This document shows positions 1-64,000 of a stretch of DNA of 64,000 nucleotides, one piece after another (the first letter of the stretch is position 1; each line of letters starts with the position of its first letter). Both the position numbers and the translations under genes were made by a program. This DNA comes from Hyphomicrobiales bacterium. Its GTDB lineage: Bacteria > Pseudomonadota > Alphaproteobacteria > Rhizobiales > Xanthobacteraceae. Location: contig JAFKKG010000013.1 of the NCBI GenBank assembly GCA_017305715.1, positions 124,001 to 188,000 on the forward strand. The letters run 5' to 3'. Below the pieces are notes generated by a model. It was not told the origin of the DNA and did not search any database. It saw only the letters and a list, made by a program, of their open reading frames with translations.

Positions 1-752
1 GTGATCAGCCCTGTCAGGTCGTCGATCAGCACGCGTTTGCCGGAACGCAGGGCGTCGAGAGAGGCCAGCTGTTCGATCGTCATGACCGGTGGCAAATTGG
101 CATATTCATGGGGGGCGATCTGCAGAAAGCTGTAGGTCCCGCCTGCCGGTACGAAAATGAAGATGGCAAGCGCGACGCAGAGCCCCAGGGCGTTGGCAAG
201 AACGAATTGCTGCAGCCGCACGAACCGTCGTGTCGGGACGAAGAGGATCATCAGCAACAGAAGCTGGGCCAGCATCGAGTTGTAGGCCAGGTCCGTGATG
301 ACCGCCAGCAACGGCCGGTCATTGATGAACTTCAAATAGGCGCGCCAATCCAGCCCCATCCAGACGTCGACGCTGTTGAGCAGCGCATCGCGATACGGAA
401 ATCCCGTGACCGCCAAAGGATAGGACAACGCGGCGCCCAGGGTCATGGCGAGCAGAAGCTGGGCAAAAACCTCCGTCGTGAAGCTGATAAAGGGATCGGG
501 CCGCACTCTCCGATAGAAAATCGACACGGCGACACAGGGCAGCGCGCAGAAGCCGATGGCCAGGATGCTGACCCATGCGAAGGAAAGGCCTGTGGCCCAA
601 TAACCGATGATCGTCACGACCGCCATCGCGGCGATCACGCCCCACAGCACGCGGCTGTTGCGATCTAATCGTCCCTGCTCGGAAATTGAAATGATGTTGG
701 CGGGAAGGAGGTCGATGGGTTGAAACGCTTTGACGAACGCGTGGTTGGACAT
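1..752 (-). CDS. PAP2-superfamily (Aur1/Ipt1-like) membrane protein, 3' end cut off by the window
   Basis: Reading leftward from an ATG at 752, an uninterrupted frame runs off the window edge (about 250 codons visible). The protein starts MSNHAFVKAFQPIDLLPAN and has several hydrophobic segments separated by short charged loops. The segment GLDWRAYLKFINDRPLLA, followed by AYNSMLAQLLLLM, resembles the region before the catalytic motifs of inositolphosphotransferase-like PAP2 proteins. The phosphatase motifs themselves would lie beyond the edge, so the family call rests on topology and this segment. No neighbour in the same operon is visible. Likely an inner-membrane lipid phosphatase or phosphotransferase; the substrate is unknown. 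Confidence 0.6.
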   Translation of the reverse strand, partial: MSNHAFVKAFQPIDLLPANIISISEQGRLDRNSRVLWGVIAAMAVVTIIGYWATGLSFAWVSILAIGFCALPCVAVSIFYRRVRPDPFISFTTEVFAQLLLAMTLGAALSYPLAVTGFPYRDALLNSVDVWMGLDWRAYLKFINDRPLLAVITDLAYNSMLAQLLLLMILFVPTRRFVRLQQFVLANALGLCVALAIFIFVPAGGTYSFLQIAPHEYANLPPVMTIEQLASLDALRSGKRVLIDDLTGLI

Positions 753-989
753 CGTGTCCCTCTGGCCAGGCACTTTGGTGTCAGATTGGGTCCGGAAAAA
801 CTAAGAAATCGAAAACGTATTGTTCGCTCATGCAACCCGAGCGCTTTTAAAGTTAAGAACGGTTAACTTTATGCTGGGGGATTGCGCAGAACGGGAACCG
901 GCAGCCGCCAAATGCGCGGCCCTGGGCGTTATTGACGCAACCGCTATGTCATAATCGACATAACGGTATCGTTCTCAGCAACCGTGTCG

Positions 990-1020
990 GCAAAAGGGGC
1001 CATCCACTGGCCCCTTTTGC
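990..1020. terminator. Perfect 13-bp hairpin, terminator-like in both directions
   Basis: Arms 990-1002 and 1008-1020 are perfectly complementary around a 5-nt loop, with an A-run on one flank of the stem and a T-run on the other. It sits in the 502-bp gap between two divergent genes (starts at 752 and 1255), so it terminates neither of them. The same gap holds a small palindrome at 945-962 (TATGTC, six bases, GACATA). Nothing else recognisable is present in 753-1254. Confidence 0.55.
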
Positions 1021-1254
1021 TGGTTGGGATGCCGCCGGCGGCCGCGAGGCCAGCGACCCGGGGCTGCCGGACAAGCGCGCGCGGCACCGCGGCGGACGCA
1101 TTTGATGCGGTCCGATGACGGCGCTGCCGGCGGATCACGCCGCCGCCCCTGGCAGCCTTGCCTTCCCGGCTATCGAGCAGCCAGCCTAACGGAATGTTTT
1201 CTTCCGTCGTGCCCGGGGTTTTGCTCTAGTGTGTGCGATCAACGGGGAAATGAC

Positions 1255-2559
1255 ATGGATGTTTCGGCCATTTTTGCGCGCATCGTCGCGCTGATCGGCG
1301 CGGTCGCGCTGTTTTGGCGCAAGTTGCAGGGCTCGGCACCGCAGCCGGCCTGGGGCACGACGCCCATCGTGCCGGAGGCGAAGCCGCAGGGCGCGATCCC
1401 GACGCTCAAGATGCCGACGGCGAGGGGCTGGCACGACGGGCAGAAGCCGACGGCGGCGCCCGGGCTCAAGGTCAATGCGTTCGCGACCGGCCTGCAGCAT
1501 CCGCGCTGGATCAATGTGATGCCCAATGGCGACGTGCTGATTGCCGAGTCCAATCAGGTCGCAGGTCCGGTCCGGAGCGTGTTCAGCTACGCGATGCAGG
1601 CGACGATGCGGCGCGCCCGGGCGCTCGGTGTCAGCGCCAACCGCATCACGCTGCTGCGCGACGCCGATGGTGACGGCGTCGCCGAAAAGCGCGGCATCTT
1701 CATGGAGGGGCTGAACCAGCCGTTCGGCATGGCGCTGGTGGGCGACACCTTCTATGTCGGCAACACCGATGGCGTGGTGGCGTTTCCCTATGTGGCGAAC
1801 GCCGATCGCATCACGGCGGCCGGGCGCAAGCTCGTCAGCTTCAAGCCCGGCGGGCATTGGACGCGGAGCCTGCTGCCGAGCTCTGACGGCAAGAAGCTCT
1901 ATGCCGGGGTCGGCTCGCTCACCAACATTGCCGACAACGGCATGGAGGAGGAAGAGGGGCGTGCGGCGATCTATGAACTCGATCTCGCCGGCGGATCCAA
2001 CCGCATTTTTGCCGGCGGCCTGCGCAATGCGGTGGGCATGGCGTGGGAACCAACGACCGGCGTGCTCTGGACCGTCGTCAACGAGCGCGACGGCCTCGGC
2101 GACGAGACGCCGCCCGACTATCTGACCTCGGTGCGCGACGGCGGCTTCTACGGCTGGCCCTATTGCTACTGGGGACAGACGGTCGACGACCGGGTGCCGC
2201 AGGACCCGGCCGCGGTCGCGAAGGCGATCAGGCCGGATTATGCGCTGGGCGGGCACACCGCCTCGCTCGGCCTGTGCTGGGTGCCATCGGGCACGCTGCC
2301 GGGCTTTCCGGACGGCATGGCGATCGGGCAGCACGGCTCCTGGAACCGCAGCACGCTGAGCGGCTACAAGCTGGTTTTCGTGCCGTTCGAGAACGGGCGT
2401 CCGTCCGGACCGGCGCGGGATATTCTGTCCGGCTTCCTCGCACCCGACGAGAAGGAGTCCTATGGACGACCGGTCGGGGTCGCGCTCGGCCCCGACGGCC
2501 GCTCGCTGCTGATGGCGGACGATGTAGGCGACGTGATCTGGCGCGTCACCGGCGCGTAG
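1255..2559 (+). CDS. PQQ-dependent sugar dehydrogenase (sorbosone dehydrogenase type)
   Basis: A 434-residue protein with a hydrophobic N-terminus (ALIGAVALFWRK) that could be an uncleaved anchor or export signal, followed by a six-bladed beta-propeller of the GSDH/sorbosone dehydrogenase family. Visible family hallmarks are FATGLQHPRWINVMPNGD, VLIAESN, GLNQPFGMAL, FAGGLRNAVGMAWEP, LWTVVNERDGLGDE and IGQHGSWNRSTLSGYKL. Such proteins oxidise aldose-type sugars in the periplasm using PQQ. The ATG at 1255 is preferred over an upstream GTG/ATG in the same frame because GGGGAAA lies just before it and the extra upstream residues look non-coding. It stands alone; no PQQ synthesis genes are nearby. 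Confidence 0.88.
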   Translation: MDVSAIFARIVALIGAVALFWRKLQGSAPQPAWGTTPIVPEAKPQGAIPTLKMPTARGWHDGQKPTAAPGLKVNAFATGLQHPRWINVMPNGDVLIAESNQVAGPVRSVFSYAMQATMRRARALGVSANRITLLRDADGDGVAEKRGIFMEGLNQPFGMALVGDTFYVGNTDGVVAFPYVANADRITAAGRKLVSFKPGGHWTRSLLPSSDGKKLYAGVGSLTNIADNGMEEEEGRAAIYELDLAGGSNRIFAGGLRNAVGMAWEPTTGVLWTVVNERDGLGDETPPDYLTSVRDGGFYGWPYCYWGQTVDDRVPQDPAAVAKAIRPDYALGGHTASLGLCWVPSGTLPGFPDGMAIGQHGSWNRSTLSGYKLVFVPFENGRPSGPARDILSGFLAPDEKESYGRPVGVALGPDGRSLLMADDVGDVIWRVTGA

Positions 2560-2700
2560 CAGGGCAGGCCGGCATCGCGCCCTAATCTTGGGTTGCGAAC
2601 CCGGCCGGAAGCGCCGAGAATTGGCGGCCGCGTTCATTGAGCGCGGCTTCGGATTCGTCTCCAGGTTCGTTTTGGACTTGTTCACAAAGAAGGCCAGTGA

Positions 2701-3504
2701 GTGCGCGTCGCCGGGTGGATATTGTTGATTGCCGGGGCTGCGCTGTGCGCCACGCTGGTATGGGCCACGCTCGGCTTCCTGCTGATGGGTGTCGGCCTGC
2801 TGTCGTTGCTGGTGGCGGAGAACAATCGCAAGCGAAGCCGGCGCGCTGACCTGGACGATGTGGACGACGCGGGCGTCGACGGGCCGATGATGGCGCCTGC
2901 GCCCGTCGCGGCGCCTCCGCCAACCCCGGAACCGGAGTTGCTCGTTCGCCGTGAACCGTCGATGGGGACAAGGCCGCCGGCGTCTTCCTACGATCGCCAG
3001 GCATGGCAACAGCTTGTCGAGAGTGATGCCGATCTCGCAGCGGTGGCCTCGGTCCTCGGCGACTATGGGCACCAATATGTGGATGAACTGGCTAGCGAGT
3101 ATTTGGCGGTCGCGGACAAGGCGCGCCTGCCAGCGATCGTTGACGGCATCATTGGCAGGGCGGGGGCGCGCGTTGCGCCGCGCGTCAATCCGGGGCCGGC
3201 GAGCGACGTCAAGCCAGTCAGCAGCGTGCGCACGCCGAACCTGATGGCGCCTCGGCCGGATCGCCAACCAAGGCCTTTGCCTCCGGCGAAACCAGAAGTT
3301 TCCGAATCACCGCCGGATTCCGTGCCTCAACCGGTCGCACCGGTCAGGCAAGAAATGGCCGGCGCACCCGCCCCGCCGCCGATGGCGGTGGAACCCGTGC
3401 TGGACACGGCAGATCGAAACAAGACGATCGTCAGCGCGGATGACGATCTCACCGCGATGCTCGGCAGATTGGCCGGCGACGCTGCCACCCCCGGCAAAAG
3501 CTGA
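2701..3504 (+). CDS. Hypothetical membrane-anchored protein with proline-rich middle
   Basis: A 267-residue protein starting at GTG 2701, just behind a GAAGG ribosome site. Residues 4-40 form one or two transmembrane segments (VAGWILLIAGAALCATLVWA, then LGFLLMGVGLLSLLVAEN), followed by a basic stop-transfer (NRKRSRR). The rest is soluble, with stretches rich in Pro and Ala (APVAAPPPTPEPE and the residue 180-240 region) typical of flexible linkers. A central helix-rich stretch (about 95-150) contains WQQLVESDADLAAVASVLGD. I do not recognise a named family. The gene stands alone between the sugar dehydrogenase and a tiny gene. Confidence 0.65.
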   Translation: MRVAGWILLIAGAALCATLVWATLGFLLMGVGLLSLLVAENNRKRSRRADLDDVDDAGVDGPMMAPAPVAAPPPTPEPELLVRREPSMGTRPPASSYDRQAWQQLVESDADLAAVASVLGDYGHQYVDELASEYLAVADKARLPAIVDGIIGRAGARVAPRVNPGPASDVKPVSSVRTPNLMAPRPDRQPRPLPPAKPEVSESPPDSVPQPVAPVRQEMAGAPAPPPMAVEPVLDTADRNKTIVSADDDLTAMLGRLAGDAATPGKS

Positions 3505-3598
3505 TAGCTGCTGCGCGCCGAACTTTATTCCCCAGTCACACTTCGACCACGAGCGACTGGCTTGATTCGTGCACGCCCGAAGCAGGCGGGAGATCGCA

Positions 3599-3775
3599 AT
3601 GAAGCGGGACATCGGGATGATCAGCGGCGCGACGCTCGCGATCGGCATGCTCATGTGGGCGTTCGTCGGCAATCCGGAAAGCGCGAGCCGGACCCGTGTG
3701 AGCCACAAGATGGATATGGCCCCGGAACTGAAGCTGATATCCGAGCGCAGCCCGTATATGCGGACCGAGCGCTGA
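3599..3775 (+). CDS. Small hypothetical protein (58 residues) with one hydrophobic segment
   Basis: The ATG at 3599 follows GCGGGAGA, a plausible ribosome site. The product begins MKRDIGMISGATLAIGMLMWAF, a lysine/arginine start followed by a hydrophobic stretch that could be a signal peptide or anchor, then a short polar tail. The frame could extend ten codons upstream, but that start lacks a ribosome site. No family recognised; the gene could be spurious, though its charge and hydrophobicity pattern looks natural. Confidence 0.4.
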   Translation: MKRDIGMISGATLAIGMLMWAFVGNPESASRTRVSHKMDMAPELKLISERSPYMRTER

Positions 3776-3832
3776 ACACGCGGGAGGCGACAGCGGCATC
3801 GAATGCACTGGTGTTCCGGGGCCGATAGCCGA

Positions 3833-4852
3833 TTATCCTGATGGTACCCGGAAGGTGGCCCGGTAATGTGCGGGGCTGGTGCCCAGCCGCCCCCTGAAAT
3901 GATGCCTCATGGCGTCAGCCGAGCCGAACCCGGTTTCGGTCGCGATGCCTTCGATCGGGATCTGTGTCGCCTCCAGCAGTTCGCGGGCCTTTGCGACGCG
4001 TGCCTGCACCACCCATTCGCCGGGCGACATCCCGGTTGCCTCCTCGAAGCGCCGGATGAAGGTGCGGCGGCTCATGCGGGCGCGTGCGGCAAGGCTTGCG
4101 ATCGTCAGGTCGCGATCGAGATGGCGTAAAGCCCATGCGAATGTCGAGGTGAGCGTGTCGCCTTCAGCCTTGCGGACGGGCTGGGGAATGAATTGCGCCT
4201 GTCCTCCGTCACGGTGCGGCGCGATCACCAGTCGCTGCGCCAGCCGGTTGGCAATCTCGGCGCCAAGATCGCGCCGCACGATATGCAGGCACAGATCGAG
4301 CCCGGCCGCCCGACCGGCGGAGCTCATGATGTTGCCTTCATCGACATAGAGCACATTGGCATCGACCTGCACCTTCGGATAGCGCCGCGACAGCGTCTCG
4401 GTGTGTGCCCAATGCGCGGTGGCGCGGCGGCCATCGAGCAGTCCGGCGGCGCCCAGGATGAAAGCGCCGGCGCAGATCGAGGCGATGCGCGCGCCACGCC
4501 GGTTGGCGCGCCTGAGCGCAGCGAGCAGGGAAGCAGGCGGCGACTCCACGATCTCAAGCGATCCCGGCACGATGATCGTGTCCGCTTGAGCCAGCGCCCC
4601 GATCCCGGCGCCGGCGATGACCTTGAGACCGTTATTGGCGGTGAGTGGACGTCCCGGGCGCTCGGAGCACACGACGACCCGATACCAGTCACTGCCCATG
4701 CCGAACACCTCGACCGCAAGGCCGAGCTCGAAGGCGTTGACGCCGTCATAAGCCACCACGGCGACGGTGCGCTTGCGCGGCGCCGGGCGGGACTTCGCGT
4801 TTCGTGAGAGCCGGATTGGCATGATTTTTAGGATACTAGGCATTCGTGCCAC
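3833..4852 (-). CDS. GlxA/FtrA-type transcriptional regulator (DJ-1/PfpI domain + AraC HTH)
   Basis: A 339-residue regulator in two parts. Residues about 28-195 are a DJ-1/PfpI-like amidotransferase fold (VVAYDGVNAFELGLAVEVFG; the elbow ASICAGAFILGAAGLL carries the Cys at about 127). Residues about 235-335 are an AraC/XylS DNA-binding domain with two helix-turn-helix units (LTIASLAARARMSRRTFIRR and the GIATETGFGSADAMRHHFRG region). Members of this family usually regulate nitrogen-compound or formaldehyde-related genes, but the ligand here is unknown. It is divergent from the PPOX/metallo-hydrolase pair starting at 4926 and overlaps their promoter area, so it probably controls them. Downstream in-frame ATGs (4822 area) are possible alternative starts. 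Confidence 0.85.
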   Translation of the reverse strand: MARMPSILKIMPIRLSRNAKSRPAPRKRTVAVVAYDGVNAFELGLAVEVFGMGSDWYRVVVCSERPGRPLTANNGLKVIAGAGIGALAQADTIIVPGSLEIVESPPASLLAALRRANRRGARIASICAGAFILGAAGLLDGRRATAHWAHTETLSRRYPKVQVDANVLYVDEGNIMSSAGRAAGLDLCLHIVRRDLGAEIANRLAQRLVIAPHRDGGQAQFIPQPVRKAEGDTLTSTFAWALRHLDRDLTIASLAARARMSRRTFIRRFEEATGMSPGEWVVQARVAKARELLEATQIPIEGIATETGFGSADAMRHHFRGRLGTSPAHYRATFRVPSG

Positions 4853-4925
4853 TGGTCAACGGGGCGCGTATGTCCCAGGTTCGAGGGCGAGCCCAACGGC
4901 TGGAATCGGCGAGGGAAACGCCCCG

Positions 4926-5549
4926 ATGATCGAGCACCTGACCTATCTCAGCGCGGCCCAGGAATTGCGGCCGCCCTATCTTCAGCCTTCTGCGCTGGTC
5001 CGCGCCAAGCAACTCGACCGACTCGATGCGCATTGCCGTCATTTCATCGCCCGCGCGCCGCTCGTCATCGTCGGTTCGTCCGATCCGGAGCGCGGTCACG
5101 ACGTCAGCCCGCGCGGCGATGCGCCCGGCTTCGTGCGCGTCCTCGATTCCGGACACCTCGCCATTCCCGATCGGCCGGGCAACAACCGGCTCGATACGAT
5201 CGAAAACCTGCTCGCCAATCCGGCGATCGGACTGCTGTTCATCATTCCCGGCATCGACGAATTGCTGCGCGTCAACGGCAATGCGCGTCTCACCGGTTCG
5301 CTGCCGCTTCTGGAATCGATGTCGGTCGGCGGCAAGGTCCCGAAGCTCGCGATCGTCGTCACCGTCACGGAAGCATTTCTCCACTGCAGCAAGGCGCTGA
5401 AACGTGCTCGCCTTTGGCGCGACGATTACCGGCTCGACCGCGCGGCGTTTCCGACGCTTGGCCGGATGCTGGCCGACCAGATCAGCTCACCCGACGTCGG
5501 CCTCATCGAGGCGCGGATCGAAGCGGACGCGCGGGACAATCTCTACTGA
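4926..5549 (+). CDS. PPOX-family FMN-dependent flavoprotein (MSMEG_1061/DR_2398 type)
   Basis: A 207-residue split-barrel flavoprotein. Visible family features are an FMN-binding stretch near SSDPERGHDVSPRGDAPGF, the substrate-facing LAIPDRPGNNRLDTIENLLA, and IGLLFIIPGIDELLRVNGNA, characteristic of the pyridoxamine-5'-phosphate-oxidase-like group that uses FMN or F420 for small-molecule reductions. The ATG at 4926 is used; a longer in-frame extension overlaps the divergent regulator and looks non-coding. Its stop is 12 bases before the metallo-hydrolase start, so the two are co-transcribed. The substrate is not predictable from sequence. Confidence 0.85.
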   Translation: MIEHLTYLSAAQELRPPYLQPSALVRAKQLDRLDAHCRHFIARAPLVIVGSSDPERGHDVSPRGDAPGFVRVLDSGHLAIPDRPGNNRLDTIENLLANPAIGLLFIIPGIDELLRVNGNARLTGSLPLLESMSVGGKVPKLAIVVTVTEAFLHCSKALKRARLWRDDYRLDRAAFPTLGRMLADQISSPDVGLIEARIEADARDNLY

Positions 5550-5561
5550 AAGGACATGACC

Positions 5562-6311
5562 ATGAAACTTCGACTGTTGCGCAACGCGACCCTCAGGCTC
5601 GAACTCCACGGCAAGGCCATTCTGATCGATCCGTTCTTCGCGCCAAAGGGTTCGCGGCCGTCGTTTACCGGGCGCGCGCCCAATCCGCTGGTCGAGCTGC
5701 CGGCGAGCCCGGAGGAAATCCTCGACGGCGTCGAGCTCGTCGTCGTTTCGCATCTGCATGCCGACCATTTCGATCCCGTCGCACACGAACTGGTGCCGAA
5801 GCATCTGCCGCTGATCTGCCAGCCCGGCGACGAGGACAAGATCCGCTCATATGGATTCAGTGATGTGAGGCCGCTCACCGAATTCATGGACTGGCGGGGC
5901 ATCCGGTTTGAGCGCCGCGAGGGCAGCCATGGTCTCGGACCCGTCGTCAAGAAGATGGGATCGGTGATGGGTTTTTCCATCACCGCGAGGGACGAACCCT
6001 CGCTCTATTGGGCCGGCGACACCGTGCTTTATCCGGCGATCCAGGCCACCATCACGGCGAGCAAGCCCGAGATTATCGTCATTCATCCTTGCGGCGCAAA
6101 ATGGGATGGTGACCTCATCACGATGGATGCGGCGGAAGCGGTCGCGACTTGCAGGCTGGCTCCCAACGCCGTGGTGATCGCGACGCACATGGAATCACTC
6201 GACCACGCAACCGTCACGCGGGACGAACTGAGGCGGTATGCGCAGGAACAAGGCATCACGTCCCGGCAGTTGCGGATACCAGGGGATGGCGAGTTGCTGG
6301 CTCTCGGGTGA
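5562..6311 (+). CDS. MBL-fold metallo-hydrolase (UlaG-like)
   Basis: About 249 residues of the metallo-beta-lactamase fold. The metal-binding signature SHLHADHFD lies near residues 63-71, with a further Asp in YWAGDTVLY and a distal His in IATHME. The short, compact form (no C-terminal extension) is that of UlaG-like hydrolases, which cleave esters or lactones using two zinc or manganese ions. The ATG at 5562 is chosen over the one at 5556 because its spacing from AAAGGA is normal. It is the second gene of a pair with the PPOX flavoprotein and may be controlled by the divergent GlxA-type regulator. Confidence 0.85.
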   Translation: MKLRLLRNATLRLELHGKAILIDPFFAPKGSRPSFTGRAPNPLVELPASPEEILDGVELVVVSHLHADHFDPVAHELVPKHLPLICQPGDEDKIRSYGFSDVRPLTEFMDWRGIRFERREGSHGLGPVVKKMGSVMGFSITARDEPSLYWAGDTVLYPAIQATITASKPEIIVIHPCGAKWDGDLITMDAAEAVATCRLAPNAVVIATHMESLDHATVTRDELRRYAQEQGITSRQLRIPGDGELLALG

Positions 6312-6316
6312 GGGCG

Positions 6317-6343
6317 GGGGTCTATCCCAGGCGGACAGACCCC
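6317..6343. terminator. Hairpin between convergent genes
   Basis: GGGGTCT (6317-6323) and AGACCCC (6337-6343) are complementary around a 13-nt loop. It lies between the stops of two convergent genes (6311 and 6361). There is no clear T-run, so termination efficiency is uncertain. Confidence 0.4.
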
Positions 6344-6360
6344 ACGCGCCGCGTATCGAT

Positions 6361-7437
6361 CTAGGGCCTGGCTTCGAGAATCATATTGAAGGGAGTTTCG
6401 GTGGCCCGGCGCACCGACGTGAACCCGCCCTTCTGGATGACCTCGCGCAACTTGGCCTCGCCGGCCTGTGCCCCGAGCGACGCGCCGACTTCCTGCGATC
6501 TCGATGTCGGCAGGCAGATCATGGTAGAGCCCGCATAGAACAGCCGCCCGACCGGGTTCATGTTCTGTTGCAGGCTGTCACCAGCCATCGGCTCGACGAT
6601 CATCCAGGTTCCGTCCGGCTTGAGGGACTGCCTGATATACGCGGCCGCTCCCACCGGGTCGCCCATGTCGTGCAGGCAGTCGAAGCAGGTGACGAGATCG
6701 AAGTCCTTGCCGGGATAATCCTTCGCGAGGCCGACTTCGAAGCGCGCGTTCTTCGCCACGCCATGGTTCGCGGCGTGAGTTGCCGCGTCGCGGATCGAGT
6801 CGGGATGAAAATCGTAGCCGACGAACTGCGATTTCGGGAACGCCTTGGCCATCACGACCGTGGACCAGCCATGGCCACAGCCGACGTCGGCGACGCGGGC
6901 TCCGCGCTCGAGCTTTTCGACCACGCCCGACAAAGCAGGCAACCAGGACGCGACGAGGTTGTTGTGATAGCCGGGGCGGAAAAAGCGCGCCACCGCGCAG
7001 AACATGCAGCCGGCCTGTTCACCCCAGGCGACGCCGCCGCCCGATTTGAAGGCGGCCTGGACCTTGGGCTGATTGTCGAGCAGTGCCGCCATCAGGTCGA
7101 AGCCGCCCATCATGTAGACCGGGCTTTCCTCGTTGGCGAACACCATCGCCTGTTCGGGCGGCAATGAGAATTTCGCCGATGCGGCGTCGTAGGCCAGATA
7201 GTTTGACGCCGCCTGATGCGACAACCACTCGCGCAGATAACGTTCGTCGACCTTGGCCGCTTTGGCGAGGTCAGCGGACGTCATCGGCCCGCTGGCCTGC
7301 AACGTCTTGTAGAGACCGAACGTATCGCCCATGCGCACCATGGCAATGCTGGATGCACCGCCGAGATCCTGCAACATCTGGCCGACAAAATTATTGAGCT
7401 TGCCTTCATCGAATTTGGCTTCAGATGGATTCGACAT
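6361..7437 (-). CDS. Class I SAM-dependent methyltransferase with N-terminal winged helix
   Basis: 358 residues. Residues about 20-110 form a winged-helix dimerisation/substrate domain like that of small-molecule O-methyltransferases (GLYKTLQASGPMTSADLAKA, then AKVDERYLREWLSHQAAS). Residues about 180-350 are a Rossmann SAM-binding domain with motif I VADVGCGHGWST, an acidic residue after strand 2 (GYDFHPDS) and the post-motif FDLVTCFDCLHDMGDP. Genes of this shape are common next to hydrolase or monooxygenase genes. It lies 80 bp after the hydrolase/glycosyltransferase gene on the same strand and is probably the last gene of the TetR-led operon. The substrate is unknown. Confidence 0.85.
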   Translation of the reverse strand: MSNPSEAKFDEGKLNNFVGQMLQDLGGASSIAMVRMGDTFGLYKTLQASGPMTSADLAKAAKVDERYLREWLSHQAASNYLAYDAASAKFSLPPEQAMVFANEESPVYMMGGFDLMAALLDNQPKVQAAFKSGGGVAWGEQAGCMFCAVARFFRPGYHNNLVASWLPALSGVVEKLERGARVADVGCGHGWSTVVMAKAFPKSQFVGYDFHPDSIRDAATHAANHGVAKNARFEVGLAKDYPGKDFDLVTCFDCLHDMGDPVGAAAYIRQSLKPDGTWMIVEPMAGDSLQQNMNPVGRLFYAGSTMICLPTSRSQEVGASLGAQAGEAKLREVIQKGGFTSVRRATETPFNMILEARP

Positions 7438-7517
7438 GAAAATTCTCCTCTTTGGGACACGACTATCGCTATGGAGTTCGCTCCGCCGCGGTTCTGCCGC
7501 GGCGAAGCGATCTGTTG

Positions 7518-9623
7518 TCAGATCAGTTCGGCCAGCATCCGGGCGGCGCGCGCAGCGCCGTCGCTTTCCACGGGCCTGAATGTGATCTGTGTCCCCAGCG
7601 CTTTCAGCATGGCGTCGGCTATCATGTCCGGTGTGGACATGGCGTAGTCCATGCGTTTTCCCGCCCCATACCGGTCGAGCCGGTGTGCGACGTGAAAATT
7701 CTGTTCAAAATGATTCCTGAGCGGGAAGTAGAGGAATGGCGTGCCTGCCGCCGCCAACTCCATGCACGTCGTGAGCCCGCCTTGCACCAGGGCCAGATCG
7801 CATGCCGCCAGATGGCGATCGAGGTCGGGCACGAAAGCGCGCACCTCGACGCCATCGGGCGCACCGAGGGAAGCCGGATCGATACGCGGTCCTGCCACGA
7901 CGATCATGCGCAGCTCGGGTAATGTTGCGCGAACCATCGGATAGCTCTGCAGGATGCGCCGGATCAGATGCGTCCCGACGCCCGATCCGCCGACCGTGAC
8001 CACGCAGACACGTTCGTCCGGTCGATAGCCGAGCGCCTCGCGCAAATCGGCGCGGTTGCCGAAGGATCGGGGATGTTCGCCGATGACATAACCGGAAAAA
8101 TCGAAATGCCTGGGCACCCAGTCGCGCATTGCGGGCAGGTCTTTGCCGAACGACATGGGAATGATGTCCTCGGGCGAACCGACGAAGATGGCGCGATCGC
8201 GAACGCCCGGATGGCGTTCGACATGACTGATCATCTCGGCATTGTAGTCGCTGGAAAGGAAGGCTTCGTGCCGGCCTCCCGAGGGCATCGGCACGAAGCC
8301 GACGAAATCCGTGAACCAGGCGAGCCTGGCTTTCTTCAGTTCGGGATGCTCATGCCAGTAATGATCGATATCCCAGGCTTCGTCGGCGATCACGAGATCA
8401 TAGCCGCCTTGCTCGACCGCGTCCTGGAAGATCATGAAATTGGCGATCAACACCTCGTCCATGTTGCGGATCGCCTGAAACGCATGGAGTTCGTGTTCGC
8501 CGGCCTCCAATTCGATATGCCGGGACTCGCTGGCCAGACGCGCGCTCAGGGGATGAATGCGTTCGCCGCTGGCTGCGAGCAGGCGCGTCACGGGATCCTG
8601 GGCCAGCCAGTCGACCTCGAGGTCGGGATGCAGCTTGCGGAGTTCCCGGGCGATCGCGATGTCGCGCCGCCCGTGGCCCAGTCCAATCGGGGACGACAGA
8701 TACAGCGCCTTCTTCGTCTTGCCGGTTCGGCTTTTCCGCTTCGCCGGTGCGGCCATGCCGAGCACGCGATCGAGAAACGCGGTGATCAGCGCGTTGCACT
8801 TTGCCGGGTAGCGTCCCAACACATTGTGGCCACCGCCCGCAATGGTCACGAGTTCGGCCCCGGTAATGTCGGCCACCCTCTTGCCGCGGGCATAGGGCTG
8901 GATCTGGTCGTTGTCGCCGTGGATGACCAGCAGCGGACAGCGGATGCTGCGATACATCGTCTCGCCGACGTCGAACCCGGGCGCGATCGTGCGGGCTTCG
9001 ACGGTTTTGGCCAGCACCGCGCCCGTCGTCCCGCCCGACCAGTCGATGCCGTCCTCAATCTGCTTGGTGGAGTGCGGCTCGGAGAAGATGCTGCGGATAA
9101 AATGTTCGGCGAAATCCGGATAGTTGGTCAGCCAGTGTTCGCGGTTATACTTGTTCCAGCCGTCCGGATTGTCGCGCCTGGTCAGGAAGTGCTCCATACT
9201 CATGTAGGGGTAGGCGGGCCCGACGCTCGCGGCCGTTCCGACCAGGACCGCCGCTTTCACGCGTTGCGGATGGTGCGCGGCGACCACGCTCGCGAGCATG
9301 CCGCCGAAGGAGAGCCCGACCAGGATCGCCTTGTCCGTTCCGGTCGCGTCCATGACGGCCAGGACGTCGGCGACGAACTGATCCAGTGCGTAAGCCGAGA
9401 CCTCGGCCGGCTGATCGGATTTGCCGTTGCCGCGACCGTCATAGGTGACGCAGCGATACCGTTCGCTGAAATAGGGCAGTTGCGCCTTGTAGACGCGCGA
9501 ATGGACGATGCTCCAGGGCGGCACGAACAGGATCGTCTCGGGTCCGTCGCCGTAGATTTCATAGTGCAGCTTGACGCCGTCGCGTTCGGCAAACCCTTCC
9601 TTCGCGGGCAGCTTGGCACGCAT
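7518..9623 (-). CDS. Two-domain fusion: alpha/beta hydrolase + MurG/UGT-like glycosyltransferase
   Basis: 701 residues. Residues 1-290 are an alpha/beta hydrolase: nucleophile elbow GLSFGG (Ser about 105), acid in VIHGDNDQIQ (Asp about 239), His in AGGGHN (about 266), oxyanion region VPPWSIVHSR. A basic linker (about 291-305) leads to a GT-B glycosyltransferase (about 306-701) with LSSPIGLGHGRRDIAIAREL as the N-lobe glycine loop and the C-lobe donor-site pattern ALVQGGLTTCMELAAAGTP followed by NHFEQN. Both halves keep their catalytic signatures, so a bifunctional enzyme is likely, perhaps joining ester or lactone chemistry to glycosylation of one metabolite. It starts 4 bp after the TetR stop, and a methyltransferase follows. 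Confidence 0.85.
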   Translation of the reverse strand: MRAKLPAKEGFAERDGVKLHYEIYGDGPETILFVPPWSIVHSRVYKAQLPYFSERYRCVTYDGRGNGKSDQPAEVSAYALDQFVADVLAVMDATGTDKAILVGLSFGGMLASVVAAHHPQRVKAAVLVGTAASVGPAYPYMSMEHFLTRRDNPDGWNKYNREHWLTNYPDFAEHFIRSIFSEPHSTKQIEDGIDWSGGTTGAVLAKTVEARTIAPGFDVGETMYRSIRCPLLVIHGDNDQIQPYARGKRVADITGAELVTIAGGGHNVLGRYPAKCNALITAFLDRVLGMAAPAKRKSRTGKTKKALYLSSPIGLGHGRRDIAIARELRKLHPDLEVDWLAQDPVTRLLAASGERIHPLSARLASESRHIELEAGEHELHAFQAIRNMDEVLIANFMIFQDAVEQGGYDLVIADEAWDIDHYWHEHPELKKARLAWFTDFVGFVPMPSGGRHEAFLSSDYNAEMISHVERHPGVRDRAIFVGSPEDIIPMSFGKDLPAMRDWVPRHFDFSGYVIGEHPRSFGNRADLREALGYRPDERVCVVTVGGSGVGTHLIRRILQSYPMVRATLPELRMIVVAGPRIDPASLGAPDGVEVRAFVPDLDRHLAACDLALVQGGLTTCMELAAAGTPFLYFPLRNHFEQNFHVAHRLDRYGAGKRMDYAMSTPDMIADAMLKALGTQITFRPVESDGAARAARMLAELI

Positions 9624-9627
9624 GAGA

Positions 9628-10239
9628 TCACCTCTTTGAGGAATCCTTTTCCGCCAATCGAATGAGGTCCCCGAAGCGCCGAAGCGCTTTCCGCACCGGT
9701 ACGCCCTTTTTCTCCATGCCCAGCAGATATTGGCTTTCTGCGCCGATGAAGGCGGCCCCGACCAGCGATGCGACTTCCTCGGCCGTGAATGGGCCGAGGC
9801 CGCCGAACTCGCGCTCGGCCTTGCGCGCCAGTCCGGTGATCAATTCGAACCACCCCATCAGGCCGACACGAACGACCTTGGCGACCGCGGCGTCCGACAC
9901 GCTGGCCGCCGTCAATTCATGCAGGACGTGCACATATCCGGAGGCAATATCCTCATCGAGATAGTCGCACGCCCGGTCCCATTGCTCGCTGAGTTTCAGC
10001 GCGGGGTCGCCGAACAGCGCGTTCTGGCGGTCGAGCAGTTGCGCGTTGAGATACTCGAACAGCGCCAGCACCAGCCCTTGCTTGGAGCCGAAATGATAAT
10101 GGATCTGGCTGAGCGGTGCGCCGGCCTCTTCGGCCACGCCGCGGGTCGACAGGCCGGCATAGCCGCTTTTTCGCAGCACCGTTCTGGCCGCCTCCAGCAG
10201 CGAAACGCCCGTGTCCGGCTTTTTTGGAACTGCGCGCAT
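9628..10239 (-). CDS. TetR-family transcriptional regulator of the hydrolase/glycosyltransferase operon
   Basis: 203 residues. N-terminal TetR helix-turn-helix at about residues 15-60 (LLEAARTVLRKSGYAGLSTR, then GVAEEAGAPLSQIHYHFGSK), then an all-helical ligand-binding domain. The ATG at 10239 is preferred; a frame extension to a TTG at 10269 lacks support. It is the first gene of a minus-strand operon with the fusion enzyme and the methyltransferase. A 12-bp perfect palindrome lies just upstream (10278-10289) and is the likely autoregulatory operator. The divergent LLM oxidoreductase may share that control. Confidence 0.85.
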   Translation of the reverse strand: MRAVPKKPDTGVSLLEAARTVLRKSGYAGLSTRGVAEEAGAPLSQIHYHFGSKQGLVLALFEYLNAQLLDRQNALFGDPALKLSEQWDRACDYLDEDIASGYVHVLHELTAASVSDAAVAKVVRVGLMGWFELITGLARKAEREFGGLGPFTAEEVASLVGAAFIGAESQYLLGMEKKGVPVRKALRRFGDLIRLAEKDSSKR

Positions 10240-10277
10240 CAGGTGAAATGCCTCATGGTTCGCTCGCAATGAATAAT

Positions 10278-10289
10278 TCGGTCGACCGA
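10278..10289. promoter_or_regulatory. Candidate TetR operator
   Basis: TCGGTCGACCGA is a perfect 12-bp palindrome located between the divergent TetR gene (start 10239) and the LLM oxidoreductase (start 10408). A further CCGA half follows immediately. Position and symmetry fit autoregulation; binding is inferred. Confidence 0.5.
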
Positions 10290-10407
10290 CCGAGTCAATC
10301 GATATCTTGATTTTCGGCGATGCCGCCGGACCAGCAGGTCGGCCTCATGACAGCGGCAGGGGTCCTGACCTACTCGCAAACCCGCCGGGAGCGCCTATAT
10401 CCCGCGC

Positions 10408-11430
10408 ATGAAAAACATCGGATTCCTGTCGTTCGGGCACTGGACGCCCTCGTCGCAATCGCAGACCCGCTCGGCGGCGGACACGCTCCTGCAATCCATC
10501 GACCTTGCCGTCGCGGCCGAGGAACTCGGCGCCGACGGCGCCTATTTCCGCGTCCATCATTTTGCCCGCCAACTCGCCTCGCCGTTTCCGCTGCTGGCCG
10601 CCGTCGGCGCGAAAACCAGCCGCATCGAGATCGGCACCGCGGTCATCGACATGCGTTATGAGAACCCGCTCTACATGGTCGAAGACGCCGGCTCAGCCGA
10701 TCTCATCGCGGGCGGTCGCCTGCAACTCGGGATCAGCCGGGGATCGCCGGAGCAGGTGATCGATGGCTGGCGCTATTTCGGCTATCAGCCGGCCGAGGGC
10801 GAGACCGATGCCGATATGGGGCGGCGGCACACCGAGGTGTTTCTCGACGTGCTGCGCGGCAAGGGTTTTGCGCAGCCCAATCCGCGCCCGATGTTTCCGA
10901 ACCCGCCGGGATTGCTGCGCCTCGAACCGCATTCCGAAGGGCTGCGCGATCGCATCTGGTGGGGCGCCGGCTCGAACGCGACGGCGGTCTGGGCCGCGAA
11001 GCTCGGCATGAATTTGCAGAGCTCGACGCTCAAGAACGACGAAACCGGCGAGCCCTTCCACATCCAGCAGGCGGCCCAGATCAGGGCCTACCGCTCGGCC
11101 TGGAAGGAGGCCGGCCATGCGCGCGCGGCGCGGGTGTCGGTCAGCCGCAGCATCATCGCGATCACCGACGATCGCGATCGCGCCTATTTCGGCCGTGGCG
11201 GCGACGAGGACGACCAGATCGGCTTCATCAGCCCGGAAACCCGGGCGATCTTCGGCCGCTCCTATGCGGCCGAGCCGGAGGCCCTGATCGAGCAGCTCAA
11301 GGGCGATGAGGCCATCGCCGAGGCCGACACGCTGCTGTTGACCGTGCCGAACCAGCTCGGGGTTGCCTACAATGCCCATGTCCTTGAATCGATCCTCAAG
11401 TACGTGGCGCCGGCGCTCGGCTGGCGCTAG
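10408..11430 (+). CDS. LLM-class (luciferase-like) flavin-dependent oxidoreductase
   Basis: 340 residues of the bacterial luciferase-like TIM-barrel family: FLSFGHWTP at strand 1, the substrate-side AEELGADGAYFRVHHFA, RIEIGTAVIDMRYENPLYMV, and the phosphate-contact region SADLIAGGRLQLGISRGSPE. Such enzymes use reduced FMN or F420 to oxygenate or reduce small organic molecules. The ATG at 10408 begins directly at the conserved first strand. It is divergent from the TetR gene and shares its upstream region, so co-regulation with the hydrolase/glycosyltransferase operon is plausible. A GreA-like gene follows 27 bp later. Confidence 0.85.
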   Translation: MKNIGFLSFGHWTPSSQSQTRSAADTLLQSIDLAVAAEELGADGAYFRVHHFARQLASPFPLLAAVGAKTSRIEIGTAVIDMRYENPLYMVEDAGSADLIAGGRLQLGISRGSPEQVIDGWRYFGYQPAEGETDADMGRRHTEVFLDVLRGKGFAQPNPRPMFPNPPGLLRLEPHSEGLRDRIWWGAGSNATAVWAAKLGMNLQSSTLKNDETGEPFHIQQAAQIRAYRSAWKEAGHARAARVSVSRSIIAITDDRDRAYFGRGGDEDDQIGFISPETRAIFGRSYAAEPEALIEQLKGDEAIAEADTLLLTVPNQLGVAYNAHVLESILKYVAPALGWR

Positions 11431-11457
11431 CATTGCTCGCTTGAACGGAGTTTTGGC

Positions 11458-11940
11458 GTGAGCGTCGCTTTCACCAAGGAAGACAGTGCCGAAACGGCGT
11501 CGGAAACCCTGCTGCCCGACCGCCCGGTGTCGCCGCATCCGAACCTTGTGACGGAAGCAGGGTTGAAGGCGCTGGAATCCGCGCTGCAGCAGGCGCGCGA
11601 GGCCTATGAGGCAGCGCAGAAGATCGAAGACGTCAATGAGCGGCGGCGGCAGGCCGCGACCCCGCTGCGCGATGCGCGCTATTTTGCGGCGCGCCTTCGC
11701 ACGGCCCAGCTCGTCGCCGCGCCTGCATCGACCGACATCGTCGCCTTTGGCAGCACGGTGACCTTCCGGCGCGATGACGGTCGCGTGCAGAAATATCATA
11801 TCGTCGGCGAGGACGAAGCCGATCCCAAGGCCGGTTCGATTTCCCACGTGTCGCCGGTGGCAAGGTCGCTGATGGGCAAGGCGGTCGGCGATGTCGCCGT
11901 TGCATCCGGCCAGGAACTCGAGATCATCGCGATCGCGTAG
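11458..11940 (+). CDS. greA: GreA/GreB-family transcription elongation factor
   Basis: 160 residues, matching the usual GreA length. The N-terminal half is a predicted coiled coil (VTEAGLKALESALQQAREAY through NERRRQAATPLRDARYFAAR) that would reach into the RNA polymerase secondary channel to stimulate transcript cleavage. The C-terminal half is the FKBP-like domain (GSTVTFRRDDGRVQKYHIVG, then ISHVSPVARSLMGKAVGDV). The start is GTG 11458 after CGGAG. This may be an accessory GreA paralogue rather than the housekeeping copy, since Bradyrhizobium genomes often carry several. Confidence 0.85.
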   Translation: MSVAFTKEDSAETASETLLPDRPVSPHPNLVTEAGLKALESALQQAREAYEAAQKIEDVNERRRQAATPLRDARYFAARLRTAQLVAAPASTDIVAFGSTVTFRRDDGRVQKYHIVGEDEADPKAGSISHVSPVARSLMGKAVGDVAVASGQELEIIAIA

Positions 11941-12094
11941 TCCGGCCAAAAGCAGACACCGTCGATCGCCCGGCGCACCGTTCACAACACTGTTATTGCG
12001 ACCTGTCGCGCGGATCGCCTCCCTCAACTGGGCGTCTCGCGCGTGTTGTTGTAGCCTCCGCCGCGCGACCGCATGGTCGCCAGGAGGAACTGAC

Positions 12095-12583
12095 ATGACC
12101 GCCGTCGTACTCAACCGCCGCCACCTCCTCGCCGCCGGCGGCGCCGTGCTGGCAGCCGGGGTTTCCGGGCTGCTGTTGCCCGCCCGCGCGGAAGGCCTCG
12201 CACCGACCCCTTCGATGGCGGGCGGCGCCAACAACTATCGCAAGGGCGCGCCGACCGTGGAGCGGATCGGCAAGGGCGGCTTCTGGATGAGCGGCACCGT
12301 GCGCCGTGCCGGCGACGGGGCTCCGCTTGCCGGACAACGCATCCAGATCTGGGCGCACACCACCGAAGGGCAGGAGCACGAACCGCAAAGTCATGGCGCC
12401 ACGCTCACCGACAAGAACGGGGCGTTCCGTCTCGAGATGCCGCAGATCATTCCGATCTTCGGCCAGCCGCATGGCCACCTCGCCTATGACAGCGGTGAAT
12501 TCAAGACCGTCTTCCTGCGTCCGGTGATGCGCAGCGCCAAGGAAACCAGCCTGGAGGCGCATTTCGTCCTTCAGCCGGCCTGA
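12095..12583 (+). CDS. Tat-exported intradiol-dioxygenase-like protein
   Basis: 162 residues starting at ATG 12095 behind AGGAGG. The N-terminus NRRHLLAAGGAVLAAG is a twin-arginine signal ending near PARAEG. The mature part shows the beta-sandwich pattern of the intradiol ring-cleavage dioxygenase family: GTVRRAGDGAPLAGQRIQIW, TLTDKNGAFRLEMP, FGQPHGHLAYDSGEF. It is shorter than true protocatechuate or catechol dioxygenases, and only part of the Tyr/His iron-ligand set is evident (HGHLAYDS), so catalytic activity is doubtful. The next gene is a ferric-reductase-like membrane protein, suggesting a periplasmic redox pair. Confidence 0.72.
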   Translation: MTAVVLNRRHLLAAGGAVLAAGVSGLLLPARAEGLAPTPSMAGGANNYRKGAPTVERIGKGGFWMSGTVRRAGDGAPLAGQRIQIWAHTTEGQEHEPQSHGATLTDKNGAFRLEMPQIIPIFGQPHGHLAYDSGEFKTVFLRPVMRSAKETSLEAHFVLQPA

Positions 12584-12609
12584 CCGCGTTGCGGGTGAAG
12601 GGAGGGCAA

Positions 12610-13233
12610 TTGGCCCGGACCATTCTGATCTGGGTCATCCTTGCAGCCGCCGTTGGTGTGCCGATCGCCGCAGCCGCGGCGAGCCCGCTGCTCGCATGGC
12701 GCGGCCCGGTCTACATACTGGCCGGATTCGCGGGGATTGTCGCGCTGGGCATCCTGCTGTTTCAGCCGCTGCTGATTGGCGGATATTTGCCGGGACTGTC
12801 GGGCCGGTTCGCGCGGCGTGCACATCTGTGGATCGGCGGCGCGCTGGTCGTGGCCATTGTGATCCATGTCGGCGGCCTCTGGATCACCAGCCCGCCCGAC
12901 ATGATCGACGCCCTGACGTTCTCATCGCCGACGCCGTTCTCCCCCTTCGGCGTGATCGCGATGTGGGCCATCTTCGCCGTGGCGCTGTTGGCAGCGTTCC
13001 GCCGGCGGTTGGGACTGCGACCGCGAACATGGCGCATCGCCCACATGCTGCTCGCGATCGTCATCGTCGCGGGCAGTGTGGTCCATGGCATGCTGATCGA
13101 GGGGGCGATGGAGACGGTGTCGAAGGCGGCGCTGTGCGCGCTGGTGCTCGCAGCGGCCAGCAAGGTCATGGCTGAACTATGGATGCGGCGAAAGCGAGGG
13201 CCGTTGCGCGGCGAGAGCGCGGCGCGGCAGTAA
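12610..13233 (+). CDS. Ferric-reductase-like transmembrane protein
   Basis: About 207 residues with five to six hydrophobic helices. Conserved His residues that could ligate heme occur in RRAHLWIGGALVVAIVIHVG and in RIAHMLLAIVIVAGSVVHG, the arrangement seen in the ferric reductase-like transmembrane domain. No soluble FAD/NADPH part is present, so electrons would come from another protein. TTG 12610 is chosen because GGAGGG lies just upstream; the frame is open to 12589. It directly follows the Tat-exported intradiol-like gene and is probably co-transcribed. Confidence 0.75.
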   Translation: MARTILIWVILAAAVGVPIAAAAASPLLAWRGPVYILAGFAGIVALGILLFQPLLIGGYLPGLSGRFARRAHLWIGGALVVAIVIHVGGLWITSPPDMIDALTFSSPTPFSPFGVIAMWAIFAVALLAAFRRRLGLRPRTWRIAHMLLAIVIVAGSVVHGMLIEGAMETVSKAALCALVLAAASKVMAELWMRRKRGPLRGESAARQ

Positions 13234-13340
13234 GCCGCGCGGAATTGATGGCGATCCTGATCTTCGTTAGTGTCCCCGTCCGCCCTGGATCGTCGCGCAG
13301 ACACGCAACGACATGAGCCGTCGAGAGGAGAGCCGCTACA

Positions 13341-13919
13341 ATGAGCATTGCCGATCCCAACAAGACGATCCTGACGGGCGAGAATCCCTTTATCCGCTTG
13401 AGCCACAAGGATGGGGATCCGAATTCGACGGAAGCGAGCTATTGGCGGATCATCTTTTCGCCGGCCGGTCCCGGACACGTTCTCTACCTGAAGAGCGAGC
13501 TGACGGAAGCACGCTGGCGCATTTATTCCGACAACATCGCGATGGCGCGGTGGCTGCAGTCGACCGTGCAAGGCATGCTCAATGCCGAACTGCTGGACAC
13601 GACGATCCCCTGTACGGACGCGCAATTCTCCAAGACTGGAGATCCGCGCTATTTCTGGACTGAGCATGTCAAGTCGCACGGCGAAGACCTCTCGCTGACC
13701 TGGTTCGATATCGGCGAGCCGCTGCTCATCCACTCGCAGCCGAACCAGACTCCCGACCGGCGCTACGGCGTGTGCACCGTGCTGATCCCGGCGCTCGGCA
13801 CCCGTCTCGTCCGCAACGGCGTCGAGGCGAAGGGGCGATCGTGGCGGCGGGAGCGGGAGGGGCGGCCATTCTCGACGTCGGCGTTGGCCTTCTCGGAAAG
13901 CTGGACGGAAGCGGTCTGA
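13341..13919 (+). CDS. Conserved-looking hypothetical protein
   Basis: 192 residues with a good ribosome site (GAGAGGAGAG) before ATG 13341. The sequence is soluble and rich in aromatic residues (SYWRIIFSPAGPGHVLYLKS, ARWRIYSDNIAMARWLQSTV, HVKSHGEDLSLTWFDIGEP), with no signal peptide or transmembrane helix. I do not recognise the family. It stands alone between the ferric-reductase-like gene and a Bug-type binding protein. The frame is clearly coding by composition; function unknown. Confidence 0.65.
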   Translation: MSIADPNKTILTGENPFIRLSHKDGDPNSTEASYWRIIFSPAGPGHVLYLKSELTEARWRIYSDNIAMARWLQSTVQGMLNAELLDTTIPCTDAQFSKTGDPRYFWTEHVKSHGEDLSLTWFDIGEPLLIHSQPNQTPDRRYGVCTVLIPALGTRLVRNGVEAKGRSWRREREGRPFSTSALAFSESWTEAV

Positions 13920-14055
13920 GGCGGAGCGAGGCCCCATCCGCCGTGCGCGTCGCCGTTTCGGCGCGATGATCCTGCCGCGACGCTTCTGCCACTTGCCACC
14001 CGCCGGCTGACCTGTAGGCTAGGCCGCATAAGAAACGCGAAGGCGGGGGTGAGGG

Positions 14056-15030
14056 ATGGCGAGGCGTTTGGCGACAGCGATCATCGCGATGCTGGCGGTC
14101 GTTGTAACAGGTAGCGCGCGGGCCCAGGATTATCCCGCCAGAACCGCCACGGTCATCGTTCCCTTTGCCGCCGGCGGGCCGGCCGATATCACCGGCAGGA
14201 TTGTCGCCGACATCTTCAGCCGCTACCTCGGCCAGAAATTCGTGGTCGAGAATGTCGTCGGCGCCGGCGGCACCACGGGCGCGCTGCGCGCCGCCAAGGC
14301 GCCGGCGGATGGATACACCATCCTCTCTGGTCACCTCGGCACCAATGCGCTGGCGCCGGCGTTCTATCCCAATCTCGGCTACGATCCGCAAAAGGATTTC
14401 GACCCGATCGGACTTTCGGCCGAATATCCGGAATTGCTGGTGGTCCGCAAGGATTTCCCCGCCAACAATTTCAAGGAGTTTGTCGCCTACGCGAAAGCCA
14501 ATCCGGACAAGCTCAATGTCGGCCATGCCGGGCTCGGCTCGGTGTCCTATATCGGTTGCCTGCTGCTGCACGCGGCGATCGGCATCAAGCCGACGATGAT
14601 TCCGTTCACCGGCACGGCGCCGGTGTTGAATGCGATGCTGGGAGGCCAGGTCGACTATGAATGCGATCCCGTGCTCGGCACGTTGAGCCAGGTGCAGGCC
14701 GGCAACGTCAAGGCGCTGGCGGTCGCCGCCAGGAAACGCAGCCCGCTGCTGCCCGACGTGCCGACATCGCACGAGCAGGGCCTGCCCGAATTCGACATTG
14801 CGCCGTTTTACGCGGTGTTCGTGCCGTCGGGCACGCCGCAGGCCGTGATCGATAAGCTTGCCGGCGCGTTGAGCAAAGGCCTTAACGAGGAAGCCGTGCA
14901 GAAGCGTCTGGCCGAGCTTGGCGCCGACAACATTGAGCCAGGCCGCCGCGGTCCAAAGGCGCTCGCCGATCTGGTCAAAAGCGAAGCCGCACGGCTGCTG
15001 CCGATCCTGCGCGCCGCGGCGGAGAAATAG
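14056..15030 (+). CDS. Bug/TctC-family periplasmic solute-binding protein
   Basis: 324 residues with a cleavable signal peptide (RRLATAIIAMLAVVVTGSARA, cut before QDYPART). Family marks of tripartite-tricarboxylate binding proteins are visible: TVIVPFAAGGPADITGRIVA, VVENVVGAGGTTGALRAAKA, YNLGYDP-type segment (FYPNLGYDPQKDFDPI) and LPDVPTSHEQG. These proteins bind carboxylates in the periplasm. No tctA/tctB membrane genes are adjacent, which is usual for the many orphan Bug proteins of this lineage. A TetR gene lies convergent downstream, so no functional link is implied. Confidence 0.9.
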   Translation: MARRLATAIIAMLAVVVTGSARAQDYPARTATVIVPFAAGGPADITGRIVADIFSRYLGQKFVVENVVGAGGTTGALRAAKAPADGYTILSGHLGTNALAPAFYPNLGYDPQKDFDPIGLSAEYPELLVVRKDFPANNFKEFVAYAKANPDKLNVGHAGLGSVSYIGCLLLHAAIGIKPTMIPFTGTAPVLNAMLGGQVDYECDPVLGTLSQVQAGNVKALAVAARKRSPLLPDVPTSHEQGLPEFDIAPFYAVFVPSGTPQAVIDKLAGALSKGLNEEAVQKRLAELGADNIEPGRRGPKALADLVKSEAARLLPILRAAAEK

Positions 15031-15067
15031 GCGCCTCGCCAGAGCGGACTTCAAAAGACCGGTATCG

Positions 15068-15790
15068 CTAGTTGAACGTCGCCAATGAGATCCGCGGCCA
15101 CGATTTTTCGGAGCGTGCCGCGGCCAGTTTTGCCGACCATGCGTCGACCATGTTGCCGATCACCAGCCGCCCGGTCGTTCGCGTATCCGGGAGCTTCATC
15201 GTCGGCGTGCCCAGCGGCAGCGAGATGACGCCGTGCGCGCAGGACAGCAAGGCAGAGGCCAGTCTGGATGCCAGTCCCGAGGGTGGTTCGGCGCCGGACG
15301 CCTGGAGGAATTCACGCACGCTTGTCTTGAAGATTTCGAAACTGCGCCGGGCAATCTCGGTGTCGCCGAAATAGGTGCCGTCGGGGAACCGCCGGTCCTC
15401 GACCGTGCCGGCCATCGAATAGAGCGAGCGGAAATGATCGGGATTGTCGATCCAGTAGCCGATATAGGCTTCCATGACGCGACGCAGGCGAACCGCCGCA
15501 TCTGACGTCTCAGTCCGGATCGCATCCAGTTGCTGCGCGACCGTCTCGAGATTCTGCTGCTTCACGGCGAGCAACAGCAGGATTTTGGTCGGATAATATT
15601 TGAGAACGGTGCCCTTGGAGTAACCGATGCTGTCGGCAATCTTCTGCACGGAGACCGTTTCGATGGTGCCGGCCGCGAACGCCTTGCGCGCGGTCTCGAC
15701 AATCAACGACCTCAGCGCCTCCTTGTCCGTTTCCTGGCGGGCGCGGTGCTGAAATCTGCGGGTCGCTGACGCCTTTGTTGCTCGCTTCAC
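15068..15790 (-). CDS. TetR-family regulator, divergent from the P450 gene
   Basis: About 240 residues from GTG 15790. The helix-turn-helix is at residues 30-75 (IVETARKAFAAGTIETVSVQ, then KIADSIGYSKGTVLKYYPTK), followed by a helical ligand domain. The open frame continues to an ATG at 15874, but those extra codons are made entirely of an interspersed repeat (15820-15919), so I place the start downstream of it. The 22-nt palindrome at 15980-16001, between this gene and the P450, is the likely operator. The inducer may be the P450 substrate. Confidence 0.8.
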   Translation of the reverse strand: MKRATKASATRRFQHRARQETDKEALRSLIVETARKAFAAGTIETVSVQKIADSIGYSKGTVLKYYPTKILLLLAVKQQNLETVAQQLDAIRTETSDAAVRLRRVMEAYIGYWIDNPDHFRSLYSMAGTVEDRRFPDGTYFGDTEIARRSFEIFKTSVREFLQASGAEPPSGLASRLASALLSCAHGVISLPLGTPTMKLPDTRTTGRLVIGNMVDAWSAKLAAARSEKSWPRISLATFN

Positions 15791-15819
15791 ATCAACATTC
15801 CATCGCTCGCCGGGGCCTG

Positions 15820-15919
15820 GAGCGTGATCCGGAAACGTGCCGAGTGGTTTTCCGAAAAGATCACGCTCAAACAAAGAGCTAAAGCGCGATGACGATTCAA
15901 CCCGATCTCGTCGCGCTTT
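15820..15919. repeat. Interspersed repeat with two hairpins (Bradyrhizobium type)
   Basis: GAGCGTGATC (15820-15829) pairs with GATCACGCTC (15859-15868), and AAAGCGCGA (15881-15889) pairs with TCGCGCTTT (15911-15919). This two-hairpin arrangement matches, from memory, a dispersed repeat frequent in Bradyrhizobium intergenic regions. It separates the TetR gene from the P450 promoter. Confidence 0.7.
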
Positions 15920-15979
15920 GGGTTGTGGTTCTACGGAACGGAAGGCGATGCGGCAACATGCGCCCTTGCGATCCGGCCG

Positions 15980-16001
15980 TTAATTGACTATGGTCATTTA
16001 A
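15980..16001. promoter_or_regulatory. Candidate operator of the TetR/P450 pair
   Basis: TTAATTGAC and GTCATTTAA face each other around TATG, 8 of 9 positions symmetric. The site lies 33 bp before the P450 start and overlaps a TTGACT -35-like hexamer, fitting repression by the divergent TetR protein. Confidence 0.55.
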
Positions 16002-16034
16002 CTCTGAAATCAAGATACCGGGGAGGAGAGTGCG

Positions 16035-17234
16035 ATGGCGGTTGCTGCGGCCAGGGTCGCTTCGAGCGACTTCGATCCCTTCAGTTCGGAGACCCGCCGC
16101 AATCCATATGCGGCCTACGAGCGGCTACGTGCAGCGGGCCCGGTCGTCCGGCTGACCAGATACGACATCTGGGCGGTACCGGGGTTTGCCGAGGTCAAGT
16201 CGGTGCTGGAGGATCATGCGAACTTCAGCAGCGCGGGCGGAGCCGGGCTTGCCAATTACTTCAAGCAAAAGCCCTGGCGTCCCCCGAGCATCATCCTGGA
16301 AGCCGATCCCCCGCTGCACACAAGAACGCGCGCCGTCCTCGCCCGCGTCCTGTCACCGGGCGTGATGCGGCGTCTTGCGGATGAATTCAAGGCCAGGGCC
16401 GTCACGCTGATCGATCCCCTGGTCGAGGCAGGCTCATTCGATGCCATTCGCGATATTGCCGAAGTTTTTCCGATCAGTGTGTTCCCGGACGCGCTCGGCA
16501 TCGACCAGGAGGGACGAGAGAATTTTCTGACCTACGGGGCGATGGTATTCGCGGGCTTTGGACCCGAGAACGACTACTTCCGCGAGCTGATGGCAAAGGC
16601 TGCGACGGTGTTGCCCTGGGTTGCGGCGAAGTGCCAGCGGCAGGCGTTGCGACCGGGTAGTTTCGGCGCCCAAATCTATCAAGCGGTCGATGCCGGAGAG
16701 ATCAGCGAAGAAGAGGGCGCGTTGCTGGTACGCTCGCTGCTCTCGGCGGGCCTCGATACCACGATCAGCGCGATCGGGATGTCGCTGTACAGTCTGGCGA
16801 GGGCGCCGGCACAATGGGCCGTGCTTGCGGGCAACCCGACGCTGGCGCGGAGCGCCTTCGACGAAACGCTGCGATACGATTCCGCGGCGCCCTTCGTTTT
16901 CCGTACAACCCCTCATGAGACCGTCATCGCCGGCGTGCCGATTGACGGCCACGAAAAAATTCTGCTGCTCGTCGCATCGGCAAACCGCGACGCGACGAGG
17001 TGGGAGCGGGCGGATGAGCTCGACATCACCCGCCGCGTCTCCGGACATGTGGGGTTTGGCGTCGGCATTCACGGCTGTGTCGGCCAGATGGTTGCGCGGC
17101 TCGAGGCCGAAGCCGTTCTGTCCGCGCTTGCCGCGCGCGTGTCCCGCATCGAGATCACGGGCGATGTCGCCTACCGCGAGAGTACCGGGCTGAGGGCGCT
17201 CAGTTGCCTTCCGCTGCGGGTCATTCCGAAATGA
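16035..17234 (+). CDS. Cytochrome P450, CYP199-like
   Basis: 399 residues, a typical soluble bacterial P450. The heme loop is FGVGIHGCVGQMVARLE with the Cys thiolate; the ExxR of helix K is ETLR; helix I is LLSAGLDTTISAIGM. The stretch KPWRPPSIILEADPPLHTRT and the sequence EVFPISVFPDALG closely match the CYP199A enzymes of Rhodopseudomonas and Bradyrhizobium, which demethylate or hydroxylate para-substituted benzoates. GGGGAGGAG precedes ATG 16035. No ferredoxin or reductase gene is adjacent, unlike several CYP199A loci, so it must borrow redox partners. Probably repressed by the divergent TetR regulator through the palindrome at 15980-16001. Confidence 0.9.
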   Translation: MAVAAARVASSDFDPFSSETRRNPYAAYERLRAAGPVVRLTRYDIWAVPGFAEVKSVLEDHANFSSAGGAGLANYFKQKPWRPPSIILEADPPLHTRTRAVLARVLSPGVMRRLADEFKARAVTLIDPLVEAGSFDAIRDIAEVFPISVFPDALGIDQEGRENFLTYGAMVFAGFGPENDYFRELMAKAATVLPWVAAKCQRQALRPGSFGAQIYQAVDAGEISEEEGALLVRSLLSAGLDTTISAIGMSLYSLARAPAQWAVLAGNPTLARSAFDETLRYDSAAPFVFRTTPHETVIAGVPIDGHEKILLLVASANRDATRWERADELDITRRVSGHVGFGVGIHGCVGQMVARLEAEAVLSALAARVSRIEITGDVAYRESTGLRALSCLPLRVIPK

Positions 17235-17473
17235 ACTGGCCGCGAAACAGCCGTCGCGCCGCTGTCCTGCTTGCCGGAGCGTCGCTGATCGTGTCGGTTT
17301 CGTGACTGATATCGCTATCCTAAAAATTGAACTTGAGCACGCCGGAGAAACGGGAGCGTAGCGCACCCGTTGACAGGGCGGGCCGTCAAGCGTTAACTCG
17401 GGGGACGGGGACATGCGATCTCCCCGCGAGGCGACATGCCCAAGAATCGCGTCCCGCTCGCCAAGGACGCAAC

Positions 17474-18292
17474 ATGTCTTCCTATACCAGCATTTCATCC
17501 GACAAGCTCGCCCGTCTCATCGGTACTGCCAAGGCACCGGCCCTGGTTGATGTCCGCATCGACGAGGATTTTGCCGCCGACCCGCGCCTGATCCCCGGCG
17601 CGATGCGGCGCTCCCATCGCGACGTCCAGGACTGGGCGCCGCAACTGACGGGCCAGTCCGTCGTCGTCATATGCCAAAAGGGGAAAAAGCTCAGCGAAGG
17701 CGCCGCGGCCTGGCTGCGTCAAGGCGGCATCGCAGCCGAGTCGCTCGAAGACGGCCACCTCGGCTGGACCGAGGCGCAGAAGCCCGCCGTTCCCGCGGAC
17801 AGGATACCCAAACGGGATGGTCGCGGCCGCACCGTGTGGGTGACGCGCGAGCGTCCGAAGATCGACCGCATCGCCTGCCCGTGGTTGATCCGCCGCTTCA
17901 TCGATCCCGCGGCCGTCTTCCTGTTCGTGAAATCATCGGAGGTCGAGGCGGTCGCCGAGCGCTTTGAAGCGACGGCGTTCGACATCGAGAACGTGTTCTG
18001 GAGCCATCGCGGTGAGCTTTGCACCTTCGATGTGATGGTCAAGGAGTTCGGCCTTTCGACGCCGCCGCTGGAACGGCTCGCGACGATGGTGCGGGCCGCC
18101 GATACGGCGCGTCTCGACCTCTCGCCGGAAGCGCCGGGCCTGCTTGCCGCCTCGCTCGGCCTCTCGCGCATGTTCGACGACGACCTCGAACAGTTGAACG
18201 CCGGCATGCCGCTCTATGACGCGTTCTATCGCTGGTGCCGGGATGCGGCCGGCGAGACTCACAACTGGCCGGCCAGTAAGGTGAAGTCATGA
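17474..18292 (+). CDS. chrB: ChrB-type chromate resistance protein with N-terminal rhodanese domain
   Basis: 272 residues. Residues 1-110 are a rhodanese-like domain (PALVDVRIDEDFAADPRLIP, active loop VVVICQKGKKLS with Cys about 67). Residues about 120-272 are the ChrB C-terminal domain (ERPKIDRIACPWLIRRFIDP, VFWSHRGELCTFDVMVKEF). ChrB proteins act in chromate resistance, in some bacteria as chromate-sensing regulators of chrA. The ATG at 17474 is used; 49 further upstream codons in frame overlap AT-poor leader sequence with no ribosome site. The stop overlaps the chrA start by four bases (ATGA), so the two are translationally coupled. Confidence 0.9.
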   Translation: MSSYTSISSDKLARLIGTAKAPALVDVRIDEDFAADPRLIPGAMRRSHRDVQDWAPQLTGQSVVVICQKGKKLSEGAAAWLRQGGIAAESLEDGHLGWTEAQKPAVPADRIPKRDGRGRTVWVTRERPKIDRIACPWLIRRFIDPAAVFLFVKSSEVEAVAERFEATAFDIENVFWSHRGELCTFDVMVKEFGLSTPPLERLATMVRAADTARLDLSPEAPGLLAASLGLSRMFDDDLEQLNAGMPLYDAFYRWCRDAAGETHNWPASKVKS

Positions 18293-19683
18293 CCGACTTT
18301 GCCGCCAACACGAAAGCGAATCCGGACGTTCCTGCCCACGGCATATCCTTCCGCGACGCGTTCGTCGTCTGGCTGCGCGTCGCGATGCTCAGCTTCGGCG
18401 GACCGGCCGGCCAGATCGCGGTGATGCATCGCATCATCGTCGAGGAAAAGAACTGGATATCCGAGAGCCGCTTCCTGCATGCGCTGAATTACTGCATGCT
18501 GCTGCCGGGTCCGGAGGCGCAGCAGCTTGCGACCTATATCGGCTGGCTGTTGCATCGCACGGCCGGCGGCCTGGTGGCGGGCGTTCTTTTCATCGTGCCC
18601 GGCGTCATCGCCATCATGGCGCTCAGCTATATTTACGCGGCCTACGGCAATGTCGGCTTTGTCGAGGCGCTGTTCTTCGGCCTGAAGGCCGCGGTCCTCG
18701 CCATCGTCATCGAGGCGGTCGTGCGGGTCGGCAAGCGCGCGCTCCGCAACCGCGTCATGATCGGACTGGCGGCGGCCGCCTTCGTCGCGATCTTCTTCTT
18801 CGCCGTGCCGTTTCCGGTGATCATCATCGCAGCCGGCGTGATCGGCTTCGTCGGATCGCGGCTCGGCCGGCCGGAATTCGCCGGCGTCGAGCACGGCGGC
18901 GGCAAGCAGGCCGCCGTCATTGACGGCATGCTCGGTGACGCCGTTCCCGATCACGTCAAGCCCAACGCCGTGCGGACGCTGTGGGTGAGCGCGGTATGGC
19001 TGGCGCTATGGCTGATCCCGGTGGCGGCGCTCCTGATCGCGCTCGGGCCGAATAACGTCTTCAGCCAGATCGCCATCTTCTTCTCCAAGATGGCGATGGT
19101 GACGTTCGGCGGGGCTTACGCGGTGCTGGCCTATGTCGCGCAGCAGGCGGCGAACTATTATCACTGGGTGCAGCCGCGCGAGATGCTGGACGGCTTGGGC
19201 ATGGCGGAGACCACGCCGGGACCGCTGATCATGGTGGTTCAGTTCGTCGGCTTCATGGCCGCCTTCCGCGACGCTGGCGGATTGCCGCCGATGCTGGCGG
19301 CAACGCTCGGCGGCCTGCTTGCCACTTGGGTGACTTTCGTGCCGTGCTTCCTCTGGATTTTCGCCGGCGCGCCCTACATCGAGACGATGCGCGGCAACAA
19401 GGCGCTGGCGGGCTCCTTGTCAGCGATCACGGCCGCGGTGGTCGGCGTGATCCTCAATCTGTCGATATGGTTCGCTCTGCACACGCTATTCCGGCAGACC
19501 TTCGCGGTGAAAGGGTTTGGCTTCGCGTTCGACGCGCCGCTGCTCTCGAGCGTCGACGCGCCCGCGCTCGTTCTGTCGATCGCGGCGGCGGTCGCCATAT
19601 TCCGCTTTGGGATCGGAATGCTGACCGTTCTTGCAGCGTGCTGTGCCGCAGGTGTCCTGCTGCGGTGGGCGGGGATCGTCTAG
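18289..19683 (+). CDS. chrA: Chromate efflux transporter ChrA
   Basis: 464 residues in two homologous halves, each a chromate-transporter domain. The first half begins FRDAFVVWLRVAMLSFGGPA followed by GQIAVMHRIIVEEKNWI and LLPGPEAQQLATYIGW; the second has FSKMAMVTFGGAYAVLAYVA and GMAETTPGPLIMVVQFVGFM. About ten to twelve membrane helices are visible. The full-length two-domain form is the usual proteobacterial exporter that removes chromate from the cytoplasm. Its start overlaps the chrB stop. Confidence 0.92.
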   Translation: MTDFAANTKANPDVPAHGISFRDAFVVWLRVAMLSFGGPAGQIAVMHRIIVEEKNWISESRFLHALNYCMLLPGPEAQQLATYIGWLLHRTAGGLVAGVLFIVPGVIAIMALSYIYAAYGNVGFVEALFFGLKAAVLAIVIEAVVRVGKRALRNRVMIGLAAAAFVAIFFFAVPFPVIIIAAGVIGFVGSRLGRPEFAGVEHGGGKQAAVIDGMLGDAVPDHVKPNAVRTLWVSAVWLALWLIPVAALLIALGPNNVFSQIAIFFSKMAMVTFGGAYAVLAYVAQQAANYYHWVQPREMLDGLGMAETTPGPLIMVVQFVGFMAAFRDAGGLPPMLAATLGGLLATWVTFVPCFLWIFAGAPYIETMRGNKALAGSLSAITAAVVGVILNLSIWFALHTLFRQTFAVKGFGFAFDAPLLSSVDAPALVLSIAAAVAIFRFGIGMLTVLAACCAAGVLLRWAGIV

Positions 19684-19734
19684 GCGGCCTGTCCCGCCTA
19701 AGCTTGAAGAGCGAAGGCGAAGGGGCAGGTCGGA

Positions 19735-20200
19735 ACCCGACGGGCAAATCATCGCTTCCGATTTACGGAAGTCCTGTCAAGCCCTAAATAAGAATATATT
19801 TCGTATTTACAGAAATGAAAATCAGGCGCATATTCCCGCCATCCCGTCCCGCTCAGAGGGGCGTTGGCCATCGTCACAACGAGGGGCGGGGAGCGGTGGA
19901 CGTGACAGTTGCGCTTGACGCGCGCGGCTGAAGCGTACGGCAAAGGCGTGTGGTCCTGACGTCGCGATGCTGGCGTCTATGCACCTGGAGGCATCTGACT
20001 TCCCAGGGCGCAACGGAGGCAAAAGAGCCGTTCTCCGGGGAGAGCTCGTTATAAGCCGTAAAGCCATTGCGCAGGGAAGGTCGGGTGTTCTCCGCTGCCC
20101 TGTATGCTCGTGTGCACTTTGTTTTGTGCACGTCGCACACGAGACCGCGGGTGCAGCGCGCACCCGGTCTTCCCTGCGCCCTCGACCTTTGGAGGGTAAC
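19735..20200. repeat. Structured Bradyrhizobium-type repeat region between chrA and dctP
   Basis: No gene is visible in the 776 bp from 19684 to 20459. Within it, 19735-20200 matches, from memory, a dispersed repeat block in Bradyrhizobium (segments GACGGGCAAATCATCGCTTC and ATCCCGTCCCGCTCAGAGGG). At its right end the arms 20069-20087 and 20161-20179 are inverted (17 of 19 symmetric; the left arm starts GCGCAGGGAAGG), enclosing an inner hairpin CTCGTGTGC/GCACACGAG. Strong secondary structure if transcribed. Repeat boundaries are approximate. Confidence 0.6.
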
Positions 20201-20459
20201 CAGGTTGCACAACTCGGGCGCATCGCGCGGCGAGGGTGCGGAACCATGTCCGGAAGCGATGTCCTCAGATCCACTTGCCTATCGGGCGAGCGGCTGAACC
20301 CGATTGACAAAATGTCGCACTTTGCAATGCAGCAAATTTACAAAAAGCCCCTGCTAACGGGCAATGGCGTTCCGGTTGGCTTCTCTGTATTGGTGCGGCT
20401 GGCATACAAGCTTCGGAGCGGGGTTGTTCGCGCTTCGCAAAAAATACGCGGGAGGAAAC

Positions 20460-21476
20460 ATGCGTAGACTGATTTTGGCGGCGGCATCGATCGCGGCCTT
20501 GACTCTGGCAGGTCCTATTCTGGTTGGCCCGGTTGCGGCGCAGACGCCGATCGTCATCAAGTTCAGCCACGTGGTGGCTCCGAACACCCCGAAGGGCCTG
20601 GCGGCCGAAAAATTCAAGGAACTCGCCGAGAAATACACGGGCGGCAAGGTCAAGGTCGAAGTCTACCCGAACTCGCAGCTCTACAAGGACAAGGAAGAGC
20701 TGGAAGCGCTGCAGCTCGGCGCCGTGCAGATGCTGGCGCCCTCGAACTCGAAATTCGGCCCGATCGGGGTCAAGGAATTCGAGGTGTTCGATCTGCCGTA
20801 CATTCTCCCCGACCTCAAGACGCTGCGCAAAGTTACCGACGGGCCGCTCGGCGCCAAGCTCCTGAAGCTGCTGGATTCCAAGGGCATGACCGGCCTTGCG
20901 TACTGGGACAACGGCTTCAAGCAGATGAGCGCCAACAAGAAGCTGGTGGCGCCCGCCGACTACAAGGGCCTGAAGTTCCGTATCCAGTCGTCCAAGGTGC
21001 TCGAAGCGCAGTTCCGCGCGCTGGGCTCGATCCCGCAGGTGATGGCGTTCTCCGAAGTCTATCAGGCCTTGCAGACCGGCGTGGTCGACGGCCAGGAGAA
21101 CACCTGGTCCAACATCTACACCCAGAAAATGCATGAGGTGCAGAAGTACATCACCAACACCAACCACGGCTATATCGGTTACGTCGTGGTCGTGAACAAG
21201 AAGTTCTGGGACGACCTGCCGGCGGATATCCGCGAGCAATGCGCCAAGGCCATGAAGGAAGCCACCGACTACGGCAACGGCCAGTCGGCCAAGGAAAACG
21301 ACGATGCGCTTGCCGATATCAAGAAGACCGGCAAGAGCGAGATCGTCGCGTTGACGCCCGATCAGGATGCGGCGATGCGCAAGGCGCTCGAACCGGTCTA
21401 CCAGGATGTGGCCAAGCGCGTCGGCCAGCCGCTGATCGACGAGTTCCTCAAGGAGACCAGGGGCGCGACCAACTAA
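20460..21476 (+). CDS. dctP: TRAP transporter solute-binding protein
   Basis: 338 residues with a signal peptide (RRLILAAASIAALTLAG through VGPVAAQ). The mature protein is a TRAP-type binding protein of the DctP family: VIKFSHVVAPNTPKGLAAEK, VEVYPNSQLYKDKEELEALQ, FDLPYILPDLKTL, the ligand-contact strand YKGLKFRIQSS and EVYQALQTGVVDGQENTWSN. The ATG at 20460 follows GGGAGGA. It captures an organic acid in the periplasm for the QM permease downstream. A hairpin at 21489-21516 separates it from dctQ, likely giving excess binding protein. The substrate is not predictable. Confidence 0.92.
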   Translation: MRRLILAAASIAALTLAGPILVGPVAAQTPIVIKFSHVVAPNTPKGLAAEKFKELAEKYTGGKVKVEVYPNSQLYKDKEELEALQLGAVQMLAPSNSKFGPIGVKEFEVFDLPYILPDLKTLRKVTDGPLGAKLLKLLDSKGMTGLAYWDNGFKQMSANKKLVAPADYKGLKFRIQSSKVLEAQFRALGSIPQVMAFSEVYQALQTGVVDGQENTWSNIYTQKMHEVQKYITNTNHGYIGYVVVVNKKFWDDLPADIREQCAKAMKEATDYGNGQSAKENDDALADIKKTGKSEIVALTPDQDAAMRKALEPVYQDVAKRVGQPLIDEFLKETRGATN

Positions 21477-21488
21477 GGCGGCATCGAT

Positions 21489-21516
21489 GGGCTTCCGTGC
21501 TGCGGCCCGGAAGCCC
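21489..21516 (+). terminator. Hairpin between dctP and dctQ (attenuator-like)
   Basis: GGGCTTCCG (21489-21497) pairs with CGGAAGCCC (21508-21516), followed by TTTC. Placed 12 bp after the dctP stop and 105 bp before dctQ, it would limit read-through or stabilise the dctP message. Confidence 0.6.
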
Positions 21517-21621
21517 TTTCATGTCCGGGCAATGCCGTGTCGGGGGAGCTGTGGCCGGCATGGTCGCAGTGAAATTGGGCGGGGTCGGGCCGTCACCGGG
21601 CTGGCCTTGAGGGGGAAATAG

Positions 21622-22197
21622 ATGTTGCTTCGCATCCTCGATCGGCTTGAGGAGATATTGATCGCGACGCTGATGGCGCTCGCGACCATCATCATCTTCA
21701 TTGCGGTGATGCACCGCTATCTCGTCGGCGTTCCCTTCCTGTATCCGATCCTGTTCCCGATCAATCTGTCCTGGGCGCAGGAACTGTGCATCTACATGTT
21801 CGTGTGGGTGGCCAAGTTCGGCGCGGCCTATGGCGTACGGACCGGTATCCATGTCGGCGTCGACGTGGTGGTGAACCAGTTGAAATCACCGTGGCGCAAT
21901 GGCGTCGTGCTGTTCGGACTGCTGTGCGGCGCGTTCTTCACCGCCGTCATCGGCACCATGGGCGCGAAATTCGTCTACGGGCTGATGCACACCGACCAAG
22001 TCTCGCCCGATCTCGAGATCCCGAGCTGGTTCGTCTATCTCTGCATTCCGCTCGGCTCCTATCTGATGTGCTTCCGCTTCCTGCAGGTCGCTTACAATTA
22101 TTTGCGCACCGGCGAGCTGCCGCATCACGATCACGCCCATGTCGAGGGCGTCGACGTCGAAGAGCCGGGTGTCGGTGCGGCGGGGGTCATCCGATGA
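21622..22197 (+). CDS. dctQ: TRAP transporter small permease subunit
   Basis: 191 residues with four membrane helices, the DctQ topology: ILIATLMALATIIIFIAVMH, then SWAQELCIYMFVWVAKFGAA with the family's conserved E in helix 2, GVRTGIHVGVDVVV, and two C-terminal helices. It connects the binding protein to the large permease. A charged tail (HHDHAHVEGVDVEE) is longer than usual. The stop overlaps the dctM start (ATGA). Confidence 0.9.
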   Translation: MLLRILDRLEEILIATLMALATIIIFIAVMHRYLVGVPFLYPILFPINLSWAQELCIYMFVWVAKFGAAYGVRTGIHVGVDVVVNQLKSPWRNGVVLFGLLCGAFFTAVIGTMGAKFVYGLMHTDQVSPDLEIPSWFVYLCIPLGSYLMCFRFLQVAYNYLRTGELPHHDHAHVEGVDVEEPGVGAAGVIR

Positions 22198-23519
22198 ACA
22201 GCCTGATCATCTTCACCCTGCTGATCGCGCTGATGCTGACGGGCATGCCGATCTCGATCGCGCTCGGCATGACGGTTCTGACCTTCATCTTCACGATGAC
22301 CAACGTGCCGACCGAGTCGGTGGCGCTGAAGCTCTTCACCGGCATCGACAATTTCGAGATCATGGCGATTCCGTTCTTCATCCTGGCCGGGAATTTCCTG
22401 ACCCATGGTGGCGTCGCGCGACGCATGATCAATTTCGCGACCTCCATGGTCGGCCATTGGTATGGCGGTCTCGGGCTCGCGGGCGTGATGGCCTGTGCGC
22501 TGTTCGCCGCGGTGTCCGGCTCCTCGCCGGCGACCGTGATCGCGATCGGCTCGATCATGCTGCCGGCCATGGTCAGGCAGGGCTTTCCGAAGCGTTTCGG
22601 CGCCGGGGTCATCACCACGTCAGGCGCGCTCGGCATCCTGATCCCGCCCTCGATCGTGATGGTGATTTATTGCGTGGCGACCGGCGGCAGTGTTGCGCTC
22701 GATCCGGCCGGGGTTCGCGTGTCGTCGGCGTCCGTGGGACAGATGTTCATGGCCGGGGTCATCCCGGGCCTGATGCTGGCGACGCTGCTCGGCGTGACGA
22801 CGTTCTATCGCGCCTGGAAATTCGATTACCCGAGGCTGCCGCGCGCGAGCTGGGCCGAACGCTTCGTGGCCTTCCGCAAATGCATGTGGGGCCTGCTGCT
22901 GATCCTGATCGTGCTCGGCGGCATCTATGCCGGCATGTTCACGCCGACCGAAGCCGCCGCCATCAGCGCGGTCTACGCCTTCGTGATCGCGGTGTTCGTT
23001 TACAAGGACATGTCGCTCAAGGACGTGCCGCGGGTGCTGCTCGGCTCCGCCAACATGAGCGCGATGATCCTCTACATCATCACCAATGCGGTGCTGTTCT
23101 CGTTCCTGATGGCCAACGAGAATATTCCGCAGCAGATCGCGTCGTGGATCACCTCGGTCGGTGTCGACTGGATCATCTTTCTTTTGATCGTCAACGTGCT
23201 GCTGCTGCTGGCCGGCAATGTGATGGAGGCGTCCTCGATCGTGCTGATCATGGCGCCGATCCTGTTCCCGGTGGCGGTCAAGCTCGGCATCCATCCGGTG
23301 CATCTGGGCATCCTGATGGTGGTCAACATGGAAGTCGGCATGTGCCATCCGCCGGTCGGCCTCAACCTCTATGTCGCTTCCGGGATCGCCAAGATGGGCA
23401 TCACGGAGCTCACGGTCGCGGTCTGGCCGTGGCTGCTGACCATGCTGATCTTCCTCGGCGTCGTCACCTATGTGCCGGAAATCTCGCTGTGGCTGCCGCG
23501 GGTGCTCGGGATGCTGTAG
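22194..23519 (+). CDS. dctM: TRAP transporter large permease subunit
   Basis: 441 residues, about twelve membrane helices, the ion-coupled permease of a TRAP transporter. Typical DctM signatures are AIPFFILAGNFLTHGGVARR, FAAVSGSSPATVIAIGSIML, GALGILIPPSIVMVIY, GMFTPTEAAAISAVYAF and MEVGMCHPPVGLNLYVASGI. The ATG at 22194 overlaps the dctQ stop. An insert around VATGGSVALDPAGVRVSSAS between two helices is longer than in many DctM proteins. It completes the dctPQM operon. Confidence 0.92.
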   Translation: MNSLIIFTLLIALMLTGMPISIALGMTVLTFIFTMTNVPTESVALKLFTGIDNFEIMAIPFFILAGNFLTHGGVARRMINFATSMVGHWYGGLGLAGVMACALFAAVSGSSPATVIAIGSIMLPAMVRQGFPKRFGAGVITTSGALGILIPPSIVMVIYCVATGGSVALDPAGVRVSSASVGQMFMAGVIPGLMLATLLGVTTFYRAWKFDYPRLPRASWAERFVAFRKCMWGLLLILIVLGGIYAGMFTPTEAAAISAVYAFVIAVFVYKDMSLKDVPRVLLGSANMSAMILYIITNAVLFSFLMANENIPQQIASWITSVGVDWIIFLLIVNVLLLLAGNVMEASSIVLIMAPILFPVAVKLGIHPVHLGILMVVNMEVGMCHPPVGLNLYVASGIAKMGITELTVAVWPWLLTMLIFLGVVTYVPEISLWLPRVLGML

Positions 23520-23646
23520 GGGCGATGAACGAAGCGGGGATTCATCCACATTACATCTTGGTAAGGGAAGGCCGTCTTTCCCATCGTTAAGTTGATTACC
23601 GGTAGGCCCGGCCCCATCTTCAGCCGACCTTTCAACGGAGGTTCGT

Positions 23647-24234
23647 ATGAGGAAATTCACCATCGCCGCGGTTGCCGTGCTTGCGCTTGCCGGTTCGACC
23701 GCGGTTTACGCGCAGCACCGTCATTGGAGCTACGGGCATATGCGGATGAATCCGGAAGACCGGGCGGCGTTCGCCGACGCGCGGATTGCGGCCATTCATG
23801 CCGGGCTCAAGCTGACCGCCGACCAGGAAAAGCTGTGGCCGGCGGTGGAGACCGCGGTGCGGGAATTCGCAAAGCTGCGGATCGATCGCGCCAACGCCCG
23901 GATGAATGCGCCGCAGGGCGATTCCGCAGCTCAGAAGCCGGACGATCCGGTAGCGCGGTTGCTCGAGCGCGCCGACAACATGGCGACCACCGCGGCCGCC
24001 ATGAAGAAGGTCGCGGAGGCGGCGGACCCGCTCTACAAGACGCTGGATGACGGGCAGAAGCGCCGCCTGGCCGCGCTGACCCATATGGACCGCCGCTTCG
24101 GCGGCCGTGGCGAGGGCTGGCGGCACCGCGATTTCGACCGGGATCGCGGCGATGGCGGCCGGGACCGCAGCTATGACCGCGACCGCTATGACGGGGATCG
24201 TGCCCCGGACCAGGGCGGCCCGGAACGGCTCTGA
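23647..24234 (+). CDS. Spy/CpxP-like periplasmic protein (LTXXQ motif)
   Basis: 195 residues with a signal peptide (RKFTIAAVAVLALAGSTAVYA, cut before QHRHW). The mature protein is helical and carries two LTXXQ-type motifs: LKLTADQEKLWPAVETAVRE and TLDDGQKRRLAALTHMDR. This family includes periplasmic chaperones such as Spy and CpxP. The C-terminal 40 residues are a low-complexity Arg/Asp/Gly tail (RDFDRDRGDGGRDRSYDRDR) common in Bradyrhizobium members. ATG 23647 follows ACGGAGG. A strong terminator follows at 24272-24296. Confidence 0.85.
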   Translation: MRKFTIAAVAVLALAGSTAVYAQHRHWSYGHMRMNPEDRAAFADARIAAIHAGLKLTADQEKLWPAVETAVREFAKLRIDRANARMNAPQGDSAAQKPDDPVARLLERADNMATTAAAMKKVAEAADPLYKTLDDGQKRRLAALTHMDRRFGGRGEGWRHRDFDRDRGDGGRDRSYDRDRYDGDRAPDQGGPERL

Positions 24235-24271
24235 GCGCGGATTTCCCGCCTCCGGCCCGCACATCGGTGGA

Positions 24272-24296
24272 AGCCGCTGGAATCCAGCGGCTTTTT
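24272..24296 (+). terminator. Rho-independent terminator after the Spy-like gene
   Basis: AGCCGCTGG (24272-24280), loop AAT, CCAGCGGCT (24284-24292), then a T-run. A 9-bp perfect stem with a U-tract, 38 bp after the stop. Confidence 0.85.
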
Positions 24297-24408
24297 GCCT
24301 TCCCGGAGCCCCGCCAAAGGCCGGGAAAACTCACTCCGGTTTGCTGGACATCGCCGAATCGCTTTGCTAAACGACGCCCTCTTGCGAAGGCTTTTCCGGA
24401 CCAAGTCC

Positions 24409-24484
24409 GGGCGCATAGCTCAGTTGGTAGAGCAGATGACTCTTAATCATCGGGTCCCAGGTTCGAGCCCTGGTGCGCCCACCA
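24409..24484 (+). tRNA. tRNA-Lys (anticodon CTT)
   Basis: A 76-nt cloverleaf ending in encoded CCA. Acceptor GGGCGCA (24409-24415) pairs with TGCGCCC (24474-24480). D-arm GCTCAGTTGGTAGAGC; anticodon stem GATGA/TCATC with loop CTCTTAA, anticodon CTT at 24442-24444; T-arm with GTTCGAGCC. The 3' part is the attachment site of the island to its right. Confidence 0.96.
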
Positions 24485-24503
24485 AGCTTTTCAAGAATTT
24501 GGC
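24447..24503. repeat. attL: left attachment-site copy of the tRNA-Lys island
   Basis: This 57-bp stretch (3' part of tRNA-Lys plus 19-20 bp of flank ending AAGAATTTGGC) is repeated in direct orientation at 40941-40997 with one mismatch (24454 G versus 40948 A). Identity ends abruptly on the right in both copies. Confidence 0.88.
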
Positions 24504-24541
24504 CGAAACGCTCGATCCCATTCCGACATGGTGGTCATCGG

Positions 24542-24718
24542 CTATTCCGACAAACCGGCTGGTTTTGTTCGCTCCGCGCGGCGTTTTTGCACGCCGGAGA
24601 TCAGCTGCTTGCGCGTGCGTTTGGCGTAGGTGGGCAACTGCCGGTAGTGCGTGATCTCGAATGCCCCAACCAGGTGCTCCTCGCGCTGCAACCACTCCCA
24701 CGCTGTCAACGCCGTGGT
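24542..24718 (-). pseudogene. Orphan coding fragment, C-terminal end of an unidentified protein
   Basis: On the minus strand a frame reads TALTAWEWLQREEHLVGAFE, then ITHYRQLPTYAKRTRKQLIS and ends at TAG (24542-24544). It looks like natural protein but has no start; upstream it runs into a CCTAG tandem repeat. I do not recognise the family. Probably debris from an earlier gene at the left edge of the island. The rest of 24485-25118 shows no convincing gene. Confidence 0.35.
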
Positions 24719-24734
24719 AGCGAGCGAGTTATGG

Positions 24735-24764
24735 CCTAGCCTAGCCTAGCCTAGCCTAGCCTAG
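24735..24764. repeat. Tandem repeat, six copies of CCTAG
   Basis: Six uninterrupted 5-bp units from 24735 to 24764, followed by an imperfect TCTTAG. CTAG is rare in high-GC alphaproteobacterial DNA, so the cluster is unusual. It lies in the non-coding left border of the island. Confidence 0.85.
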
Positions 24765-25118
24765 TCTTAGCCTCGGTGCGGAGGATCGTTAGCTCTTCCC
24801 AGGTCGCGGTTGGGGTCTCCTTTTTCGATTGGTCGGGCTGGCGGGTGGGAATGGGAGGGGAGCATTTGGCGGCAACGCGTGGAACGTTCTTGATCCGAAC
24901 ACCATCTTACTCGGCAGCCTGCTCAATGGACCGCTATGGTGGCCTATAATCCTTCGCAACTGCGGGCAATCACCCAATCGAGACATCGGAATCGAGTATA
25001 GATCCCGAGTCGAACGGCAGCGATCTGATGTGGCTGGGTTTTCGTTGGCAGACAGTACAATTAAACTCCATCAGGGTGAGCGCGCGACTCGCTCGAAACA
25101 GAGAAGTGAAGCGCGTCG

Positions 25119-25769
25119 TCATTCCTTCCGAAAACGTCCGTATGCGATTTGTGACTTTGGGAACCCAAGCACGGATTCGGTTAGCAATGCGCAACTAGGA
25201 AATAGGCGCCGCAATTGGGCCGTCCAAATCGGTCTCGTCGAAGCCATTTGACGCCCCAAGAATCGTTCGTCCGTCCGAATCCAACGAATGATCCTCTTCT
25301 TTCGAAGGCGACTTGGCAGAAACCACCAGAAAGGCACGTTGCAATGCGCTTCAACGGGAAATAGAGGTGACGGAGTTTGTATCCAAAAAGCGTTGCCGGC
25401 AGATTTGACAAAGTTCGCAAAAAGTTTTTGCCGTCGCTCAGATCCAACATGCTCAATCACGCTGTTGCTGAACACGATATCGTACTTAGTCGGAAGCTCG
25501 CTTAACGTGCAAACATCCGCCTCTATCAATCTAAAGTGAGCTAGTTCTGAGGTGCTGAACTGAGCAAACTCACCCGGAAGATTTAGAAGGGTAATGTCGT
25601 AAGTGTCGCTACAGTCGTGCCAAAAACCCGGTGTGCCATTTAGCGAAGGCACCCCCCCAATATCTAGGATCTTTGCCCCACGAGCTGGTTTCATTATCTT
25701 CAGAAAGAGAGACATTCGCTTTTTACGAAATATCGGAACTAATTTCCATTTGAGGAGGCTGTATAACAT
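25119..25769 (-). CDS. Class I SAM-dependent methyltransferase (polysaccharide cluster)
   Basis: 216 residues. SAM motif I is GAKILDIGGVPSLNG, followed by the D/L strand YDITLLNLPGEF and the post-I motif KYDIVFSNSVIEHVG. The fold is a small Methyltransf_11-type domain. Codon use is more AT-rich than the core genome. It is the last gene of a minus-strand run that contains a radical SAM protein (9 bp gap), a polysaccharide deacetylase and a sugar transferase, so it may methylate a sugar, lipid or peptide component of the exopolysaccharide pathway. Confidence 0.8.
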   Translation of the reverse strand: MLYSLLKWKLVPIFRKKRMSLFLKIMKPARGAKILDIGGVPSLNGTPGFWHDCSDTYDITLLNLPGEFAQFSTSELAHFRLIEADVCTLSELPTKYDIVFSNSVIEHVGSERRQKLFANFVKSAGNAFWIQTPSPLFPVEAHCNVPFWWFLPSRLRKKRIIRWIRTDERFLGRQMASTRPIWTAQLRRLFPSCALLTESVLGFPKSQIAYGRFRKE

Positions 25770-25777
25770 AACGAATG

Positions 25778-26884
25778 CTATTCGGGTCGTTGTGATTTTG
25801 GACTCAACAGTACAATCGCACGACGAATATCATCTAAAATTGACCTATGAGCGGTGCACGAGGTTGCGCCCTTGGCGACTGCTATTTTCAAAGAGCATTC
25901 CCGTGAAGCTAACCGCGTTTCTCTAGCAATTGTACTTTCCCAGATGGATTTTGCACCTTGATCTCGAACGTTCCCAATCGCTTTAGCACACCCGCATACT
26001 TTAACGTCGCCACTCGGGCCAACTAAGAAGTTGCGAAGTGGGTCTCGACATTTTGCTCGCCCAAATTCTAATTCTCCCGAGAAGTGCGACACCATTCCTT
26101 CTAGGGCATCTACGCTTGTCTCTATTTTTGCTCCTTGTGCCTTTAGTTTGACAAGCTTATTTACCTCCGCCTTTAGGGCTTCAAGTTTATTGTCCTGGAT
26201 TGAAAGTTTCGCAATCTCCTCTTCGCGCCATAATCGGACGGCGTTGAAGTCGACCGCCGTCGCGCCGAGGCGTTCGGCCCAGTGAACGATTGGAGTTAGC
26301 CGGGTGGCATTCAGCCGGTGAACTGTAACCTTAATCCTAATTGGGAAATGGTTGCCGGAACGATTTCTCTCTATAACGAGCGTCCGCAAGCCTCGTTCAA
26401 TTCGCGCCAGTGACCCAGGTACACCTCGCGCAAGATCGTGAATGTCGTCGTTGGCGCCATCAATCGAAATATCAATTTTGAGGGGAGGCGCCGCAACAAG
26501 CCCTTTTACAAATTTTTCGTTTGCTAGGGACGATCCGTTCGTCGTCATGATCCAGTCAACATGGCTTGAACGACAAAATTCTATCAGCTCTAGGAAATGC
26601 GGGTAGATCGTTGGCTCCCCTCCGCTGAAATCAATGAGGAGGGGCGTAATATAATCTCTCAAGCTCTGGATCGCTTTCTTCCACTCTGCAACTGACATTT
26701 CTTCGGGGTAAGAGTTCATTCGCCAGTGCATGCAATACTGGCACTTATAATTGCATCGGTCGGTAAGTGTGCACTGAACGAACGCCGGATTGGTGAAATC
26801 CAAGCTCGTGCGGTGGAAGAAGTGTTCCCGGGCGGACTGTCCTATGCGGGCCCAGCCATGCCTTACTAGCCGTGTAGCGAGCAC
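25778..26884 (-). CDS. Radical SAM protein with SPASM/twitch-like C-terminus
   Basis: 368 residues. The [4Fe-4S]-SAM motif CNYKCQYC (CxxxCxxC, Cys 44, 48, 51) follows strand 1 FVQCTLTDR; next are DFSGGEPTIYPHFLELIEF and the substrate-side ISIDGANDDIHDLARG. The C-terminal third has CRDPLRNFLVGPSGDVKVCG with further Cys residues (CGC, REC), a SPASM/twitch-like auxiliary cluster region. Such proteins modify peptides, or sugars and lipids. It overlaps the deacetylase gene by 19 bp and precedes the methyltransferase, forming one operon on the island. Confidence 0.85.
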   Translation of the reverse strand: MLATRLVRHGWARIGQSAREHFFHRTSLDFTNPAFVQCTLTDRCNYKCQYCMHWRMNSYPEEMSVAEWKKAIQSLRDYITPLLIDFSGGEPTIYPHFLELIEFCRSSHVDWIMTTNGSSLANEKFVKGLVAAPPLKIDISIDGANDDIHDLARGVPGSLARIERGLRTLVIERNRSGNHFPIRIKVTVHRLNATRLTPIVHWAERLGATAVDFNAVRLWREEEIAKLSIQDNKLEALKAEVNKLVKLKAQGAKIETSVDALEGMVSHFSGELEFGRAKCRDPLRNFLVGPSGDVKVCGCAKAIGNVRDQGAKSIWESTIARETRLASRECSLKIAVAKGATSCTAHRSILDDIRRAIVLLSPKSQRPE

Positions 26885-27762
26885 TCATTGCCTCCCGTTT
26901 GCGCCAACTGAGCGTTCAGTTTCAAGCTTGGTTGATTGGTCCAGTCGATCATGGAATCTGCAGCGGCAATATCCACAAACGCGAAATCCCGTATTAATCG
27001 CTTAAATCGCAGAAGCGACGATTGCAGTCCTACGTACGATTTGAAAACCCGATACGGGGAGAGTTTAGGAACAGTCGGCTGACTAGCGTCGAAGTCCCGC
27101 GGATGAAAGTAGGTCATCACGTACTCCGATCTTGCCATCAACTGACGGACCAACGCGTAAGGCATAAGTCGAAAGTATCCTCCACCTGCGAAGTTTAGAT
27201 CAAACTTGCCAACGTCTGCAGGGACAACGGGAAACTCCTTCAAAGTCGCGCCCGCACATTCAACAACAACTGGCTTCCGCGCACTAAACGCAGGAAACCC
27301 GCCATGCGCGCGCCGCGACACAAAAACCGACGAGTCAATCTCGATGCCGCACTCGGCGAGTATTGAAAAAGCCCAGGCGCTTTCATGCGTAATCGAAAAA
27401 CCGGGTGATCGATAATACCGTATTTTGGATCCCGTTATATCCTGCAGGCTGGAAATAGAAGCGACCAAATCCTCCTTGAACAATTGCGGCGTTAACTGGT
27501 GAACCAGCCGATGACTATTGGAGTGTGATCCAATTTCATGTCCGGCCGCATGGATAGATCTAATCACATCAGGGTGGGTTCTTGCGATCCAGCCTAAACA
27601 AAAAAATGTCGCCTTAACGTCGGCTTCTGCCAAGCACTCAAGTATGATCGCCGCGTTTCGCGCGACGCGGGACTCGTACGCGTGCCATTGGAGTTCGTTC
27701 GCCGTTTCATCATGTTCGAGGAGATGAAACCAGTCTTCAACGTCAAAAGTTAGAATATGCAT
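26866..27762 (-). CDS. XrtA-system-type polysaccharide deacetylase
   Basis: 298 residues of the carbohydrate esterase 4 (NodB) fold. Metal site: TFDVEDWFH near the N-terminus and HSNSHRLVHQL (HxxxH); RYYRSPGFSITHESAWAF supplies the catalytic Arg/Pro loop. The C-terminal part (YVMTYFHPRDFDASQP onward) matches the DUF3473 extension that marks deacetylases of exosortase/EPS clusters. It would remove acetyl groups from a surface polysaccharide. Start ATG 27762; its 3' end overlaps the radical SAM gene. No exosortase is visible in the window, although a PEP-CTERM protein lies 3 kb away. Confidence 0.88.
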   Translation of the reverse strand: MHILTFDVEDWFHLLEHDETANELQWHAYESRVARNAAIILECLAEADVKATFFCLGWIARTHPDVIRSIHAAGHEIGSHSNSHRLVHQLTPQLFKEDLVASISSLQDITGSKIRYYRSPGFSITHESAWAFSILAECGIEIDSSVFVSRRAHGGFPAFSARKPVVVECAGATLKEFPVVPADVGKFDLNFAGGGYFRLMPYALVRQLMARSEYVMTYFHPRDFDASQPTVPKLSPYRVFKSYVGLQSSLLRFKRLIRDFAFVDIAAADSMIDWTNQPSLKLNAQLAQTGGNECSLHG

Positions 27763-27777
27763 TCGCGTGTCCCTAGA

Positions 27778-28485
27778 TCAAAGGCCTTTGCCTTGAGCAA
27801 CCCGGAGCATGCAAAGAATGATAAGTTTAAAGTCATAGAGAATCAGGCGGAAGGGCGACATTTCGTTCACCGCATTTAGGTATTTGTATTCGTCGTCTTG
27901 CTGTCCGTATCGTGGAGTACCTTTCAGCGCCTGCGACGGACCAAAAAGCCCTGCTCTCAGCAACTTGCGATGCACATTACCCTGCAGAAGGTCCCGATCA
28001 TAATGATGGGTTGCGAGTGGGCGTGGTCCAACTAAACTCATTTGGCCGAGCGCCACGTTTACGAGTTGTGGCAGCTCATCAAGGTAGAACTTCTTAAGAA
28101 GCGCTCCAAGGTAGGTGCGGCAACGTGGATCCCATTCTGCCGAGTAGGCGTGCCAATCTCCCGCTGCTGCTGCAGGTCGGTCGATATAGGCCTCCTTAAC
28201 CACGCAAAACTTGTATTTGCGAAACGTAGTCCCTCTACTAATCGCTTTGTAACTGATCAGCAGTGGGCCGCGTTGGCTCCGCATTAAGATAGACATTAGC
28301 GTATGGATGACGAACAGCGCGGCAATAAAGGGCACAGCGAGCAACAGTAGAATCACGCCGACCGCTCTATCAAAAAGAACCTTCAGCGTCGGTTCTCGAA
28401 CCGCTTTTTTCTCGAACAGATGGCCATACCGCGTCCGCGTATCTGCGGAGGGGGGCAAATGAGGAAAGGCTGGCTCGGCGCCCAT
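27778..28485 (-). CDS. Bacterial sugar transferase (undecaprenyl-phosphate hexose-1-P transferase type)
   Basis: 235 residues. One transmembrane segment (AVGVILLLLAVPFIAALFVI) precedes the cytoplasmic catalytic domain with FRKYKFCVV, LLKKFYLDELPQLVNVALGQ and the family hallmark MSLVGPRPL. Such enzymes load the first sugar phosphate onto undecaprenyl phosphate to start exopolysaccharide repeat synthesis. The protein is the short form, lacking the long multi-helix N-terminal region of WbaP/WcaJ. First gene of the minus-strand run, 15 bp ahead of the deacetylase, and divergent from the polymerase gene. Confidence 0.88.
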   Translation of the reverse strand: MGAEPAFPHLPPSADTRTRYGHLFEKKAVREPTLKVLFDRAVGVILLLLAVPFIAALFVIHTLMSILMRSQRGPLLISYKAISRGTTFRKYKFCVVKEAYIDRPAAAAGDWHAYSAEWDPRCRTYLGALLKKFYLDELPQLVNVALGQMSLVGPRPLATHHYDRDLLQGNVHRKLLRAGLFGPSQALKGTPRYGQQDDEYKYLNAVNEMSPFRLILYDFKLIILCMLRVAQGKGL

Positions 28486-28633
28486 ATCTACTCAGCACAA
28501 TTAGGCGAAGAAATAGGATGAATAAACGGTAGATTGCATTCTACTTTAGGGGGCATGTCAAGGGGAGCCCGCCTGCAGTAACGTTGAACTTGGGTCGTAC
28601 ATTCAACGGTTTTGGTAGTGAGCGGAGTAGGCA

Positions 28634-30049
28634 ATGCCAGAGCAGGGCAATTGGTTCGTTGTGTTTGCTATTCTAGGATGGCCAGTGGTCGCGTTAGGCG
28701 CCTATCTTTTCAGGCCCGCCTTGGAGGCCACAGCGTGGACAATTGTCGGCAGCCTACTCTTTCTTCCATCTAACGCCGGCATAAAGTTTGATATGGTTCC
28801 GGCTATCGACAAAAGTCTAGTATCCGCTATGTCCGCCTTTGTAGGATGTGCGATCTTAATCAAACGCCCGAAAGTCGTTCCGATCGGTCTCGGAGTTTTT
28901 CCATTTCTGATATTGCTTTACGTTCTCGGTCCTCTTTTCACCTCGCTCAGCAATGGGGACACTCTAGTTTACGGACCTGTGGTTCTTCCTGGTGTGGGAA
29001 TGTATGACGGTACATCAGCGTCCATCACGCAGTTGATCACCTTTTTTCCATTTCTTCTCGGCCAGCGATACTTTCAAGGGGATCGTGCTGTTCAGGTCAT
29101 CTTACGCGTTCTCGTGATTGCCGGCCTCATCTACTCAGTACTGATGTTGATAGAGATACGTGTGAGTCCCCAGCTGTCTCTATGGCTCTATGGTTACCTG
29201 CCTTCGACTTACGTAGCTGAGATGCGGTACGGCGGATTTCGCCCGGTAGTGTTTATGCAGAACGGTCTCGCGGCGGCGTTTTTTTTAATGACAGCGTTGA
29301 TCGCTGCTGTTGTGTTTTGGCGAGGAAGTAGTGTGTCAGGGAAAAGTACAAGAGCGGCGATTGTCGGGTACTTATTCGTCGTTCTCTTACTGTGCAAATC
29401 TGCGGGGGCAATGATCTATGCGATAGCTTGCGGTCCGATTGTTCGCTTTGCCGGCCCCCGTATGCAAACCATACTAGCCGCGCTGATAGTGATCATTTGC
29501 CTTCTGTATCCACTATTCAGGATTGCAGCATACATACCCGAGGAGAACATTCTGGGCGTCTCCTCGTTCTTCAACCAAGAGAGAGCCGAATCGTTGGGTT
29601 TTCGGTTCGAGCAAGAGAAGCAAATTATGGCGCGTACCGCTGAGAGGTTGATATTTGGCTGGGGACGGTATGGACGCAACCGCGTGTATGATGAAAACGG
29701 TAAAGATGTGAGCGTGACCGACGGTGCCTGGATTATTACTCTTAGCCAATTTGGGATTGTCGGCTTTCTGGGGCAGTTCGGATTACTTGGACTTCCAGTT
29801 TTCTGGGCTTTCCGAGCTATCAAGCGAGATCAAGTTCGCGGAGAAGAGCAGCTACCTTTGGCCGGATTAGCATTGATTGTATCTATCAGTTTGATGGAGC
29901 AGATTCCGAACGCTTCGATTAGTTCCTGGACGTGGCTCTTATCGGGAGTCTTGTTAGGTCGATCTCAGCGGCTTCTAAGGCGACGTTTTTCGTCGACCTC
30001 AGCGATCCGTGCTGCACATATCAATCGATCCCTTCACCAAACCGGGTGA
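28634..30049 (+). CDS. O-antigen ligase / Wzy-like polysaccharide polymerase
   Basis: 471 residues with ten or more membrane helices (GWPVVALGAYLF, FPFLILLYVLGPLFTSL, VILRVLVIAGLIYSVLMLIE, AAIVGYLFVVLLLCKSAGAM and others) and one larger loop around residues 305-365 (EERAE-type region then FGWGRYGRNRVYDENGKDVS, TDGAWIITLSQFGIVGFLG). This layout is that of the O-antigen ligase/polymerase superfamily. It starts 148 bp from the divergent sugar transferase, so one regulatory region serves both arms of the cluster. AT-rich codons fit acquisition with the island. Confidence 0.78.
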   Translation: MPEQGNWFVVFAILGWPVVALGAYLFRPALEATAWTIVGSLLFLPSNAGIKFDMVPAIDKSLVSAMSAFVGCAILIKRPKVVPIGLGVFPFLILLYVLGPLFTSLSNGDTLVYGPVVLPGVGMYDGTSASITQLITFFPFLLGQRYFQGDRAVQVILRVLVIAGLIYSVLMLIEIRVSPQLSLWLYGYLPSTYVAEMRYGGFRPVVFMQNGLAAAFFLMTALIAAVVFWRGSSVSGKSTRAAIVGYLFVVLLLCKSAGAMIYAIACGPIVRFAGPRMQTILAALIVIICLLYPLFRIAAYIPEENILGVSSFFNQERAESLGFRFEQEKQIMARTAERLIFGWGRYGRNRVYDENGKDVSVTDGAWIITLSQFGIVGFLGQFGLLGLPVFWAFRAIKRDQVRGEEQLPLAGLALIVSISLMEQIPNASISSWTWLLSGVLLGRSQRLLRRRFSSTSAIRAAHINRSLHQTG

Positions 30050-30133
30050 TAGCTTCGATTGTGCAAACTGTCGATTGTCGGATCCAGTTATGGTTGCCTA
30101 TCGTGGGTAACGAGACTCCCGACTAGCATTTTT

Positions 30134-30207
30134 TGGAACGGGGGCGCGGAGTGGAACCCGGCACTTTTGACCGGGAGGTTAATGCTCGACCGTTGAGCTA
30201 CCGCCCG
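30134..30207 (-). pseudogene. Degenerate tRNA-Gly(CCC)-like sequence
   Basis: On the minus strand, CGGGCGG is followed by TA and the D-arm GCTCAACGGTCGAGC, an anticodon-like loop CTCCCGG (CCC), a T-loop GTTCCAC and a terminal CCA at 30134-30136, in the normal 74-nt span. The acceptor, anticodon and T stems carry several mismatches, so folding is doubtful. Looks like a relic or an element-borne divergent tRNA. The rest of 30050-30429 holds no visible gene. Confidence 0.45.
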
Positions 30208-30429
30208 CGAACAAGGCCGCCGAGCGGAATATGATCGCCTGACGGCTTTGCTGGTATGGGCCCGGACTGGTTGGGGAAATTGTCCGGTGCGCGATCAATA
30301 GGCGATCTGAGCGGTGCCGCAACGATGGCCGCAAATTAAGCCTGATGGCGCCGCTGCGGGTTAATTTGGAACCGCAAAAAGGCTGCCGGCAAGGGCGGTC
30401 TCTTTGCATTCTCAAAATTTGGATTTTGA

Positions 30430-31023
30430 TCAGGCTGCGAGGGCTGCAGTCTGGTTACGACGGCGATAAGCCATGAAGCCTACGCCAGCAAAGCCAAGGA
30501 TCATCATGGCCCAGGTCGATGGCTCGGGGATGGCTCCTGCTACAGTGACGCCATCGCTGAAGGTAACTCTATAGTCACCGGAAGCGGAACTGTTGGTGGC
30601 GGTGCGGGCGTCAGCTTCCGATCCGTAATGGCAACAGCTCGCAACAGCTAAAATGTAGTTTCCAGCCGCCAGATTCACAGCGAGGAAGGAGTCTAAACCA
30701 GAAATGCTGCCATCAAAGACACCGCCGTGATCGTCGTTTGTACCGAGCAGGGCGCCGGTTAGATTTCCAATCTGCGAGCCGTCGTCAACAAAGAGCTGAA
30801 TCCAAGAATCAGCTATTCCGTGCCCGGTCGGGCCACCAGTCCAACCGCTTGCTAAGATATCAATAGAGAGATTTCCACCTGAATAGAAAAAATTCACATA
30901 GTCCCAGCCAATGTTGGCTGATACGGAACGGTCGACCACCGCTGCGGCGTGAGCGTTTCCGGAAAACGTTGCCGCTGTCGCAAGCGTCAACCCTGTTATT
31001 AATCCAAAAATCCGCGATTTCAT
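30430..31023 (-). CDS. PEP-CTERM sorting-domain protein
   Basis: 197 residues. An N-terminal signal peptide ([23 protein letters not shown]) precedes a secreted, Ser/Gly-rich domain with no Lys-rich or catalytic pattern ([30 protein letters not shown]). The end is a classic PEP-CTERM signal: [20 protein letters not shown], then YRRR. Such proteins are recognised by an exosortase and linked to exopolysaccharide. None is encoded in the window, so processing depends on a gene elsewhere. It lies beside an exopolysaccharide cluster on the island. Confidence 0.9.
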
Positions 31024-31540
31024 TTAAGCCCCCTTTTTAATATTGTTAGTCATGTCTGAATAGCTGTCCCATTATTTGACCACAATGCGGAACTCACTGG
31101 ATAAACGTGCGGCACCCGGTCACACCCAAAAAGGGTGACATTGCTATTGATGTAGAGAAGAATTTTTTTATTCCGGATTGTGGCTTTGCCATTAGCCAGC
31201 GAAGTCAGGGGGCTTGCCGCGCTTCATTGCAAGTCCCGCTACGCGGCTCACTTGATCGCCCGGCCGACTGACGCCGCCGGCTGCAATCGGTATGATGCCA
31301 TATGGCAGACAACGAAAATGCTGAGCTTCCCTACGCTGTCCACGAGACGTTTCTCGGTGGCATGCTTGGTCGATTGGTCAGTCGCCACGAAACGCTTTTA
31401 GATGCTCTTGCGGTCGCGGCGGGGGCATCCAAAACCCGAGCGATCGTTCATGGGCAAACGATTGCTTGGCCACCATCGGGCGCGGAAGCTTAAGGGTGGA
31501 TGGCTATTGCATTCGCACCAGCAGACCGTCGAGCGCTAGA

Positions 31541-31648
31541 TGTGGTCTTTCAGGAGGTTGTCCATCCGACCCGAACCGAGGAAGCTGAGGTTGCGAAGCT
31601 TCAGTATTCCAGGGAGGACCGGATGGGCAACCTCCTGAAAGACCACAC
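31541..31648. mobile_element. MITE-like element with 28-bp terminal inverted repeats
   Basis: Arm 31541-31568 (begins TGTGGTCTTTCAGGAGG) and arm 31620-31647 are inverted with one mismatch, around 51 bp. The 5-bp CTAGA lies on both sides (31536-31540 and 31649-31653), compatible with a target duplication. No transposase is encoded, so it would be mobilised in trans. Confidence 0.6.
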
Positions 31649-31679
31649 CTAGAGCGCGCCAACCGCGGACCCTCGTCGG

Positions 31680-31808
31680 GCACGGTGGTCGATCTCTCGC
31701 CGAAACTGAACCGTGAAAAGTGGGAGCGCGAAAATCTCTGGGTGCCATCGAATGCAGACCTGGACGCGATAGCCAATGACATCTGGAAGCGCAAATTTGC
31801 CTCAGCCT
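31680..31808 (+). pseudogene. Orphan coding fragment
   Basis: A plus-strand frame reads GTVVDLSPKLNREKWERENL followed by WVPSNADLDAIANDIWKRKF, natural-looking and highly charged, with no start. It is cut on the left by the MITE-like element and on the right by integrase debris. The family is not recognised. Confidence 0.35.
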
Positions 31809-31828
31809 CGATGGTGGCGCGGGCCTCA

Positions 31829-32230
31829 AGCGTGAGCACCGCCGCCTCGGCAAGTTGAATGTCGCGACCGCGATAGTGCGCATCGAGAATAGCCTCGACG
31901 TCTTTCAACGAGTGGCCGGTGACGGCCGCGATCTGAGGCACGCTAGTCTAGCGCCGGCGATGGCGAGCCGGACGACAGCCGTGCCCCCGCAGGTCGTGAA
32001 ACGTCAGGCCCGTGACGCCAGCACGATCGCAGGCCTTTCCCCGAAAGCCATCTGACGTCCAGGGACGCCCGAACGTTTTCGTCAGGATCAGCGGCCAGAG
32101 CGGCACTGTGGGTCGAGAAGGGCCCTCAAGGGCCCGCCGGCGGGCATCGCAACACGCTGGCGGCTCTTGGATTGGCGAAGGCGAATATAAGGGCTCGACG
32201 CGCCAAACAGGTGAGCCCTTAGAAAAAAGC
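31829..32230 (-). pseudogene. Tyrosine integrase remnant (frameshifted)
   Basis: Minus-strand pieces in different frames spell the catalytic end of a phage-type integrase: PLILTKTFGRPWTSDGFR, AGVTGLTFHDLRG (with the HxxR box), a shifted TAVVRLAIAGA, then VPQIAAVTGHSLKDVEAILD followed by AHYRGRDIQLAEAAVL. Reading needs shifts near 32000 (one extra base after the HDLRG codons), near 31945 (about five extra bases, ACTAG) and near 32120. The catalytic Tyr is in AHYRGRD. The N-terminal half is missing. It is nearly identical in its last 90 bp to the remnant at 41060-41215. Confidence 0.75.
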
Positions 32231-32332
32231 GGCGGCGATTGACATCCGTCACACCTGATCGCAGCAAAGCGTCTGGTCGGCCCCGTGGCGGGACAAGAAA
32301 GAGATCTTTTGATTTGGATCAAGTATGTCTAG

Positions 32333-32782
32333 TCATTCAGTTGGAAGCGGCACCGCACCAATAGTCCGGCGATTCGTCTCAAGAAACTCAGAATAGCGGC
32401 GGATTTCTTCTGTGCCACCTTCGCAAATTCTTTCTCGGAGGGCACGGTGTTGCTTCAATGTTCCTTCAAGAATCAAAGAAATGTTTCCTGTTGGGCTATC
32501 AACGCCGATCACTAATTCAAACAACTGCTTGTATCTGTTCTGTGTGGCTGGGTTGCTCACCCACCAAGTAAGTCGGCCGTTCACAATCTTCCAGCGAGTA
32601 AAATGGCGGGCTGCGTTTCCCATGACAGAGACAAAAGCTTCATGGTCATTTGCCGGGCACTCAAGCGCGACAGGATAAAACTTGTTGCTGTCTGCCTCCG
32701 CAAATGCCTTGAAATTAGTTGCTAGAGCAATTGCGAGTATTGAAACCGCGACTATTTTGTGAAGAAAAGAGGACGTCGTCAT
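32333..32782 (-). CDS. Secreted hypothetical protein
   Basis: 149 residues from ATG 32782: a signal peptide (SFLHKIVAVSILAIALATNF, cut after KAFAE) and a small mature domain (FYPVALECPANDHEAFVSVM, WKIVNGRLTWWVSNPATQNR). Two Cys residues could pair. No family recognised. An in-frame extension to 32938 would overlap the next gene and hide the signal peptide, so the shorter start is preferred. It is the last gene of the unrecognised minus-strand cluster on the right half of the island. Confidence 0.55.
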   Translation of the reverse strand: MTTSSFLHKIVAVSILAIALATNFKAFAEADSNKFYPVALECPANDHEAFVSVMGNAARHFTRWKIVNGRLTWWVSNPATQNRYKQLFELVIGVDSPTGNISLILEGTLKQHRALRERICEGGTEEIRRYSEFLETNRRTIGAVPLPTE

Positions 32783-32934
32783 TTCAAATTGTTGGGCCTG
32801 AATAATCGCTAGGTCGTCGCTAAGTGATGTTTGGAATACCGGTGTCCCTTTTACGGAATCGGCGAACCCGGCGCACGCTGCTTCAGCATCAGCGCTGCTC
32901 CCGCGGCATTTGCGCGATCCCGAGGCATGGCCCC

Positions 32935-33660
32935 TCACGGAGAATGCTCCGACCGCTGCAGTTTCTTTAGATGTCCGGTTAGTATCTTTACGAGTTCGGG
33001 GTCGATGGCGCTGGCCCCGCGGCGCCGCTTTTGCGCGTCAGCGATCGTGTAGCGGCCGTTGTCCCGCGCTTTGATCTTGCCGCGATGGAACGAGATGATC
33101 CTGACGAAGGGATCTCCTAGATCCTCGGCGATCATCTCGTCGGCCAGCGCTTCGGCGGCTTCCCAGCTCGATGCGCGTCTGAGCACGTCGAGCAGCAGCA
33201 TCCGCGTGTCGATCGAGGTGATGGGGCGCCCTGCGAGTTGTGCGGCGGCCCTGAGACGCAATGCAGCCGCTCGGTCCGGCTGGTTCCTGTCATCGGCGAT
33301 CCAGGCAGCGCATAACGTATCAAGGAATGCCGCCATCCGGTCGCCGTCATGGGCGTGCCCGGCGGCCCTGACCAAAAAGCGGTGCGCGGCCGGGTCGAAT
33401 GTCGGGTCCGCGGAAGCAGCTCGAAATTCCGGCGTCTGCATAAACCTCTTCGCCTTCGCATCGCCCCGTTCGATGTCGGGGGCTATATAGCCGCAGAAAG
33501 GGCATTCCAGCAGCCAGAAGTCGATGGTCGAGCGCCCCATGCCGCCCTCACGCTGGTCGAGGTCCCGCGAGCCAAAGGAGTTGGTGCTTAACAACACGGT
33601 TTGCTTGGACTTCTTGCCGCAGCAATAGCATCGCAGCTTTCTTTCTTCATAGTCCGTCAT
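32935..33660 (-). CDS. Hypothetical protein with zinc-ribbon-like Cys pairs
   Basis: 241 residues. Two Cys pairs near the N-terminus (LRCYCCGKKSKQ and LLECPFCGYIAPD) form a likely zinc ribbon. The remainder is helical, TPR-like in feel (DRAAALRLRAAAQLAGRPIT, RRASSWEAAEALADEMIAED). It resembles no family I can name. ATG 33660 is preferred; 13 further codons are open. A truncated, decayed copy of its last third lies at 39431-39760. It shares strand and spacing with the TPR and secreted genes upstream. Confidence 0.65.
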   Translation of the reverse strand: MTDYEERKLRCYCCGKKSKQTVLLSTNSFGSRDLDQREGGMGRSTIDFWLLECPFCGYIAPDIERGDAKAKRFMQTPEFRAASADPTFDPAAHRFLVRAAGHAHDGDRMAAFLDTLCAAWIADDRNQPDRAAALRLRAAAQLAGRPITSIDTRMLLLDVLRRASSWEAAEALADEMIAEDLGDPFVRIISFHRGKIKARDNGRYTIADAQKRRRGASAIDPELVKILTGHLKKLQRSEHSP

Positions 33661-33717
33661 CTGATCATCACCTGACCTTCGAAAGCCTGTCCCTGTCATC
33701 TCGTCCGCGAGCTAGCT

Positions 33718-34812
33718 TCAGCCCCATCGCTTTCTGGTGCTGAAATGAATACTCCGCGAAATTCCTACGAGCTTCTCCAGCAGCCCGTACCCATGGCTGT
33801 AAAGCGCCTTCTTGTTTCCAGGTAATTCCTCGATCCGGGACGCGAGGGTCGGTCGCTTGGCGTCGAGGAAGGTCCGTAACACCGCGAAGCATCGCTCCAG
33901 CATAGGCTCGGCCTTGTACGATCCATCGTGAGCATAGGCCTCTGCCAGCGCGGCCAGGATCCACAGCAGGGCGGCGGAATCGTTCCCGTAGACCCGCTCG
34001 AAAATATCGAGCAGGCGCTCCAGCGGGGGCATAGCCTCCCGGAAATCCCGGCAGTCGAGATAAGCGCGAGCCACAGATTCGAGCGTCTTCTGGACTTGCA
34101 GACTGTCCTGTTCGAACAGCGTCTCGTTGATGGTCAACGCCGTGTCAAACATGACCTTGGCCTTGCGGCGGTGCTCGGCCTCGACGCTCGATCGTACCTG
34201 CTTGCTGGCCGCGATATAGACGACGCCGAGCTCAACCAGCATCGTTGCGGTCTGCTGGCTCTCTCCACCGAAAACAGTCTCGTGCACGTCGAGGCAGCGT
34301 CCGCAATAGCGGTCGGCCAACTCTTGCTCCTCGGAGCTGAGGCAGACGCCGACCAATTGCTCGAGCGCGGCAGCGACTTCGGCACTTTCGGCGCCGTAAA
34401 GCTCGGTCTTGATGGCGAGGCTGCGCTCAAGAAACGGCAGAGCATTCGAAGGTTCTTTGCGCGCCAGATATCGTGCAGCGATATCGTTGCACTCGTTGGC
34501 GACCTCCGGGCCGACATCTCCAAAGGCTGCGGCCTTGATCTCCAGTCGCTTCAGAAGGAACGGCTCGAGCAGCTTGAATCCGCCCGAGTGCCTGTGACCG
34601 ATCCATTCGTCGAGCTGCGGTAGAAGCGATGCTGGGCCCCGTAATGCTTCGCCGATCCTGAGGCTGCGCTCGAAATACGGAATGGCAACCGTCGGCTTGG
34701 CGGCTTGGCAGATCAGCATAGCCAGCGTGTGTAGCGCAGTCGCCACCTCAGCGCTGTCGGTACCGAACTTGCGTTCCAGACCGGCGATATGGGCAAGGTG
34801 GTCGTCGTACAT
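33718..34812 (-). CDS. TPR protein (kinesin-light-chain-like repeats)
   Basis: 364 residues made of about seven TPR units of the 42-residue KLC type, e.g. VATALHTLAMLICQAAKPTV then AIPYFERSLRIGEALRG, and SNALPFLERSLAIKTELYGA, with the recurring GxxSxEVAxxL spacing. A scaffold for protein-protein contacts; no catalytic domain, signal peptide or membrane helix. It lies between the zinc-ribbon-like gene and a small secreted protein on the same strand. A related TPR gene is at 35285-36394, suggesting an ancient duplication within the cluster. Confidence 0.78.
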   Translation of the reverse strand: MYDDHLAHIAGLERKFGTDSAEVATALHTLAMLICQAAKPTVAIPYFERSLRIGEALRGPASLLPQLDEWIGHRHSGGFKLLEPFLLKRLEIKAAAFGDVGPEVANECNDIAARYLARKEPSNALPFLERSLAIKTELYGAESAEVAAALEQLVGVCLSSEEQELADRYCGRCLDVHETVFGGESQQTATMLVELGVVYIAASKQVRSSVEAEHRRKAKVMFDTALTINETLFEQDSLQVQKTLESVARAYLDCRDFREAMPPLERLLDIFERVYGNDSAALLWILAALAEAYAHDGSYKAEPMLERCFAVLRTFLDAKRPTLASRIEELPGNKKALYSHGYGLLEKLVGISRSIHFSTRKRWG

Positions 34813-34852
34813 GAAAGTTGTTGACCTCCAGATAACGGTGAAGACGATGTAC

Positions 34853-35269
34853 TCAGCGGCGCAGGATCACGGCCGGCGGCTGGTCGCGCGTTAAGCCGAA
34901 CCGTTTTTTGCACATCGAACCGAACGTCCCAGCGGAGGCGATCGCGGCCGCGCCCACGTTGGCTGGTTCAACCATCATCTGCAGGATGCGTCCGCTTGGT
35001 GATACCAGCGCCGTCACCTTGCAGTTGAAGGTCTCATGGTTCACGATCTGGTCGCCCGGAAAATCGAGAGTCGTTGCCAATCGCCATTGATAGGCGCGAT
35101 TATGCTTGCCGACGACGTCGACGGAATCGGGCTGTCCGTGGATGCGTATGAAATCCGTGATGGGAGCGAGCTTCAGCCTGCCCGCATGCGCGGCTGTCGC
35201 TGCCCCAGACGTCACGAGGACCGCGAGTGCGAGAACGACTGCAAAAGCAACATCTGAACGGGAATGCAC
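34853..35269 (-). CDS. Small secreted hypothetical protein
   Basis: 138 residues with a clear signal peptide (FAVVLALAVLVTSGAATAAH, AG). The mature part is about 110 residues with two Cys that could form a disulfide (FNCKVTALVSPSGRILQMMV and MCKKRFGL). No known family. Placed between the two TPR genes with short gaps (41 and 16 bp), so probably co-transcribed. Confidence 0.65.
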   Translation of the reverse strand: MHSRSDVAFAVVLALAVLVTSGAATAAHAGRLKLAPITDFIRIHGQPDSVDVVGKHNRAYQWRLATTLDFPGDQIVNHETFNCKVTALVSPSGRILQMMVEPANVGAAAIASAGTFGSMCKKRFGLTRDQPPAVILRR

Positions 35270-35284
35270 AGGTCATCATCCAAT

Positions 35285-36394
35285 CTAGGGTGCGTGCAGG
35301 TCGAGCATGTTCGGCGCATAATCCCGATGGGCCCCGTCCTGGCTCATGGCAACCCAGGCGAGGACCTCTGCCAGGCGGTCATCCCGCGGGTCGGGTGCCC
35401 TACTCATTTGTGTGACCAGGTCGTCGTCCATCGAATCCGGCCAAAGTTCGCGCAGCGCGGCGGTGCGCGCATCGGCGGGCAGCGCGAAGATTCTTCCCAG
35501 CGCCGCGATGGCGAGCCCGGCGACGTCGCTGGCGTCCGTCCTGCGCTCCGCGTCGAGCAGCCGCTGGGCGAACTGCAGCAACAGCCTGGCCGTCCCTGGC
35601 CATATCGTGGCAGGGCCGTCTGGCAGCAGCGACGTCAGGTCCTCGACGCGGCCATAGCGGGCTAGTGCCTGGGTGGTCGCCGCAAAGGCTTCTATCAGCT
35701 CGGCGGGATCTTTGGCCAGCATGGCCGCTTTGGCCTGCAGGCTACGTTGCAGCAGCGGCCCGATCTCGGCCGCATGCTCCAATGCAGCCAGGGTGCGGAT
35801 CAATGCATCGAGCGTGGCTGCAAGCTTGGTATCGTCAGGCGTCTCCATGGTCGTGCGGATGGCAAAGGCCCGGCGAAGCAGCGGCTCGGCCTCGGCCGGC
35901 TTTTTGGTCCGTAGCAGCAGCTTGCCGAGCCGCAGCAGCGTCGCCGCGGCCTCGCCGGACTGCGGTCCGTAGATTTTTTCGACCAGTTCAAGACACCGCT
36001 TCTGGCAGGACACGGCATCCTCGATTCGAAACGTCCTTAGATGGCGATCGGTGAGTTCCTCCAGTGCCGGCAGCAGATCGAGGCTGGCCGCGCCAAGCGC
36101 GCTCTCCCGGACCTCTTGGCTGCGGCGGAACAGCTCGCCTGCCTCCTCCTTGCCCTTATGTTCGGCGCATTTGGCCCAGCGCAGCAGTGCGTCCGCAACC
36201 CTGACGTCGGCGCCGAGCATGCTCTCTCGGATTTGCAGGCTACGGCGGAAGTAAGGCTCGGCGCCGGAATAGATCCGGTTCGCCGCGTACCACAGCGCAA
36301 ATTCCTCGAGCGCGTCCGCGACCCTCAGGTCCTGCGGTCCAAACTCCGCTTCCAGCCGGGCGATCTCGGCCCGCTTCTCGTCGATTCCTGACAT
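35285..36394 (-). CDS. Second TPR protein (kinesin-light-chain-like repeats)
   Basis: 369 residues from ATG 36394 (MSGIDEKRAEIARLEAEFG); nine further in-frame codons precede it. The first two thirds are TPR units of the KLC type (GAEPYFRRSLQIRESMLGAD, SGEAAATLLRLGKLLLRTKK, AEAEPLLRRAFAIRTTMET). The C-terminal third is helical without clear repeats and ends with LAEVLAWVAMSQDGAHRDYA. Similar to the TPR protein at 33718-34812. No enzyme domain. Probably a scaffold within the unrecognised cluster. Confidence 0.78.
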   Translation of the reverse strand: MSGIDEKRAEIARLEAEFGPQDLRVADALEEFALWYAANRIYSGAEPYFRRSLQIRESMLGADVRVADALLRWAKCAEHKGKEEAGELFRRSQEVRESALGAASLDLLPALEELTDRHLRTFRIEDAVSCQKRCLELVEKIYGPQSGEAAATLLRLGKLLLRTKKPAEAEPLLRRAFAIRTTMETPDDTKLAATLDALIRTLAALEHAAEIGPLLQRSLQAKAAMLAKDPAELIEAFAATTQALARYGRVEDLTSLLPDGPATIWPGTARLLLQFAQRLLDAERRTDASDVAGLAIAALGRIFALPADARTAALRELWPDSMDDDLVTQMSRAPDPRDDRLAEVLAWVAMSQDGAHRDYAPNMLDLHAP

Positions 36395-36511
36395 AGCGCG
36401 ATGATTACTCCCTGGTCGCACCTTAAGATTAGGTGACGCAATGCTGATCCGGAAGTCTGTCTATCGCCAGATCAATTGCATTGCCCCGACGTGGATAATT
36501 GCCCTTCGCCA

Positions 36512-36757
36512 CTACTTGCCGCCGCATCTTTCGATGGCGGAACGCCAATTGGGTGCGTCTACGCGCGGCAGCCTGTACTTGTTGCGCGCGGCCGAAATCA
36601 CCAGCGGGTCCGCCTTCTCAATCACGGACAGCAGGCGCGATTGGAGGCGCTCCCAATGCTTGCCAAATAGCTCGGGGTCGCGCCGGGAGAAGCCGAGGTC
36701 CCATTGCACGAAGGTAGTTTGGTCGGCGCCGTCCGTCTCCTCGAACTCGCCGGGCAA
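36512..36757 (-). CDS. Small hypothetical protein or fragment
   Basis: 81 residues: a charged, aromatic-rich soluble sequence (TTFVQWDLGFSRRDPELFGK, HWERLQSRLLSVIEKADPLV). No signal peptide. The start has a weak ribosome site, and the upstream sequence hints that it may be the 3' part of a longer decayed gene. Same strand as its neighbours. No family recognised. Confidence 0.4.
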   Translation of the reverse strand: MPGEFEETDGADQTTFVQWDLGFSRRDPELFGKHWERLQSRLLSVIEKADPLVISAARNKYRLPRVDAPNWRSAIERCGGK

Positions 36758-36863
36758 TGGATACGGAAGCCATACTTAGCGACTTGCCTCGGGAAATGCG
36801 TGCGCTTCAACCAATCTGACTCTCTGCAGCCCTCATGCGTTACGCGATACATATTTCTCGGGC

Positions 36864-38477
36864 TCAATCGGGAACCGTAGTATTCGACTCTGCGTGATGC
36901 GCGCCGTGGCAATGCTTGAATCGCTTTCCTGAATTGCATGGGCAAAGGTCGTTACGTCGTACGCCACTAAACTCCATGGACGTCTTCAATTCATCGGGAA
37001 GCCTCAAGAGTGGGGCAGACGGTTCATCCGGACCTGCCGCCAACAATTTCGCGGGCGGCATCCTTGGGCGATTCATCAGCCATCCGGCCAAACATCCGAA
37101 TAATATGAGCCCGCCTAGAAACGCCAAACCCTTCTTGCTGTCATTAAACCGTTTGACCTCATCCTCCTCGCGCTGCCTGGCTTCTTTCAAGCGCTGCTCC
37201 TCTTGATCCGCGTACCACTTTGCGGCGGCTTGGAGTGCCGTCGGAGGAACAGTCCAACTTACCGATAATTTTTCTGGCCTTGAAAGAAAGATCGCGCGCT
37301 TCAGCAGTGCCATTTGCGTCGGCGACTTTTCTGATCCGCTACCAATGTAGTTCGACGTCATACGAGATGCGAATCCGAGCGAAACTCCCCCGCATACAGT
37401 CGACACGAGCGAGAGACGGCGTCGGCCCTTTGCTTCTTCAATGATCTCCCAACGCCCCAAGCCTGGAAGCGAATCCGGCACTTCAACGTGATCAATCTCA
37501 TGGGCGTCGATCAGTTGACGGAGTTCATACGAATAGAAGTTCTGGTCCGTCAAAATATGCGCAATCGCAAAATGCCGATAGATATTATACATGTCGCGCC
37601 AAATTGGCTCGGCCCGAAATGTCTCTTCCATGCGAGCGGTCCAAGCACAGGCAAATTCCCTTGCTATGGGGTCTACGTTTCCGTTCTTGGCGCCCGCCTC
37701 TGCGTCTCCATCTGCGTCGCTGAGGATCACTTGAGCCGACCGCAAGGATGCTATTTGATAATCGTGTGCGTATTCGAACTTGCCGGGTTCGAACCAGAAC
37801 CGACGTCGACTGCTCCATTCGGCCGCCATATCGTCATCCCGAAGCTTCTGCCGCGACTGCTCGAGTCGCCGAGCAAAAGTTCCTGGCAACGGCGGGTTAA
37901 CCGGCAATTGAAGCGTGCCCTGTGAAACTTGCTTCATGCGATAGTCGGCCTCGACTAGCACTTTTGTAACTCTGGAATGTCTAGGCAGGGCGTCGACCCG
38001 AACCGCTTGTGGCTGGTTAGAGCACACTCGCAGGTATTGTTGCTTAGCGGCCGCGTCTCTCCCTGAAATCTGGTTTAGATTGGGCGTTTGGCTTCTGTCC
38101 GGGTCCAAGGAGATTCCTGGCTCGATCTTTCCGTATTTTCTGTTGGCTGATCTTATCGCGACAATGAGGTCGTCGAGATAAAGGTCCGGTTGGCCCTTCT
38201 CACCGACTCCGCCAAGTATGATATCGTTGTCGTCGTCTCGACAGACAACATCAATACGGGTCAACCCAGTAAGCCGCTTTTGTCCGCCAGTCTTCGCGCG
38301 CTTCAACGCTTCGCGTAGCGAGACCGCTACTTCCGCCCCCGATTCCGTTTTCGATACCACGGGGGAAACGTTGCAAACATTGTCAGCTGCCGCCGCAGTC
38401 AGCGGCTTATGTACGACTAATGCGGTTACTCCGGACGCCAGAAAACTGCGCCGATTGATAAGCCCCCTGTGCGTCAT
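36864..38477 (-). CDS. Tat-exported DUF1598-like protein with C-terminal membrane segment and SEC-C motif
   Basis: 537 residues in an unusual order. N-terminus: twin-arginine signal NRRSFLASGVTALVV. Residues about 40-380: a domain resembling DUF1598 (DDLIVAIRSANRKYGKIEPG, RVTKVLVEADYRMKQVSQG, RRRFWFEPGKFEYAHD), mainly known from planctomycetes. Residues about 445-465: a transmembrane helix (KGLAFLGGLILFGCLAGWLM). C-terminus: a zinc-binding SEC-C motif (CPCNSGKRFKHCHG). With an N-out/C-in topology, the SEC-C end would face the cytoplasm. Third-to-last gene of the unknown cluster by position; not an annotated system as far as I know. Confidence 0.7.
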   Translation of the reverse strand: MTHRGLINRRSFLASGVTALVVHKPLTAAAADNVCNVSPVVSKTESGAEVAVSLREALKRAKTGGQKRLTGLTRIDVVCRDDDNDIILGGVGEKGQPDLYLDDLIVAIRSANRKYGKIEPGISLDPDRSQTPNLNQISGRDAAAKQQYLRVCSNQPQAVRVDALPRHSRVTKVLVEADYRMKQVSQGTLQLPVNPPLPGTFARRLEQSRQKLRDDDMAAEWSSRRRFWFEPGKFEYAHDYQIASLRSAQVILSDADGDAEAGAKNGNVDPIAREFACAWTARMEETFRAEPIWRDMYNIYRHFAIAHILTDQNFYSYELRQLIDAHEIDHVEVPDSLPGLGRWEIIEEAKGRRRLSLVSTVCGGVSLGFASRMTSNYIGSGSEKSPTQMALLKRAIFLSRPEKLSVSWTVPPTALQAAAKWYADQEEQRLKEARQREEDEVKRFNDSKKGLAFLGGLILFGCLAGWLMNRPRMPPAKLLAAGPDEPSAPLLRLPDELKTSMEFSGVRRNDLCPCNSGKRFKHCHGAHHAESNTTVPD

Positions 38478-38510
38478 GAAATTTGTTTCTCCGACCCAAT
38501 AGACCAGCGA

Positions 38511-39173
38511 TTAAGAATCTGGCTTTCTCAAATTAAGAACCTTACGCCTGAGTTCACTCAGGTCGCTTTCCGTTCCCGTCGGAATCGCTCCGATATGCAC
38601 GCCGCCGACAGGCCCTGAGGATACCGAATTATTTGGGCGGCTGACGTTTGCCCCCGATGGCTTTGAGCCAATCTCAGGTGAAGTCGAGCCTGATCCGGTT
38701 GGCTCGAGGGGGCCGCTGACTCCCGACTCTCTGGTGAGAGCGGAATTTCCGCTTGGGTGGGAATTCGATCTCGGGGCACCGGGTGCCAGGCGCCCACCTC
38801 CGGTGCCCGAAACGTCCGACTCCAAGGGCGTGCGCTGGTTTCGCCTGCGCTGAAGCTCCTGCAACTCGCGACCAACGGCGGCTGCGCCGTTCAATCGCAT
38901 CGTCTGTTCTTGAGGACTTTCGTAGTCAGGTCTGGTCGTGAGATTTTCTCTCAACGATAGTTTATCAATGCATACGCCATGATCCCAGCCGTCTTGCGCG
39001 ACGTGCTGTCCGTGCTTTTCGCACTCCATGCATTTCTTATACAGATTCTGCAGTTCGACCGAGATGTAACTGCAGTTCCATCCGGGACCGAATTTCTTCT
39101 GCAGGGTTTCAGCGTGGGCCGGACAATTGGTGATTCCGAGGGCGAAAATTGCAACGAGAATGAAGTAGCGCAT
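38511..39173 (-). CDS. Secreted Ser/Gly/Pro-rich hypothetical protein
   Basis: 220 residues from ATG 39173. Signal peptide RYFILVAIFALGITNCPAHA. The mature N-terminal 80 residues have six Cys (WNCSYISVELQNLYKKCMEC, CEKHGQH, HGVCIDK), suggesting a small disulfide- or metal-stabilised domain. The rest is low complexity, rich in Ser, Gly and Pro (SNSHPSGNSALTRESGVSGP). No family recognised. It precedes the DUF1598-like gene by 33 bp on the same strand and probably belongs to one transcript. Confidence 0.6.
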   Translation of the reverse strand: MRYFILVAIFALGITNCPAHAETLQKKFGPGWNCSYISVELQNLYKKCMECEKHGQHVAQDGWDHGVCIDKLSLRENLTTRPDYESPQEQTMRLNGAAAVGRELQELQRRRNQRTPLESDVSGTGGGRLAPGAPRSNSHPSGNSALTRESGVSGPLEPTGSGSTSPEIGSKPSGANVSRPNNSVSSGPVGGVHIGAIPTGTESDLSELRRKVLNLRKPDS

Positions 39174-39430
39174 GAAATCGCTCAACTGAAATTAACATGA
39201 CCGGATCGATACCCGACCAATCCAATATTTTCACCTGCCTGGCCTAATCCAACGGAACTGTCTAGACAGCTCATTTTTGTCACGACCTACCGAAGGTCCG
39301 CAATTAGTATAACTGCGCAAAATCGAGTGTTAACCACACCGATGGCGTTGGCTTTGTCGATCGCCCGGGCTTGATGTTCATGCTTTGTACGTCTCGAACG
39401 CTTCAGTGCGCCTGCGTGAAATGTGATCCA

Positions 39431-39760
39431 TTACGTCGGCCAACCCGGTGAGCGCCGCTTCTGCAAATGATGCGCCAGCAGCTTGAGCATTTCCGCGTTA
39501 GCTTCGTCGTTGCCTCGTTCCCTCCTGTGCGCTTCCGCGATCGTATAACGACCGGGGTCTCTGGCTACGATCTTGCGGCGATGAAAGGAAATGTTCGTCG
39601 AGAACGGGTGCTCCAACTCCTAGGCGGTCAATTCGTCGGCCAGCGCAGGGCGCGTTGCCAGCTCGATGCGCGCCGGGGCATCGCGAACTCAACCGGATCA
39701 GCATCGGGAACGAGGCGCGCGAGGTGCCGAACGGTTCTCGGATATCCGATAAATAGAGCA
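39431..39760 (-). pseudogene. Decayed partial copy of the zinc-ribbon-like gene
   Basis: The readable end (STNISFHRRKIVARDPGRYT, then IAEAHRRERGNDEANAEMLK) is similar to the end of the protein at 32935-33660 (IISFHRGKIKARDNGRYTIA). Upstream, ALADELTA is followed by a TAG stop, where the intact protein has ALADEMIAED, and the earlier part is frame-shifted. So this is a broken, truncated paralogue, 6 kb from its intact relative. Confidence 0.65.
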
Positions 39761-39765
39761 TGGCG

Positions 39766-40065
39766 CTACTCCTTTGCTCCACGAAGCGCCGCATCGACGA
39801 TGGTCCGTTTGTCGCACCCATAGATCGCGCTTAGTGCCGCAGCATCCTTGGCGAAATACTCTTTGTAAACATCAGTCAGATTGTCCAAAGCGCTGGTGTA
39901 TTTCCTGGCGGATTCAGCGGTCATTGCGATGAATTTCCGGTCGTAAGAACTGCTCGTATCCTTAAAGAAAGCTTGAAAGCCCTGGTCGACCCGCGCCTTG
40001 TCACAGGCGTGCACCTGTGAGGCCGTTACGAAGAGTAAGGTCGTGCTGGCCAGCAAACGTCTCAT
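39766..40065 (-). CDS. Small secreted hypothetical protein
   Basis: 99 residues from ATG 40065: a signal peptide (RRLLASTTLLFVTASQVHA) and a compact mature chain with two Cys (ACDKARVDQGF and IYGCDKR) that may pair. ATG 40065 is preferred over an in-frame ATG at 40104. No family recognised. It stands between two stretches of decayed DNA. Confidence 0.55.
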   Translation of the reverse strand: MRRLLASTTLLFVTASQVHACDKARVDQGFQAFFKDTSSSYDRKFIAMTAESARKYTSALDNLTDVYKEYFAKDAAALSAIYGCDKRTIVDAALRGAKE

Positions 40066-40159
40066 GGCAATTCCTTGGCTCGGAGGATGGTTGACTCGGA
40101 GCATAGGTAAACGTCACGCGGGCAGCATGACCCAAACGAGCTAGGATAACCCATTTGGG

Positions 40160-40499
40160 TCAACCGGGAGTTTTAGTTTTCGCTAGATACTCTTGGCTCG
40201 CCTCGTGAGATTCAACGAAAATCTGGCCGGTATCGTCGAACGCCTCGTTCGCGCGGAAATCCACCGGGTCGCCGGCCGCGGTTTCTGACGCCGACACGAA
40301 CTCTTGTTTGCATCCTATTGGTGCGTCAACGGATGACCCAAGCACGTCGCCTAAACTCGTTCGACGCCACATCAACCTCGCCCAGAAAGGCTTGTAGTTT
40401 GGGGGCAATTGCCAGGTCATGAAGGGCGCGGTCGACCGTATGGCGGGTGAAACTTCGGCACAAAAAGCTATTTTCCTCACGCCAGATTAGATCGCTCAT
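40160..40499 (-). pseudogene. Possible frameshifted hypothetical gene
   Basis: From ATG 40499 (ribosome site GGTGAG) a frame encodes SDLIWREENSFLCRSFTRHT and stops at 40326. In a second frame the continuation EFVSASETAAGDPVDFRANE, VESHEASQEYLAKTKTPG also looks natural and ends at 40160. Together they may be one gene broken by a shift near 40330. Family unknown. Confidence 0.3.
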
Positions 40500-40659
40500 C
40501 TTTCTCACCCTGTTGTCGAGATTGGATTCGCGTGCAGTGGCTTTCCAAGCAGGGGCATGGGGAGGCCCTCCTATTTCTTTTTCTTGCGGACGCTCTGGTA
40601 CGGCTTGATGTGAACGACCTTCGTTCCACCAAGCTTGTTCTTGATCTTGCGTGTACTAG

Positions 40660-40833
40660 GCTTCGCGCTGACTCAGCCCGAGGTCGCGAAGAAGCTCCGG
40701 CGATATCAGTCCTTTGTCGCCACCGTTGAAGGTGGGCAAGATCGACGTGGTTGAGCTTCTTGCCTTTGCCGAAGCAATCGGGTTCGATCCTCGTGAAGCG
40801 ATTAGACGCCTCTCTTCGGTCAGACCCGACTGA
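40660..40833 (+). pseudogene. XRE-family HTH regulator fragment, frameshifted
   Basis: GFALTQPEVAKKLRRYQSFV, ATVEGG is the helix-turn-helix core of an XRE-type regulator. One base later the other frame continues KIDVVELLAFAEAIGFDPRE, AIRRL, the usual end of this small family, stopping at 40831-40833. The junction (near 40735) is a frameshift, and no intact start is visible. Confidence 0.65.
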
Positions 40834-40940
40834 TTCTCCCAATTAATATTCTTCCGCCAGTATGAGCGTGATCACTCGCCGGGTGACGGTGGGATGGCTG
40901 CGCGAGAGGGGAAGGGCGCTCGGGACGCAGGGGGCGCAGG

Positions 40941-40997
40941 TCATCGGATCCCAGGTTCGAGCCCTGGTGCGCCCACCAAGCTTTTCAAGAATTTGGC
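40941..40997. repeat. attR: right attachment-site copy of the tRNA-Lys island
   Basis: Direct repeat of 24447-24503, 56 of 57 bases the same, carrying the 3' end of tRNA-Lys (T-arm, acceptor, CCA) plus flank, but no 5' half of the tRNA. The integrase remnant lies immediately to its right. Confidence 0.88.
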
Positions 40998-41059
40998 GGC
41001 ATAGCCGCCGCACCGACCTCGAATTATTTTGTAGCTCATTTTACAGTTTCGCTCTCCCT

Positions 41060-41215
41060 CAAGCGTGAGCACCGCCGTCTCGGCAAGTTGAATGTCGCGA
41101 CCGCGATAGTGCGCATCGAGAATAGCCTCGACGTTCTTCAGCGAATGACCGCTCAGATTTGCGGCACGCTGGCGACCAGCTCCAGCCAATGCGAACCAGT
41201 GTCTCAAGGACATGC
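41060..41215 (-). pseudogene. Tyrosine integrase C-terminal remnant beside attR
   Basis: The minus strand encodes SGHSLKNVEAILDAHYRGRD, IQLAETAVLTLE, the last part of a tRNA-targeting tyrosine integrase including the catalytic Tyr (AHYRGRD). The preceding SVPQI is in another frame and is followed by a stop, so the gene is broken. Nearly the same DNA occurs at 31829-31920. Nothing more of the integrase is visible up to the GH88 gene. Confidence 0.72.
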
Positions 41216-41395
41216 GTGCCGAAGACGCAACTGCACCAAACGGAGCCCTGCAAATCTATCGGCTCGGTCCGCTGGTCCAGAATGACTTCCCGCATGTAGT
41301 GAGGATCGCCTCTGGGCCGCCCATAGCCGACAATGCCAGGCAGCGCAGCGAATGAGCCCATGTCGTCGTTTCTTAATCTCCATTGCCGATATCTC

Positions 41396-41409
41396 TGAAA
41401 TCGCTTTCA
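41396..41409. promoter_or_regulatory. Candidate LacI operator upstream of the GH88 gene
   Basis: TGAAATCGCTTTCA is an imperfect palindrome (12 of 14 symmetric) with the central CG typical of LacI/GalR operators, 76 bp before the GH88 start. Similar in layout, though not identical, to the sites at 44739 and 50109. Confidence 0.45.
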
Positions 41410-41485
41410 AAGCGGATTGACAACGAAAATATCGGATGACAACTTGTAACTCAGCAAATGTCCCACCAAGGCATAAGTTCGAGAT

Positions 41486-42679
41486 ATGAAATCGATTACA
41501 GAAACCCAGGCAGGCCTTTTTCAGGAAGCGTTGAATCTTCTGTCAGACAAGCTGCTGGAAGACGAGGGGCGCATTGGCGTCACGTTTCCTTACGTTACGG
41601 CGGCCGATGGCTCCTGGGATACGATGTTGGCTTCCGAATCCGCCGGCTACACCGGCGATGCTTGGAGCCATGGCAACTGGTTCTGCGGATTCTGGGTTGG
41701 CTTGCTGCTTGCCGCCTATGTACATCGGCGAGATGACAGGCATCTGCGCCTTGCGCGCGAACGCATGAAACTCGTGGCCCAACGCGCGGACGACCCCAAT
41801 ACACATGATATCGGCTTCATTTTCAACGCGAGCGCGGTGCCCGGCCATTTCATCACCGGCGAACCGGAGTTTGCGGCAACGGGTCTTCGGGCTGCTGCGA
41901 AGCTACGCAGCCGCCTCGTGCGAACCGATCGCGGTGCGTACATTTCATCCTGGGGCAGCCTCGACGATCCGCGGGCGCGGTGCAGTTCCGCCATCGACAC
42001 CATGGCCAATTTGGCACTGCTCTATTGGGCGGCGCAGATAACGGGCGATGCCAGTTATCTCGTTGCTGGCGAGGCGCACGCCAAGATGACCCGCGATGCC
42101 TTCATCCGGCCGGATATGTCGACCTATCATGCCGTGCAGTACGACCTGCCGTCGGGTGTGCGGGCGCGTGGCTATACCTTCCAGGGTTATGCCGACGAAT
42201 CCTGTTGGTCGCGCGGCCAGGGGTGGGCGATCCTCGGCTTCACGGATACGGCGCGTGCAACCGGGCAGCGCGACTATCTCGAACTAGCCAACGAGCTTGC
42301 GGATTATTTCTTGAAGCGGATAGGCGATGATCCGGTGGCATTCTGGGATTTTGACGACCCGGCACTGCCGAATGCGCCGCGTGACACCGCGGCCTCCGCC
42401 ATCTTGGCCAACGCGTTTCTGAAGATGGCCGATATCGACCCGGACCAGGCGCGAGCAGGGCGGCGTCGGGAGCAAGGTCTCTGGTTGCTGGAGAAGTTGT
42501 GCGGTGCCCCGCTCGCCCGCGAGGTCGGCCATCGCGGGTTGCTGAAGCACGGTTGCTATTCCAAGCCGCACAATATCGGTCCGGACGCAGCAGTGCTGTT
42601 CGGCGATTTCTATTTTGTCGATGCGCTGTGCCGCGCCGTCATGCCTGGCCGCTTCGGACCCATCCTTGAAAAACTGTGA
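41486..42679 (+). CDS. Unsaturated glucuronyl hydrolase (GH88 family)
   Basis: 397 residues of the (alpha/alpha)6 barrel. The two Asp residues used by GH88 enzymes are visible in THDIGFIFN (about Asp108) and SAIDTMANLALLYW (about Asp171); SCWSRGQGWAILGFTDTARA and KPHNIGPDAAVLFGDFYFVD are further family marks. These enzymes hydrate and open the delta-4,5-unsaturated uronic acid left at the end of oligosaccharides by polysaccharide lyases. The gene is the first beyond the island border and is followed 6 bp later by an enoyl-CoA hydratase-type gene. No signal peptide, so it acts on imported oligosaccharide in the cytoplasm. Confidence 0.88.
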   Translation: MKSITETQAGLFQEALNLLSDKLLEDEGRIGVTFPYVTAADGSWDTMLASESAGYTGDAWSHGNWFCGFWVGLLLAAYVHRRDDRHLRLARERMKLVAQRADDPNTHDIGFIFNASAVPGHFITGEPEFAATGLRAAAKLRSRLVRTDRGAYISSWGSLDDPRARCSSAIDTMANLALLYWAAQITGDASYLVAGEAHAKMTRDAFIRPDMSTYHAVQYDLPSGVRARGYTFQGYADESCWSRGQGWAILGFTDTARATGQRDYLELANELADYFLKRIGDDPVAFWDFDDPALPNAPRDTAASAILANAFLKMADIDPDQARAGRRREQGLWLLEKLCGAPLAREVGHRGLLKHGCYSKPHNIGPDAAVLFGDFYFVDALCRAVMPGRFGPILEKL

Positions 42680-42685
42680 GGATGC

Positions 42686-43477
42686 ATGGCTGAGACCATC
42701 GACGTGGAGGCGGCTCACGGGGCCGTATCGCTGGAAGTAACGGACGCTGTTGCGCGCATCAGGGTCACCAACCCGCCTCTCAATATCCTGACGATTGCCG
42801 TGCGCCGCGCGCTCTTCGGTGCTGCACGGGCGCTGGAGAGTAGGGATGACATTCGGGTGGTCGTGGTAGAGGCGGATGGCGGACGGGCCTTTTCCGTAGG
42901 CTCCGACATCCGCGAGTTTCCTGAGGACGAACTGGGCGGAGTGGCGAAGATCCGCTTCGAGCAATACCTGCTCGACAGCATCGCGCGCCTGCCGCAGGTC
43001 GTGATCGCCAAAGTTCGCGGCTTGGCGCTGGGCGGCGGGGCCGAACTCATGCTGGCGTGCGATATTCGCGTCGCGGCCCATGGAGCGCAGTTCGGCTTCC
43101 CGGAAATCCGTCTCGGTGCTTTGCCCGCCGCCGGCGGCATCAAGCGGCTGGTGCAGGAAATCGGGCCGGTGCGGGCGCGAGAACTGATTTTCTCAGGCCG
43201 GCCGATATCGGGGACTCGTGCGTTCGACATAGGTCTGATCACCGAACTGGTCGATGAGGCTGAACTCGACGCGCGCGTGGAAGCCCTCGCTGCAGACCTT
43301 GCATCACTGCCGCGAAGTGCCTTGCGGCTCGCCAAGAAATGCATCGCCGCCGGCACGCCGACGACTGGCATCGACACAATGGAAGCTGAAGCGTTCGGCG
43401 CGCTCTATCGCAGTGCGGATTTGAGCGAAGGACTTGCCGCGTTCGTCGAAAAGCGGACCCCGCGGTTCAATCGTTGA
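42686..43477 (+). CDS. Enoyl-CoA hydratase/isomerase family protein
   Basis: 263 residues of the crotonase fold. The oxyanion hole (FSVGSDIREFP) and both catalytic Glu positions of true hydratases are kept: GGGAELMLACD and FGFPEIRLGALPAAGG. The C-terminal helix ends EGLAAFVEKRTPRF. It hydrates or isomerises an enoyl-CoA thioester. Its gene follows the GH88 gene by 6 bp, an odd pairing that links uronate processing to CoA chemistry. It is convergent with the LacI gene. Confidence 0.88.
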   Translation: MAETIDVEAAHGAVSLEVTDAVARIRVTNPPLNILTIAVRRALFGAARALESRDDIRVVVVEADGGRAFSVGSDIREFPEDELGGVAKIRFEQYLLDSIARLPQVVIAKVRGLALGGGAELMLACDIRVAAHGAQFGFPEIRLGALPAAGGIKRLVQEIGPVRARELIFSGRPISGTRAFDIGLITELVDEAELDARVEALAADLASLPRSALRLAKKCIAAGTPTTGIDTMEAEAFGALYRSADLSEGLAAFVEKRTPRFNR

Positions 43478-43501
43478 CGAGAGAAAGAAATATCTCTCCG
43501 T

Positions 43502-44575
43502 TCAAACGCCAGGCGAAGTCGGGCGATGCCGCAAAAGATCGGTCAGTGTGCCGGCGCTGCGTGGCGCTGCGGCGGATCGGCGGATCACCAACGGCCCCGG
43601 TATGTCGGTTGCCATATCGACGGCGACGCCCGTCATGAGTTCAAACAGCCGGTCGGCCGCCAGCCGGCCGATCTCTTCATTGGGGACATGCACGGTGGTG
43701 AGCGGCGGATCGACATAGCTTGCGAATTCAACATCGTCGAAGCCGACGACAGAAAGGTCCCGGGGGATATTCAAACCCAGTTCCTTGGCTTCCGCCATGG
43801 CGCCGATGGCGAGCACGTCGGTGGTGCAGATCAGCGCGGTGATCTCGGGAAACCGGGCCGCAAGCGTGCGCATCGCCTGCCTGCCATTTTCCATCGCATA
43901 CGGCGTCTCGATAAGCGCATGCGCCGGAGGCCGCAGGCCGCGATGTTCCAAACATGTGAGCGTGCCCTGCCGACGTGCTCGGATGCGATCGTTTGTCGTG
44001 AACGGAGTCGTTAAAACCGCGAACTCCCGGTGGCCGAGGTCGATCAGATAGCGCGTAAGGTCGTAAGAGCATTGGAAGTTATCCATGCCGACCGCGGGAA
44101 CTTTGTCGGCCGGATCGCTCACATAGATCACCACGACCGGAATGTCGTACTGGCGCAGCAGCGTACGGGTATCCGACAGGCGCTCATTTCCCACCAACAC
44201 CAGGCCGTCAATGCCATGTTCAAGCAGAGCGCGGGTCTCCCACAACTCCTTTTCCAGATCGTATTGGGAGTTTGCGACCAGGAGGCTGTAGCCTTTTTCC
44301 CTGAGCCGGTTCTGCAACGCCTCTACACCGCGTGAGAAATTGGCGGTGTCGAGCGTGGGGACCACTGTGCCGACAGAGCGGGTTCGGCGCGAAGCCAAGG
44401 CGCGCGCCGCGCCGTGAGGCACGTAACCGGTTGTCCGGAGTGCCTGCTGCACGCGCTCGCGCAATTCCGGGCGCACCATGGACGGTGTGTTGAGCACGCG
44501 CGATACGGTTGCGGTGGAAACGCCGGCTGCAGCTGCGATATCGGCGATACCGGCCTTTTTCTTCACTGGGCTCAT
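43502..44575 (-). CDS. LacI-family transcriptional regulator
   Basis: 357 residues. HTH at about 8-30 (GIADIAAAAGVSTATVSRVL) with the hinge helix ARALASRRTRSVG; the periplasmic-binding-like ligand domain covers about 65-335 (VGTVVPTLDTANFSRGVEAL, GFDDVEFASYVDPPLTTVHV). Regulators of this type sense sugars or sugar acids. It is divergent from the DapA/TRAP/CoA operon, and the intervening region contains an operator-overlapped promoter (44710-44752). A stronger palindrome lies further downstream at 50109. Likely local repressor of the whole catabolic block. Confidence 0.9.
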   Translation of the reverse strand: MSPVKKKAGIADIAAAAGVSTATVSRVLNTPSMVRPELRERVQQALRTTGYVPHGAARALASRRTRSVGTVVPTLDTANFSRGVEALQNRLREKGYSLLVANSQYDLEKELWETRALLEHGIDGLVLVGNERLSDTRTLLRQYDIPVVVIYVSDPADKVPAVGMDNFQCSYDLTRYLIDLGHREFAVLTTPFTTNDRIRARRQGTLTCLEHRGLRPPAHALIETPYAMENGRQAMRTLAARFPEITALICTTDVLAIGAMAEAKELGLNIPRDLSVVGFDDVEFASYVDPPLTTVHVPNEEIGRLAADRLFELMTGVAVDMATDIPGPLVIRRSAAAPRSAGTLTDLLRHRPTSPGV

Positions 44576-44709
44576 ACCGAATCAAGCCTTGCAAATCCGT
44601 TGGCGTGACAGAGGACGGCGAGCCAAGCCGGATTCGCCCTGTGGCCGTAGGTAGCATGAGCTTGGTCGCGCATACCACTAATACCCATAAAAACTCCCTG
44701 GCGGGCATA

Positions 44710-44752
44710 TTGACACCCGGGTCTGGTTCAGTTTTAGATGTAAGCGTTTACA
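44710..44752 (+). promoter_or_regulatory. Promoter with overlapping LacI operator
   Basis: A perfect -35 TTGACA (44710-44715), an 18-bp spacer, and -10 TTAGAT (44734-44739) are followed directly by TGTAAGCGTTTACA (44739-44752), a 14-bp near-palindrome of the LacI/GalR class. A repressor there would cover the start site of the downstream operon. Confidence 0.7.
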
Positions 44753-45036
44753 AAATAAGACGCCAGAGCCCAGTGCCAACTGGTGCGCTTCATTCAGGGA
44801 GGCAAGAGGATGACGTGCGGTCCGTGCGCGTACGGTCGCCTCGGAATTCACCGCCGTGAGATCCGCAAAGTCCTCTCCATCTACCATAGAGCTCGCACAT
44901 TGCTGCCGGCTCGACGGGTCCGCAGAGCGGATGCCGGATGTGCGGTCGGGCCCTAGCGGGCTCACTTCCGTGCGTCCAGACCGCAACGCCTGAGAGTTTG
45001 CGACGTGTAAGCACGTCATTGGGGAGAGCGTAAAAC
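44753..45036 (+). other. Long leader between promoter and DapA-family gene
   Basis: 284 bp without a convincing gene. A small plus-strand frame starting near 44810 (MTCGPCAYGRLGIHRREIRK) runs for about 48 codons but has no clear function. Just before the DapA-family start is a GGGGAGAG ribosome site. The length invites leader regulation, but I see no riboswitch I can name. Confidence 0.3.
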
Positions 45037-45957
45037 ATGACATGGTCCGGCGTATTTCCGGCAGTTACCACCAAGATGGACAAGGACGGGAAGATCGACC
45101 TTCCCGCGTTTCAGTTCAGCATTGATCGCTTGATCGCCAACGGCGTCAGCGGAGTCGTCGTCCTGCCAATGTTGGGAGAAAACGCTTCACTCACGCGCGG
45201 CGAGAAGGAAGCCGTCATCCGTGCGGCCCGCGAGGCAGTCGGTGGACGCGTGCCGCTGCTTTCGGGGCTCGCGGAAATCACGCTGGATAATGCCTGCGAG
45301 ACCGCGCGGCTGATGAAAAGCTGGGGCGCGGAAGGATTCATGGTCTTTCCGAGCCTCGGATATCGCTCCGATGCGGATGAGACGGTGCACTGGTATGGCA
45401 CGATCGGCCGTGCGACCGACCTTCCGATCATGGTCTACAACAACCCGATCGCTTACGGCGTCGATGTCACGCCGGAGATCCTCCAGCGTCTGGCCAGCAC
45501 GCCTACCATCGTCTGCGTAAAGGAAGAAACCGGTGACATCCGCCGCATCACCGACATGTACAACGCTCTTGGCAACCGCTTCCAGTTGTTCTGCGGTGTT
45601 GACGACTTGATCGTGGAAAGCCTGGCGCTCGGCGCAACCGGCTGGGTGTCCGGCATGACGAATGCCTGGCCGGCGGAATGCGTGGAGTTGTTCAACCTCT
45701 GCCTCGCCAACAGGTACGACGAGGCACGCCCCCTGTATCGGTTGCTCACGCCGGCCTTCCATCTCGATACCGACGTCAAGCTCGTCCAGTACATCAAGCT
45801 CGCCGAGCACCTCGTCTATGGCGCGCCCGAATGGGTGCGCGCGCCGCGCCTGCCGCTACCGGACGCGGAGCGAGCCCGCGTCGCAGCCGTAATCGAAGCG
45901 GCAAAGTCGAGTCTTGCGGCCCGCATCCGGCCCGGCGCAGCCGGGGAGCGCCCATGA
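45037..45957 (+). CDS. DapA/NAL-family aldolase or dehydratase
   Basis: 306 residues of the class I Schiff-base TIM barrel. The lysine is in IVCVKEETGD, the catalytic Tyr in IMVYNNPIAY, and the carboxylate loop in LPMLGENASLTRGEK. The family covers dihydrodipicolinate synthase, 2-keto-3-deoxy-sugar-acid aldolases and dehydratases, and hydroxyproline-pathway deaminases. Its place at the head of a TRAP/CoA operon argues for a 2-keto-3-deoxy-sugar-acid or related dehydratase rather than lysine synthesis. Its stop overlaps the TRAP dctQ start (ATGA). Confidence 0.87.
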   Translation: MTWSGVFPAVTTKMDKDGKIDLPAFQFSIDRLIANGVSGVVVLPMLGENASLTRGEKEAVIRAAREAVGGRVPLLSGLAEITLDNACETARLMKSWGAEGFMVFPSLGYRSDADETVHWYGTIGRATDLPIMVYNNPIAYGVDVTPEILQRLASTPTIVCVKEETGDIRRITDMYNALGNRFQLFCGVDDLIVESLALGATGWVSGMTNAWPAECVELFNLCLANRYDEARPLYRLLTPAFHLDTDVKLVQYIKLAEHLVYGAPEWVRAPRLPLPDAERARVAAVIEAAKSSLAARIRPGAAGERP

Positions 45958-46484
45958 TCCACGGGTACCTGTCACTGCTCGATGCGGTCAATCGCGTCGT
46001 TTGCTGGATCATCGGTGTCATGTTCGGCCTGGCGACGCTGGCGGTGCTGATTCAGGTCGGCGTGCGCTTCGTGCTGCCCGCCATCGGCTTCGTCGTTTCG
46101 GCGCCGTGGACCGAGGAAATGGCTCGCTATCTCGTGGCATGGAGCGTCTTTCTGGGCGTCGGTGCGCTGTGTCGCAACGCCCGCCTGATCGCAGTCGAAT
46201 TCTTTACCCATATCCTACCTCATCCTTACGGTTGGGCGCTCCGGGTGGTGAGTGTGATTCTCACGGGGTTCTTCTTCGTATGCCTGCTGCGCACGGGTAT
46301 CGATTGGACTGCGATGAGTGCGATCGAGGCGTCGCCGGTGATGCGATTGCCCATGAGTTGGGTTTATGCGTCCATGCCGGTGGGGAGCGCCCTCGCCATC
46401 CTCAATCTCGTCGGCTTCATGGCGGCGAGCCTTACTGGTGTGGGTGATTCCCGCGTCCACGCCACCGAAGTCGCGGGAGATTGA
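45954..46484 (+). CDS. dctQ: TRAP transporter small permease subunit (second system)
   Basis: 176 residues, four membrane helices in the DctQ pattern (VVCWIIGVMFGLATLAVLIQ, APWTEEMARYLVAWSVFLGV with the conserved Glu pair, ARLIAVEFFTHILPH). It begins inside the DapA stop and is followed 4 bp later by dctM. Gene order Q-M-P differs from the P-Q-M order of the other TRAP system in this window. Confidence 0.9.
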   Translation: MIHGYLSLLDAVNRVVCWIIGVMFGLATLAVLIQVGVRFVLPAIGFVVSAPWTEEMARYLVAWSVFLGVGALCRNARLIAVEFFTHILPHPYGWALRVVSVILTGFFFVCLLRTGIDWTAMSAIEASPVMRLPMSWVYASMPVGSALAILNLVGFMAASLTGVGDSRVHATEVAGD

Positions 46485-46488
46485 TCGC

Positions 46489-47766
46489 ATGATCGTCGCT
46501 CACATCCTCGGCGGCCTGATTGTCCTGCTCTTCATCAGCGTGCCTATCGCGGTTTCCATCGGCCTGATCTCGATGGCCACGCTGTACGCAAAGGGCTTGC
46601 CGATGGTTGCTGCCACCCAGGCAGCTTTCGAGAGCCTCGACAGCTTCTCGCTCATGGCGGTGCCGTTCTTCATTCTCGCCGGCAACATCATGCAGGCAGG
46701 CGGCATTTCGCAGCGCCTGGTCGGCCTTGCCAACGCCATCGTCGGCTGGCTGCGGGGCGGCCTCGGCGCGGCGGCGGTGCTGACCAGCATGCTGTTCGCG
46801 ACCATTTCCGGCTCATCGTCGGCAACCACCGCGGCCATCGGCTCCACGACCATTCCGGCGATGGTGAAGAAGGGTTATCCGCTGCCCTTCGCCACCGCCA
46901 TTGTCGCAGCGTCGGGCGAACTCGGCGTGATCATTCCGCCTTCGCTGCCGATGATCATCTACGGCCTCGTGATGAACACCTCCATCACGGCGCTGTTCAT
47001 CGCCGGTATCATTCCCGGCCTGCTGGTCGGCTTCTCGCTGATGGCCACCGTTCTCATCGTCGCGGCGATCAAGGGCTACGACGAAGTGACGCCGCTGAGT
47101 CCGGTGCGGTGGATCAAGGGCATTTTTGTTGCGACCTATGACGCGTCGCTCGCGCTGCTGATGCCGGTGATCATTCTCGGAGGCATCTATACCGGCGCGT
47201 TCACGCCGACGGAGGCCGCGGTGGTGTCCGTCGCCTATGGATTCATCGTGAGCCTGTTCGTCTATCGGCAGCTCACCCTGCATGATATCGGCCGGATCTT
47301 CATCAAGTCGGCGATCGCATCCGCCGGCATTCTGTTCATCGTCGCCTTCGCCTCCGCTTTCGGCTTCGCGCTGACGATCAATCAGGTGCCGCAACAGGTC
47401 GGCGCCTGGATAGCCTCGATTGCAGGTTCGGCCTTCACCTTCCTGCTGCTGGTGAACGCCCTGCTGTTCATCGTCGGCATGTTCATGGAGACGCTGGCTG
47501 CGATTATCATCCTGGCGCCGATCCTCGGACCGGTGGCGATGAAGTTCGGGATCGATCCGCTGCATTTCGGGATGATCTTCGTCGTCAATCTGGCGGTCGG
47601 GATGGTGACCCCTCCAGTAGGCGTGAATCTCTTCGTCGCCTGCGAAATAGCGGGGCTGCGGATCGATCAGCTGATCCGTCCGCTGCTGATTTTCCTCGCT
47701 GTACTGATCATGGACATCTTGATCGTTTCCTACGTCCCGACGTTGTCCTTGATGCTCGTGAAATAA
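46489..47766 (+). CDS. dctM: TRAP transporter large permease subunit (second system)
   Basis: 425 residues with about twelve helices. Signatures: MAVPFFILAGNIMQAGGISQ, MLFATISGSSSATTAAIGST, GELGVIIPPSLPMIIYGLVM, GAFTPTEAAVVSVAYGF, LAVGMVTPPVGVNLFVAC. It couples sodium entry to solute uptake together with DctQ and the binding protein. The ATG at 46489 is used. The dctP-type gene follows after 42 bp. Confidence 0.92.
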   Translation: MIVAHILGGLIVLLFISVPIAVSIGLISMATLYAKGLPMVAATQAAFESLDSFSLMAVPFFILAGNIMQAGGISQRLVGLANAIVGWLRGGLGAAAVLTSMLFATISGSSSATTAAIGSTTIPAMVKKGYPLPFATAIVAASGELGVIIPPSLPMIIYGLVMNTSITALFIAGIIPGLLVGFSLMATVLIVAAIKGYDEVTPLSPVRWIKGIFVATYDASLALLMPVIILGGIYTGAFTPTEAAVVSVAYGFIVSLFVYRQLTLHDIGRIFIKSAIASAGILFIVAFASAFGFALTINQVPQQVGAWIASIAGSAFTFLLLVNALLFIVGMFMETLAAIIILAPILGPVAMKFGIDPLHFGMIFVVNLAVGMVTPPVGVNLFVACEIAGLRIDQLIRPLLIFLAVLIMDILIVSYVPTLSLMLVK

Positions 47767-47808
47767 GCAAAGCCGGATCATTCGGAAAAAAAACTTGGAG
47801 AGTTGGAA

Positions 47809-48795
47809 ATGAGAGCTGTTCTTCGTTCGGGTGTGATCGGTGTGGTCTTGGCTCTGGGAAGTCTCCCGGCGCTCGCCGCGCCGGTGGAGATCCAGATTGG
47901 TCACACGCTCACTCCTGACAGTCACTACCAGGCGGCCGCGCTGAAGTTCAAGGAAGTGATCGAGGCCGGCAGCAAGGGCGAGATCACCGTCGCCGTCTTT
48001 CCGCAGAGCCAGCTCGGCGGCGAAGTGAAGATGATCCAGGGCGCACGGACAGGCGCGATCGGTGCGGTCATCACCGCCGGGCCGCCGCTCGAGAACACGG
48101 TTCCGGAGTTCTCGGTGCTCTCGCTGCCCTATCTGTTCGACAATGTCGATCAGGCGAATGCCGTGCTTCAGGGTCCGTTCGGCGAGAAGATGCTGAAGGC
48201 CATCGATGAAAAGGGGATGGTCGGGCTCAGCTTCTTCTCGGTGTTCGAGCGCAGCGTATTCGGCTCCCGCGCGGTGCGCACGGTCGGTGACCTGAAGGGC
48301 ATGAAGATCCGGGTGCTGCAGGGCCCTGGCTTCATCAAGACGTATGCGGCGCTCGGTGCCCAACCGACCCCGATGGCCTATTCGGAAGTGTTTGTGGCGC
48401 TGCAGAATGGCGTAGTCGATGGCGCCGAGGCCTCGCCCGAGCAGGTGGTGCAGGACAAGTTCGTCGAGGTGACCAAGTATTTCAGCCTAACCGCGGCGCA
48501 CTACATGCCCTCGCTCGTGCTGATGTCGAAAGCGCGTTTCGACGCCCTCACTCCGCAACAGCAGGAACTGGTACGCAAGGCTGCGCGCGAGGCCGGCAAG
48601 GCGTCGCTGGAGGCTTACAAGCGTACCTATCTGGAAGGCATGGATGGCCTGCAAAAGGCGAAGGTCGAGATCATTCGCCCCGATCTTGCCGAATTCAGGA
48701 AGGCAGCTCGCGATGTGTGGCCGAGCCTCCTCTCGTCGGTGCCGAACGGCGAGGCTCTCCTGAAGGATATCCAATCCGCCACCGTGGCGAAGTAA
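47809..48795 (+). CDS. dctP: TRAP transporter solute-binding protein (second system)
   Basis: 328 residues with a signal peptide (LRSGVIGVVLALGSLPALAA). Mature DctP-type features: IQIGHTLTPDSHYQAAALKF, VAVFPQSQLGGEVKMIQGAR, the carboxylate-contact strand LKGMKIRVLQG and EVFVALQNGVVDGAEASPEQ. ATG 47809 follows TTGGAGAG. With the DapA enzyme and GH88 in the same block, the ligand is probably a sugar acid or uronate. A hairpin follows at 48814-48839. Confidence 0.92.
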   Translation: MRAVLRSGVIGVVLALGSLPALAAPVEIQIGHTLTPDSHYQAAALKFKEVIEAGSKGEITVAVFPQSQLGGEVKMIQGARTGAIGAVITAGPPLENTVPEFSVLSLPYLFDNVDQANAVLQGPFGEKMLKAIDEKGMVGLSFFSVFERSVFGSRAVRTVGDLKGMKIRVLQGPGFIKTYAALGAQPTPMAYSEVFVALQNGVVDGAEASPEQVVQDKFVEVTKYFSLTAAHYMPSLVLMSKARFDALTPQQQELVRKAAREAGKASLEAYKRTYLEGMDGLQKAKVEIIRPDLAEFRKAARDVWPSLLSSVPNGEALLKDIQSATVAK

Positions 48796-48813
48796 TCGCC
48801 ACCGGCCAAAATT

Positions 48814-48839
48814 CTCCTGGAGCCGCGTGGCTCCGGGAG
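48814..48839 (+). terminator. Stem-loop between dctP and acyl-CoA dehydrogenase
   Basis: CTCCTGGAGCC (48814-48824), loop GCGT, GGCTCCGGGAG (48829-48839): eleven pairs with one G-T. No U-tract, so more likely mRNA stabilisation or attenuation than full termination. Confidence 0.5.
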
Positions 48840-48917
48840 GAATGCCGAGGCAGTGCCTCAGACCCCACAAACCCAGGACAGAGTGGTCGAGAAACGCGCC
48901 ACGCTGGATATGAAGAG

Positions 48918-50063
48918 ATGCACGACAGCATGACCGACGAACAGAGACTGATCTCGGATACCGTCCGTCATTTTGCGCAGACGATCGTGAAGCCGCGTGC
49001 GGCCGAGATCGACCAAGCCGATGAGTTTCCCGTCGATATCTACCGGGAAATGGGGGCCTTGGGCTTGCTTGGAATGACGCTGCCGCCGGAATATGGCGGG
49101 TCGGATGCCGAAACGGTCTCCTGGACGTTGGTGCAGGAAGAACTGGCGAAGGCTTCCGCCGCGGTGGCGGACTCTCACATGGTCTGCAAACTCATGTGCG
49201 ATGTGATCCTGAGCAACGGCAGCGAGGAATTGCGCCGGGCATATCTGCCGCGCATGGCGGCTGGCGAACTGATCTGCGCGATTGCCCAGACCGAGCCCAA
49301 TACGGGGTCGGACGTCGCCGCGGTGCAGACCACCGCGCGGCGTGTCGAAGGCGGCTATTCCATCACCGGCACCAAGCAGTTCATCACGTTCGCGCTGAAT
49401 TGCGATCTGGCTGTGGTGGTCGCCACAGTGGACCGCGCGCTCGGGCGTGACGGGATCGGCATGTTTCTCGTTCCCGCAGAGACGCAGGGGTTCAGGCGGG
49501 GATCGAAGACGCCGGTGATGGGCGTGCGCGGCCTTGCGACCGGAGAATTGATCTTCGAGGATTGCTTCGTGCCCGACGGATTCGTCCTGGCGCAGCCTGG
49601 CGAGGGATTGAAGCGGGCACTGACGTCGCTCGGCTCGGGGCGGATCGGGATGGCGGCGCAATCGGTAGGGATCGCCCATGCGGCGTTCGAGGACGCGGTT
49701 TCCTACGCCCAAGACCGTCACGCTTTCGGCCAGCCGATTGCCAAGCTCCAGGCGGTGCAGTTCATGATCGCCGACATGTCGATGAATATCGAAGCCGCGC
49801 GGCTGATGGTTCGTCGCGCGGCGCAATGCAAGGATGCCGGACAGCCGATCATCCGCGAGGCTTCGGAAGCCAAGCTGTTTGCCTCGCAAATGGCCAACCG
49901 CGTCGTGAACGATGCACTGCAGATCCACGGCGCTTACGGCTATTCCCGTGATTCGGCGATCGAGCGGATGTTCCGCGATGTGCGTGTGTACGAGATATGG
50001 GAAGGCACGAGCCAGATTCAGCGCGTGATCATTTCCCGGCAAATCCTGAACGTTCGGCATTGA
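48918..50063 (+). CDS. Acyl-CoA dehydrogenase
   Basis: 381 residues of the FAD-dependent family: the helical N-terminal domain (MTDEQRLISDTVRHFAQTIV), the beta-domain signature AIAQTEPNTGSDVAAVQTTA, FAD contact RHAFGQPIAKLQAVQ and the catalytic-Glu end YEIWEGTSQIQRVIISRQIL. It introduces a double bond next to the thioester. The start is the ATG at 48918 (GAAGAG before it); an ATG at 48930 is an alternative. It lies between the TRAP genes and the CoA-transferase. Confidence 0.92.
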   Translation: MHDSMTDEQRLISDTVRHFAQTIVKPRAAEIDQADEFPVDIYREMGALGLLGMTLPPEYGGSDAETVSWTLVQEELAKASAAVADSHMVCKLMCDVILSNGSEELRRAYLPRMAAGELICAIAQTEPNTGSDVAAVQTTARRVEGGYSITGTKQFITFALNCDLAVVVATVDRALGRDGIGMFLVPAETQGFRRGSKTPVMGVRGLATGELIFEDCFVPDGFVLAQPGEGLKRALTSLGSGRIGMAAQSVGIAHAAFEDAVSYAQDRHAFGQPIAKLQAVQFMIADMSMNIEAARLMVRRAAQCKDAGQPIIREASEAKLFASQMANRVVNDALQIHGAYGYSRDSAIERMFRDVRVYEIWEGTSQIQRVIISRQILNVRH

Positions 50064-50108
50064 GGCTGGCTTCGGAAATTGCCGTTGATCGGAGCTGTCT
50101 CGATGGCT

Positions 50109-50124
50109 ATGTAAGCGCTTACAT
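50109..50124. promoter_or_regulatory. LacI-type operator before the CoA-transferase gene
   Basis: ATGTAAGCGCTTACAT is a perfect 16-bp palindrome sharing TGTAAGCG with the site at 44739. It sits between the acyl-CoA dehydrogenase stop and the CoA-transferase start (50181), with another half-site (ATAAGCGTTT) about 7 bp further on. Confidence 0.7.
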
Positions 50125-50180
50125 GGCGGCATAAGCGTTTGATGGATGGATCCGCGGCGCGCCAACAGGAGAACGAGTTG

Positions 50181-51419
50181 ATGACTTCAGATTCGCGGCA
50201 CCCCAAGGCCGAGGCGCCGATGCTGCTCAGTGGCATGCGCCTTCTGAGTTTCTGCCATTACCTTCAGGGTCCGGCGGCCGCACAATACCTGGCGGATATG
50301 GGGGCGGACGTCATCAAGGTTGAGCCGATGAAAGGCGCATTCGAGCGGCACTGGTCAGGCGCGAGCACTTTCGTCGATGGCGTCAGTGCATTTTTTGTCT
50401 CAGCCAACCGCAACAAGCGGAGCCTGGCGCTCGATCTGAAGCATCCCGAGGCGCGGACCGTGCTCGAACGTCTCATCCAGTCGGCGGATGTGCTGTTGGA
50501 GAATTACCGGCCGGGCGTCATGCAGCGGCTCGGTCTCGGTTATGAGGACGTGAAGGCGATCAATCCCGCCATCATCTATGCGTCGGCATCCGGCTTTGGC
50601 AGCGATGGCCCGGCGCGGGATCGGCCGGGTCAGGACCTGCTGATCCAGGCGCGTTCCGGTCTCATCGCAGCGACCGGGGCCACTCCGACCGGAATTGGCT
50701 GCGCCGCCGTCGATCAGCACGGCGCGGCCCTTCTCGCGATGGGAATTGCAGCGGCCTATTCGCATAAGCTCGCGACAGGGCAGGGAACGCTGGTCGAAGG
50801 CAGCCTCTTCAATGCCGGCATCGACATGCAGACCGAGGCGCTGACTCTCTATTACAGCGGCGGCTACACCAATGAGCGTTTCCAGCGCGAAGGACATCTC
50901 GTGACATGGTTTCACGAGGCGCCCTATGGCGTCTATCGCATCGCCGATTGCGCCGTCGCTATCTCGCTCAATCCGGTCCGGCGGCTGGGAGAGGCGCTCG
51001 ACAATCCGCGTCTGACGGCCCTCGCGGATCTCGACGCTTACCAGGAGCGTGATCGGATCGCGGCGGCGGTCGCCGAGGAACTGGCGCCGCTACGGTTCGC
51101 CGATATCGCGCCGCGCTTCGAGCAGCACGGCGTGTGGTACGAGCGCGTCCAGACCTATGACGAGCTCCGCCACGATCCGCAGGCGGTTCACAACGGTATC
51201 TTCGAAACGATTCCGGTGCGCGAAGGGCAGGCGGTCATCGTCAAGCACCCGCTCAAATACAACGGCGATGTTCCGCCCGTGCGCAGCCTGCCGCCCGAAG
51301 CCGGCGAACAGACCGCCGAAATCCTGAAATCTCTCGGCTTCACCGCCGCGGAAATTGAACGGTTGAAGACGAACCGGGTCGTGTTCTCCCACAGCACCGA
51401 AGAAGGAAAAGTCACATGA
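50181..51419 (+). CDS. CaiB/BaiF-type (class III) CoA-transferase
   Basis: 412 residues of the intertwined-ring CoA-transferase family: LSFCHYLQGPAAAQYLADMG, ADVIKVEPMKGAFERHWSG, ANRNKRSLALDLKHPEARTV, LLENYRPGVMQRLGLGYEDV, and the region with the catalytic Asp, RPGQDLLIQARSGL. It moves CoA between carboxylic acids, activating the substrate. ATG 50181 follows AGGAGAACG; an earlier in-frame ATG at 50139 lies within the operator region. It overlaps the MaoC start by four bases. Confidence 0.9.
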   Translation: MTSDSRHPKAEAPMLLSGMRLLSFCHYLQGPAAAQYLADMGADVIKVEPMKGAFERHWSGASTFVDGVSAFFVSANRNKRSLALDLKHPEARTVLERLIQSADVLLENYRPGVMQRLGLGYEDVKAINPAIIYASASGFGSDGPARDRPGQDLLIQARSGLIAATGATPTGIGCAAVDQHGAALLAMGIAAAYSHKLATGQGTLVEGSLFNAGIDMQTEALTLYYSGGYTNERFQREGHLVTWFHEAPYGVYRIADCAVAISLNPVRRLGEALDNPRLTALADLDAYQERDRIAAAVAEELAPLRFADIAPRFEQHGVWYERVQTYDELRHDPQAVHNGIFETIPVREGQAVIVKHPLKYNGDVPPVRSLPPEAGEQTAEILKSLGFTAAEIERLKTNRVVFSHSTEEGKVT

Positions 51420-51877
51420 AAGCCATGTACGCAGAGATCGGCGACCAGGTTCGCTTCGCCAAAACCGTCGGCGAAACCGATATCTACATGTTCTCTGGGA
51501 TTACCGGGGATTTCTCGGGCAATCACGTCAATGAGGAATTCATGCGCACGTCCGCCTTCGGCGCGCGCATCGCTCATGGCGCGCTGATGGTCGGTTACAT
51601 GTCCACCTGTTCCACGATGCTGATCGACCGCAGCCTTGAAAAGGGTATTGATTCCACGCCGGTGTCTCTCGGCTACGACCGCGTGCGTTTCATCGCGCCG
51701 GTCTTCATTGGCGACACCATCACTGCGACCTATACGATCGCCGAGGTGGAGCCGGAGCGCCGGCGTACGCGTGCCAAGGTCGAAGTGACCAACCAGCGCG
51801 GTGAAGTCGTCGCGGTGGCTGAGCACATCCTCAAATGGGTCCAGCGTGTCGAAGGCGCGGCAAAGGTGGCCGTGTGA
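51416..51877 (+). CDS. MaoC-like (hot-dog) enoyl-CoA hydratase
   Basis: 153 residues, the size of single-domain (R)-specific hydratases. The catalytic motif is FSGITGDFSGNHVNEEFM, with Asp and His in the hydratase-2 positions, followed by AFGARIAHGALMVGYMS. The C-terminal strands (GYDRVRFIAPVFIGDTITAT) complete the hot-dog fold. It hydrates the enoyl-CoA made by the acyl-CoA dehydrogenase. The gene overlaps both neighbours, so translation is coupled. Confidence 0.88.
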   Translation: MKAMYAEIGDQVRFAKTVGETDIYMFSGITGDFSGNHVNEEFMRTSAFGARIAHGALMVGYMSTCSTMLIDRSLEKGIDSTPVSLGYDRVRFIAPVFIGDTITATYTIAEVEPERRRTRAKVEVTNQRGEVVAVAEHILKWVQRVEGAAKVAV

Positions 51878-53064
51878 ACCCAACGGTACTCGATTTCCGC
51901 GCGGCTCTTGCCAACAGCCTGCCCTCCGACGCGGCCCAAGCGTGTCTCGCCGGCAGGGTCTGGCGGCCGGAGGTTGCCGGGCCCTCGGTGGTGGTCATCC
52001 GGCCCGAGGGCGTGTTCGATGTCACGGCCAACATGTCCACAATGCGGGACCTGTGCGAGTTGCCTGATCCCGCAGGTGCGCTCCGCGCCGCGTCCGGAGA
52101 GATGGTCGGTTCGTTCGACGCCATCCTCGCGAACACGCCGCCTGAGGTACGGGATACGTCGCGTCCCTGGTTCCTCGCCCCCATCGACCTTCAGGCCATC
52201 AAGGCAACGGGCGTGACCTTCATCGCCTCGCTCCTGGAGCGTGTGATCGAGGAACGTGCCCGCGGCAACCCGGCCGAGGCCGCGGCGATCCGTGGTGATT
52301 TGCAGCGTGTGGTGGGCAACGATTTTGCCAATCTTCGGCCCGGTTCTGAAGAAGCCAGACGGACAAAGGAGGTGCTGTTGGCGCGGGGCGCCTGGAGCCA
52401 GTATCTGGAAGTCGGGATCGGTCCTGACGCGGAGTTGTTCACCAAGGCGCCGTCCATGGCGGCCGTCGGGAGCGGCATGGATGTCGGGGTTCATCCCAAG
52501 TCGACCTGGAACAACCCGGAGCCCGAGGCAGTTCTCGCGATCGCTTCCACGGGGCGGATCGTCGGAGCGATGCTCGGTAATGACGTTAATCTGCGCGATG
52601 TGGAAGGCCGCTCGGCGCTTCTGCTCGGCCGGGCAAAGGACAACAATGCCTCCTGCTCAGTCGGCCCTCTGCTACGGCTGTTCGACGGCGGCTTCTCGCT
52701 CGATGACGTTCGCCGCATGGATATTGCACTCACCGTCCGGGGCGAGGACGGATTTGTGCTGGAGGACACCTCCTCCATCGCCTGCATCAGCCGTGATCCG
52801 GCGGACATCGCCTCGCAGATGATCGGGCCCCATCATCAGTATCCGGACGGCGTCGTGCTGTTCCTCGGCACCATGTTCACGCCGGTTAAAGACCGGAATG
52901 CCGTCGATCAGGGCTTCACCCACAAGAGCGGGGACCTCGTGGAAATATCCTCCGCGCAACTCGGCCGGCTGGTGAATCGGGTGCGCGATACGGATCTCTG
53001 CGAGCCCTGGACTTTCGGTACCGGCGCGCTGATGCGCAACCTTGCGGGGCGTGGCTTTCTCTAA
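51874..53064 (+). CDS. FAH-family protein, resembling 2-keto-3-deoxy-xylonate dehydratase
   Basis: 396 residues from GTG 51874. The C-terminal half carries a fumarylacetoacetate-hydrolase-type fold with STWNNPEPEAVLAIASTGRI, GAMLGNDVNLRDVEGRSALL, AKDNNASCSVGPLLRLFDGG and HHQYPDGVVLFLGTMF. This longer form matches, from memory, the XylX/2-keto-3-deoxy-D-xylonate dehydratase branch rather than true FAH hydrolases. It probably dehydrates a 2-keto-3-deoxy sugar acid. Last gene of the LacI-linked operon; it overlaps the MaoC stop. Confidence 0.85.
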   Translation: MNPTVLDFRAALANSLPSDAAQACLAGRVWRPEVAGPSVVVIRPEGVFDVTANMSTMRDLCELPDPAGALRAASGEMVGSFDAILANTPPEVRDTSRPWFLAPIDLQAIKATGVTFIASLLERVIEERARGNPAEAAAIRGDLQRVVGNDFANLRPGSEEARRTKEVLLARGAWSQYLEVGIGPDAELFTKAPSMAAVGSGMDVGVHPKSTWNNPEPEAVLAIASTGRIVGAMLGNDVNLRDVEGRSALLLGRAKDNNASCSVGPLLRLFDGGFSLDDVRRMDIALTVRGEDGFVLEDTSSIACISRDPADIASQMIGPHHQYPDGVVLFLGTMFTPVKDRNAVDQGFTHKSGDLVEISSAQLGRLVNRVRDTDLCEPWTFGTGALMRNLAGRGFL

Positions 53065-53510
53065 CGGACTGATCGGCGCGAAAATAACTTGTTGGACGGC
53101 GCCGCTCCGTTCCATCGCGTGCATCGACGGGCGTCATGTCGCGGTCGGGGCTATCGAGCCACGGTTCTTCCGGGCCCTTGTCATCGGACCGGGGCTGGAC
53201 CCCGGCCGCGGTCGATCAGCGCGACCGGGTCAGATGGGCGGATGTCTCTCGGCTGTTCGCAGATCGCCTTGCGCGCGGGACACCCAACGAATGGGCTGAG
53301 CATTTCGAGGAAACGGACGCCTGTGTCACGCCGGTGCTGACGATGCCGGAAGCGATCCGCCATCAGAGCCACGCCAGCCGTTCCGCTGATGTCGAATTCG
53401 AACGGATGGTTCATCCGTCGGCCGTACCGCGCTTCCTCCATCGCCCGCCAAGCCGTTTCACGCCATGCGTTGCGCCAGTTGGCTTCAGCTGCGGTATGAA
53501 TTCCGGGAGC
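53065..53510 (+). pseudogene. C-terminal remnant of a CaiB-type CoA-transferase / racemase
   Basis: Two frames together spell the end of an alpha-methylacyl-CoA-racemase-like protein: CIDGRHVAVGAIEPRFFRAL in one, then (shift near 53190) DRVRWADVSRLFADRLARGT, EHFEETDACVTPVLTMPEAI, and RFLHRPP. No N-terminal part is present. It lies between the LacI- and TetR-controlled blocks; no intact gene is seen in 53065-53666. Confidence 0.7.
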
Positions 53511-53614
53511 AGCGGCCGAAATGCAGCGGGCAGGTGGAAATGCGGCGGACACCCGGGCCAAGGCACGAGCCCGACCGCCGCATTGTGTGATCCGGAGCGC
53601 CGCAAAATTAAAGC

Positions 53615-53661
53615 TTGACCAGAGGCGATCGCTGTTATTTATAGACCGAACGATCGGACTA
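53615..53661 (+). promoter_or_regulatory. Promoter with TetR operator before the Rieske oxygenase
   Basis: -35 TTGACC (53615-53620), 17-bp spacer, -10 TTTATA (53638-53643), followed by TAGACCGAACGATCGGACTA (53642-53661; 16 of 20 positions symmetric, with only A/T swaps breaking it). The operator covers the expected start site, five bases before the ATG at 53667. Similar sites occur at 57067 and 58550. Confidence 0.72.
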
Positions 53662-53666
53662 AGAAA

Positions 53667-54932
53667 ATGACAGCAGCCATTGCCCCATCTTCCTTGATCG
53701 ACTATCGCGCCCTCATCGAGCCGACGAGGGTCAACAGCCGGCTTTATCACGATCCCAAGATCTTCGAGCAGGAGCTCGAACGCATCTGGTACCGCAGTTG
53801 GGTCTATGTCGGGCATGTCAGCGAGGTGCCCAACCGGAACGACTATGTCACCAAGTCGATCGGGCCAACGCCGGTCTTGCTGGTTCACGATCGGACCGGG
53901 CAGATATCGCTGTTGCTCAACAAATGTCCGCATCGTGGCAATCAGCTCTGCGCTTACCGTGAGGGTAATCGCAGCACGTTCACGTGCCCTTATCATTCGT
54001 GGACGTTCAGCAATACCGGCGAACTGGCGGGCTACGCCTATGCCGACGGCTACGAAGGGTCCGACAAGAGCAAGTTTGCGCTCGGGCGGGTGCCGCGCAT
54101 CGGCATCTATCGCGGCTTCGTGTTCGGTTCGTTCGCCACCGAAGGTCCCTCGATCGAGGAGTATCTCGGGGGCGCCAAGGCCTCGATTGACCAGTTGCTG
54201 GCGAATTCACCCGAGGGCGAGCTGGAGTTGACGGCCGGCTTTCTCCAGCATCGCACCAAGGCGAACTGGAAGTTCATGCTGGAGAACGAAACCGACGGAT
54301 ATCATCCGGCATTCGTCCATAGCTCGGTCTTCCAGGTGACGGACAGCGGTATCGGAAAGCTCTACGGTCCCCAATCGACCGCGCTGACGCGCGATTTCGG
54401 CAACGGCCATACCGAGTTCGACCTGAGGCCGGAATGGCGCCGGCTCGACAAGCCGCTTGCATGGTTCGGCACGACGGAGGAGAGGCTGCCTGACTACGCT
54501 AAGGCGATGCAGGCCAGCTACGGGCCGGAACGCGCGCGCCAGATCATGATCGACGGCTCGCCGCATGTCATGATCTTCCCGAATCTCTTTATCGCCGAGA
54601 TACAGTTGTTCGTGCTGCAGCCGATCGCCGTCGACGAGACGATCCAGCACGTCACGGCGCTGCAGTTCAAGGGTACGCCGGACTTCAACCGGCGCCTGCG
54701 GCAGCAGACGATGGGCTCGGTCGGCCCTGCCGGTCTCCTGCTCGCCGACGATACCGAGATGTATGAGCGCAACCATCGCGGTGCCCTCATCAATGATCCC
54801 GAGTGGCTCACCCTGAGCCGGGGCATCCATCGCGAACGGCGCGACGAGAACGATTATCTCGTCGGCCATTCGACCGACGAGGTGCCGCAGCGGGGAATCT
54901 GGCGTCATTACGCCCAACTGATGGCGGTGTGA
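53667..54932 (+). CDS. Aromatic-ring-hydroxylating (Rieske) oxygenase, large subunit
   Basis: 421 residues. Rieske [2Fe-2S] ligands are visible as CPHRG (Cys87, His89) and CPYHSW (Cys107, His110). The mononuclear iron site is NETDGYHPAFVH (bridging Asp210, His213, His218), with a likely third ligand near LLLADDTEMYER. The overall layout is that of the benzoate/biphenyl-type alpha subunit. It dioxygenates an aromatic (probably carboxylated) substrate, drawing electrons through a reductase not encoded nearby. The small subunit follows 4 bp later. Confidence 0.93.
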   Translation: MTAAIAPSSLIDYRALIEPTRVNSRLYHDPKIFEQELERIWYRSWVYVGHVSEVPNRNDYVTKSIGPTPVLLVHDRTGQISLLLNKCPHRGNQLCAYREGNRSTFTCPYHSWTFSNTGELAGYAYADGYEGSDKSKFALGRVPRIGIYRGFVFGSFATEGPSIEEYLGGAKASIDQLLANSPEGELELTAGFLQHRTKANWKFMLENETDGYHPAFVHSSVFQVTDSGIGKLYGPQSTALTRDFGNGHTEFDLRPEWRRLDKPLAWFGTTEERLPDYAKAMQASYGPERARQIMIDGSPHVMIFPNLFIAEIQLFVLQPIAVDETIQHVTALQFKGTPDFNRRLRQQTMGSVGPAGLLLADDTEMYERNHRGALINDPEWLTLSRGIHRERRDENDYLVGHSTDEVPQRGIWRHYAQLMAV

Positions 54933-54936
54933 GGCT

Positions 54937-55455
54937 GTGACGAACCGGCAAGAAATCCTCACGGCCCAACCTCGAGCGGCGAGGGCAGGCGAACTTCTCG
55001 GGCATGTCGAGCAGTTCCTGTTTCTGGAGGCACGGCTCCAGGACACGCATGCCTATGACGAATGGGAAGCGCTCTGGACCGATGATGCGATCTACTGGGT
55101 GCCCGCGAACGGCGCCACCGACCCCGAAACCCGGATGTCGATCATCTACGACAATCGCTCGCGGATCCGGGTGAGGATCAATCAGCTCAAAACCGGCAGG
55201 CACCACACGCAGACGCCGCGATCAGAGCTTGCCCGTATCGTTTCCAACGTAGAGCTGCTGAACCGGGTCGGGGATGAGATCGACGTGCGCGCGAACGTCT
55301 TCATCTTCGAGGACAGCCTGCGTGGCGAGACGATGTGGGCGGCGCGGAACGAATATCGCCTGCGGATGCAGGGGGACGACTTCAAGATGGTCCGCAAGAA
55401 GGTGTCGCTGGTGAACAGCCATAAGCCGATCTTCACGCTGTCCTTCCTGGTGTAG
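54937..55455 (+). CDS. Aromatic-ring-hydroxylating dioxygenase, small subunit
   Basis: 172 residues, the size of a beta subunit of Rieske dioxygenases, with the SnoaL-like fold (VEQFLFLEARLQDTHAYDEW, DDAIYWVPANGATDPETRMS, HHTQTPRSELARIVSNVELL). It stabilises the alpha subunit and has no redox centre. GTG 54937 starts 4 bp after the alpha stop. No ferredoxin or reductase gene is seen in the operon. Confidence 0.9.
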   Translation: MTNRQEILTAQPRAARAGELLGHVEQFLFLEARLQDTHAYDEWEALWTDDAIYWVPANGATDPETRMSIIYDNRSRIRVRINQLKTGRHHTQTPRSELARIVSNVELLNRVGDEIDVRANVFIFEDSLRGETMWAARNEYRLRMQGDDFKMVRKKVSLVNSHKPIFTLSFLV

Positions 55456-55473
55456 AAGGAGCGCGAGCCGCAA

Positions 55474-56304
55474 ATGACTTCCCGCATCGAGACCGACATG
55501 CCCGAGAACTGGATGGCCGAAGGCCCCGTGCTGCTCAGTTACCGCCAACATGTCGCAACCCTGACACTCAATCGACCTGAAGCCTCCAATGGCATGAACA
55601 TCGCGCTGATGCGTTCGCTCCACGAGGCTGTGATGCGCTGTCACGCCGACCCGCGCGTGCGCGTGGTGCACCTGCGCGGCAATGGCCCGAACTTCTGCGG
55701 CGGCGGCGACGTTCGCGAATTTGCGTCGAAGGGCGAGCGGCTGGGCGACTTTCTGCGGGAAGTCACCGCCTATCTGCAGATGGCGGTCGGCGCATTGATC
55801 CGCCTGAACAGCATCGTCGTGGCCGAGGTCCACGGCTTTGCCGCGGGCGGGGGCGGGCTCGGTCTCGTGTGCGCGTCCGATATCGTGATCGCAGGCAAGT
55901 CGGCCAGGTTTCTCGCCGGCGCAACCCGGGTCGGCATGGCACCGGATGGTGGCGCTTCGGTCATTCTGTCGCGGCTGGTGGGATTCCGTCGCGCCGCGGA
56001 CATTGTCCTTTCCAACCGGATCGTGGCGGCGGACGAGGCGCTCGCCATCGGCCTGGTCACCAGATTGGCGGAGGACGACGATCTGGCGGAGGAGGCGCGC
56101 AATTCCGTGCTGCGTTTTGCCAACGGCGCGCCCCTGGCGACAGCCGCCGCAAAACGCCTGCTGTGGACCGGCCTCGGCATCGGGGTCGAATCCTGCCTGC
56201 CGGAAGAGGCGCGGACGGTCGCGGAGCTTTCGGCCACCGCCGATGCGCGCGAGGGGCTCGCCGCCGTGATTGAAAAGCGGGCTCCGCTGTTTACCGGATC
56301 CTGA
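55474..56304 (+). CDS. Crotonase-family protein, PaaG-like (hydratase Glu residues absent)
   Basis: 276 residues of the crotonase fold with the oxyanion hole NFCGGGDVREFAS and the turn HGFAAGGGGLGLVCASD. Both Glu residues of classical hydratases are missing (GGGGLGLV instead of GGGxEL, and LAGATRVGMAPDGG instead of a PE-containing loop). The Asp in APDGG matches the catalytic Asp of PaaG-type isomerases (CPDSGG), so an isomerase role on an aromatic or ring-opened CoA ester is likelier. It follows the small subunit by 18 bp. Confidence 0.85.
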   Translation: MTSRIETDMPENWMAEGPVLLSYRQHVATLTLNRPEASNGMNIALMRSLHEAVMRCHADPRVRVVHLRGNGPNFCGGGDVREFASKGERLGDFLREVTAYLQMAVGALIRLNSIVVAEVHGFAAGGGGLGLVCASDIVIAGKSARFLAGATRVGMAPDGGASVILSRLVGFRRAADIVLSNRIVAADEALAIGLVTRLAEDDDLAEEARNSVLRFANGAPLATAAAKRLLWTGLGIGVESCLPEEARTVAELSATADAREGLAAVIEKRAPLFTGS

Positions 56305-56354
56305 CTCGTGGAGACGAGAAACCCGCCTGTGACCGCGGCCCCAGGGCATTATCG

Positions 56355-56442
56355 GTTCTGATTGAATCGAAACCGAAGCTCTAGATTCCTGTTTGACGCA
56401 TTTTCCTTACGCGAACCGGTATCGATTTCGCTCGAAAACGCT
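56355..56442. repeat. Interspersed repeat (Bradyrhizobium type) at the end of the Rieske operon
   Basis: The stretch with TTCTGATTGAATCGAAACCG, then GCTCTAGATTCCTG and GCGAACCGGTATCGATTTCG matches, from memory, a family of short dispersed repeats in Bradyrhizobium. It lies between convergent stops (56304 and 56447). Ends are approximate. Confidence 0.6.
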
Positions 56443-56446
56443 CTCG

Positions 56447-57049
56447 TCAGAATACCTTGGATTTCATGTAGCCGTCGAGAAACAGGCTGACGGCACGGTC
56501 GGCCAGTTCCGTCGGCAGCACGCGTCCATCCGGCTGAAACCAGGTGTAGGTCCAGTTGATCATTCCGAAGAACAGCATCGCATCGACGTGCGCGCTTGAT
56601 TCGTTCTTGCCGCGATCCGGCCGTAGCTTGGTGAGGATATCGGTAACCACCTGGATCAGCTGTCGCTGCTTCCTGACGACATCCTTGCGGACACCGGGCG
56701 GCAGGAATTCGAGACATGTCAGCATCACCGCATGCTTATCGCTGGATACCGCATAGACTTCCATGAAGAAGCGTATCAGTCGCTTGAAGCGCGCGATGTC
56801 GTCCTCACGCCCGGAAAGAATATCGGTGCAGCCGGCGAGCAACCGATCCACATGCTCGGTCAGCATGAAGACGAGAATAGCCTCCTTCGACTCGAAATAA
56901 TGATACAGCCGGGACTTCGAGCATGCACATGCGGCGGCGATGTCGTTGATCGAAGTAGCCGCGTATCCGCGATGGGCAAAGAGGGAGGCAGCCTGTTTGA
57001 CGATCGATTCCTGAATATTGTCGTAATCTGGAGAGCGCGGTCTCGTCAC
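56447..57049 (-). CDS. TetR-family regulator of the aromatic-degradation block
   Basis: 200 residues from GTG 57049 (GGGAAAGC upstream). HTH at about 10-55 (IQESIVKQAASLFAHRGYAA, TSINDIAAACACSKSRLYHY, then FESKEAIL); the rest is a helical ligand domain (VDRLLAGCTDILSGREDDIA). A frame extension to 57247 covers its own promoter and is not used. Its promoter carries a palindrome at 57067-57086 that is shared with the Rieske promoter and the ligase/transporter region, so it probably senses the aromatic acid or its CoA ester and represses all three units. Confidence 0.88.
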   Translation of the reverse strand: MTRPRSPDYDNIQESIVKQAASLFAHRGYAATSINDIAAACACSKSRLYHYFESKEAILVFMLTEHVDRLLAGCTDILSGREDDIARFKRLIRFFMEVYAVSSDKHAVMLTCLEFLPPGVRKDVVRKQRQLIQVVTDILTKLRPDRGKNESSAHVDAMLFFGMINWTYTWFQPDGRVLPTELADRAVSLFLDGYMKSKVF

Positions 57050-57066
57050 AAGCTTTCCCGGTTGGG

Positions 57067-57113
57067 CCGATCGAACGGTCGAACTATATAGACTTACGTC
57101 CGTCGCGAAGCAA
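57067..57113 (-). promoter_or_regulatory. Promoter with operator of the TetR gene
   Basis: On the minus strand, -35 TTGCTT (57108-57113), 17-bp spacer, -10 TATATA (57085-57090), with the operator CCGATCGAACGGTCGAACTA (57067-57086, plus-strand orientation) directly downstream. It matches the Rieske-promoter site at 15 of 20 positions. Autoregulation inferred. Confidence 0.65.
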
Positions 57114-57137
57114 TCGGCCGGGCCGGATTTCGGGGTG

Positions 57138-58472
57138 TCACGAGGTCGTTTTCGGGGCTTCCGCGCGCGGCAGGACGCGCGTTGCTTTGGCTTCGTAGCG
57201 CGGCAAGGTGCCTTCCACGAAGCATTCGACTTCCGCATTGAAGCCAAGGCGCGCGCGAATCTCGCGGCGCACGTCGGCGATCAGATCCTCCTTGGGACGG
57301 TTGGCGCGGTGATCGGCCTCGATCGCCACGCACATGGAACCGATCGTCGTCTGCTGCTTGTCGACATAGATCTGCCAGGCCTCCTTCACGGTCCCAGGCG
57401 TTGCCGCGATGACGTCCTCGATCTGCGAAGGGAATACGATCACGCCCTTCACCTTGATCATGTCATCGGTGCGGCCGACGATACGCCCGATCTTGCGCAT
57501 TCCCCGGCGGCCCGACTTGCAATCGAACGGGTACGGCGACAATCGGACCAGATCGCGGGTGCGCCACCGTACGACGGGCGAGGCCTCGCGCTGCAGGGTC
57601 GTAACTACGATCTCGCCAACTTCGCCAGGGCCGACCGGCTTCAATGTCGTGGGATCCAGGATTTCGGTGATGATGGTGTCCTCGTTCACCAATTGCAGTT
57701 CATCGTCGGCATGCGTGAACGGGGTCGAGATCGCCAGGACCGGGCCGCCCGCTTCGGTGGTGCCATAAATGTTCTGGCTGACGAAACCGTCCGGCATCTC
57801 CGCCTCGAGCTGATTGCGGAATTCGGTCGAGACCGATTGCCCACCGAGGATGGCAAGCTTGATCGACCATTCCTTCCTGGGATCGATTCCTGCCTGCTTG
57901 GCGATCGTGATCAGCGACATCAGCCAGAGCGGCGACATCGAGGCAACATCGTAGCGGTGATCCCGCAGCCATTTGACCACCAGTTCGCCGCGACCCGGGC
58001 CGATCGGGAAACTGGTGCAGTCGATCGCGGCAAATCCGACGTCGAGCGCCGGTCCGCCGATCCACAGCCCGTAGCCATAGCCCTGATAAGCGCGCTGGCC
58101 GCGCTGCACGCCGGCCGCGGACAGGATTCGTGCCATCTGGTAGGGCAGGAGCCTGCCGTAGTCATTCTCCGTCATGCCAAACAAAACCGGCAGGCCGGTC
58201 GTTCCTGATGTCGCCATGAAGCGCCGGACAGACGACATCGGCGCCGTCAGGAACGGGAACGGATAGCGGCCATGCAGGGTGGTCTTGTCGAGGAACGGCG
58301 CGTTGGCCAGTCCGTCATCGGCCGCAAGGTCCGACGGCCGCATTCCGGTGGTAGCAAAATGGGCAGTCCAGTCGGGCTGTCCCTCGAGACGGCGGCCGAG
58401 TTCCGCCAGCCGCTCGCGCTGCAACGCCTGAATGGCGGGATAGTCGAGCCCTTCAATATCGACGTGAAGCAT
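57138..58472 (-). CDS. Phenylacetate-CoA-ligase-type AMP-forming acid-CoA ligase
   Basis: 444 residues of the PaaK-like branch of adenylate-forming enzymes. The phosphate loop is ATSGTTGLPVLFGMT, followed by QGYGYGLWIGG, the adenylate motif YGTTEAGGPVLAIS, RWRTRDLVRLSPYP and the hinge GRTDDMIKVKGV before a C-terminal subdomain. It activates an aromatic acid with ATP and CoA. Divergent from the binding-protein/ABC transporter operon, with the third operator copy between them, so uptake and activation are co-regulated. The acid could be a phenylacetate or benzoate derivative. Confidence 0.9.
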   Translation of the reverse strand: MLHVDIEGLDYPAIQALQRERLAELGRRLEGQPDWTAHFATTGMRPSDLAADDGLANAPFLDKTTLHGRYPFPFLTAPMSSVRRFMATSGTTGLPVLFGMTENDYGRLLPYQMARILSAAGVQRGQRAYQGYGYGLWIGGPALDVGFAAIDCTSFPIGPGRGELVVKWLRDHRYDVASMSPLWLMSLITIAKQAGIDPRKEWSIKLAILGGQSVSTEFRNQLEAEMPDGFVSQNIYGTTEAGGPVLAISTPFTHADDELQLVNEDTIITEILDPTTLKPVGPGEVGEIVVTTLQREASPVVRWRTRDLVRLSPYPFDCKSGRRGMRKIGRIVGRTDDMIKVKGVIVFPSQIEDVIAATPGTVKEAWQIYVDKQQTTIGSMCVAIEADHRANRPKEDLIADVRREIRARLGFNAEVECFVEGTLPRYEAKATRVLPRAEAPKTTS

Positions 58473-58549
58473 CCAAATCCTCCCTGATCAAACCAGTCTG
58501 ACGATCCCAAGAACGCCAAACCGCGATGCATCCGCATTTTTGTCTTTCT

Positions 58550-58569
58550 TAGTCCGACCGTTTGGTCTA
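58550..58569. promoter_or_regulatory. TetR-type operator between ligase and transporter genes
   Basis: TAGTCCGACCGTTTGGTCTA matches the reverse complement of the Rieske-promoter palindrome at 18 of 20 positions. It lies in the 188-bp gap between divergent genes starting at 58472 and 58661, where one repressor could block both directions. Confidence 0.7.
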
Positions 58570-58660
58570 AGTAAAGGAAATAAGAGGGATGGCCGTTCAA
58601 AGCGTCGCACCTTGAACAAGGCGGCTGGACGAACACCGGTGAAGAGTTTGGGAGGACTCA

Positions 58661-59806
58661 ATGAAGAAATTGGCTATGGCGTTGATTGCGGGGGCAGCGT
58701 TCATCGCGCCGCCGGCACGGGCGGAAGTCAAGATCGGCGTCATCGTGTCGGCCACAGGACCGGCCGCGTCCGTCGGGATCACCCAGCAGCGCACGGTTTC
58801 AATCCTGCCGAAGCAACTGGGCGGTCAGGACGTTCGATACATCCTGCTTGACGATGCCTCCGACACGTCGACCACCGTGACCAATGCGCGCAAGTTGATC
58901 ACGGAAGAGGGCGTCGATGCGATCGTCGGCCCGAGCCTGACGCCGAACTCGCTGGCGTTGCTCGACGTCGTCTCGGAGAGCAGGACACCGATGATCAGCC
59001 TTGCCGGATCGGCATCCATCGTCGAGCCGCCTGTCGACAGGCGGCGCTGGGTGTTCAAGACGCCGCAGAGCGACGCCCAGATGGCATCGGTCGTGCTTGA
59101 ACACATGAAGAGCAAGAACGTCAGGACGGTCGGCCTGATCGGATTCAGCGACGCCTATGGGGAAGGCTGGATCAAGGTTATGAGCGCGCTTGCCGAAGGC
59201 GCGGGCATCAAGGTCGTCGCCTCGGAACGCTACCAGCGGACGGACACCAGCGTGCTTGGTCAGATCCTGAAAATCACGACGCAAAATCCCGAGGCGGTCT
59301 TCATCGCAGCTTCCGGCACGCCGGCGGCGTTGCCGCAGACGACGCTGGTCGAGCGCGGCTTCAAGGGCCTCGTCTACCAGACGCATGGGGTCGCGAATAA
59401 CGATTTCCTACGCGTCGGCGGCAAGGCGCTGGAGGGGACATTCGTGCCGTCCGGCCCGGTGCTGGTCGCCGAGCAACTGCCCGACGACCACCCGGCCAAG
59501 GCCGCCGGCCTCGATTTCGTGAAACGCTACGAGGCGATTCCCGGCGCCGGCGCACGTTCGACCTTTGCCGCCTATCTCTGGGATGCGCAACTGATCCTGA
59601 ACAAGGCCATCGCCGTCGCTTCCGACATCGCAAAACCCGGCACCGTCGAATTTCGGGTCGCGCTGCGTGACGCCATCGAGAACACCAGGGACGTGGCAGG
59701 CCCGAACGGCGTCTACAACATGTCGCCATCGGATCATCTCGGCCTCGACGGCCGCTCGCGCGTGATGACGCAGATCGTTGGTGGTGGCTGGCGGCTGGTG
59801 CAATGA
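58661..59806 (+). CDS. Branched-chain-type ABC transporter substrate-binding protein
   Basis: 381 residues with a signal peptide (KKLAMALIAGAAFIAPPARA). The mature part is the LivJ/LivK fold: VKIGVIVSATGPAASVGITQ, DASDTSTTVTNARKLITEEG, VDAIVGPSLTPNSLALLDVV, GLIGFSDAYGEGWIKVMSAL. Members often bind aromatic acids rather than amino acids, which suits the operon. ATG 58661 follows GGGAGGA. Confidence 0.9.
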   Translation: MKKLAMALIAGAAFIAPPARAEVKIGVIVSATGPAASVGITQQRTVSILPKQLGGQDVRYILLDDASDTSTTVTNARKLITEEGVDAIVGPSLTPNSLALLDVVSESRTPMISLAGSASIVEPPVDRRRWVFKTPQSDAQMASVVLEHMKSKNVRTVGLIGFSDAYGEGWIKVMSALAEGAGIKVVASERYQRTDTSVLGQILKITTQNPEAVFIAASGTPAALPQTTLVERGFKGLVYQTHGVANNDFLRVGGKALEGTFVPSGPVLVAEQLPDDHPAKAAGLDFVKRYEAIPGAGARSTFAAYLWDAQLILNKAIAVASDIAKPGTVEFRVALRDAIENTRDVAGPNGVYNMSPSDHLGLDGRSRVMTQIVGGGWRLVQ

Positions 59807-59845
59807 CGCAACGGAAAACGCGCGGATACCGCTGGATGACCGCAG

Positions 59846-60886
59846 ATGACCGCTGATGTCGCGCTGATCCTGCTGCAGGATGGAATCGTCAGCGGGGCGG
59901 TCTACGTCCTGCTGGCGACGGTCCTCGTGCTGATTTTCTCCGTCACCCGCGTGATCTTCGTTCCCCAGGGCGATCTCATCGCCTTCACCGCGCTGACCCT
60001 GTCCGCGTTCGAAACCGGCAATGTCCCGGGAACGGTGTGGCTTCTGATGTTCGGAGCCACGGCCGCCATGCTGCTCGAATTGAGACAAGCCGTGCCGCAA
60101 CGCGATCGTGCCCGCATCCTCCGGTCGTTGCTGCGTTTCGGCGCGCTTCCCGCGCTGATCGCAATCGTGGCGGTGTTCCTGGTTCCCAAAACGGCGCCGC
60201 TGCTCTGGAAAATGACGGTGAGCTGCGCGCTTGTCGCCTGCCTCGGCCCACTCATCTATCGCATCGTGTTTCAGCCGCTCGCGGCATCCTCGCCATTGGT
60301 GCTGCTGATTGCGGCCATCGCCACCCATCTCGGGCTGAACAGCGTCGGCCTTCATCTGTTCGGGGCGGAGGGCGTGCGTACGGAAGGTTTTTCCGGGCAG
60401 CCCTTCTCGATCTTCGGCATCATCGTGACGCAGCAGGCGGCCGGCGTGCTCGCGAGCAGCGTGATCGCCGTCGTCGGCTTGTATCTGTTCTTTCGCTTGT
60501 CACTGCGGGGGCGGGCACTGCTGGCGACGGCCTATAACCGGCGCGGCGCCGAGCTTGTCGGCATCAGCACGGAGACGGCGGGACGCACCGTATTTTTCGT
60601 CGCGGGTCTTGCCGCGGCCGTCTCCGGCCTCCTGATCGGTCCGACGACGACCCTGTATTATGATTCAGGCTTCATCCTCGGCCTGAAGGGCTTTGTCGGC
60701 GCGATCGTCGGCGGCATGGCGGTCTACCCGCTTGCTGCAGCCGGCGCGCTATTGGTCGGCACGGTCGAGGCCTTTGCTTCGTTCTGGGCCAGCGCCTATC
60801 GCGACGTCATCGTCTTTCTCCTGATCATTCCGGTGTTGTTCTGGCGATCGGTCTCGTCGGTGCCGGCAGAGGATGGCCTCGAATGA
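59846..60886 (+). CDS. ABC transporter permease (LivH type)
   Basis: 346 residues, eight or more membrane helices (VYVLLATVLVLIFSVTRVIF, LVLLIAAIATHLGLNSVGLH). The cytoplasmic coupling stretch is YNRRGAELVGISTETAGRTV, and the end region LGLKGFVGAIVGGMAVYPLA is characteristic of LivH. An extra helix-rich insert near residues 65-110 (ELRQAVPQRDRARILRSLLR) makes it longer than most LivH proteins. Its stop overlaps the next gene's ATG. Confidence 0.88.
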   Translation: MTADVALILLQDGIVSGAVYVLLATVLVLIFSVTRVIFVPQGDLIAFTALTLSAFETGNVPGTVWLLMFGATAAMLLELRQAVPQRDRARILRSLLRFGALPALIAIVAVFLVPKTAPLLWKMTVSCALVACLGPLIYRIVFQPLAASSPLVLLIAAIATHLGLNSVGLHLFGAEGVRTEGFSGQPFSIFGIIVTQQAAGVLASSVIAVVGLYLFFRLSLRGRALLATAYNRRGAELVGISTETAGRTVFFVAGLAAAVSGLLIGPTTTLYYDSGFILGLKGFVGAIVGGMAVYPLAAAGALLVGTVEAFASFWASAYRDVIVFLLIIPVLFWRSVSSVPAEDGLE

Positions 60887-62655
60887 CCCGCCGGCTGATC
60901 GCCCTCGCGCCGTGGATCGCGTTGCTGGCCGCCGCGCTGTTGCCACTGTTGTTGCAGGCCTATCAGGTCACGGTGATCACCTATGTGATGATCGCGGCGG
61001 TTGCCTGTATCGGTCTGGTGCTGATGACCGGTATCGTCGGCATGGTGTCGTTCGGCCATGCCGCTTTTGTCGGCCTTGGCGCCTATGTCTCCGGTTATCT
61101 GTCCACGCAACTGGAACTGTCGCCCTGGCTCGGCCTCGCCGGTGCGATCGTTGCGGCCAGCGCTGCGGCCGCGCTCATCGGCGCGCTCACGGTGCGCATG
61201 AGCGGTCATTATCTGGCGCTGTCGACGCTTTGCTTCGGCATCAGCTTCTACTTCCTGGTCGGCAATTCCGAATCGCTCGGGCGGTTCAATGGCCTGACCG
61301 GCATTCCGCCGGTCTCGATCGGGGCCGTTGAATTGCGTGGCGAGCGGCAGACTTATTACCTGGTGCTGATCGCGCTGGCGCTGGTAATGGCCTGGTGCCG
61401 CCAGCTCCTGGATTCCCGAACCGGCCGGGTGCTGCGTTCGCTGCGAACCGGACCGGTCATCGCCGAGACGTTTGGCGCCAATGCACAGCGCTACCGGCTG
61501 CTGGCCTTCGTTCTCGCGGCGGTCATCGGTGCCATCGCCGGCTGGCTCTATGCGCATGTGCAGCGCTTCCTCAACCCGACGCCGTTCGGCCTCAACGCCA
61601 GTATCGACTATCTCTTCATGACCGTGATCGGCGGCAGCGGCCAGCTCTGGGGGGCACTGCTCGGGGCGGGACTGGTGACCATCATCAAGCACGAGCTTCA
61701 GGATGTGCTGAAGCTGGTATTCGGCCCCACGACCCGGCTCGAAATGTTGTTCTTTGCGGCGATCATGATTGTCGTGCTGCAAAAGGCGCGCAAGGGACTC
61801 TGGCCCTATCTGTCGCAGAAGCTGACGCCGCGCGCGGCGCCAGTGGCGCCGGTCGATGCTGTCGTCCTGCGGCACCGGCGCGTCAAACCGGAGCATGGCC
61901 TGACCGTTCTGTCGGCAAGCCACCTGCAGCGAACCTTCGGCGGCCTGGTCGCGGTGGACGACGTCAGCTTCGACGTCAAGAGTGGCGAAATCCTCGGCAT
62001 TCTGGGCCCGAACGGCGCCGGCAAGACCACATTGTTCAACCTGATCAGCGGCGCGCTGCCCCGCAGCAAGGGCGAACTGAGTTTCCTGGGCCAGCCGCTT
62101 TCGCGGGTGAGCGCGCGCGGCATGTGCCTGCGCGGCATGTCGCGAACCTTTCAGCACGCGGCCCTGGTGCAGGACATGACGGCGCTGGAGAACGTCGCGA
62201 TCGGCGCGACCCACCTCGGCCGTTGCGGGCTCGTGGCCAATTCGCTCCGGCTCAACCGCGTGGAGGAGCGGCAATTGCTCGGCTGGGCCCAGCATCTGCT
62301 CGAACGCGTCGGGCTCGCGGACAAGGCCAATGAGCTTGCCGGCAATCTCTCGCTCGGCCATCAGCGCATCCTCGAGATCGCCCGCGCGCTGGCGTCGGAT
62401 CCGGTCCTGCTGTTGCTCGATGAGCCCGCGGCCGGTCTGCGCGCCAATGAAAAGGCGGTTCTTGCCGATCTTCTGAACAGCTTGCGCGCCGAGGGGCTCG
62501 CCATCGTCCTGGTCGAGCACGATATGGATTTCGTGTTCCGCCTTGCCGATCGCCTGATGGTGATGAATTTTGGCCGTCGCATTGCGTTCGGCCGGCCGGA
62601 CGAGGTCCGCGCCGATGCCGGGGTGCAGGAAGCCTATCTGGGGGTGGCGGCATGA
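60883..62655 (+). CDS. Fused ABC transporter permease (LivM) and ATPase (LivG)
   Basis: 590 residues. Residues about 1-310 are the LivM-type permease (MTGIVGMVSFGHAAFVGLGA, TVRMSGHYLALSTLCFGISF, FMTVIGGSGQLWGALLGAGL); a linker (about 311-340) leads to the LivG ATPase: Walker A GPNGAGKTT (about 375), the C-loop variant NLSLGHQRILEIARAL in place of LSGGQ, and Walker B LLLLDEPAAGL, with the H-loop VLVEHDMDFVF. Permease and ATPase are usually separate genes; fusion occurs in some rhizobia. LivF overlaps its stop. Confidence 0.9.
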   Translation: MTRRLIALAPWIALLAAALLPLLLQAYQVTVITYVMIAAVACIGLVLMTGIVGMVSFGHAAFVGLGAYVSGYLSTQLELSPWLGLAGAIVAASAAAALIGALTVRMSGHYLALSTLCFGISFYFLVGNSESLGRFNGLTGIPPVSIGAVELRGERQTYYLVLIALALVMAWCRQLLDSRTGRVLRSLRTGPVIAETFGANAQRYRLLAFVLAAVIGAIAGWLYAHVQRFLNPTPFGLNASIDYLFMTVIGGSGQLWGALLGAGLVTIIKHELQDVLKLVFGPTTRLEMLFFAAIMIVVLQKARKGLWPYLSQKLTPRAAPVAPVDAVVLRHRRVKPEHGLTVLSASHLQRTFGGLVAVDDVSFDVKSGEILGILGPNGAGKTTLFNLISGALPRSKGELSFLGQPLSRVSARGMCLRGMSRTFQHAALVQDMTALENVAIGATHLGRCGLVANSLRLNRVEERQLLGWAQHLLERVGLADKANELAGNLSLGHQRILEIARALASDPVLLLLDEPAAGLRANEKAVLADLLNSLRAEGLAIVLVEHDMDFVFRLADRLMVMNFGRRIAFGRPDEVRADAGVQEAYLGVAA

Positions 62656-63419
62656 CGGCATTGCTCGAAATCGAGCGTTTCACCGTTCGCTATGACCGGT
62701 TGGTCGCCGTGAACGATGTCTCGCTGCAGGCGAATGCCGGCGAGGTGACGGCGGTGATCGGTCCGAACGGCGCTGGCAAGACCTCGCTGGTGAACGCGGT
62801 GATGGGTCTCGTGCCGTTCGAGGGGCGGTTGGCATTTCCGGCATGGCCGCAAGTCGCGCACTCGACCGAGGCCCGGGTTCGCGCCCGAATTTCGCTGGTG
62901 CCGGAGACGCGCGACCTGTTTGGGCCGATGACCGTGTTCGATAATCTCAGGCTTGGGGCTTTTGCTGCGCGCGGTGAGCGGGATTTCGACATGGCGGCTC
63001 GGCTCGACGAGACCTTCCGGTTGTTCCCGCGCCTCGCCGAGCGTCGCGATCAGAGGGCCGATACGTTGAGCGGTGGCGAGCGGCAGATGCTGGCGCTGGG
63101 GCGGGCATTGATGCTGCGTCCGCGCTTCCTGATGCTCGACGAGCCGAGCCTAGGGCTCGCGCCGCTGATCGTCGCGGAAGTGTTCCGCGTCATCGCGCGG
63201 CTAAGGGACCAGGGCGTCTCGATCCTTCTGATCGAACAGAACGCCCGGGCGGCCTTGCGCCTATCCGACCGCGCTTACGTGCTGGAGAACGGCGCCGTGC
63301 GTCTGCATGGCAAGGCCAGCGATATCGCCGCCGATCCCCGGGTGATCGAGGCCTATCTCGGCGGATCGGTGGCGCTCGCTTCCGATCGCCGTGAGCGTCA
63401 ATCGGGGAGGGTGGGATGA
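62652..63419 (+). CDS. ABC transporter ATPase (LivF type)
   Basis: 255 residues: Walker A GPNGAGKTSLVNAV, Q-loop/segment SLVPETRDLFGPMTVFDNLR, signature LSGGERQMLALGRAL, Walker B FLMLDEPSLGLAP and the H-loop region LLIEQNARAALRLSDRAYVL. It pairs with the LivG-type half of the fusion upstream. Starts inside the fusion's stop and overlaps the following oxidase gene, so the operon is translationally coupled. Confidence 0.92.
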   Translation: MTALLEIERFTVRYDRLVAVNDVSLQANAGEVTAVIGPNGAGKTSLVNAVMGLVPFEGRLAFPAWPQVAHSTEARVRARISLVPETRDLFGPMTVFDNLRLGAFAARGERDFDMAARLDETFRLFPRLAERRDQRADTLSGGERQMLALGRALMLRPRFLMLDEPSLGLAPLIVAEVFRVIARLRDQGVSILLIEQNARAALRLSDRAYVLENGAVRLHGKASDIAADPRVIEAYLGGSVALASDRRERQSGRVG

Positions 63420-64000
63420 CACGCCGAACCATGGAGGCGATCGGCCGACTTCGCGAACGCTTCGGGGACGAACTCTCCACGGCCGATGCCGTTCGCGCGC
63501 ATCATGCCAATGGCGTCACCGCGCACCGGACCACCGCGCCGGATGCCGTGCTGTTTGCCAACACGACCGAAGACGTCGTCGATGCGGTCAGGATCTGCCA
63601 CGAATATCGCTGCCCCGTCGTTCCGTTCGGCACCGGTACCTCCACGGAAGGACAGATCAGCGCCGAGCAGGGTGGCCTCACCATCGATCTTTCCGGCATG
63701 AACCGTATCCTGCGCGTATCTGGCGAGGATCTGGATTGCACGGTACAGGCCGGCGTCACCCGCAAGGCACTGAACGCCTGGCTGCGCGACACCGGACTGT
63801 TCTTTCCAGTCGACCCCGGCGCCGATGCATCGATCGGCGGCATGGCTTCGACGCGCGCGTCGGGTACCAACGCGGTGCGCTACGGCACAATGCGCGAGGT
63901 CGTGATGTCGCTGTCGGTCGTGCTGGCCGACGGGCAGGTGATCGAGACCGGCACCCGTGCGCGCAAATCGTCGGCGGGTTACGATCTGACCCGGCTGTTT
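63416..64000 (+). CDS. FAD-binding oxidase of the D-lactate dehydrogenase/GlcD type (3' end beyond the window)
   Basis: About 195 codons are visible. The PP-loop FAD-binding domain is recognised by VVPFGTGTSTEGQIS, LTIDLSGMNRILRVSGEDLD, VQAGVTRKALNAWLRDTGLF and FPVDPGADASIGGMASTRAS, followed by GTNAVRYGTMREVVMSLSVV. This is the flavoprotein oxidase family acting on 2-hydroxy acids (cytochrome-linked D-lactate or glycolate type). Its start overlaps the LivF stop, so it belongs to the aromatic operon and may oxidise an aromatic 2-hydroxy acid such as a mandelate-like substrate (inference). Confidence 0.88.
   Translation, partial: MTRRTMEAIGRLRERFGDELSTADAVRAHHANGVTAHRTTAPDAVLFANTTEDVVDAVRICHEYRCPVVPFGTGTSTEGQISAEQGGLTIDLSGMNRILRVSGEDLDCTVQAGVTRKALNAWLRDTGLFFPVDPGADASIGGMASTRASGTNAVRYGTMREVVMSLSVVLADGQVIETGTRARKSSAGYDLTRLF

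Follow-up and report, generated by a model that had tools for sequence, protein, structure and literature searches.

In Bradyrhizobium japonicum USDA6, the tRNA gene trnK-CTT carries the stacked islands BJ6TGI04-07, as described in PMC3927601, where the same island stacking is cited for strain USDA110, and trnK-CTT is already known as an island-collecting site in this genus. In one genome of our set (G106), we counted five copies of a 37-mer from the tRNA-Lys 3' end, and since these coincide with the published borders of BJ6TGI04-07, we take G106 from its sequence to be USDA6. Here we analyzed a tRNA-Lys(CTT) locus of a soil bacterium of the same genus in a stretch of 64,000 nucleotides (the window). 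As a whole, a history of stacked insertions at tRNA-Lys(CTT) is likely the best explanation of this locus, and the interval behind the tRNA is a real but decayed genomic island, probably derived from at least two older insertions.

The duplicated tRNA 3' end and the composition of the interval

ARAGORN detected a single tRNA in the window, and a left-flank query at this site had a match, at least partial, in 265/265 genus genomes. The tRNA and the repeat derived from it are as follows:
24409..24484, plus strand: intact tRNA-Lys(CTT), the integration target (ARAGORN)
24447..24503, plus strand: att copy 1 (attL), 38 bases from the tRNA 3' end followed by 19 bp of flank (57-bp direct repeat)
40941..40997, plus strand: att copy 2, the putative attR of the newer insertion and left edge of the older DNA

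The two copies form a direct repeat of 57 bp with 1 mismatch at a spacing of 16494. The repeat sets in at position 39 of the tRNA, three bases beyond the anticodon, and the copies do not continue to match on either side. As in a tRNA-integrated island, an intact tRNA thus stands at one end and a duplicate of its 3' end at the other. A previous reading made from the sequence alone had described this repeat and proposed tRNA-Lys as the attachment site, with the tRNA kept intact by the left copy; both points were confirmed, with a flank of 19 bp. When the tRNA plus 19 bp was searched against its own genome, the two att copies and two weaker matches were returned, and the latter were rejected as att copies, being complete tRNA-Thr and tRNA-Trp genes. 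No further att copy was found within the interval, nor an att remnant in a search near 31.0-31.8 kb.

The GC content of 24504-40940 is 0.5545, versus 0.638 in the left and 0.624 in the right flank. Among 294 sampled 16.4-kb segments over 310 kb, one is as low (0.5534, start 25001), and it overlaps the interval; the minimum of the 262 segments without overlap is 0.599. The two largest tetranucleotide deviations among 123 5-kb segments start at 25001 and 27501. The lower GC suspected between the copies was therefore borne out when computed across the region, which is an atypical low-GC outlier and not DNA of uniform core-like composition. The interval itself is not uniform either, and consists of two segments with GC of 0.516 (24.5-31.1 kb) and 0.581 (31.5-40.9 kb).

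Integrase fossils of two types

Remnants of integrase genes were found at three positions:
24545..24891, minus strand: int_A fossil, pieces of a tyrosine integrase (tblastn)
31822..32189, minus strand: int_B fossil 1, a frame-broken PF00589-type integrase remnant inside the interval (tblastn)
41058..41192, minus strand: int_B fossil 2, a remnant of about 45 residues lying just right of att copy 2 (tblastn and repeat)

The int_A fossil adjoins the tRNA end and lies 136 bp from the start of tRNA-Lys. Its pieces match residues 189-264 and 391-423 of P0001, the part between is missing, and tblastn did not find the N-terminus. Six of the 30 best homologous int_A loci (G003, G123, G158, G181, G061 and G227) adjoin tRNA-Lys, and they share with our locus the integrase family and the distance from integrase end to tRNA start (136-137 bp). 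Their integrase matches have no internal stop, in contrast to the fossil with its missing catalytic middle, and that of G227 begins at residue 20. The other 24 of these 30 loci have no tRNA-Lys 3' end within 250 bp. Members of the int_A family are present in 117/257 genus genomes and on six Bradyrhizobium plasmids (5/6 labelled "hypothetical protein"), with distant members in four phages.

Judged from sequence and a predicted structure, int_A is a tyrosine recombinase. The int_A proteins of G003 and G012 had no Pfam match at 0.001 and no PHROGs match at 0.01, and a profile built from Bradyrhizobium members only reached a probability of only 5.7 against canonical integrases, with no meaningful match in the PDB. 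A wider profile with relatives from viral contigs reached 95.8 against canonical integrases, and 12/16 of the viral-contig relatives have a PF00589 match. One int_A relative, itself without a Pfam or PHROGs match, was folded, and the best PDB fold matches of this moderate model (pLDDT 71, pTM 0.43) are lambda integrase (E 2e-6), at TM-scores of only about 0.4-0.5. Besides this similar predicted fold, int_A shares with the lambda-type tyrosine integrases (PF00589) the conserved R, K, R, H and Y, which we take to be the catalytic residues of tyrosine integrases; it differs from them three residues ahead of the second arginine, where 12/12 aligned int_A sequences have Thr instead of the expected histidine. 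We tentatively suggest, while regarding it as rather doubtful, that int_A represents a divergent tyrosine-integrase branch missed by the Pfam, NCBIfam and PHROGs models in the Bradyrhizobium members tested, one clade of which would be dedicated to tRNA-Lys(CTT) and be a main driver of genus-wide stacking there.

The int_B fossils belong to a different integrase. Fossil 1 is 50% identical over about 90 residues to integrases of G028 (E 6e-19) and G026 (E 4e-17), and fossil 2 contains 95 bp with 94% identity to 31824-31918. The PF00589 integrases that match both fossils lie 237 bp (G028) and 397 bp (G026) after tRNA-Lys. Since int_B relatives also adjoin tRNA-Ser in G022 and tRNA-Arg in G040, an arrival of int_B via tRNA-Lys is not required. 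Because this different, second integrase fossil lies inside the interval, the interval probably comprises two decayed elements. The integrase debris that had been suggested for the interval is thus present as int_A and int_B fossils, but it also occurs outside, at 41058-41192.

Cargo of the interval

The exopolysaccharide-type and unknown genes previously noticed between the copies are indeed present:
25119..25769, minus strand: methyltransferase-like protein, 216 aa (Pfam below cutoff; neighbours kept in other genomes)
25778..26884, minus strand: radical SAM/SPASM protein, 368 aa (PF04055, PF13186)
26866..27762, minus strand: XrtA-type polysaccharide deacetylase (DUF3473), 298 aa (Pfam; TIGR03006 is the top NCBIfam match, below its cutoff)
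27778..28485, minus strand: bacterial sugar transferase, 235 aa (PF02397)
28634..30049, plus strand: Wzy/O-antigen-ligase-like membrane protein, 471 aa (PF04932 below cutoff)
30430..31023, minus strand: PEP-CTERM protein, 197 aa (PF07589; NCBIfam)
31530..31658, no strand: short palindromic element (arms of 39 bp) that recurs in many genomes of the genus
32333..40104, minus strand: segment B cargo, unknown, TPR and SEC-C/DUF1598 proteins
33718-34812 and 35285-36421, minus strand: the two TPR proteins of segment B
36864-38477, minus strand: the SEC-C/DUF1598 protein of segment B

In 22 searched relatives of the same genus, none of this cargo turned up next to tRNA-Lys, where the matching part is the int_A fossil. 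The deacetylase query gave 107 relatives, of which 80 were kept; a sugar transferase lies nearby in 6, and the other tested cargo genes were found near none of the 80. The radical SAM query found no relative among the genome contigs. Among 257 genomes of the genus, 34 others carry relatives of the Wzy-like protein, and in the 11 of them compared the other polysaccharide genes are absent within about 9 kb of them, except for short PEP-CTERM tail matches in three. The best DNA relatives of segment B lie elsewhere in G005 and in its own genome. A plasmid search with the interval returned one record, which matched 1% of it, and defence models gave only weak or motif-level matches on the interval.

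The 18 interval ORFs scanned against Pfam contain no relaxase, type IV secretion or nod/nif families, so that genes expected of an integrative conjugative or mobilizable element are lacking among them. This also bears on the idea that the interval belongs to a polypartite (split) symbiosis ICE as found in Bradyrhizobium, which shares with it the genus and tRNA-based integration (PMC9174649); since the symICE sites named in passages of PMC9174649 and PMC9239051 are tRNA-Val, Ile, Glu, Gln, Pro, Arg, His and ybgC, with Lys not among them, such an origin is extremely unlikely. An intact integrase, as needed for self-mobility, was not found up to position 64000 either: of the three copies, one lacks its middle, one has stop and frame breaks, and one is a short remnant. 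Because all three integrase copies are broken and no transfer genes occur among the scanned ORFs, the stack is probably immobile.

Flanking DNA, proposed order of insertions and comparison with known stacks

An empty site joining 24446 directly to 40998 was predicted in relatives, and no clean site of this kind was found: no relative joins the two over a useful length, and the evidence for a native flank amounts to 14-26 bp (G183, G012). The relative that comes closest across the complete left-flank query is G183, with a left flank 90% identical to ours. Past the att, its agreement with the right-hand copy spans only 14 bp, and no more than 201 bp of its contig follow the tRNA. Over the 14 bp, the flank after its tRNA matches the right copy at 11/14 and the left copy at 5/14, and the flank after a tRNA-Lys fragment in G012 matches them at 10/14 and 5/14; 25/100000 random 14-mers of this contig reach 11 matches, and G006 has no clear preference (5 vs 3 of 14). 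The 201-bp tail of G183 aligned at 50.5 to the right side versus 31.0 to the left, with a maximum of 48.5 for shuffles against the right side (n=300). The flank genes of G012 gave only weak matches (27-34%) in stretches of G000, G006, G031 and G019. It has to be considered whether the copy at 40941 was left behind as an att by an unrelated insertion, with the DNA between assembled by insertion sequences and deletions, as the decayed integrases, the palindromic repeat at 31530-31658 and the lack of a further att in the interval would allow. Given the resemblance of the flank after copy 2 to those of G183 and G012, and the classical geometry of the locus (intact tRNA, repeat from the anticodon loop, int_A at the expected spacing), we consider this improbable.

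When the 22 relatives were searched with query 41000-44700, the DNA right of 40997 did not turn up next to tRNA-Lys, apart from a 106-bp match in G006, which is a 39%-identical regulator homologue. Instead, about 200 bp after the tRNA of G006 comes a block that begins at ~83664 in the compared stretch of our contig, so that relative to G006 the right-hand DNA has shifted by about 59 kb. As the common right flank, a block that follows the distal tRNA-Lys fragment of G019 was dropped in favour of G006, because its genes have other locations here and in most listed matches from the genus. The distal junction near 83.66 kb yielded no att copy, and this border therefore rests on one relative. From int_B fossil 2 right of att copy 2 and the order in G006, 41-83.66 kb is probably older accessory DNA and not core flank.

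These data also bear on a single 16.5-kb island, in which int_B at 31.8 kb was carried or later acquired and ordinary chromosome follows after 40997. One clean att pair, one intact tRNA and a right-hand GC close to the mean of 0.619 are in line with it, while the two compositional segments, the near-identical int_B fossil just outside attR and the absence and displacement of the right-hand DNA described above argue against it, and we regard it as unlikely. Of the 16.5-kb island proposed by the sequence-only reading, foreign composition, att repeat, integrase debris and cargo not found beside tRNA-Lys in 22 relatives were supported, but one island with core on both sides was not, given two integrase fossils inside and a third outside.

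For the stacked insertions that we favour, tRNA-Lys(CTT) would be a repeatedly used integration site. The older accessory DNA (right of 40997 to ~83.66 kb, beyond the window) would first have stood beside the tRNA. A later element may then have entered when its attP recombined site-specifically with the identical tRNA 3' end. It would have restored the tRNA on its left side (attL 24447-24503), with int_A directly behind, and the displaced tRNA 3' copy would have remained as attR at 40941-40997. Within the interval would lie a further element, with int_B, its own inner att copy presumably lost; hence 24.5-31.1 kb, with the polysaccharide and PEP-CTERM genes, and 31.5-40.9 kb, with the unknown and TPR genes, may be read as two decayed elements, head to tail. 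An interval bounded by att copies does not have to be a single island; the displaced flank and the two integrase types speak for decayed insertions stacked on one another.

Across the genus, at least two copies of the 37-mer occur in 166/265 genomes, a count that takes the 37-mer at any location, the tRNA gene itself included, so that extra copies may not all be fragments downstream of tRNA-Lys; draft genomes may also split or double copies. Among 27 loci scanned for tRNA genes, 25 are fragment loci without any tRNA gene; a "fragment" at 78947 of G022 contig 34 was rejected as a tRNA-Lys att, being a tRNA-Ser(TGA) gene. The 166/265 genomes suggest that trnK-CTT, published as a hotspot for two strains, is one throughout the genus. 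A handle on which integrases use it is offered by the int_A and int_B families.

More than one integration at trnK-CTT is indicated here by two integrase types with relatives beside tRNA-Lys and by the displacement relative to G006, but only two att copies were found. BJ6TGI04-07 of USDA6 are several islands head to tail (PMC3927601), and our locus resembles them in the tRNA gene used, in duplications of the tRNA 3' end (45-46 bp there) and in GC below the genome average, while it differs from that stack in its 57-bp repeat, one extra copy, broken integrases and one att-bounded interval.

Direct repeat and composition at tRNA-Lys(CTT)

The following features of the window were used in the analysis (att, copies of the direct repeat; int_A and int_B, two different tyrosine integrase types).

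24409-24484, tRNA-Lys(CTT), the sole tRNA gene in the window
24447-24503 and 40941-40997, att copies 1 and 2
24545-24891, int_A fossil
about 31822-32189, int_B fossil 1, inside the interval between the att copies; PF00589 integrase match
41058-41192, int_B fossil 2, right of att copy 2; PF00589 integrase match

The two att copies form a 57-bp direct repeat with one mismatch, made up of 38 tRNA bases and 19 bp of flank; the identity starts in the anticodon loop, at tRNA position 39, and has sharp limits on both sides. The sequence-only reading had described both this repeat and an intact tRNA at the left copy, and both are borne out, with tRNA-Lys(CTT) complete. A search of the whole genome revealed no further att copy. 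Two weaker matches were rejected as att copies, being complete tRNA-Thr and tRNA-Trp genes.

The GC content of the interval (24504-40940) is 0.5545. Among 294 windows of this size sampled in 310 kb, only one was as low (0.5534, start 25001, overlapping the interval), and all 262 windows not overlapping it had a GC of at least 0.599, which agrees with the lower GC proposed between the copies. The strongest tetranucleotide outliers among 123 windows of 5 kb started at 25001 and 27501. The tRNA-side segment, up to the PEP-CTERM gene, has a GC of 0.516, versus 0.581 for the segment from 31.5 kb.

The gene content was also as expected, with polysaccharide genes, unknown genes and integrase debris. 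From the tRNA, the int_A fossil is followed by four minus-strand genes (methyltransferase-like, radical SAM/SPASM, polysaccharide deacetylase, sugar transferase), a plus-strand gene for a Wzy-like membrane protein and the PEP-CTERM gene. The four minus-strand genes form a set at 25119-28485, the deacetylase being of XrtA type. When the radical SAM neighbourhood was compared at seven genus loci, the four genes were adjacent in three (G155, G262, G240), present with a partial methyltransferase match in G102, and found as broken pieces in G273, while G091 and G087 had the radical SAM gene without the other three. The four-gene locus lies about 0.5 Mb from tRNA-Lys in G240 and about 3.6 Mb in G102. 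From 31.5 kb, a palindromic repeat and int_B fossil 1 precede unknown proteins, two TPR proteins and a SEC-C protein. The palindromic element (31530-31658, 39-bp arms) recurs in many genomes of the genus, with one further copy on a Bradyrhizobium sp. 187 plasmid. A second version of the TPR gene region 35589-36442, with 89% identity, lies about 132 kb leftward on the same contig (C40:27039-27888).

Two types of integrase fossil

The int_A fossil aligns with two parts (residues 189-264 and 391-423) of an intact protein of 423 residues in genome G003, the stretch between them being absent, and its 3' end lies 136 bp from the tRNA start. At 6 of the 30 best-homologue loci retrieved for int_A, tRNA-Lys likewise lies at the 3' end, 136-137 bp away; at the other 24, no tRNA-Lys 3' end occurs within 250 bp.

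Given that the G003 protein has no match in Pfam or PHROGs and none meaningful in NCBIfam, the nature of int_A was tested further. An alignment of 12 members showed conservation of R250, K278, R364, H387 and Y396, which we take to be the catalytic residues. A profile built from these 12 gave a poor match to canonical integrases (probability 5.7), and a wider profile, from 16 viral-contig relatives, reached a probability of 95.8. PF00589 was matched by 12 of these 16 relatives and a PHROG integrase by 11. Distant relatives occur in four phage records, three of them annotated as integrase, and lambda integrase is the closest match to the predicted fold of one int_A relative (E 2e-6, with TM-scores of about 0.4-0.5 and moderate model confidence). 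At E 1e-30, the family is present in 117 of 257 genus genomes. Full-length relatives, 83% identical and labelled "hypothetical protein", occur on two Bradyrhizobium plasmids classed as conjugative or mobilizable, NZ_CP145949.1 and NZ_CP096256.1. Genome G015 holds a tRNA-Lys 3' fragment with an adjoining partial int_A (G015:C1:7362052, L089), 3.9 Mb from its tRNA-Lys gene and in opposite orientation, which suggests that the element was split or that a large region was inverted.

The two int_B fossils share 95 bp at 94%. Fossil 1 is 50% identical over about 90 residues to PF00589 integrases of G028 and G026 (E 6e-19 and 4e-17), and fossil 2 is 41-45% identical to them over 44 residues. Since these integrase genes follow tRNA-Lys, at 237 bp in G028 and 397 bp in G026, the int_B type can also occupy tRNA-Lys. 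Further relatives lie beside tRNA-Ser in G022 and tRNA-Arg in G040. At E 0.01 the two types did not cross-match, the int_A query giving no hit at the int_B sites and the int_B query none at the int_A site.

Flanks, displaced neighbour and empty site

The left-flank query had an at least partial match in all 265 genus genomes. The right-flank query (41000-44700) was searched in 37 genomes, including 22 same-genus relatives; within the genus, G015 and G019 gave the longest matches, which are distant from tRNA-Lys, and short ones occur elsewhere. Near tRNA-Lys, the search of the 22 relatives found no right-flank DNA except for 106 bp in G006, part of a regulator gene whose protein is 39% identical to that of 43502-44575. 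The DNA after tRNA-Lys in 34 relatives (up to 19 kb compared) has little in common, the larger common stretches being 11.8-14.5 kb (G005/G018/G027), about 2 kb (G013/G017/G022/G034) and 1.5 kb (G006/G031). In G006, a block of about 9 kb starting about 200 bp past the tRNA is collinear with this contig from about 83664, outside the window; its counterpart here runs from locus L124 onward (about 83664-92640). The simplest reading of this order is that the tRNA here would lie about 59 kb from its older neighbour. No att copy was found at the far junction (about 83664).

The closest relative found across the whole left-flank query is G183 (90%). Of the 14 bases beyond the common att, 11 in G183 agree with the right copy versus 5 with the left; the counts are 10 versus 5 for a tRNA-Lys fragment in G012 and 5 versus 3 in G006. 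Random 14-mers of this contig reached 11 in 25 of 100000 cases. The 201-bp G183 tail, to its contig end, scored 50.5 against the right side versus 31.0 against the left, and 300 shuffles of the right-side comparison gave a maximum of 48.5. This thin comparison fits copy 1 as a putative attL and copy 2 as attR.

Probable successive integration at a known hotspot

The finding is genuine and firmly anchored. Integration at tRNA-Lys, as the sequence-only reading proposed, stands on the att repeat, the int_A spacing and the composition; its single 16.5-kb island is less likely, given the presence of both int_A and int_B fossils and the gene order in G006. We infer repeated site-specific integration into the tRNA-Lys 3' end, in which the newest element would adjoin the tRNA and earlier ones would be displaced outward, the integrases found here then decaying with a probable loss of mobility. 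The int_A segment may be the newest insertion, the int_B segment within the interval would no longer have an inner att, and the second int_B fossil, to the right of 40997, may mark older DNA.

A literature search on tRNA-Lys islands in Bradyrhizobium found nothing on this strain's island. For Bradyrhizobium symbiosis ICEs, tRNA genes other than tRNA-Lys are named in passages of PMC9174649, PMC9239051 and PMC11837538. With up to one mismatch, a 37-mer of the tRNA-Lys 3' end occurs among 265 genomes (this one included) in no copy in 15, one in 84, two in 84 and three to eight in 82. PMC3927601 describes trnK-CTT as a possible hotspot and cites multiple insertions there in USDA110. In G106, a compared genome, five 37-mer copies coincide with the borders published for four trnK-CTT islands of B. 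japonicum USDA6 (PMC3927601). The finding is a known kind of element at a known hotspot.
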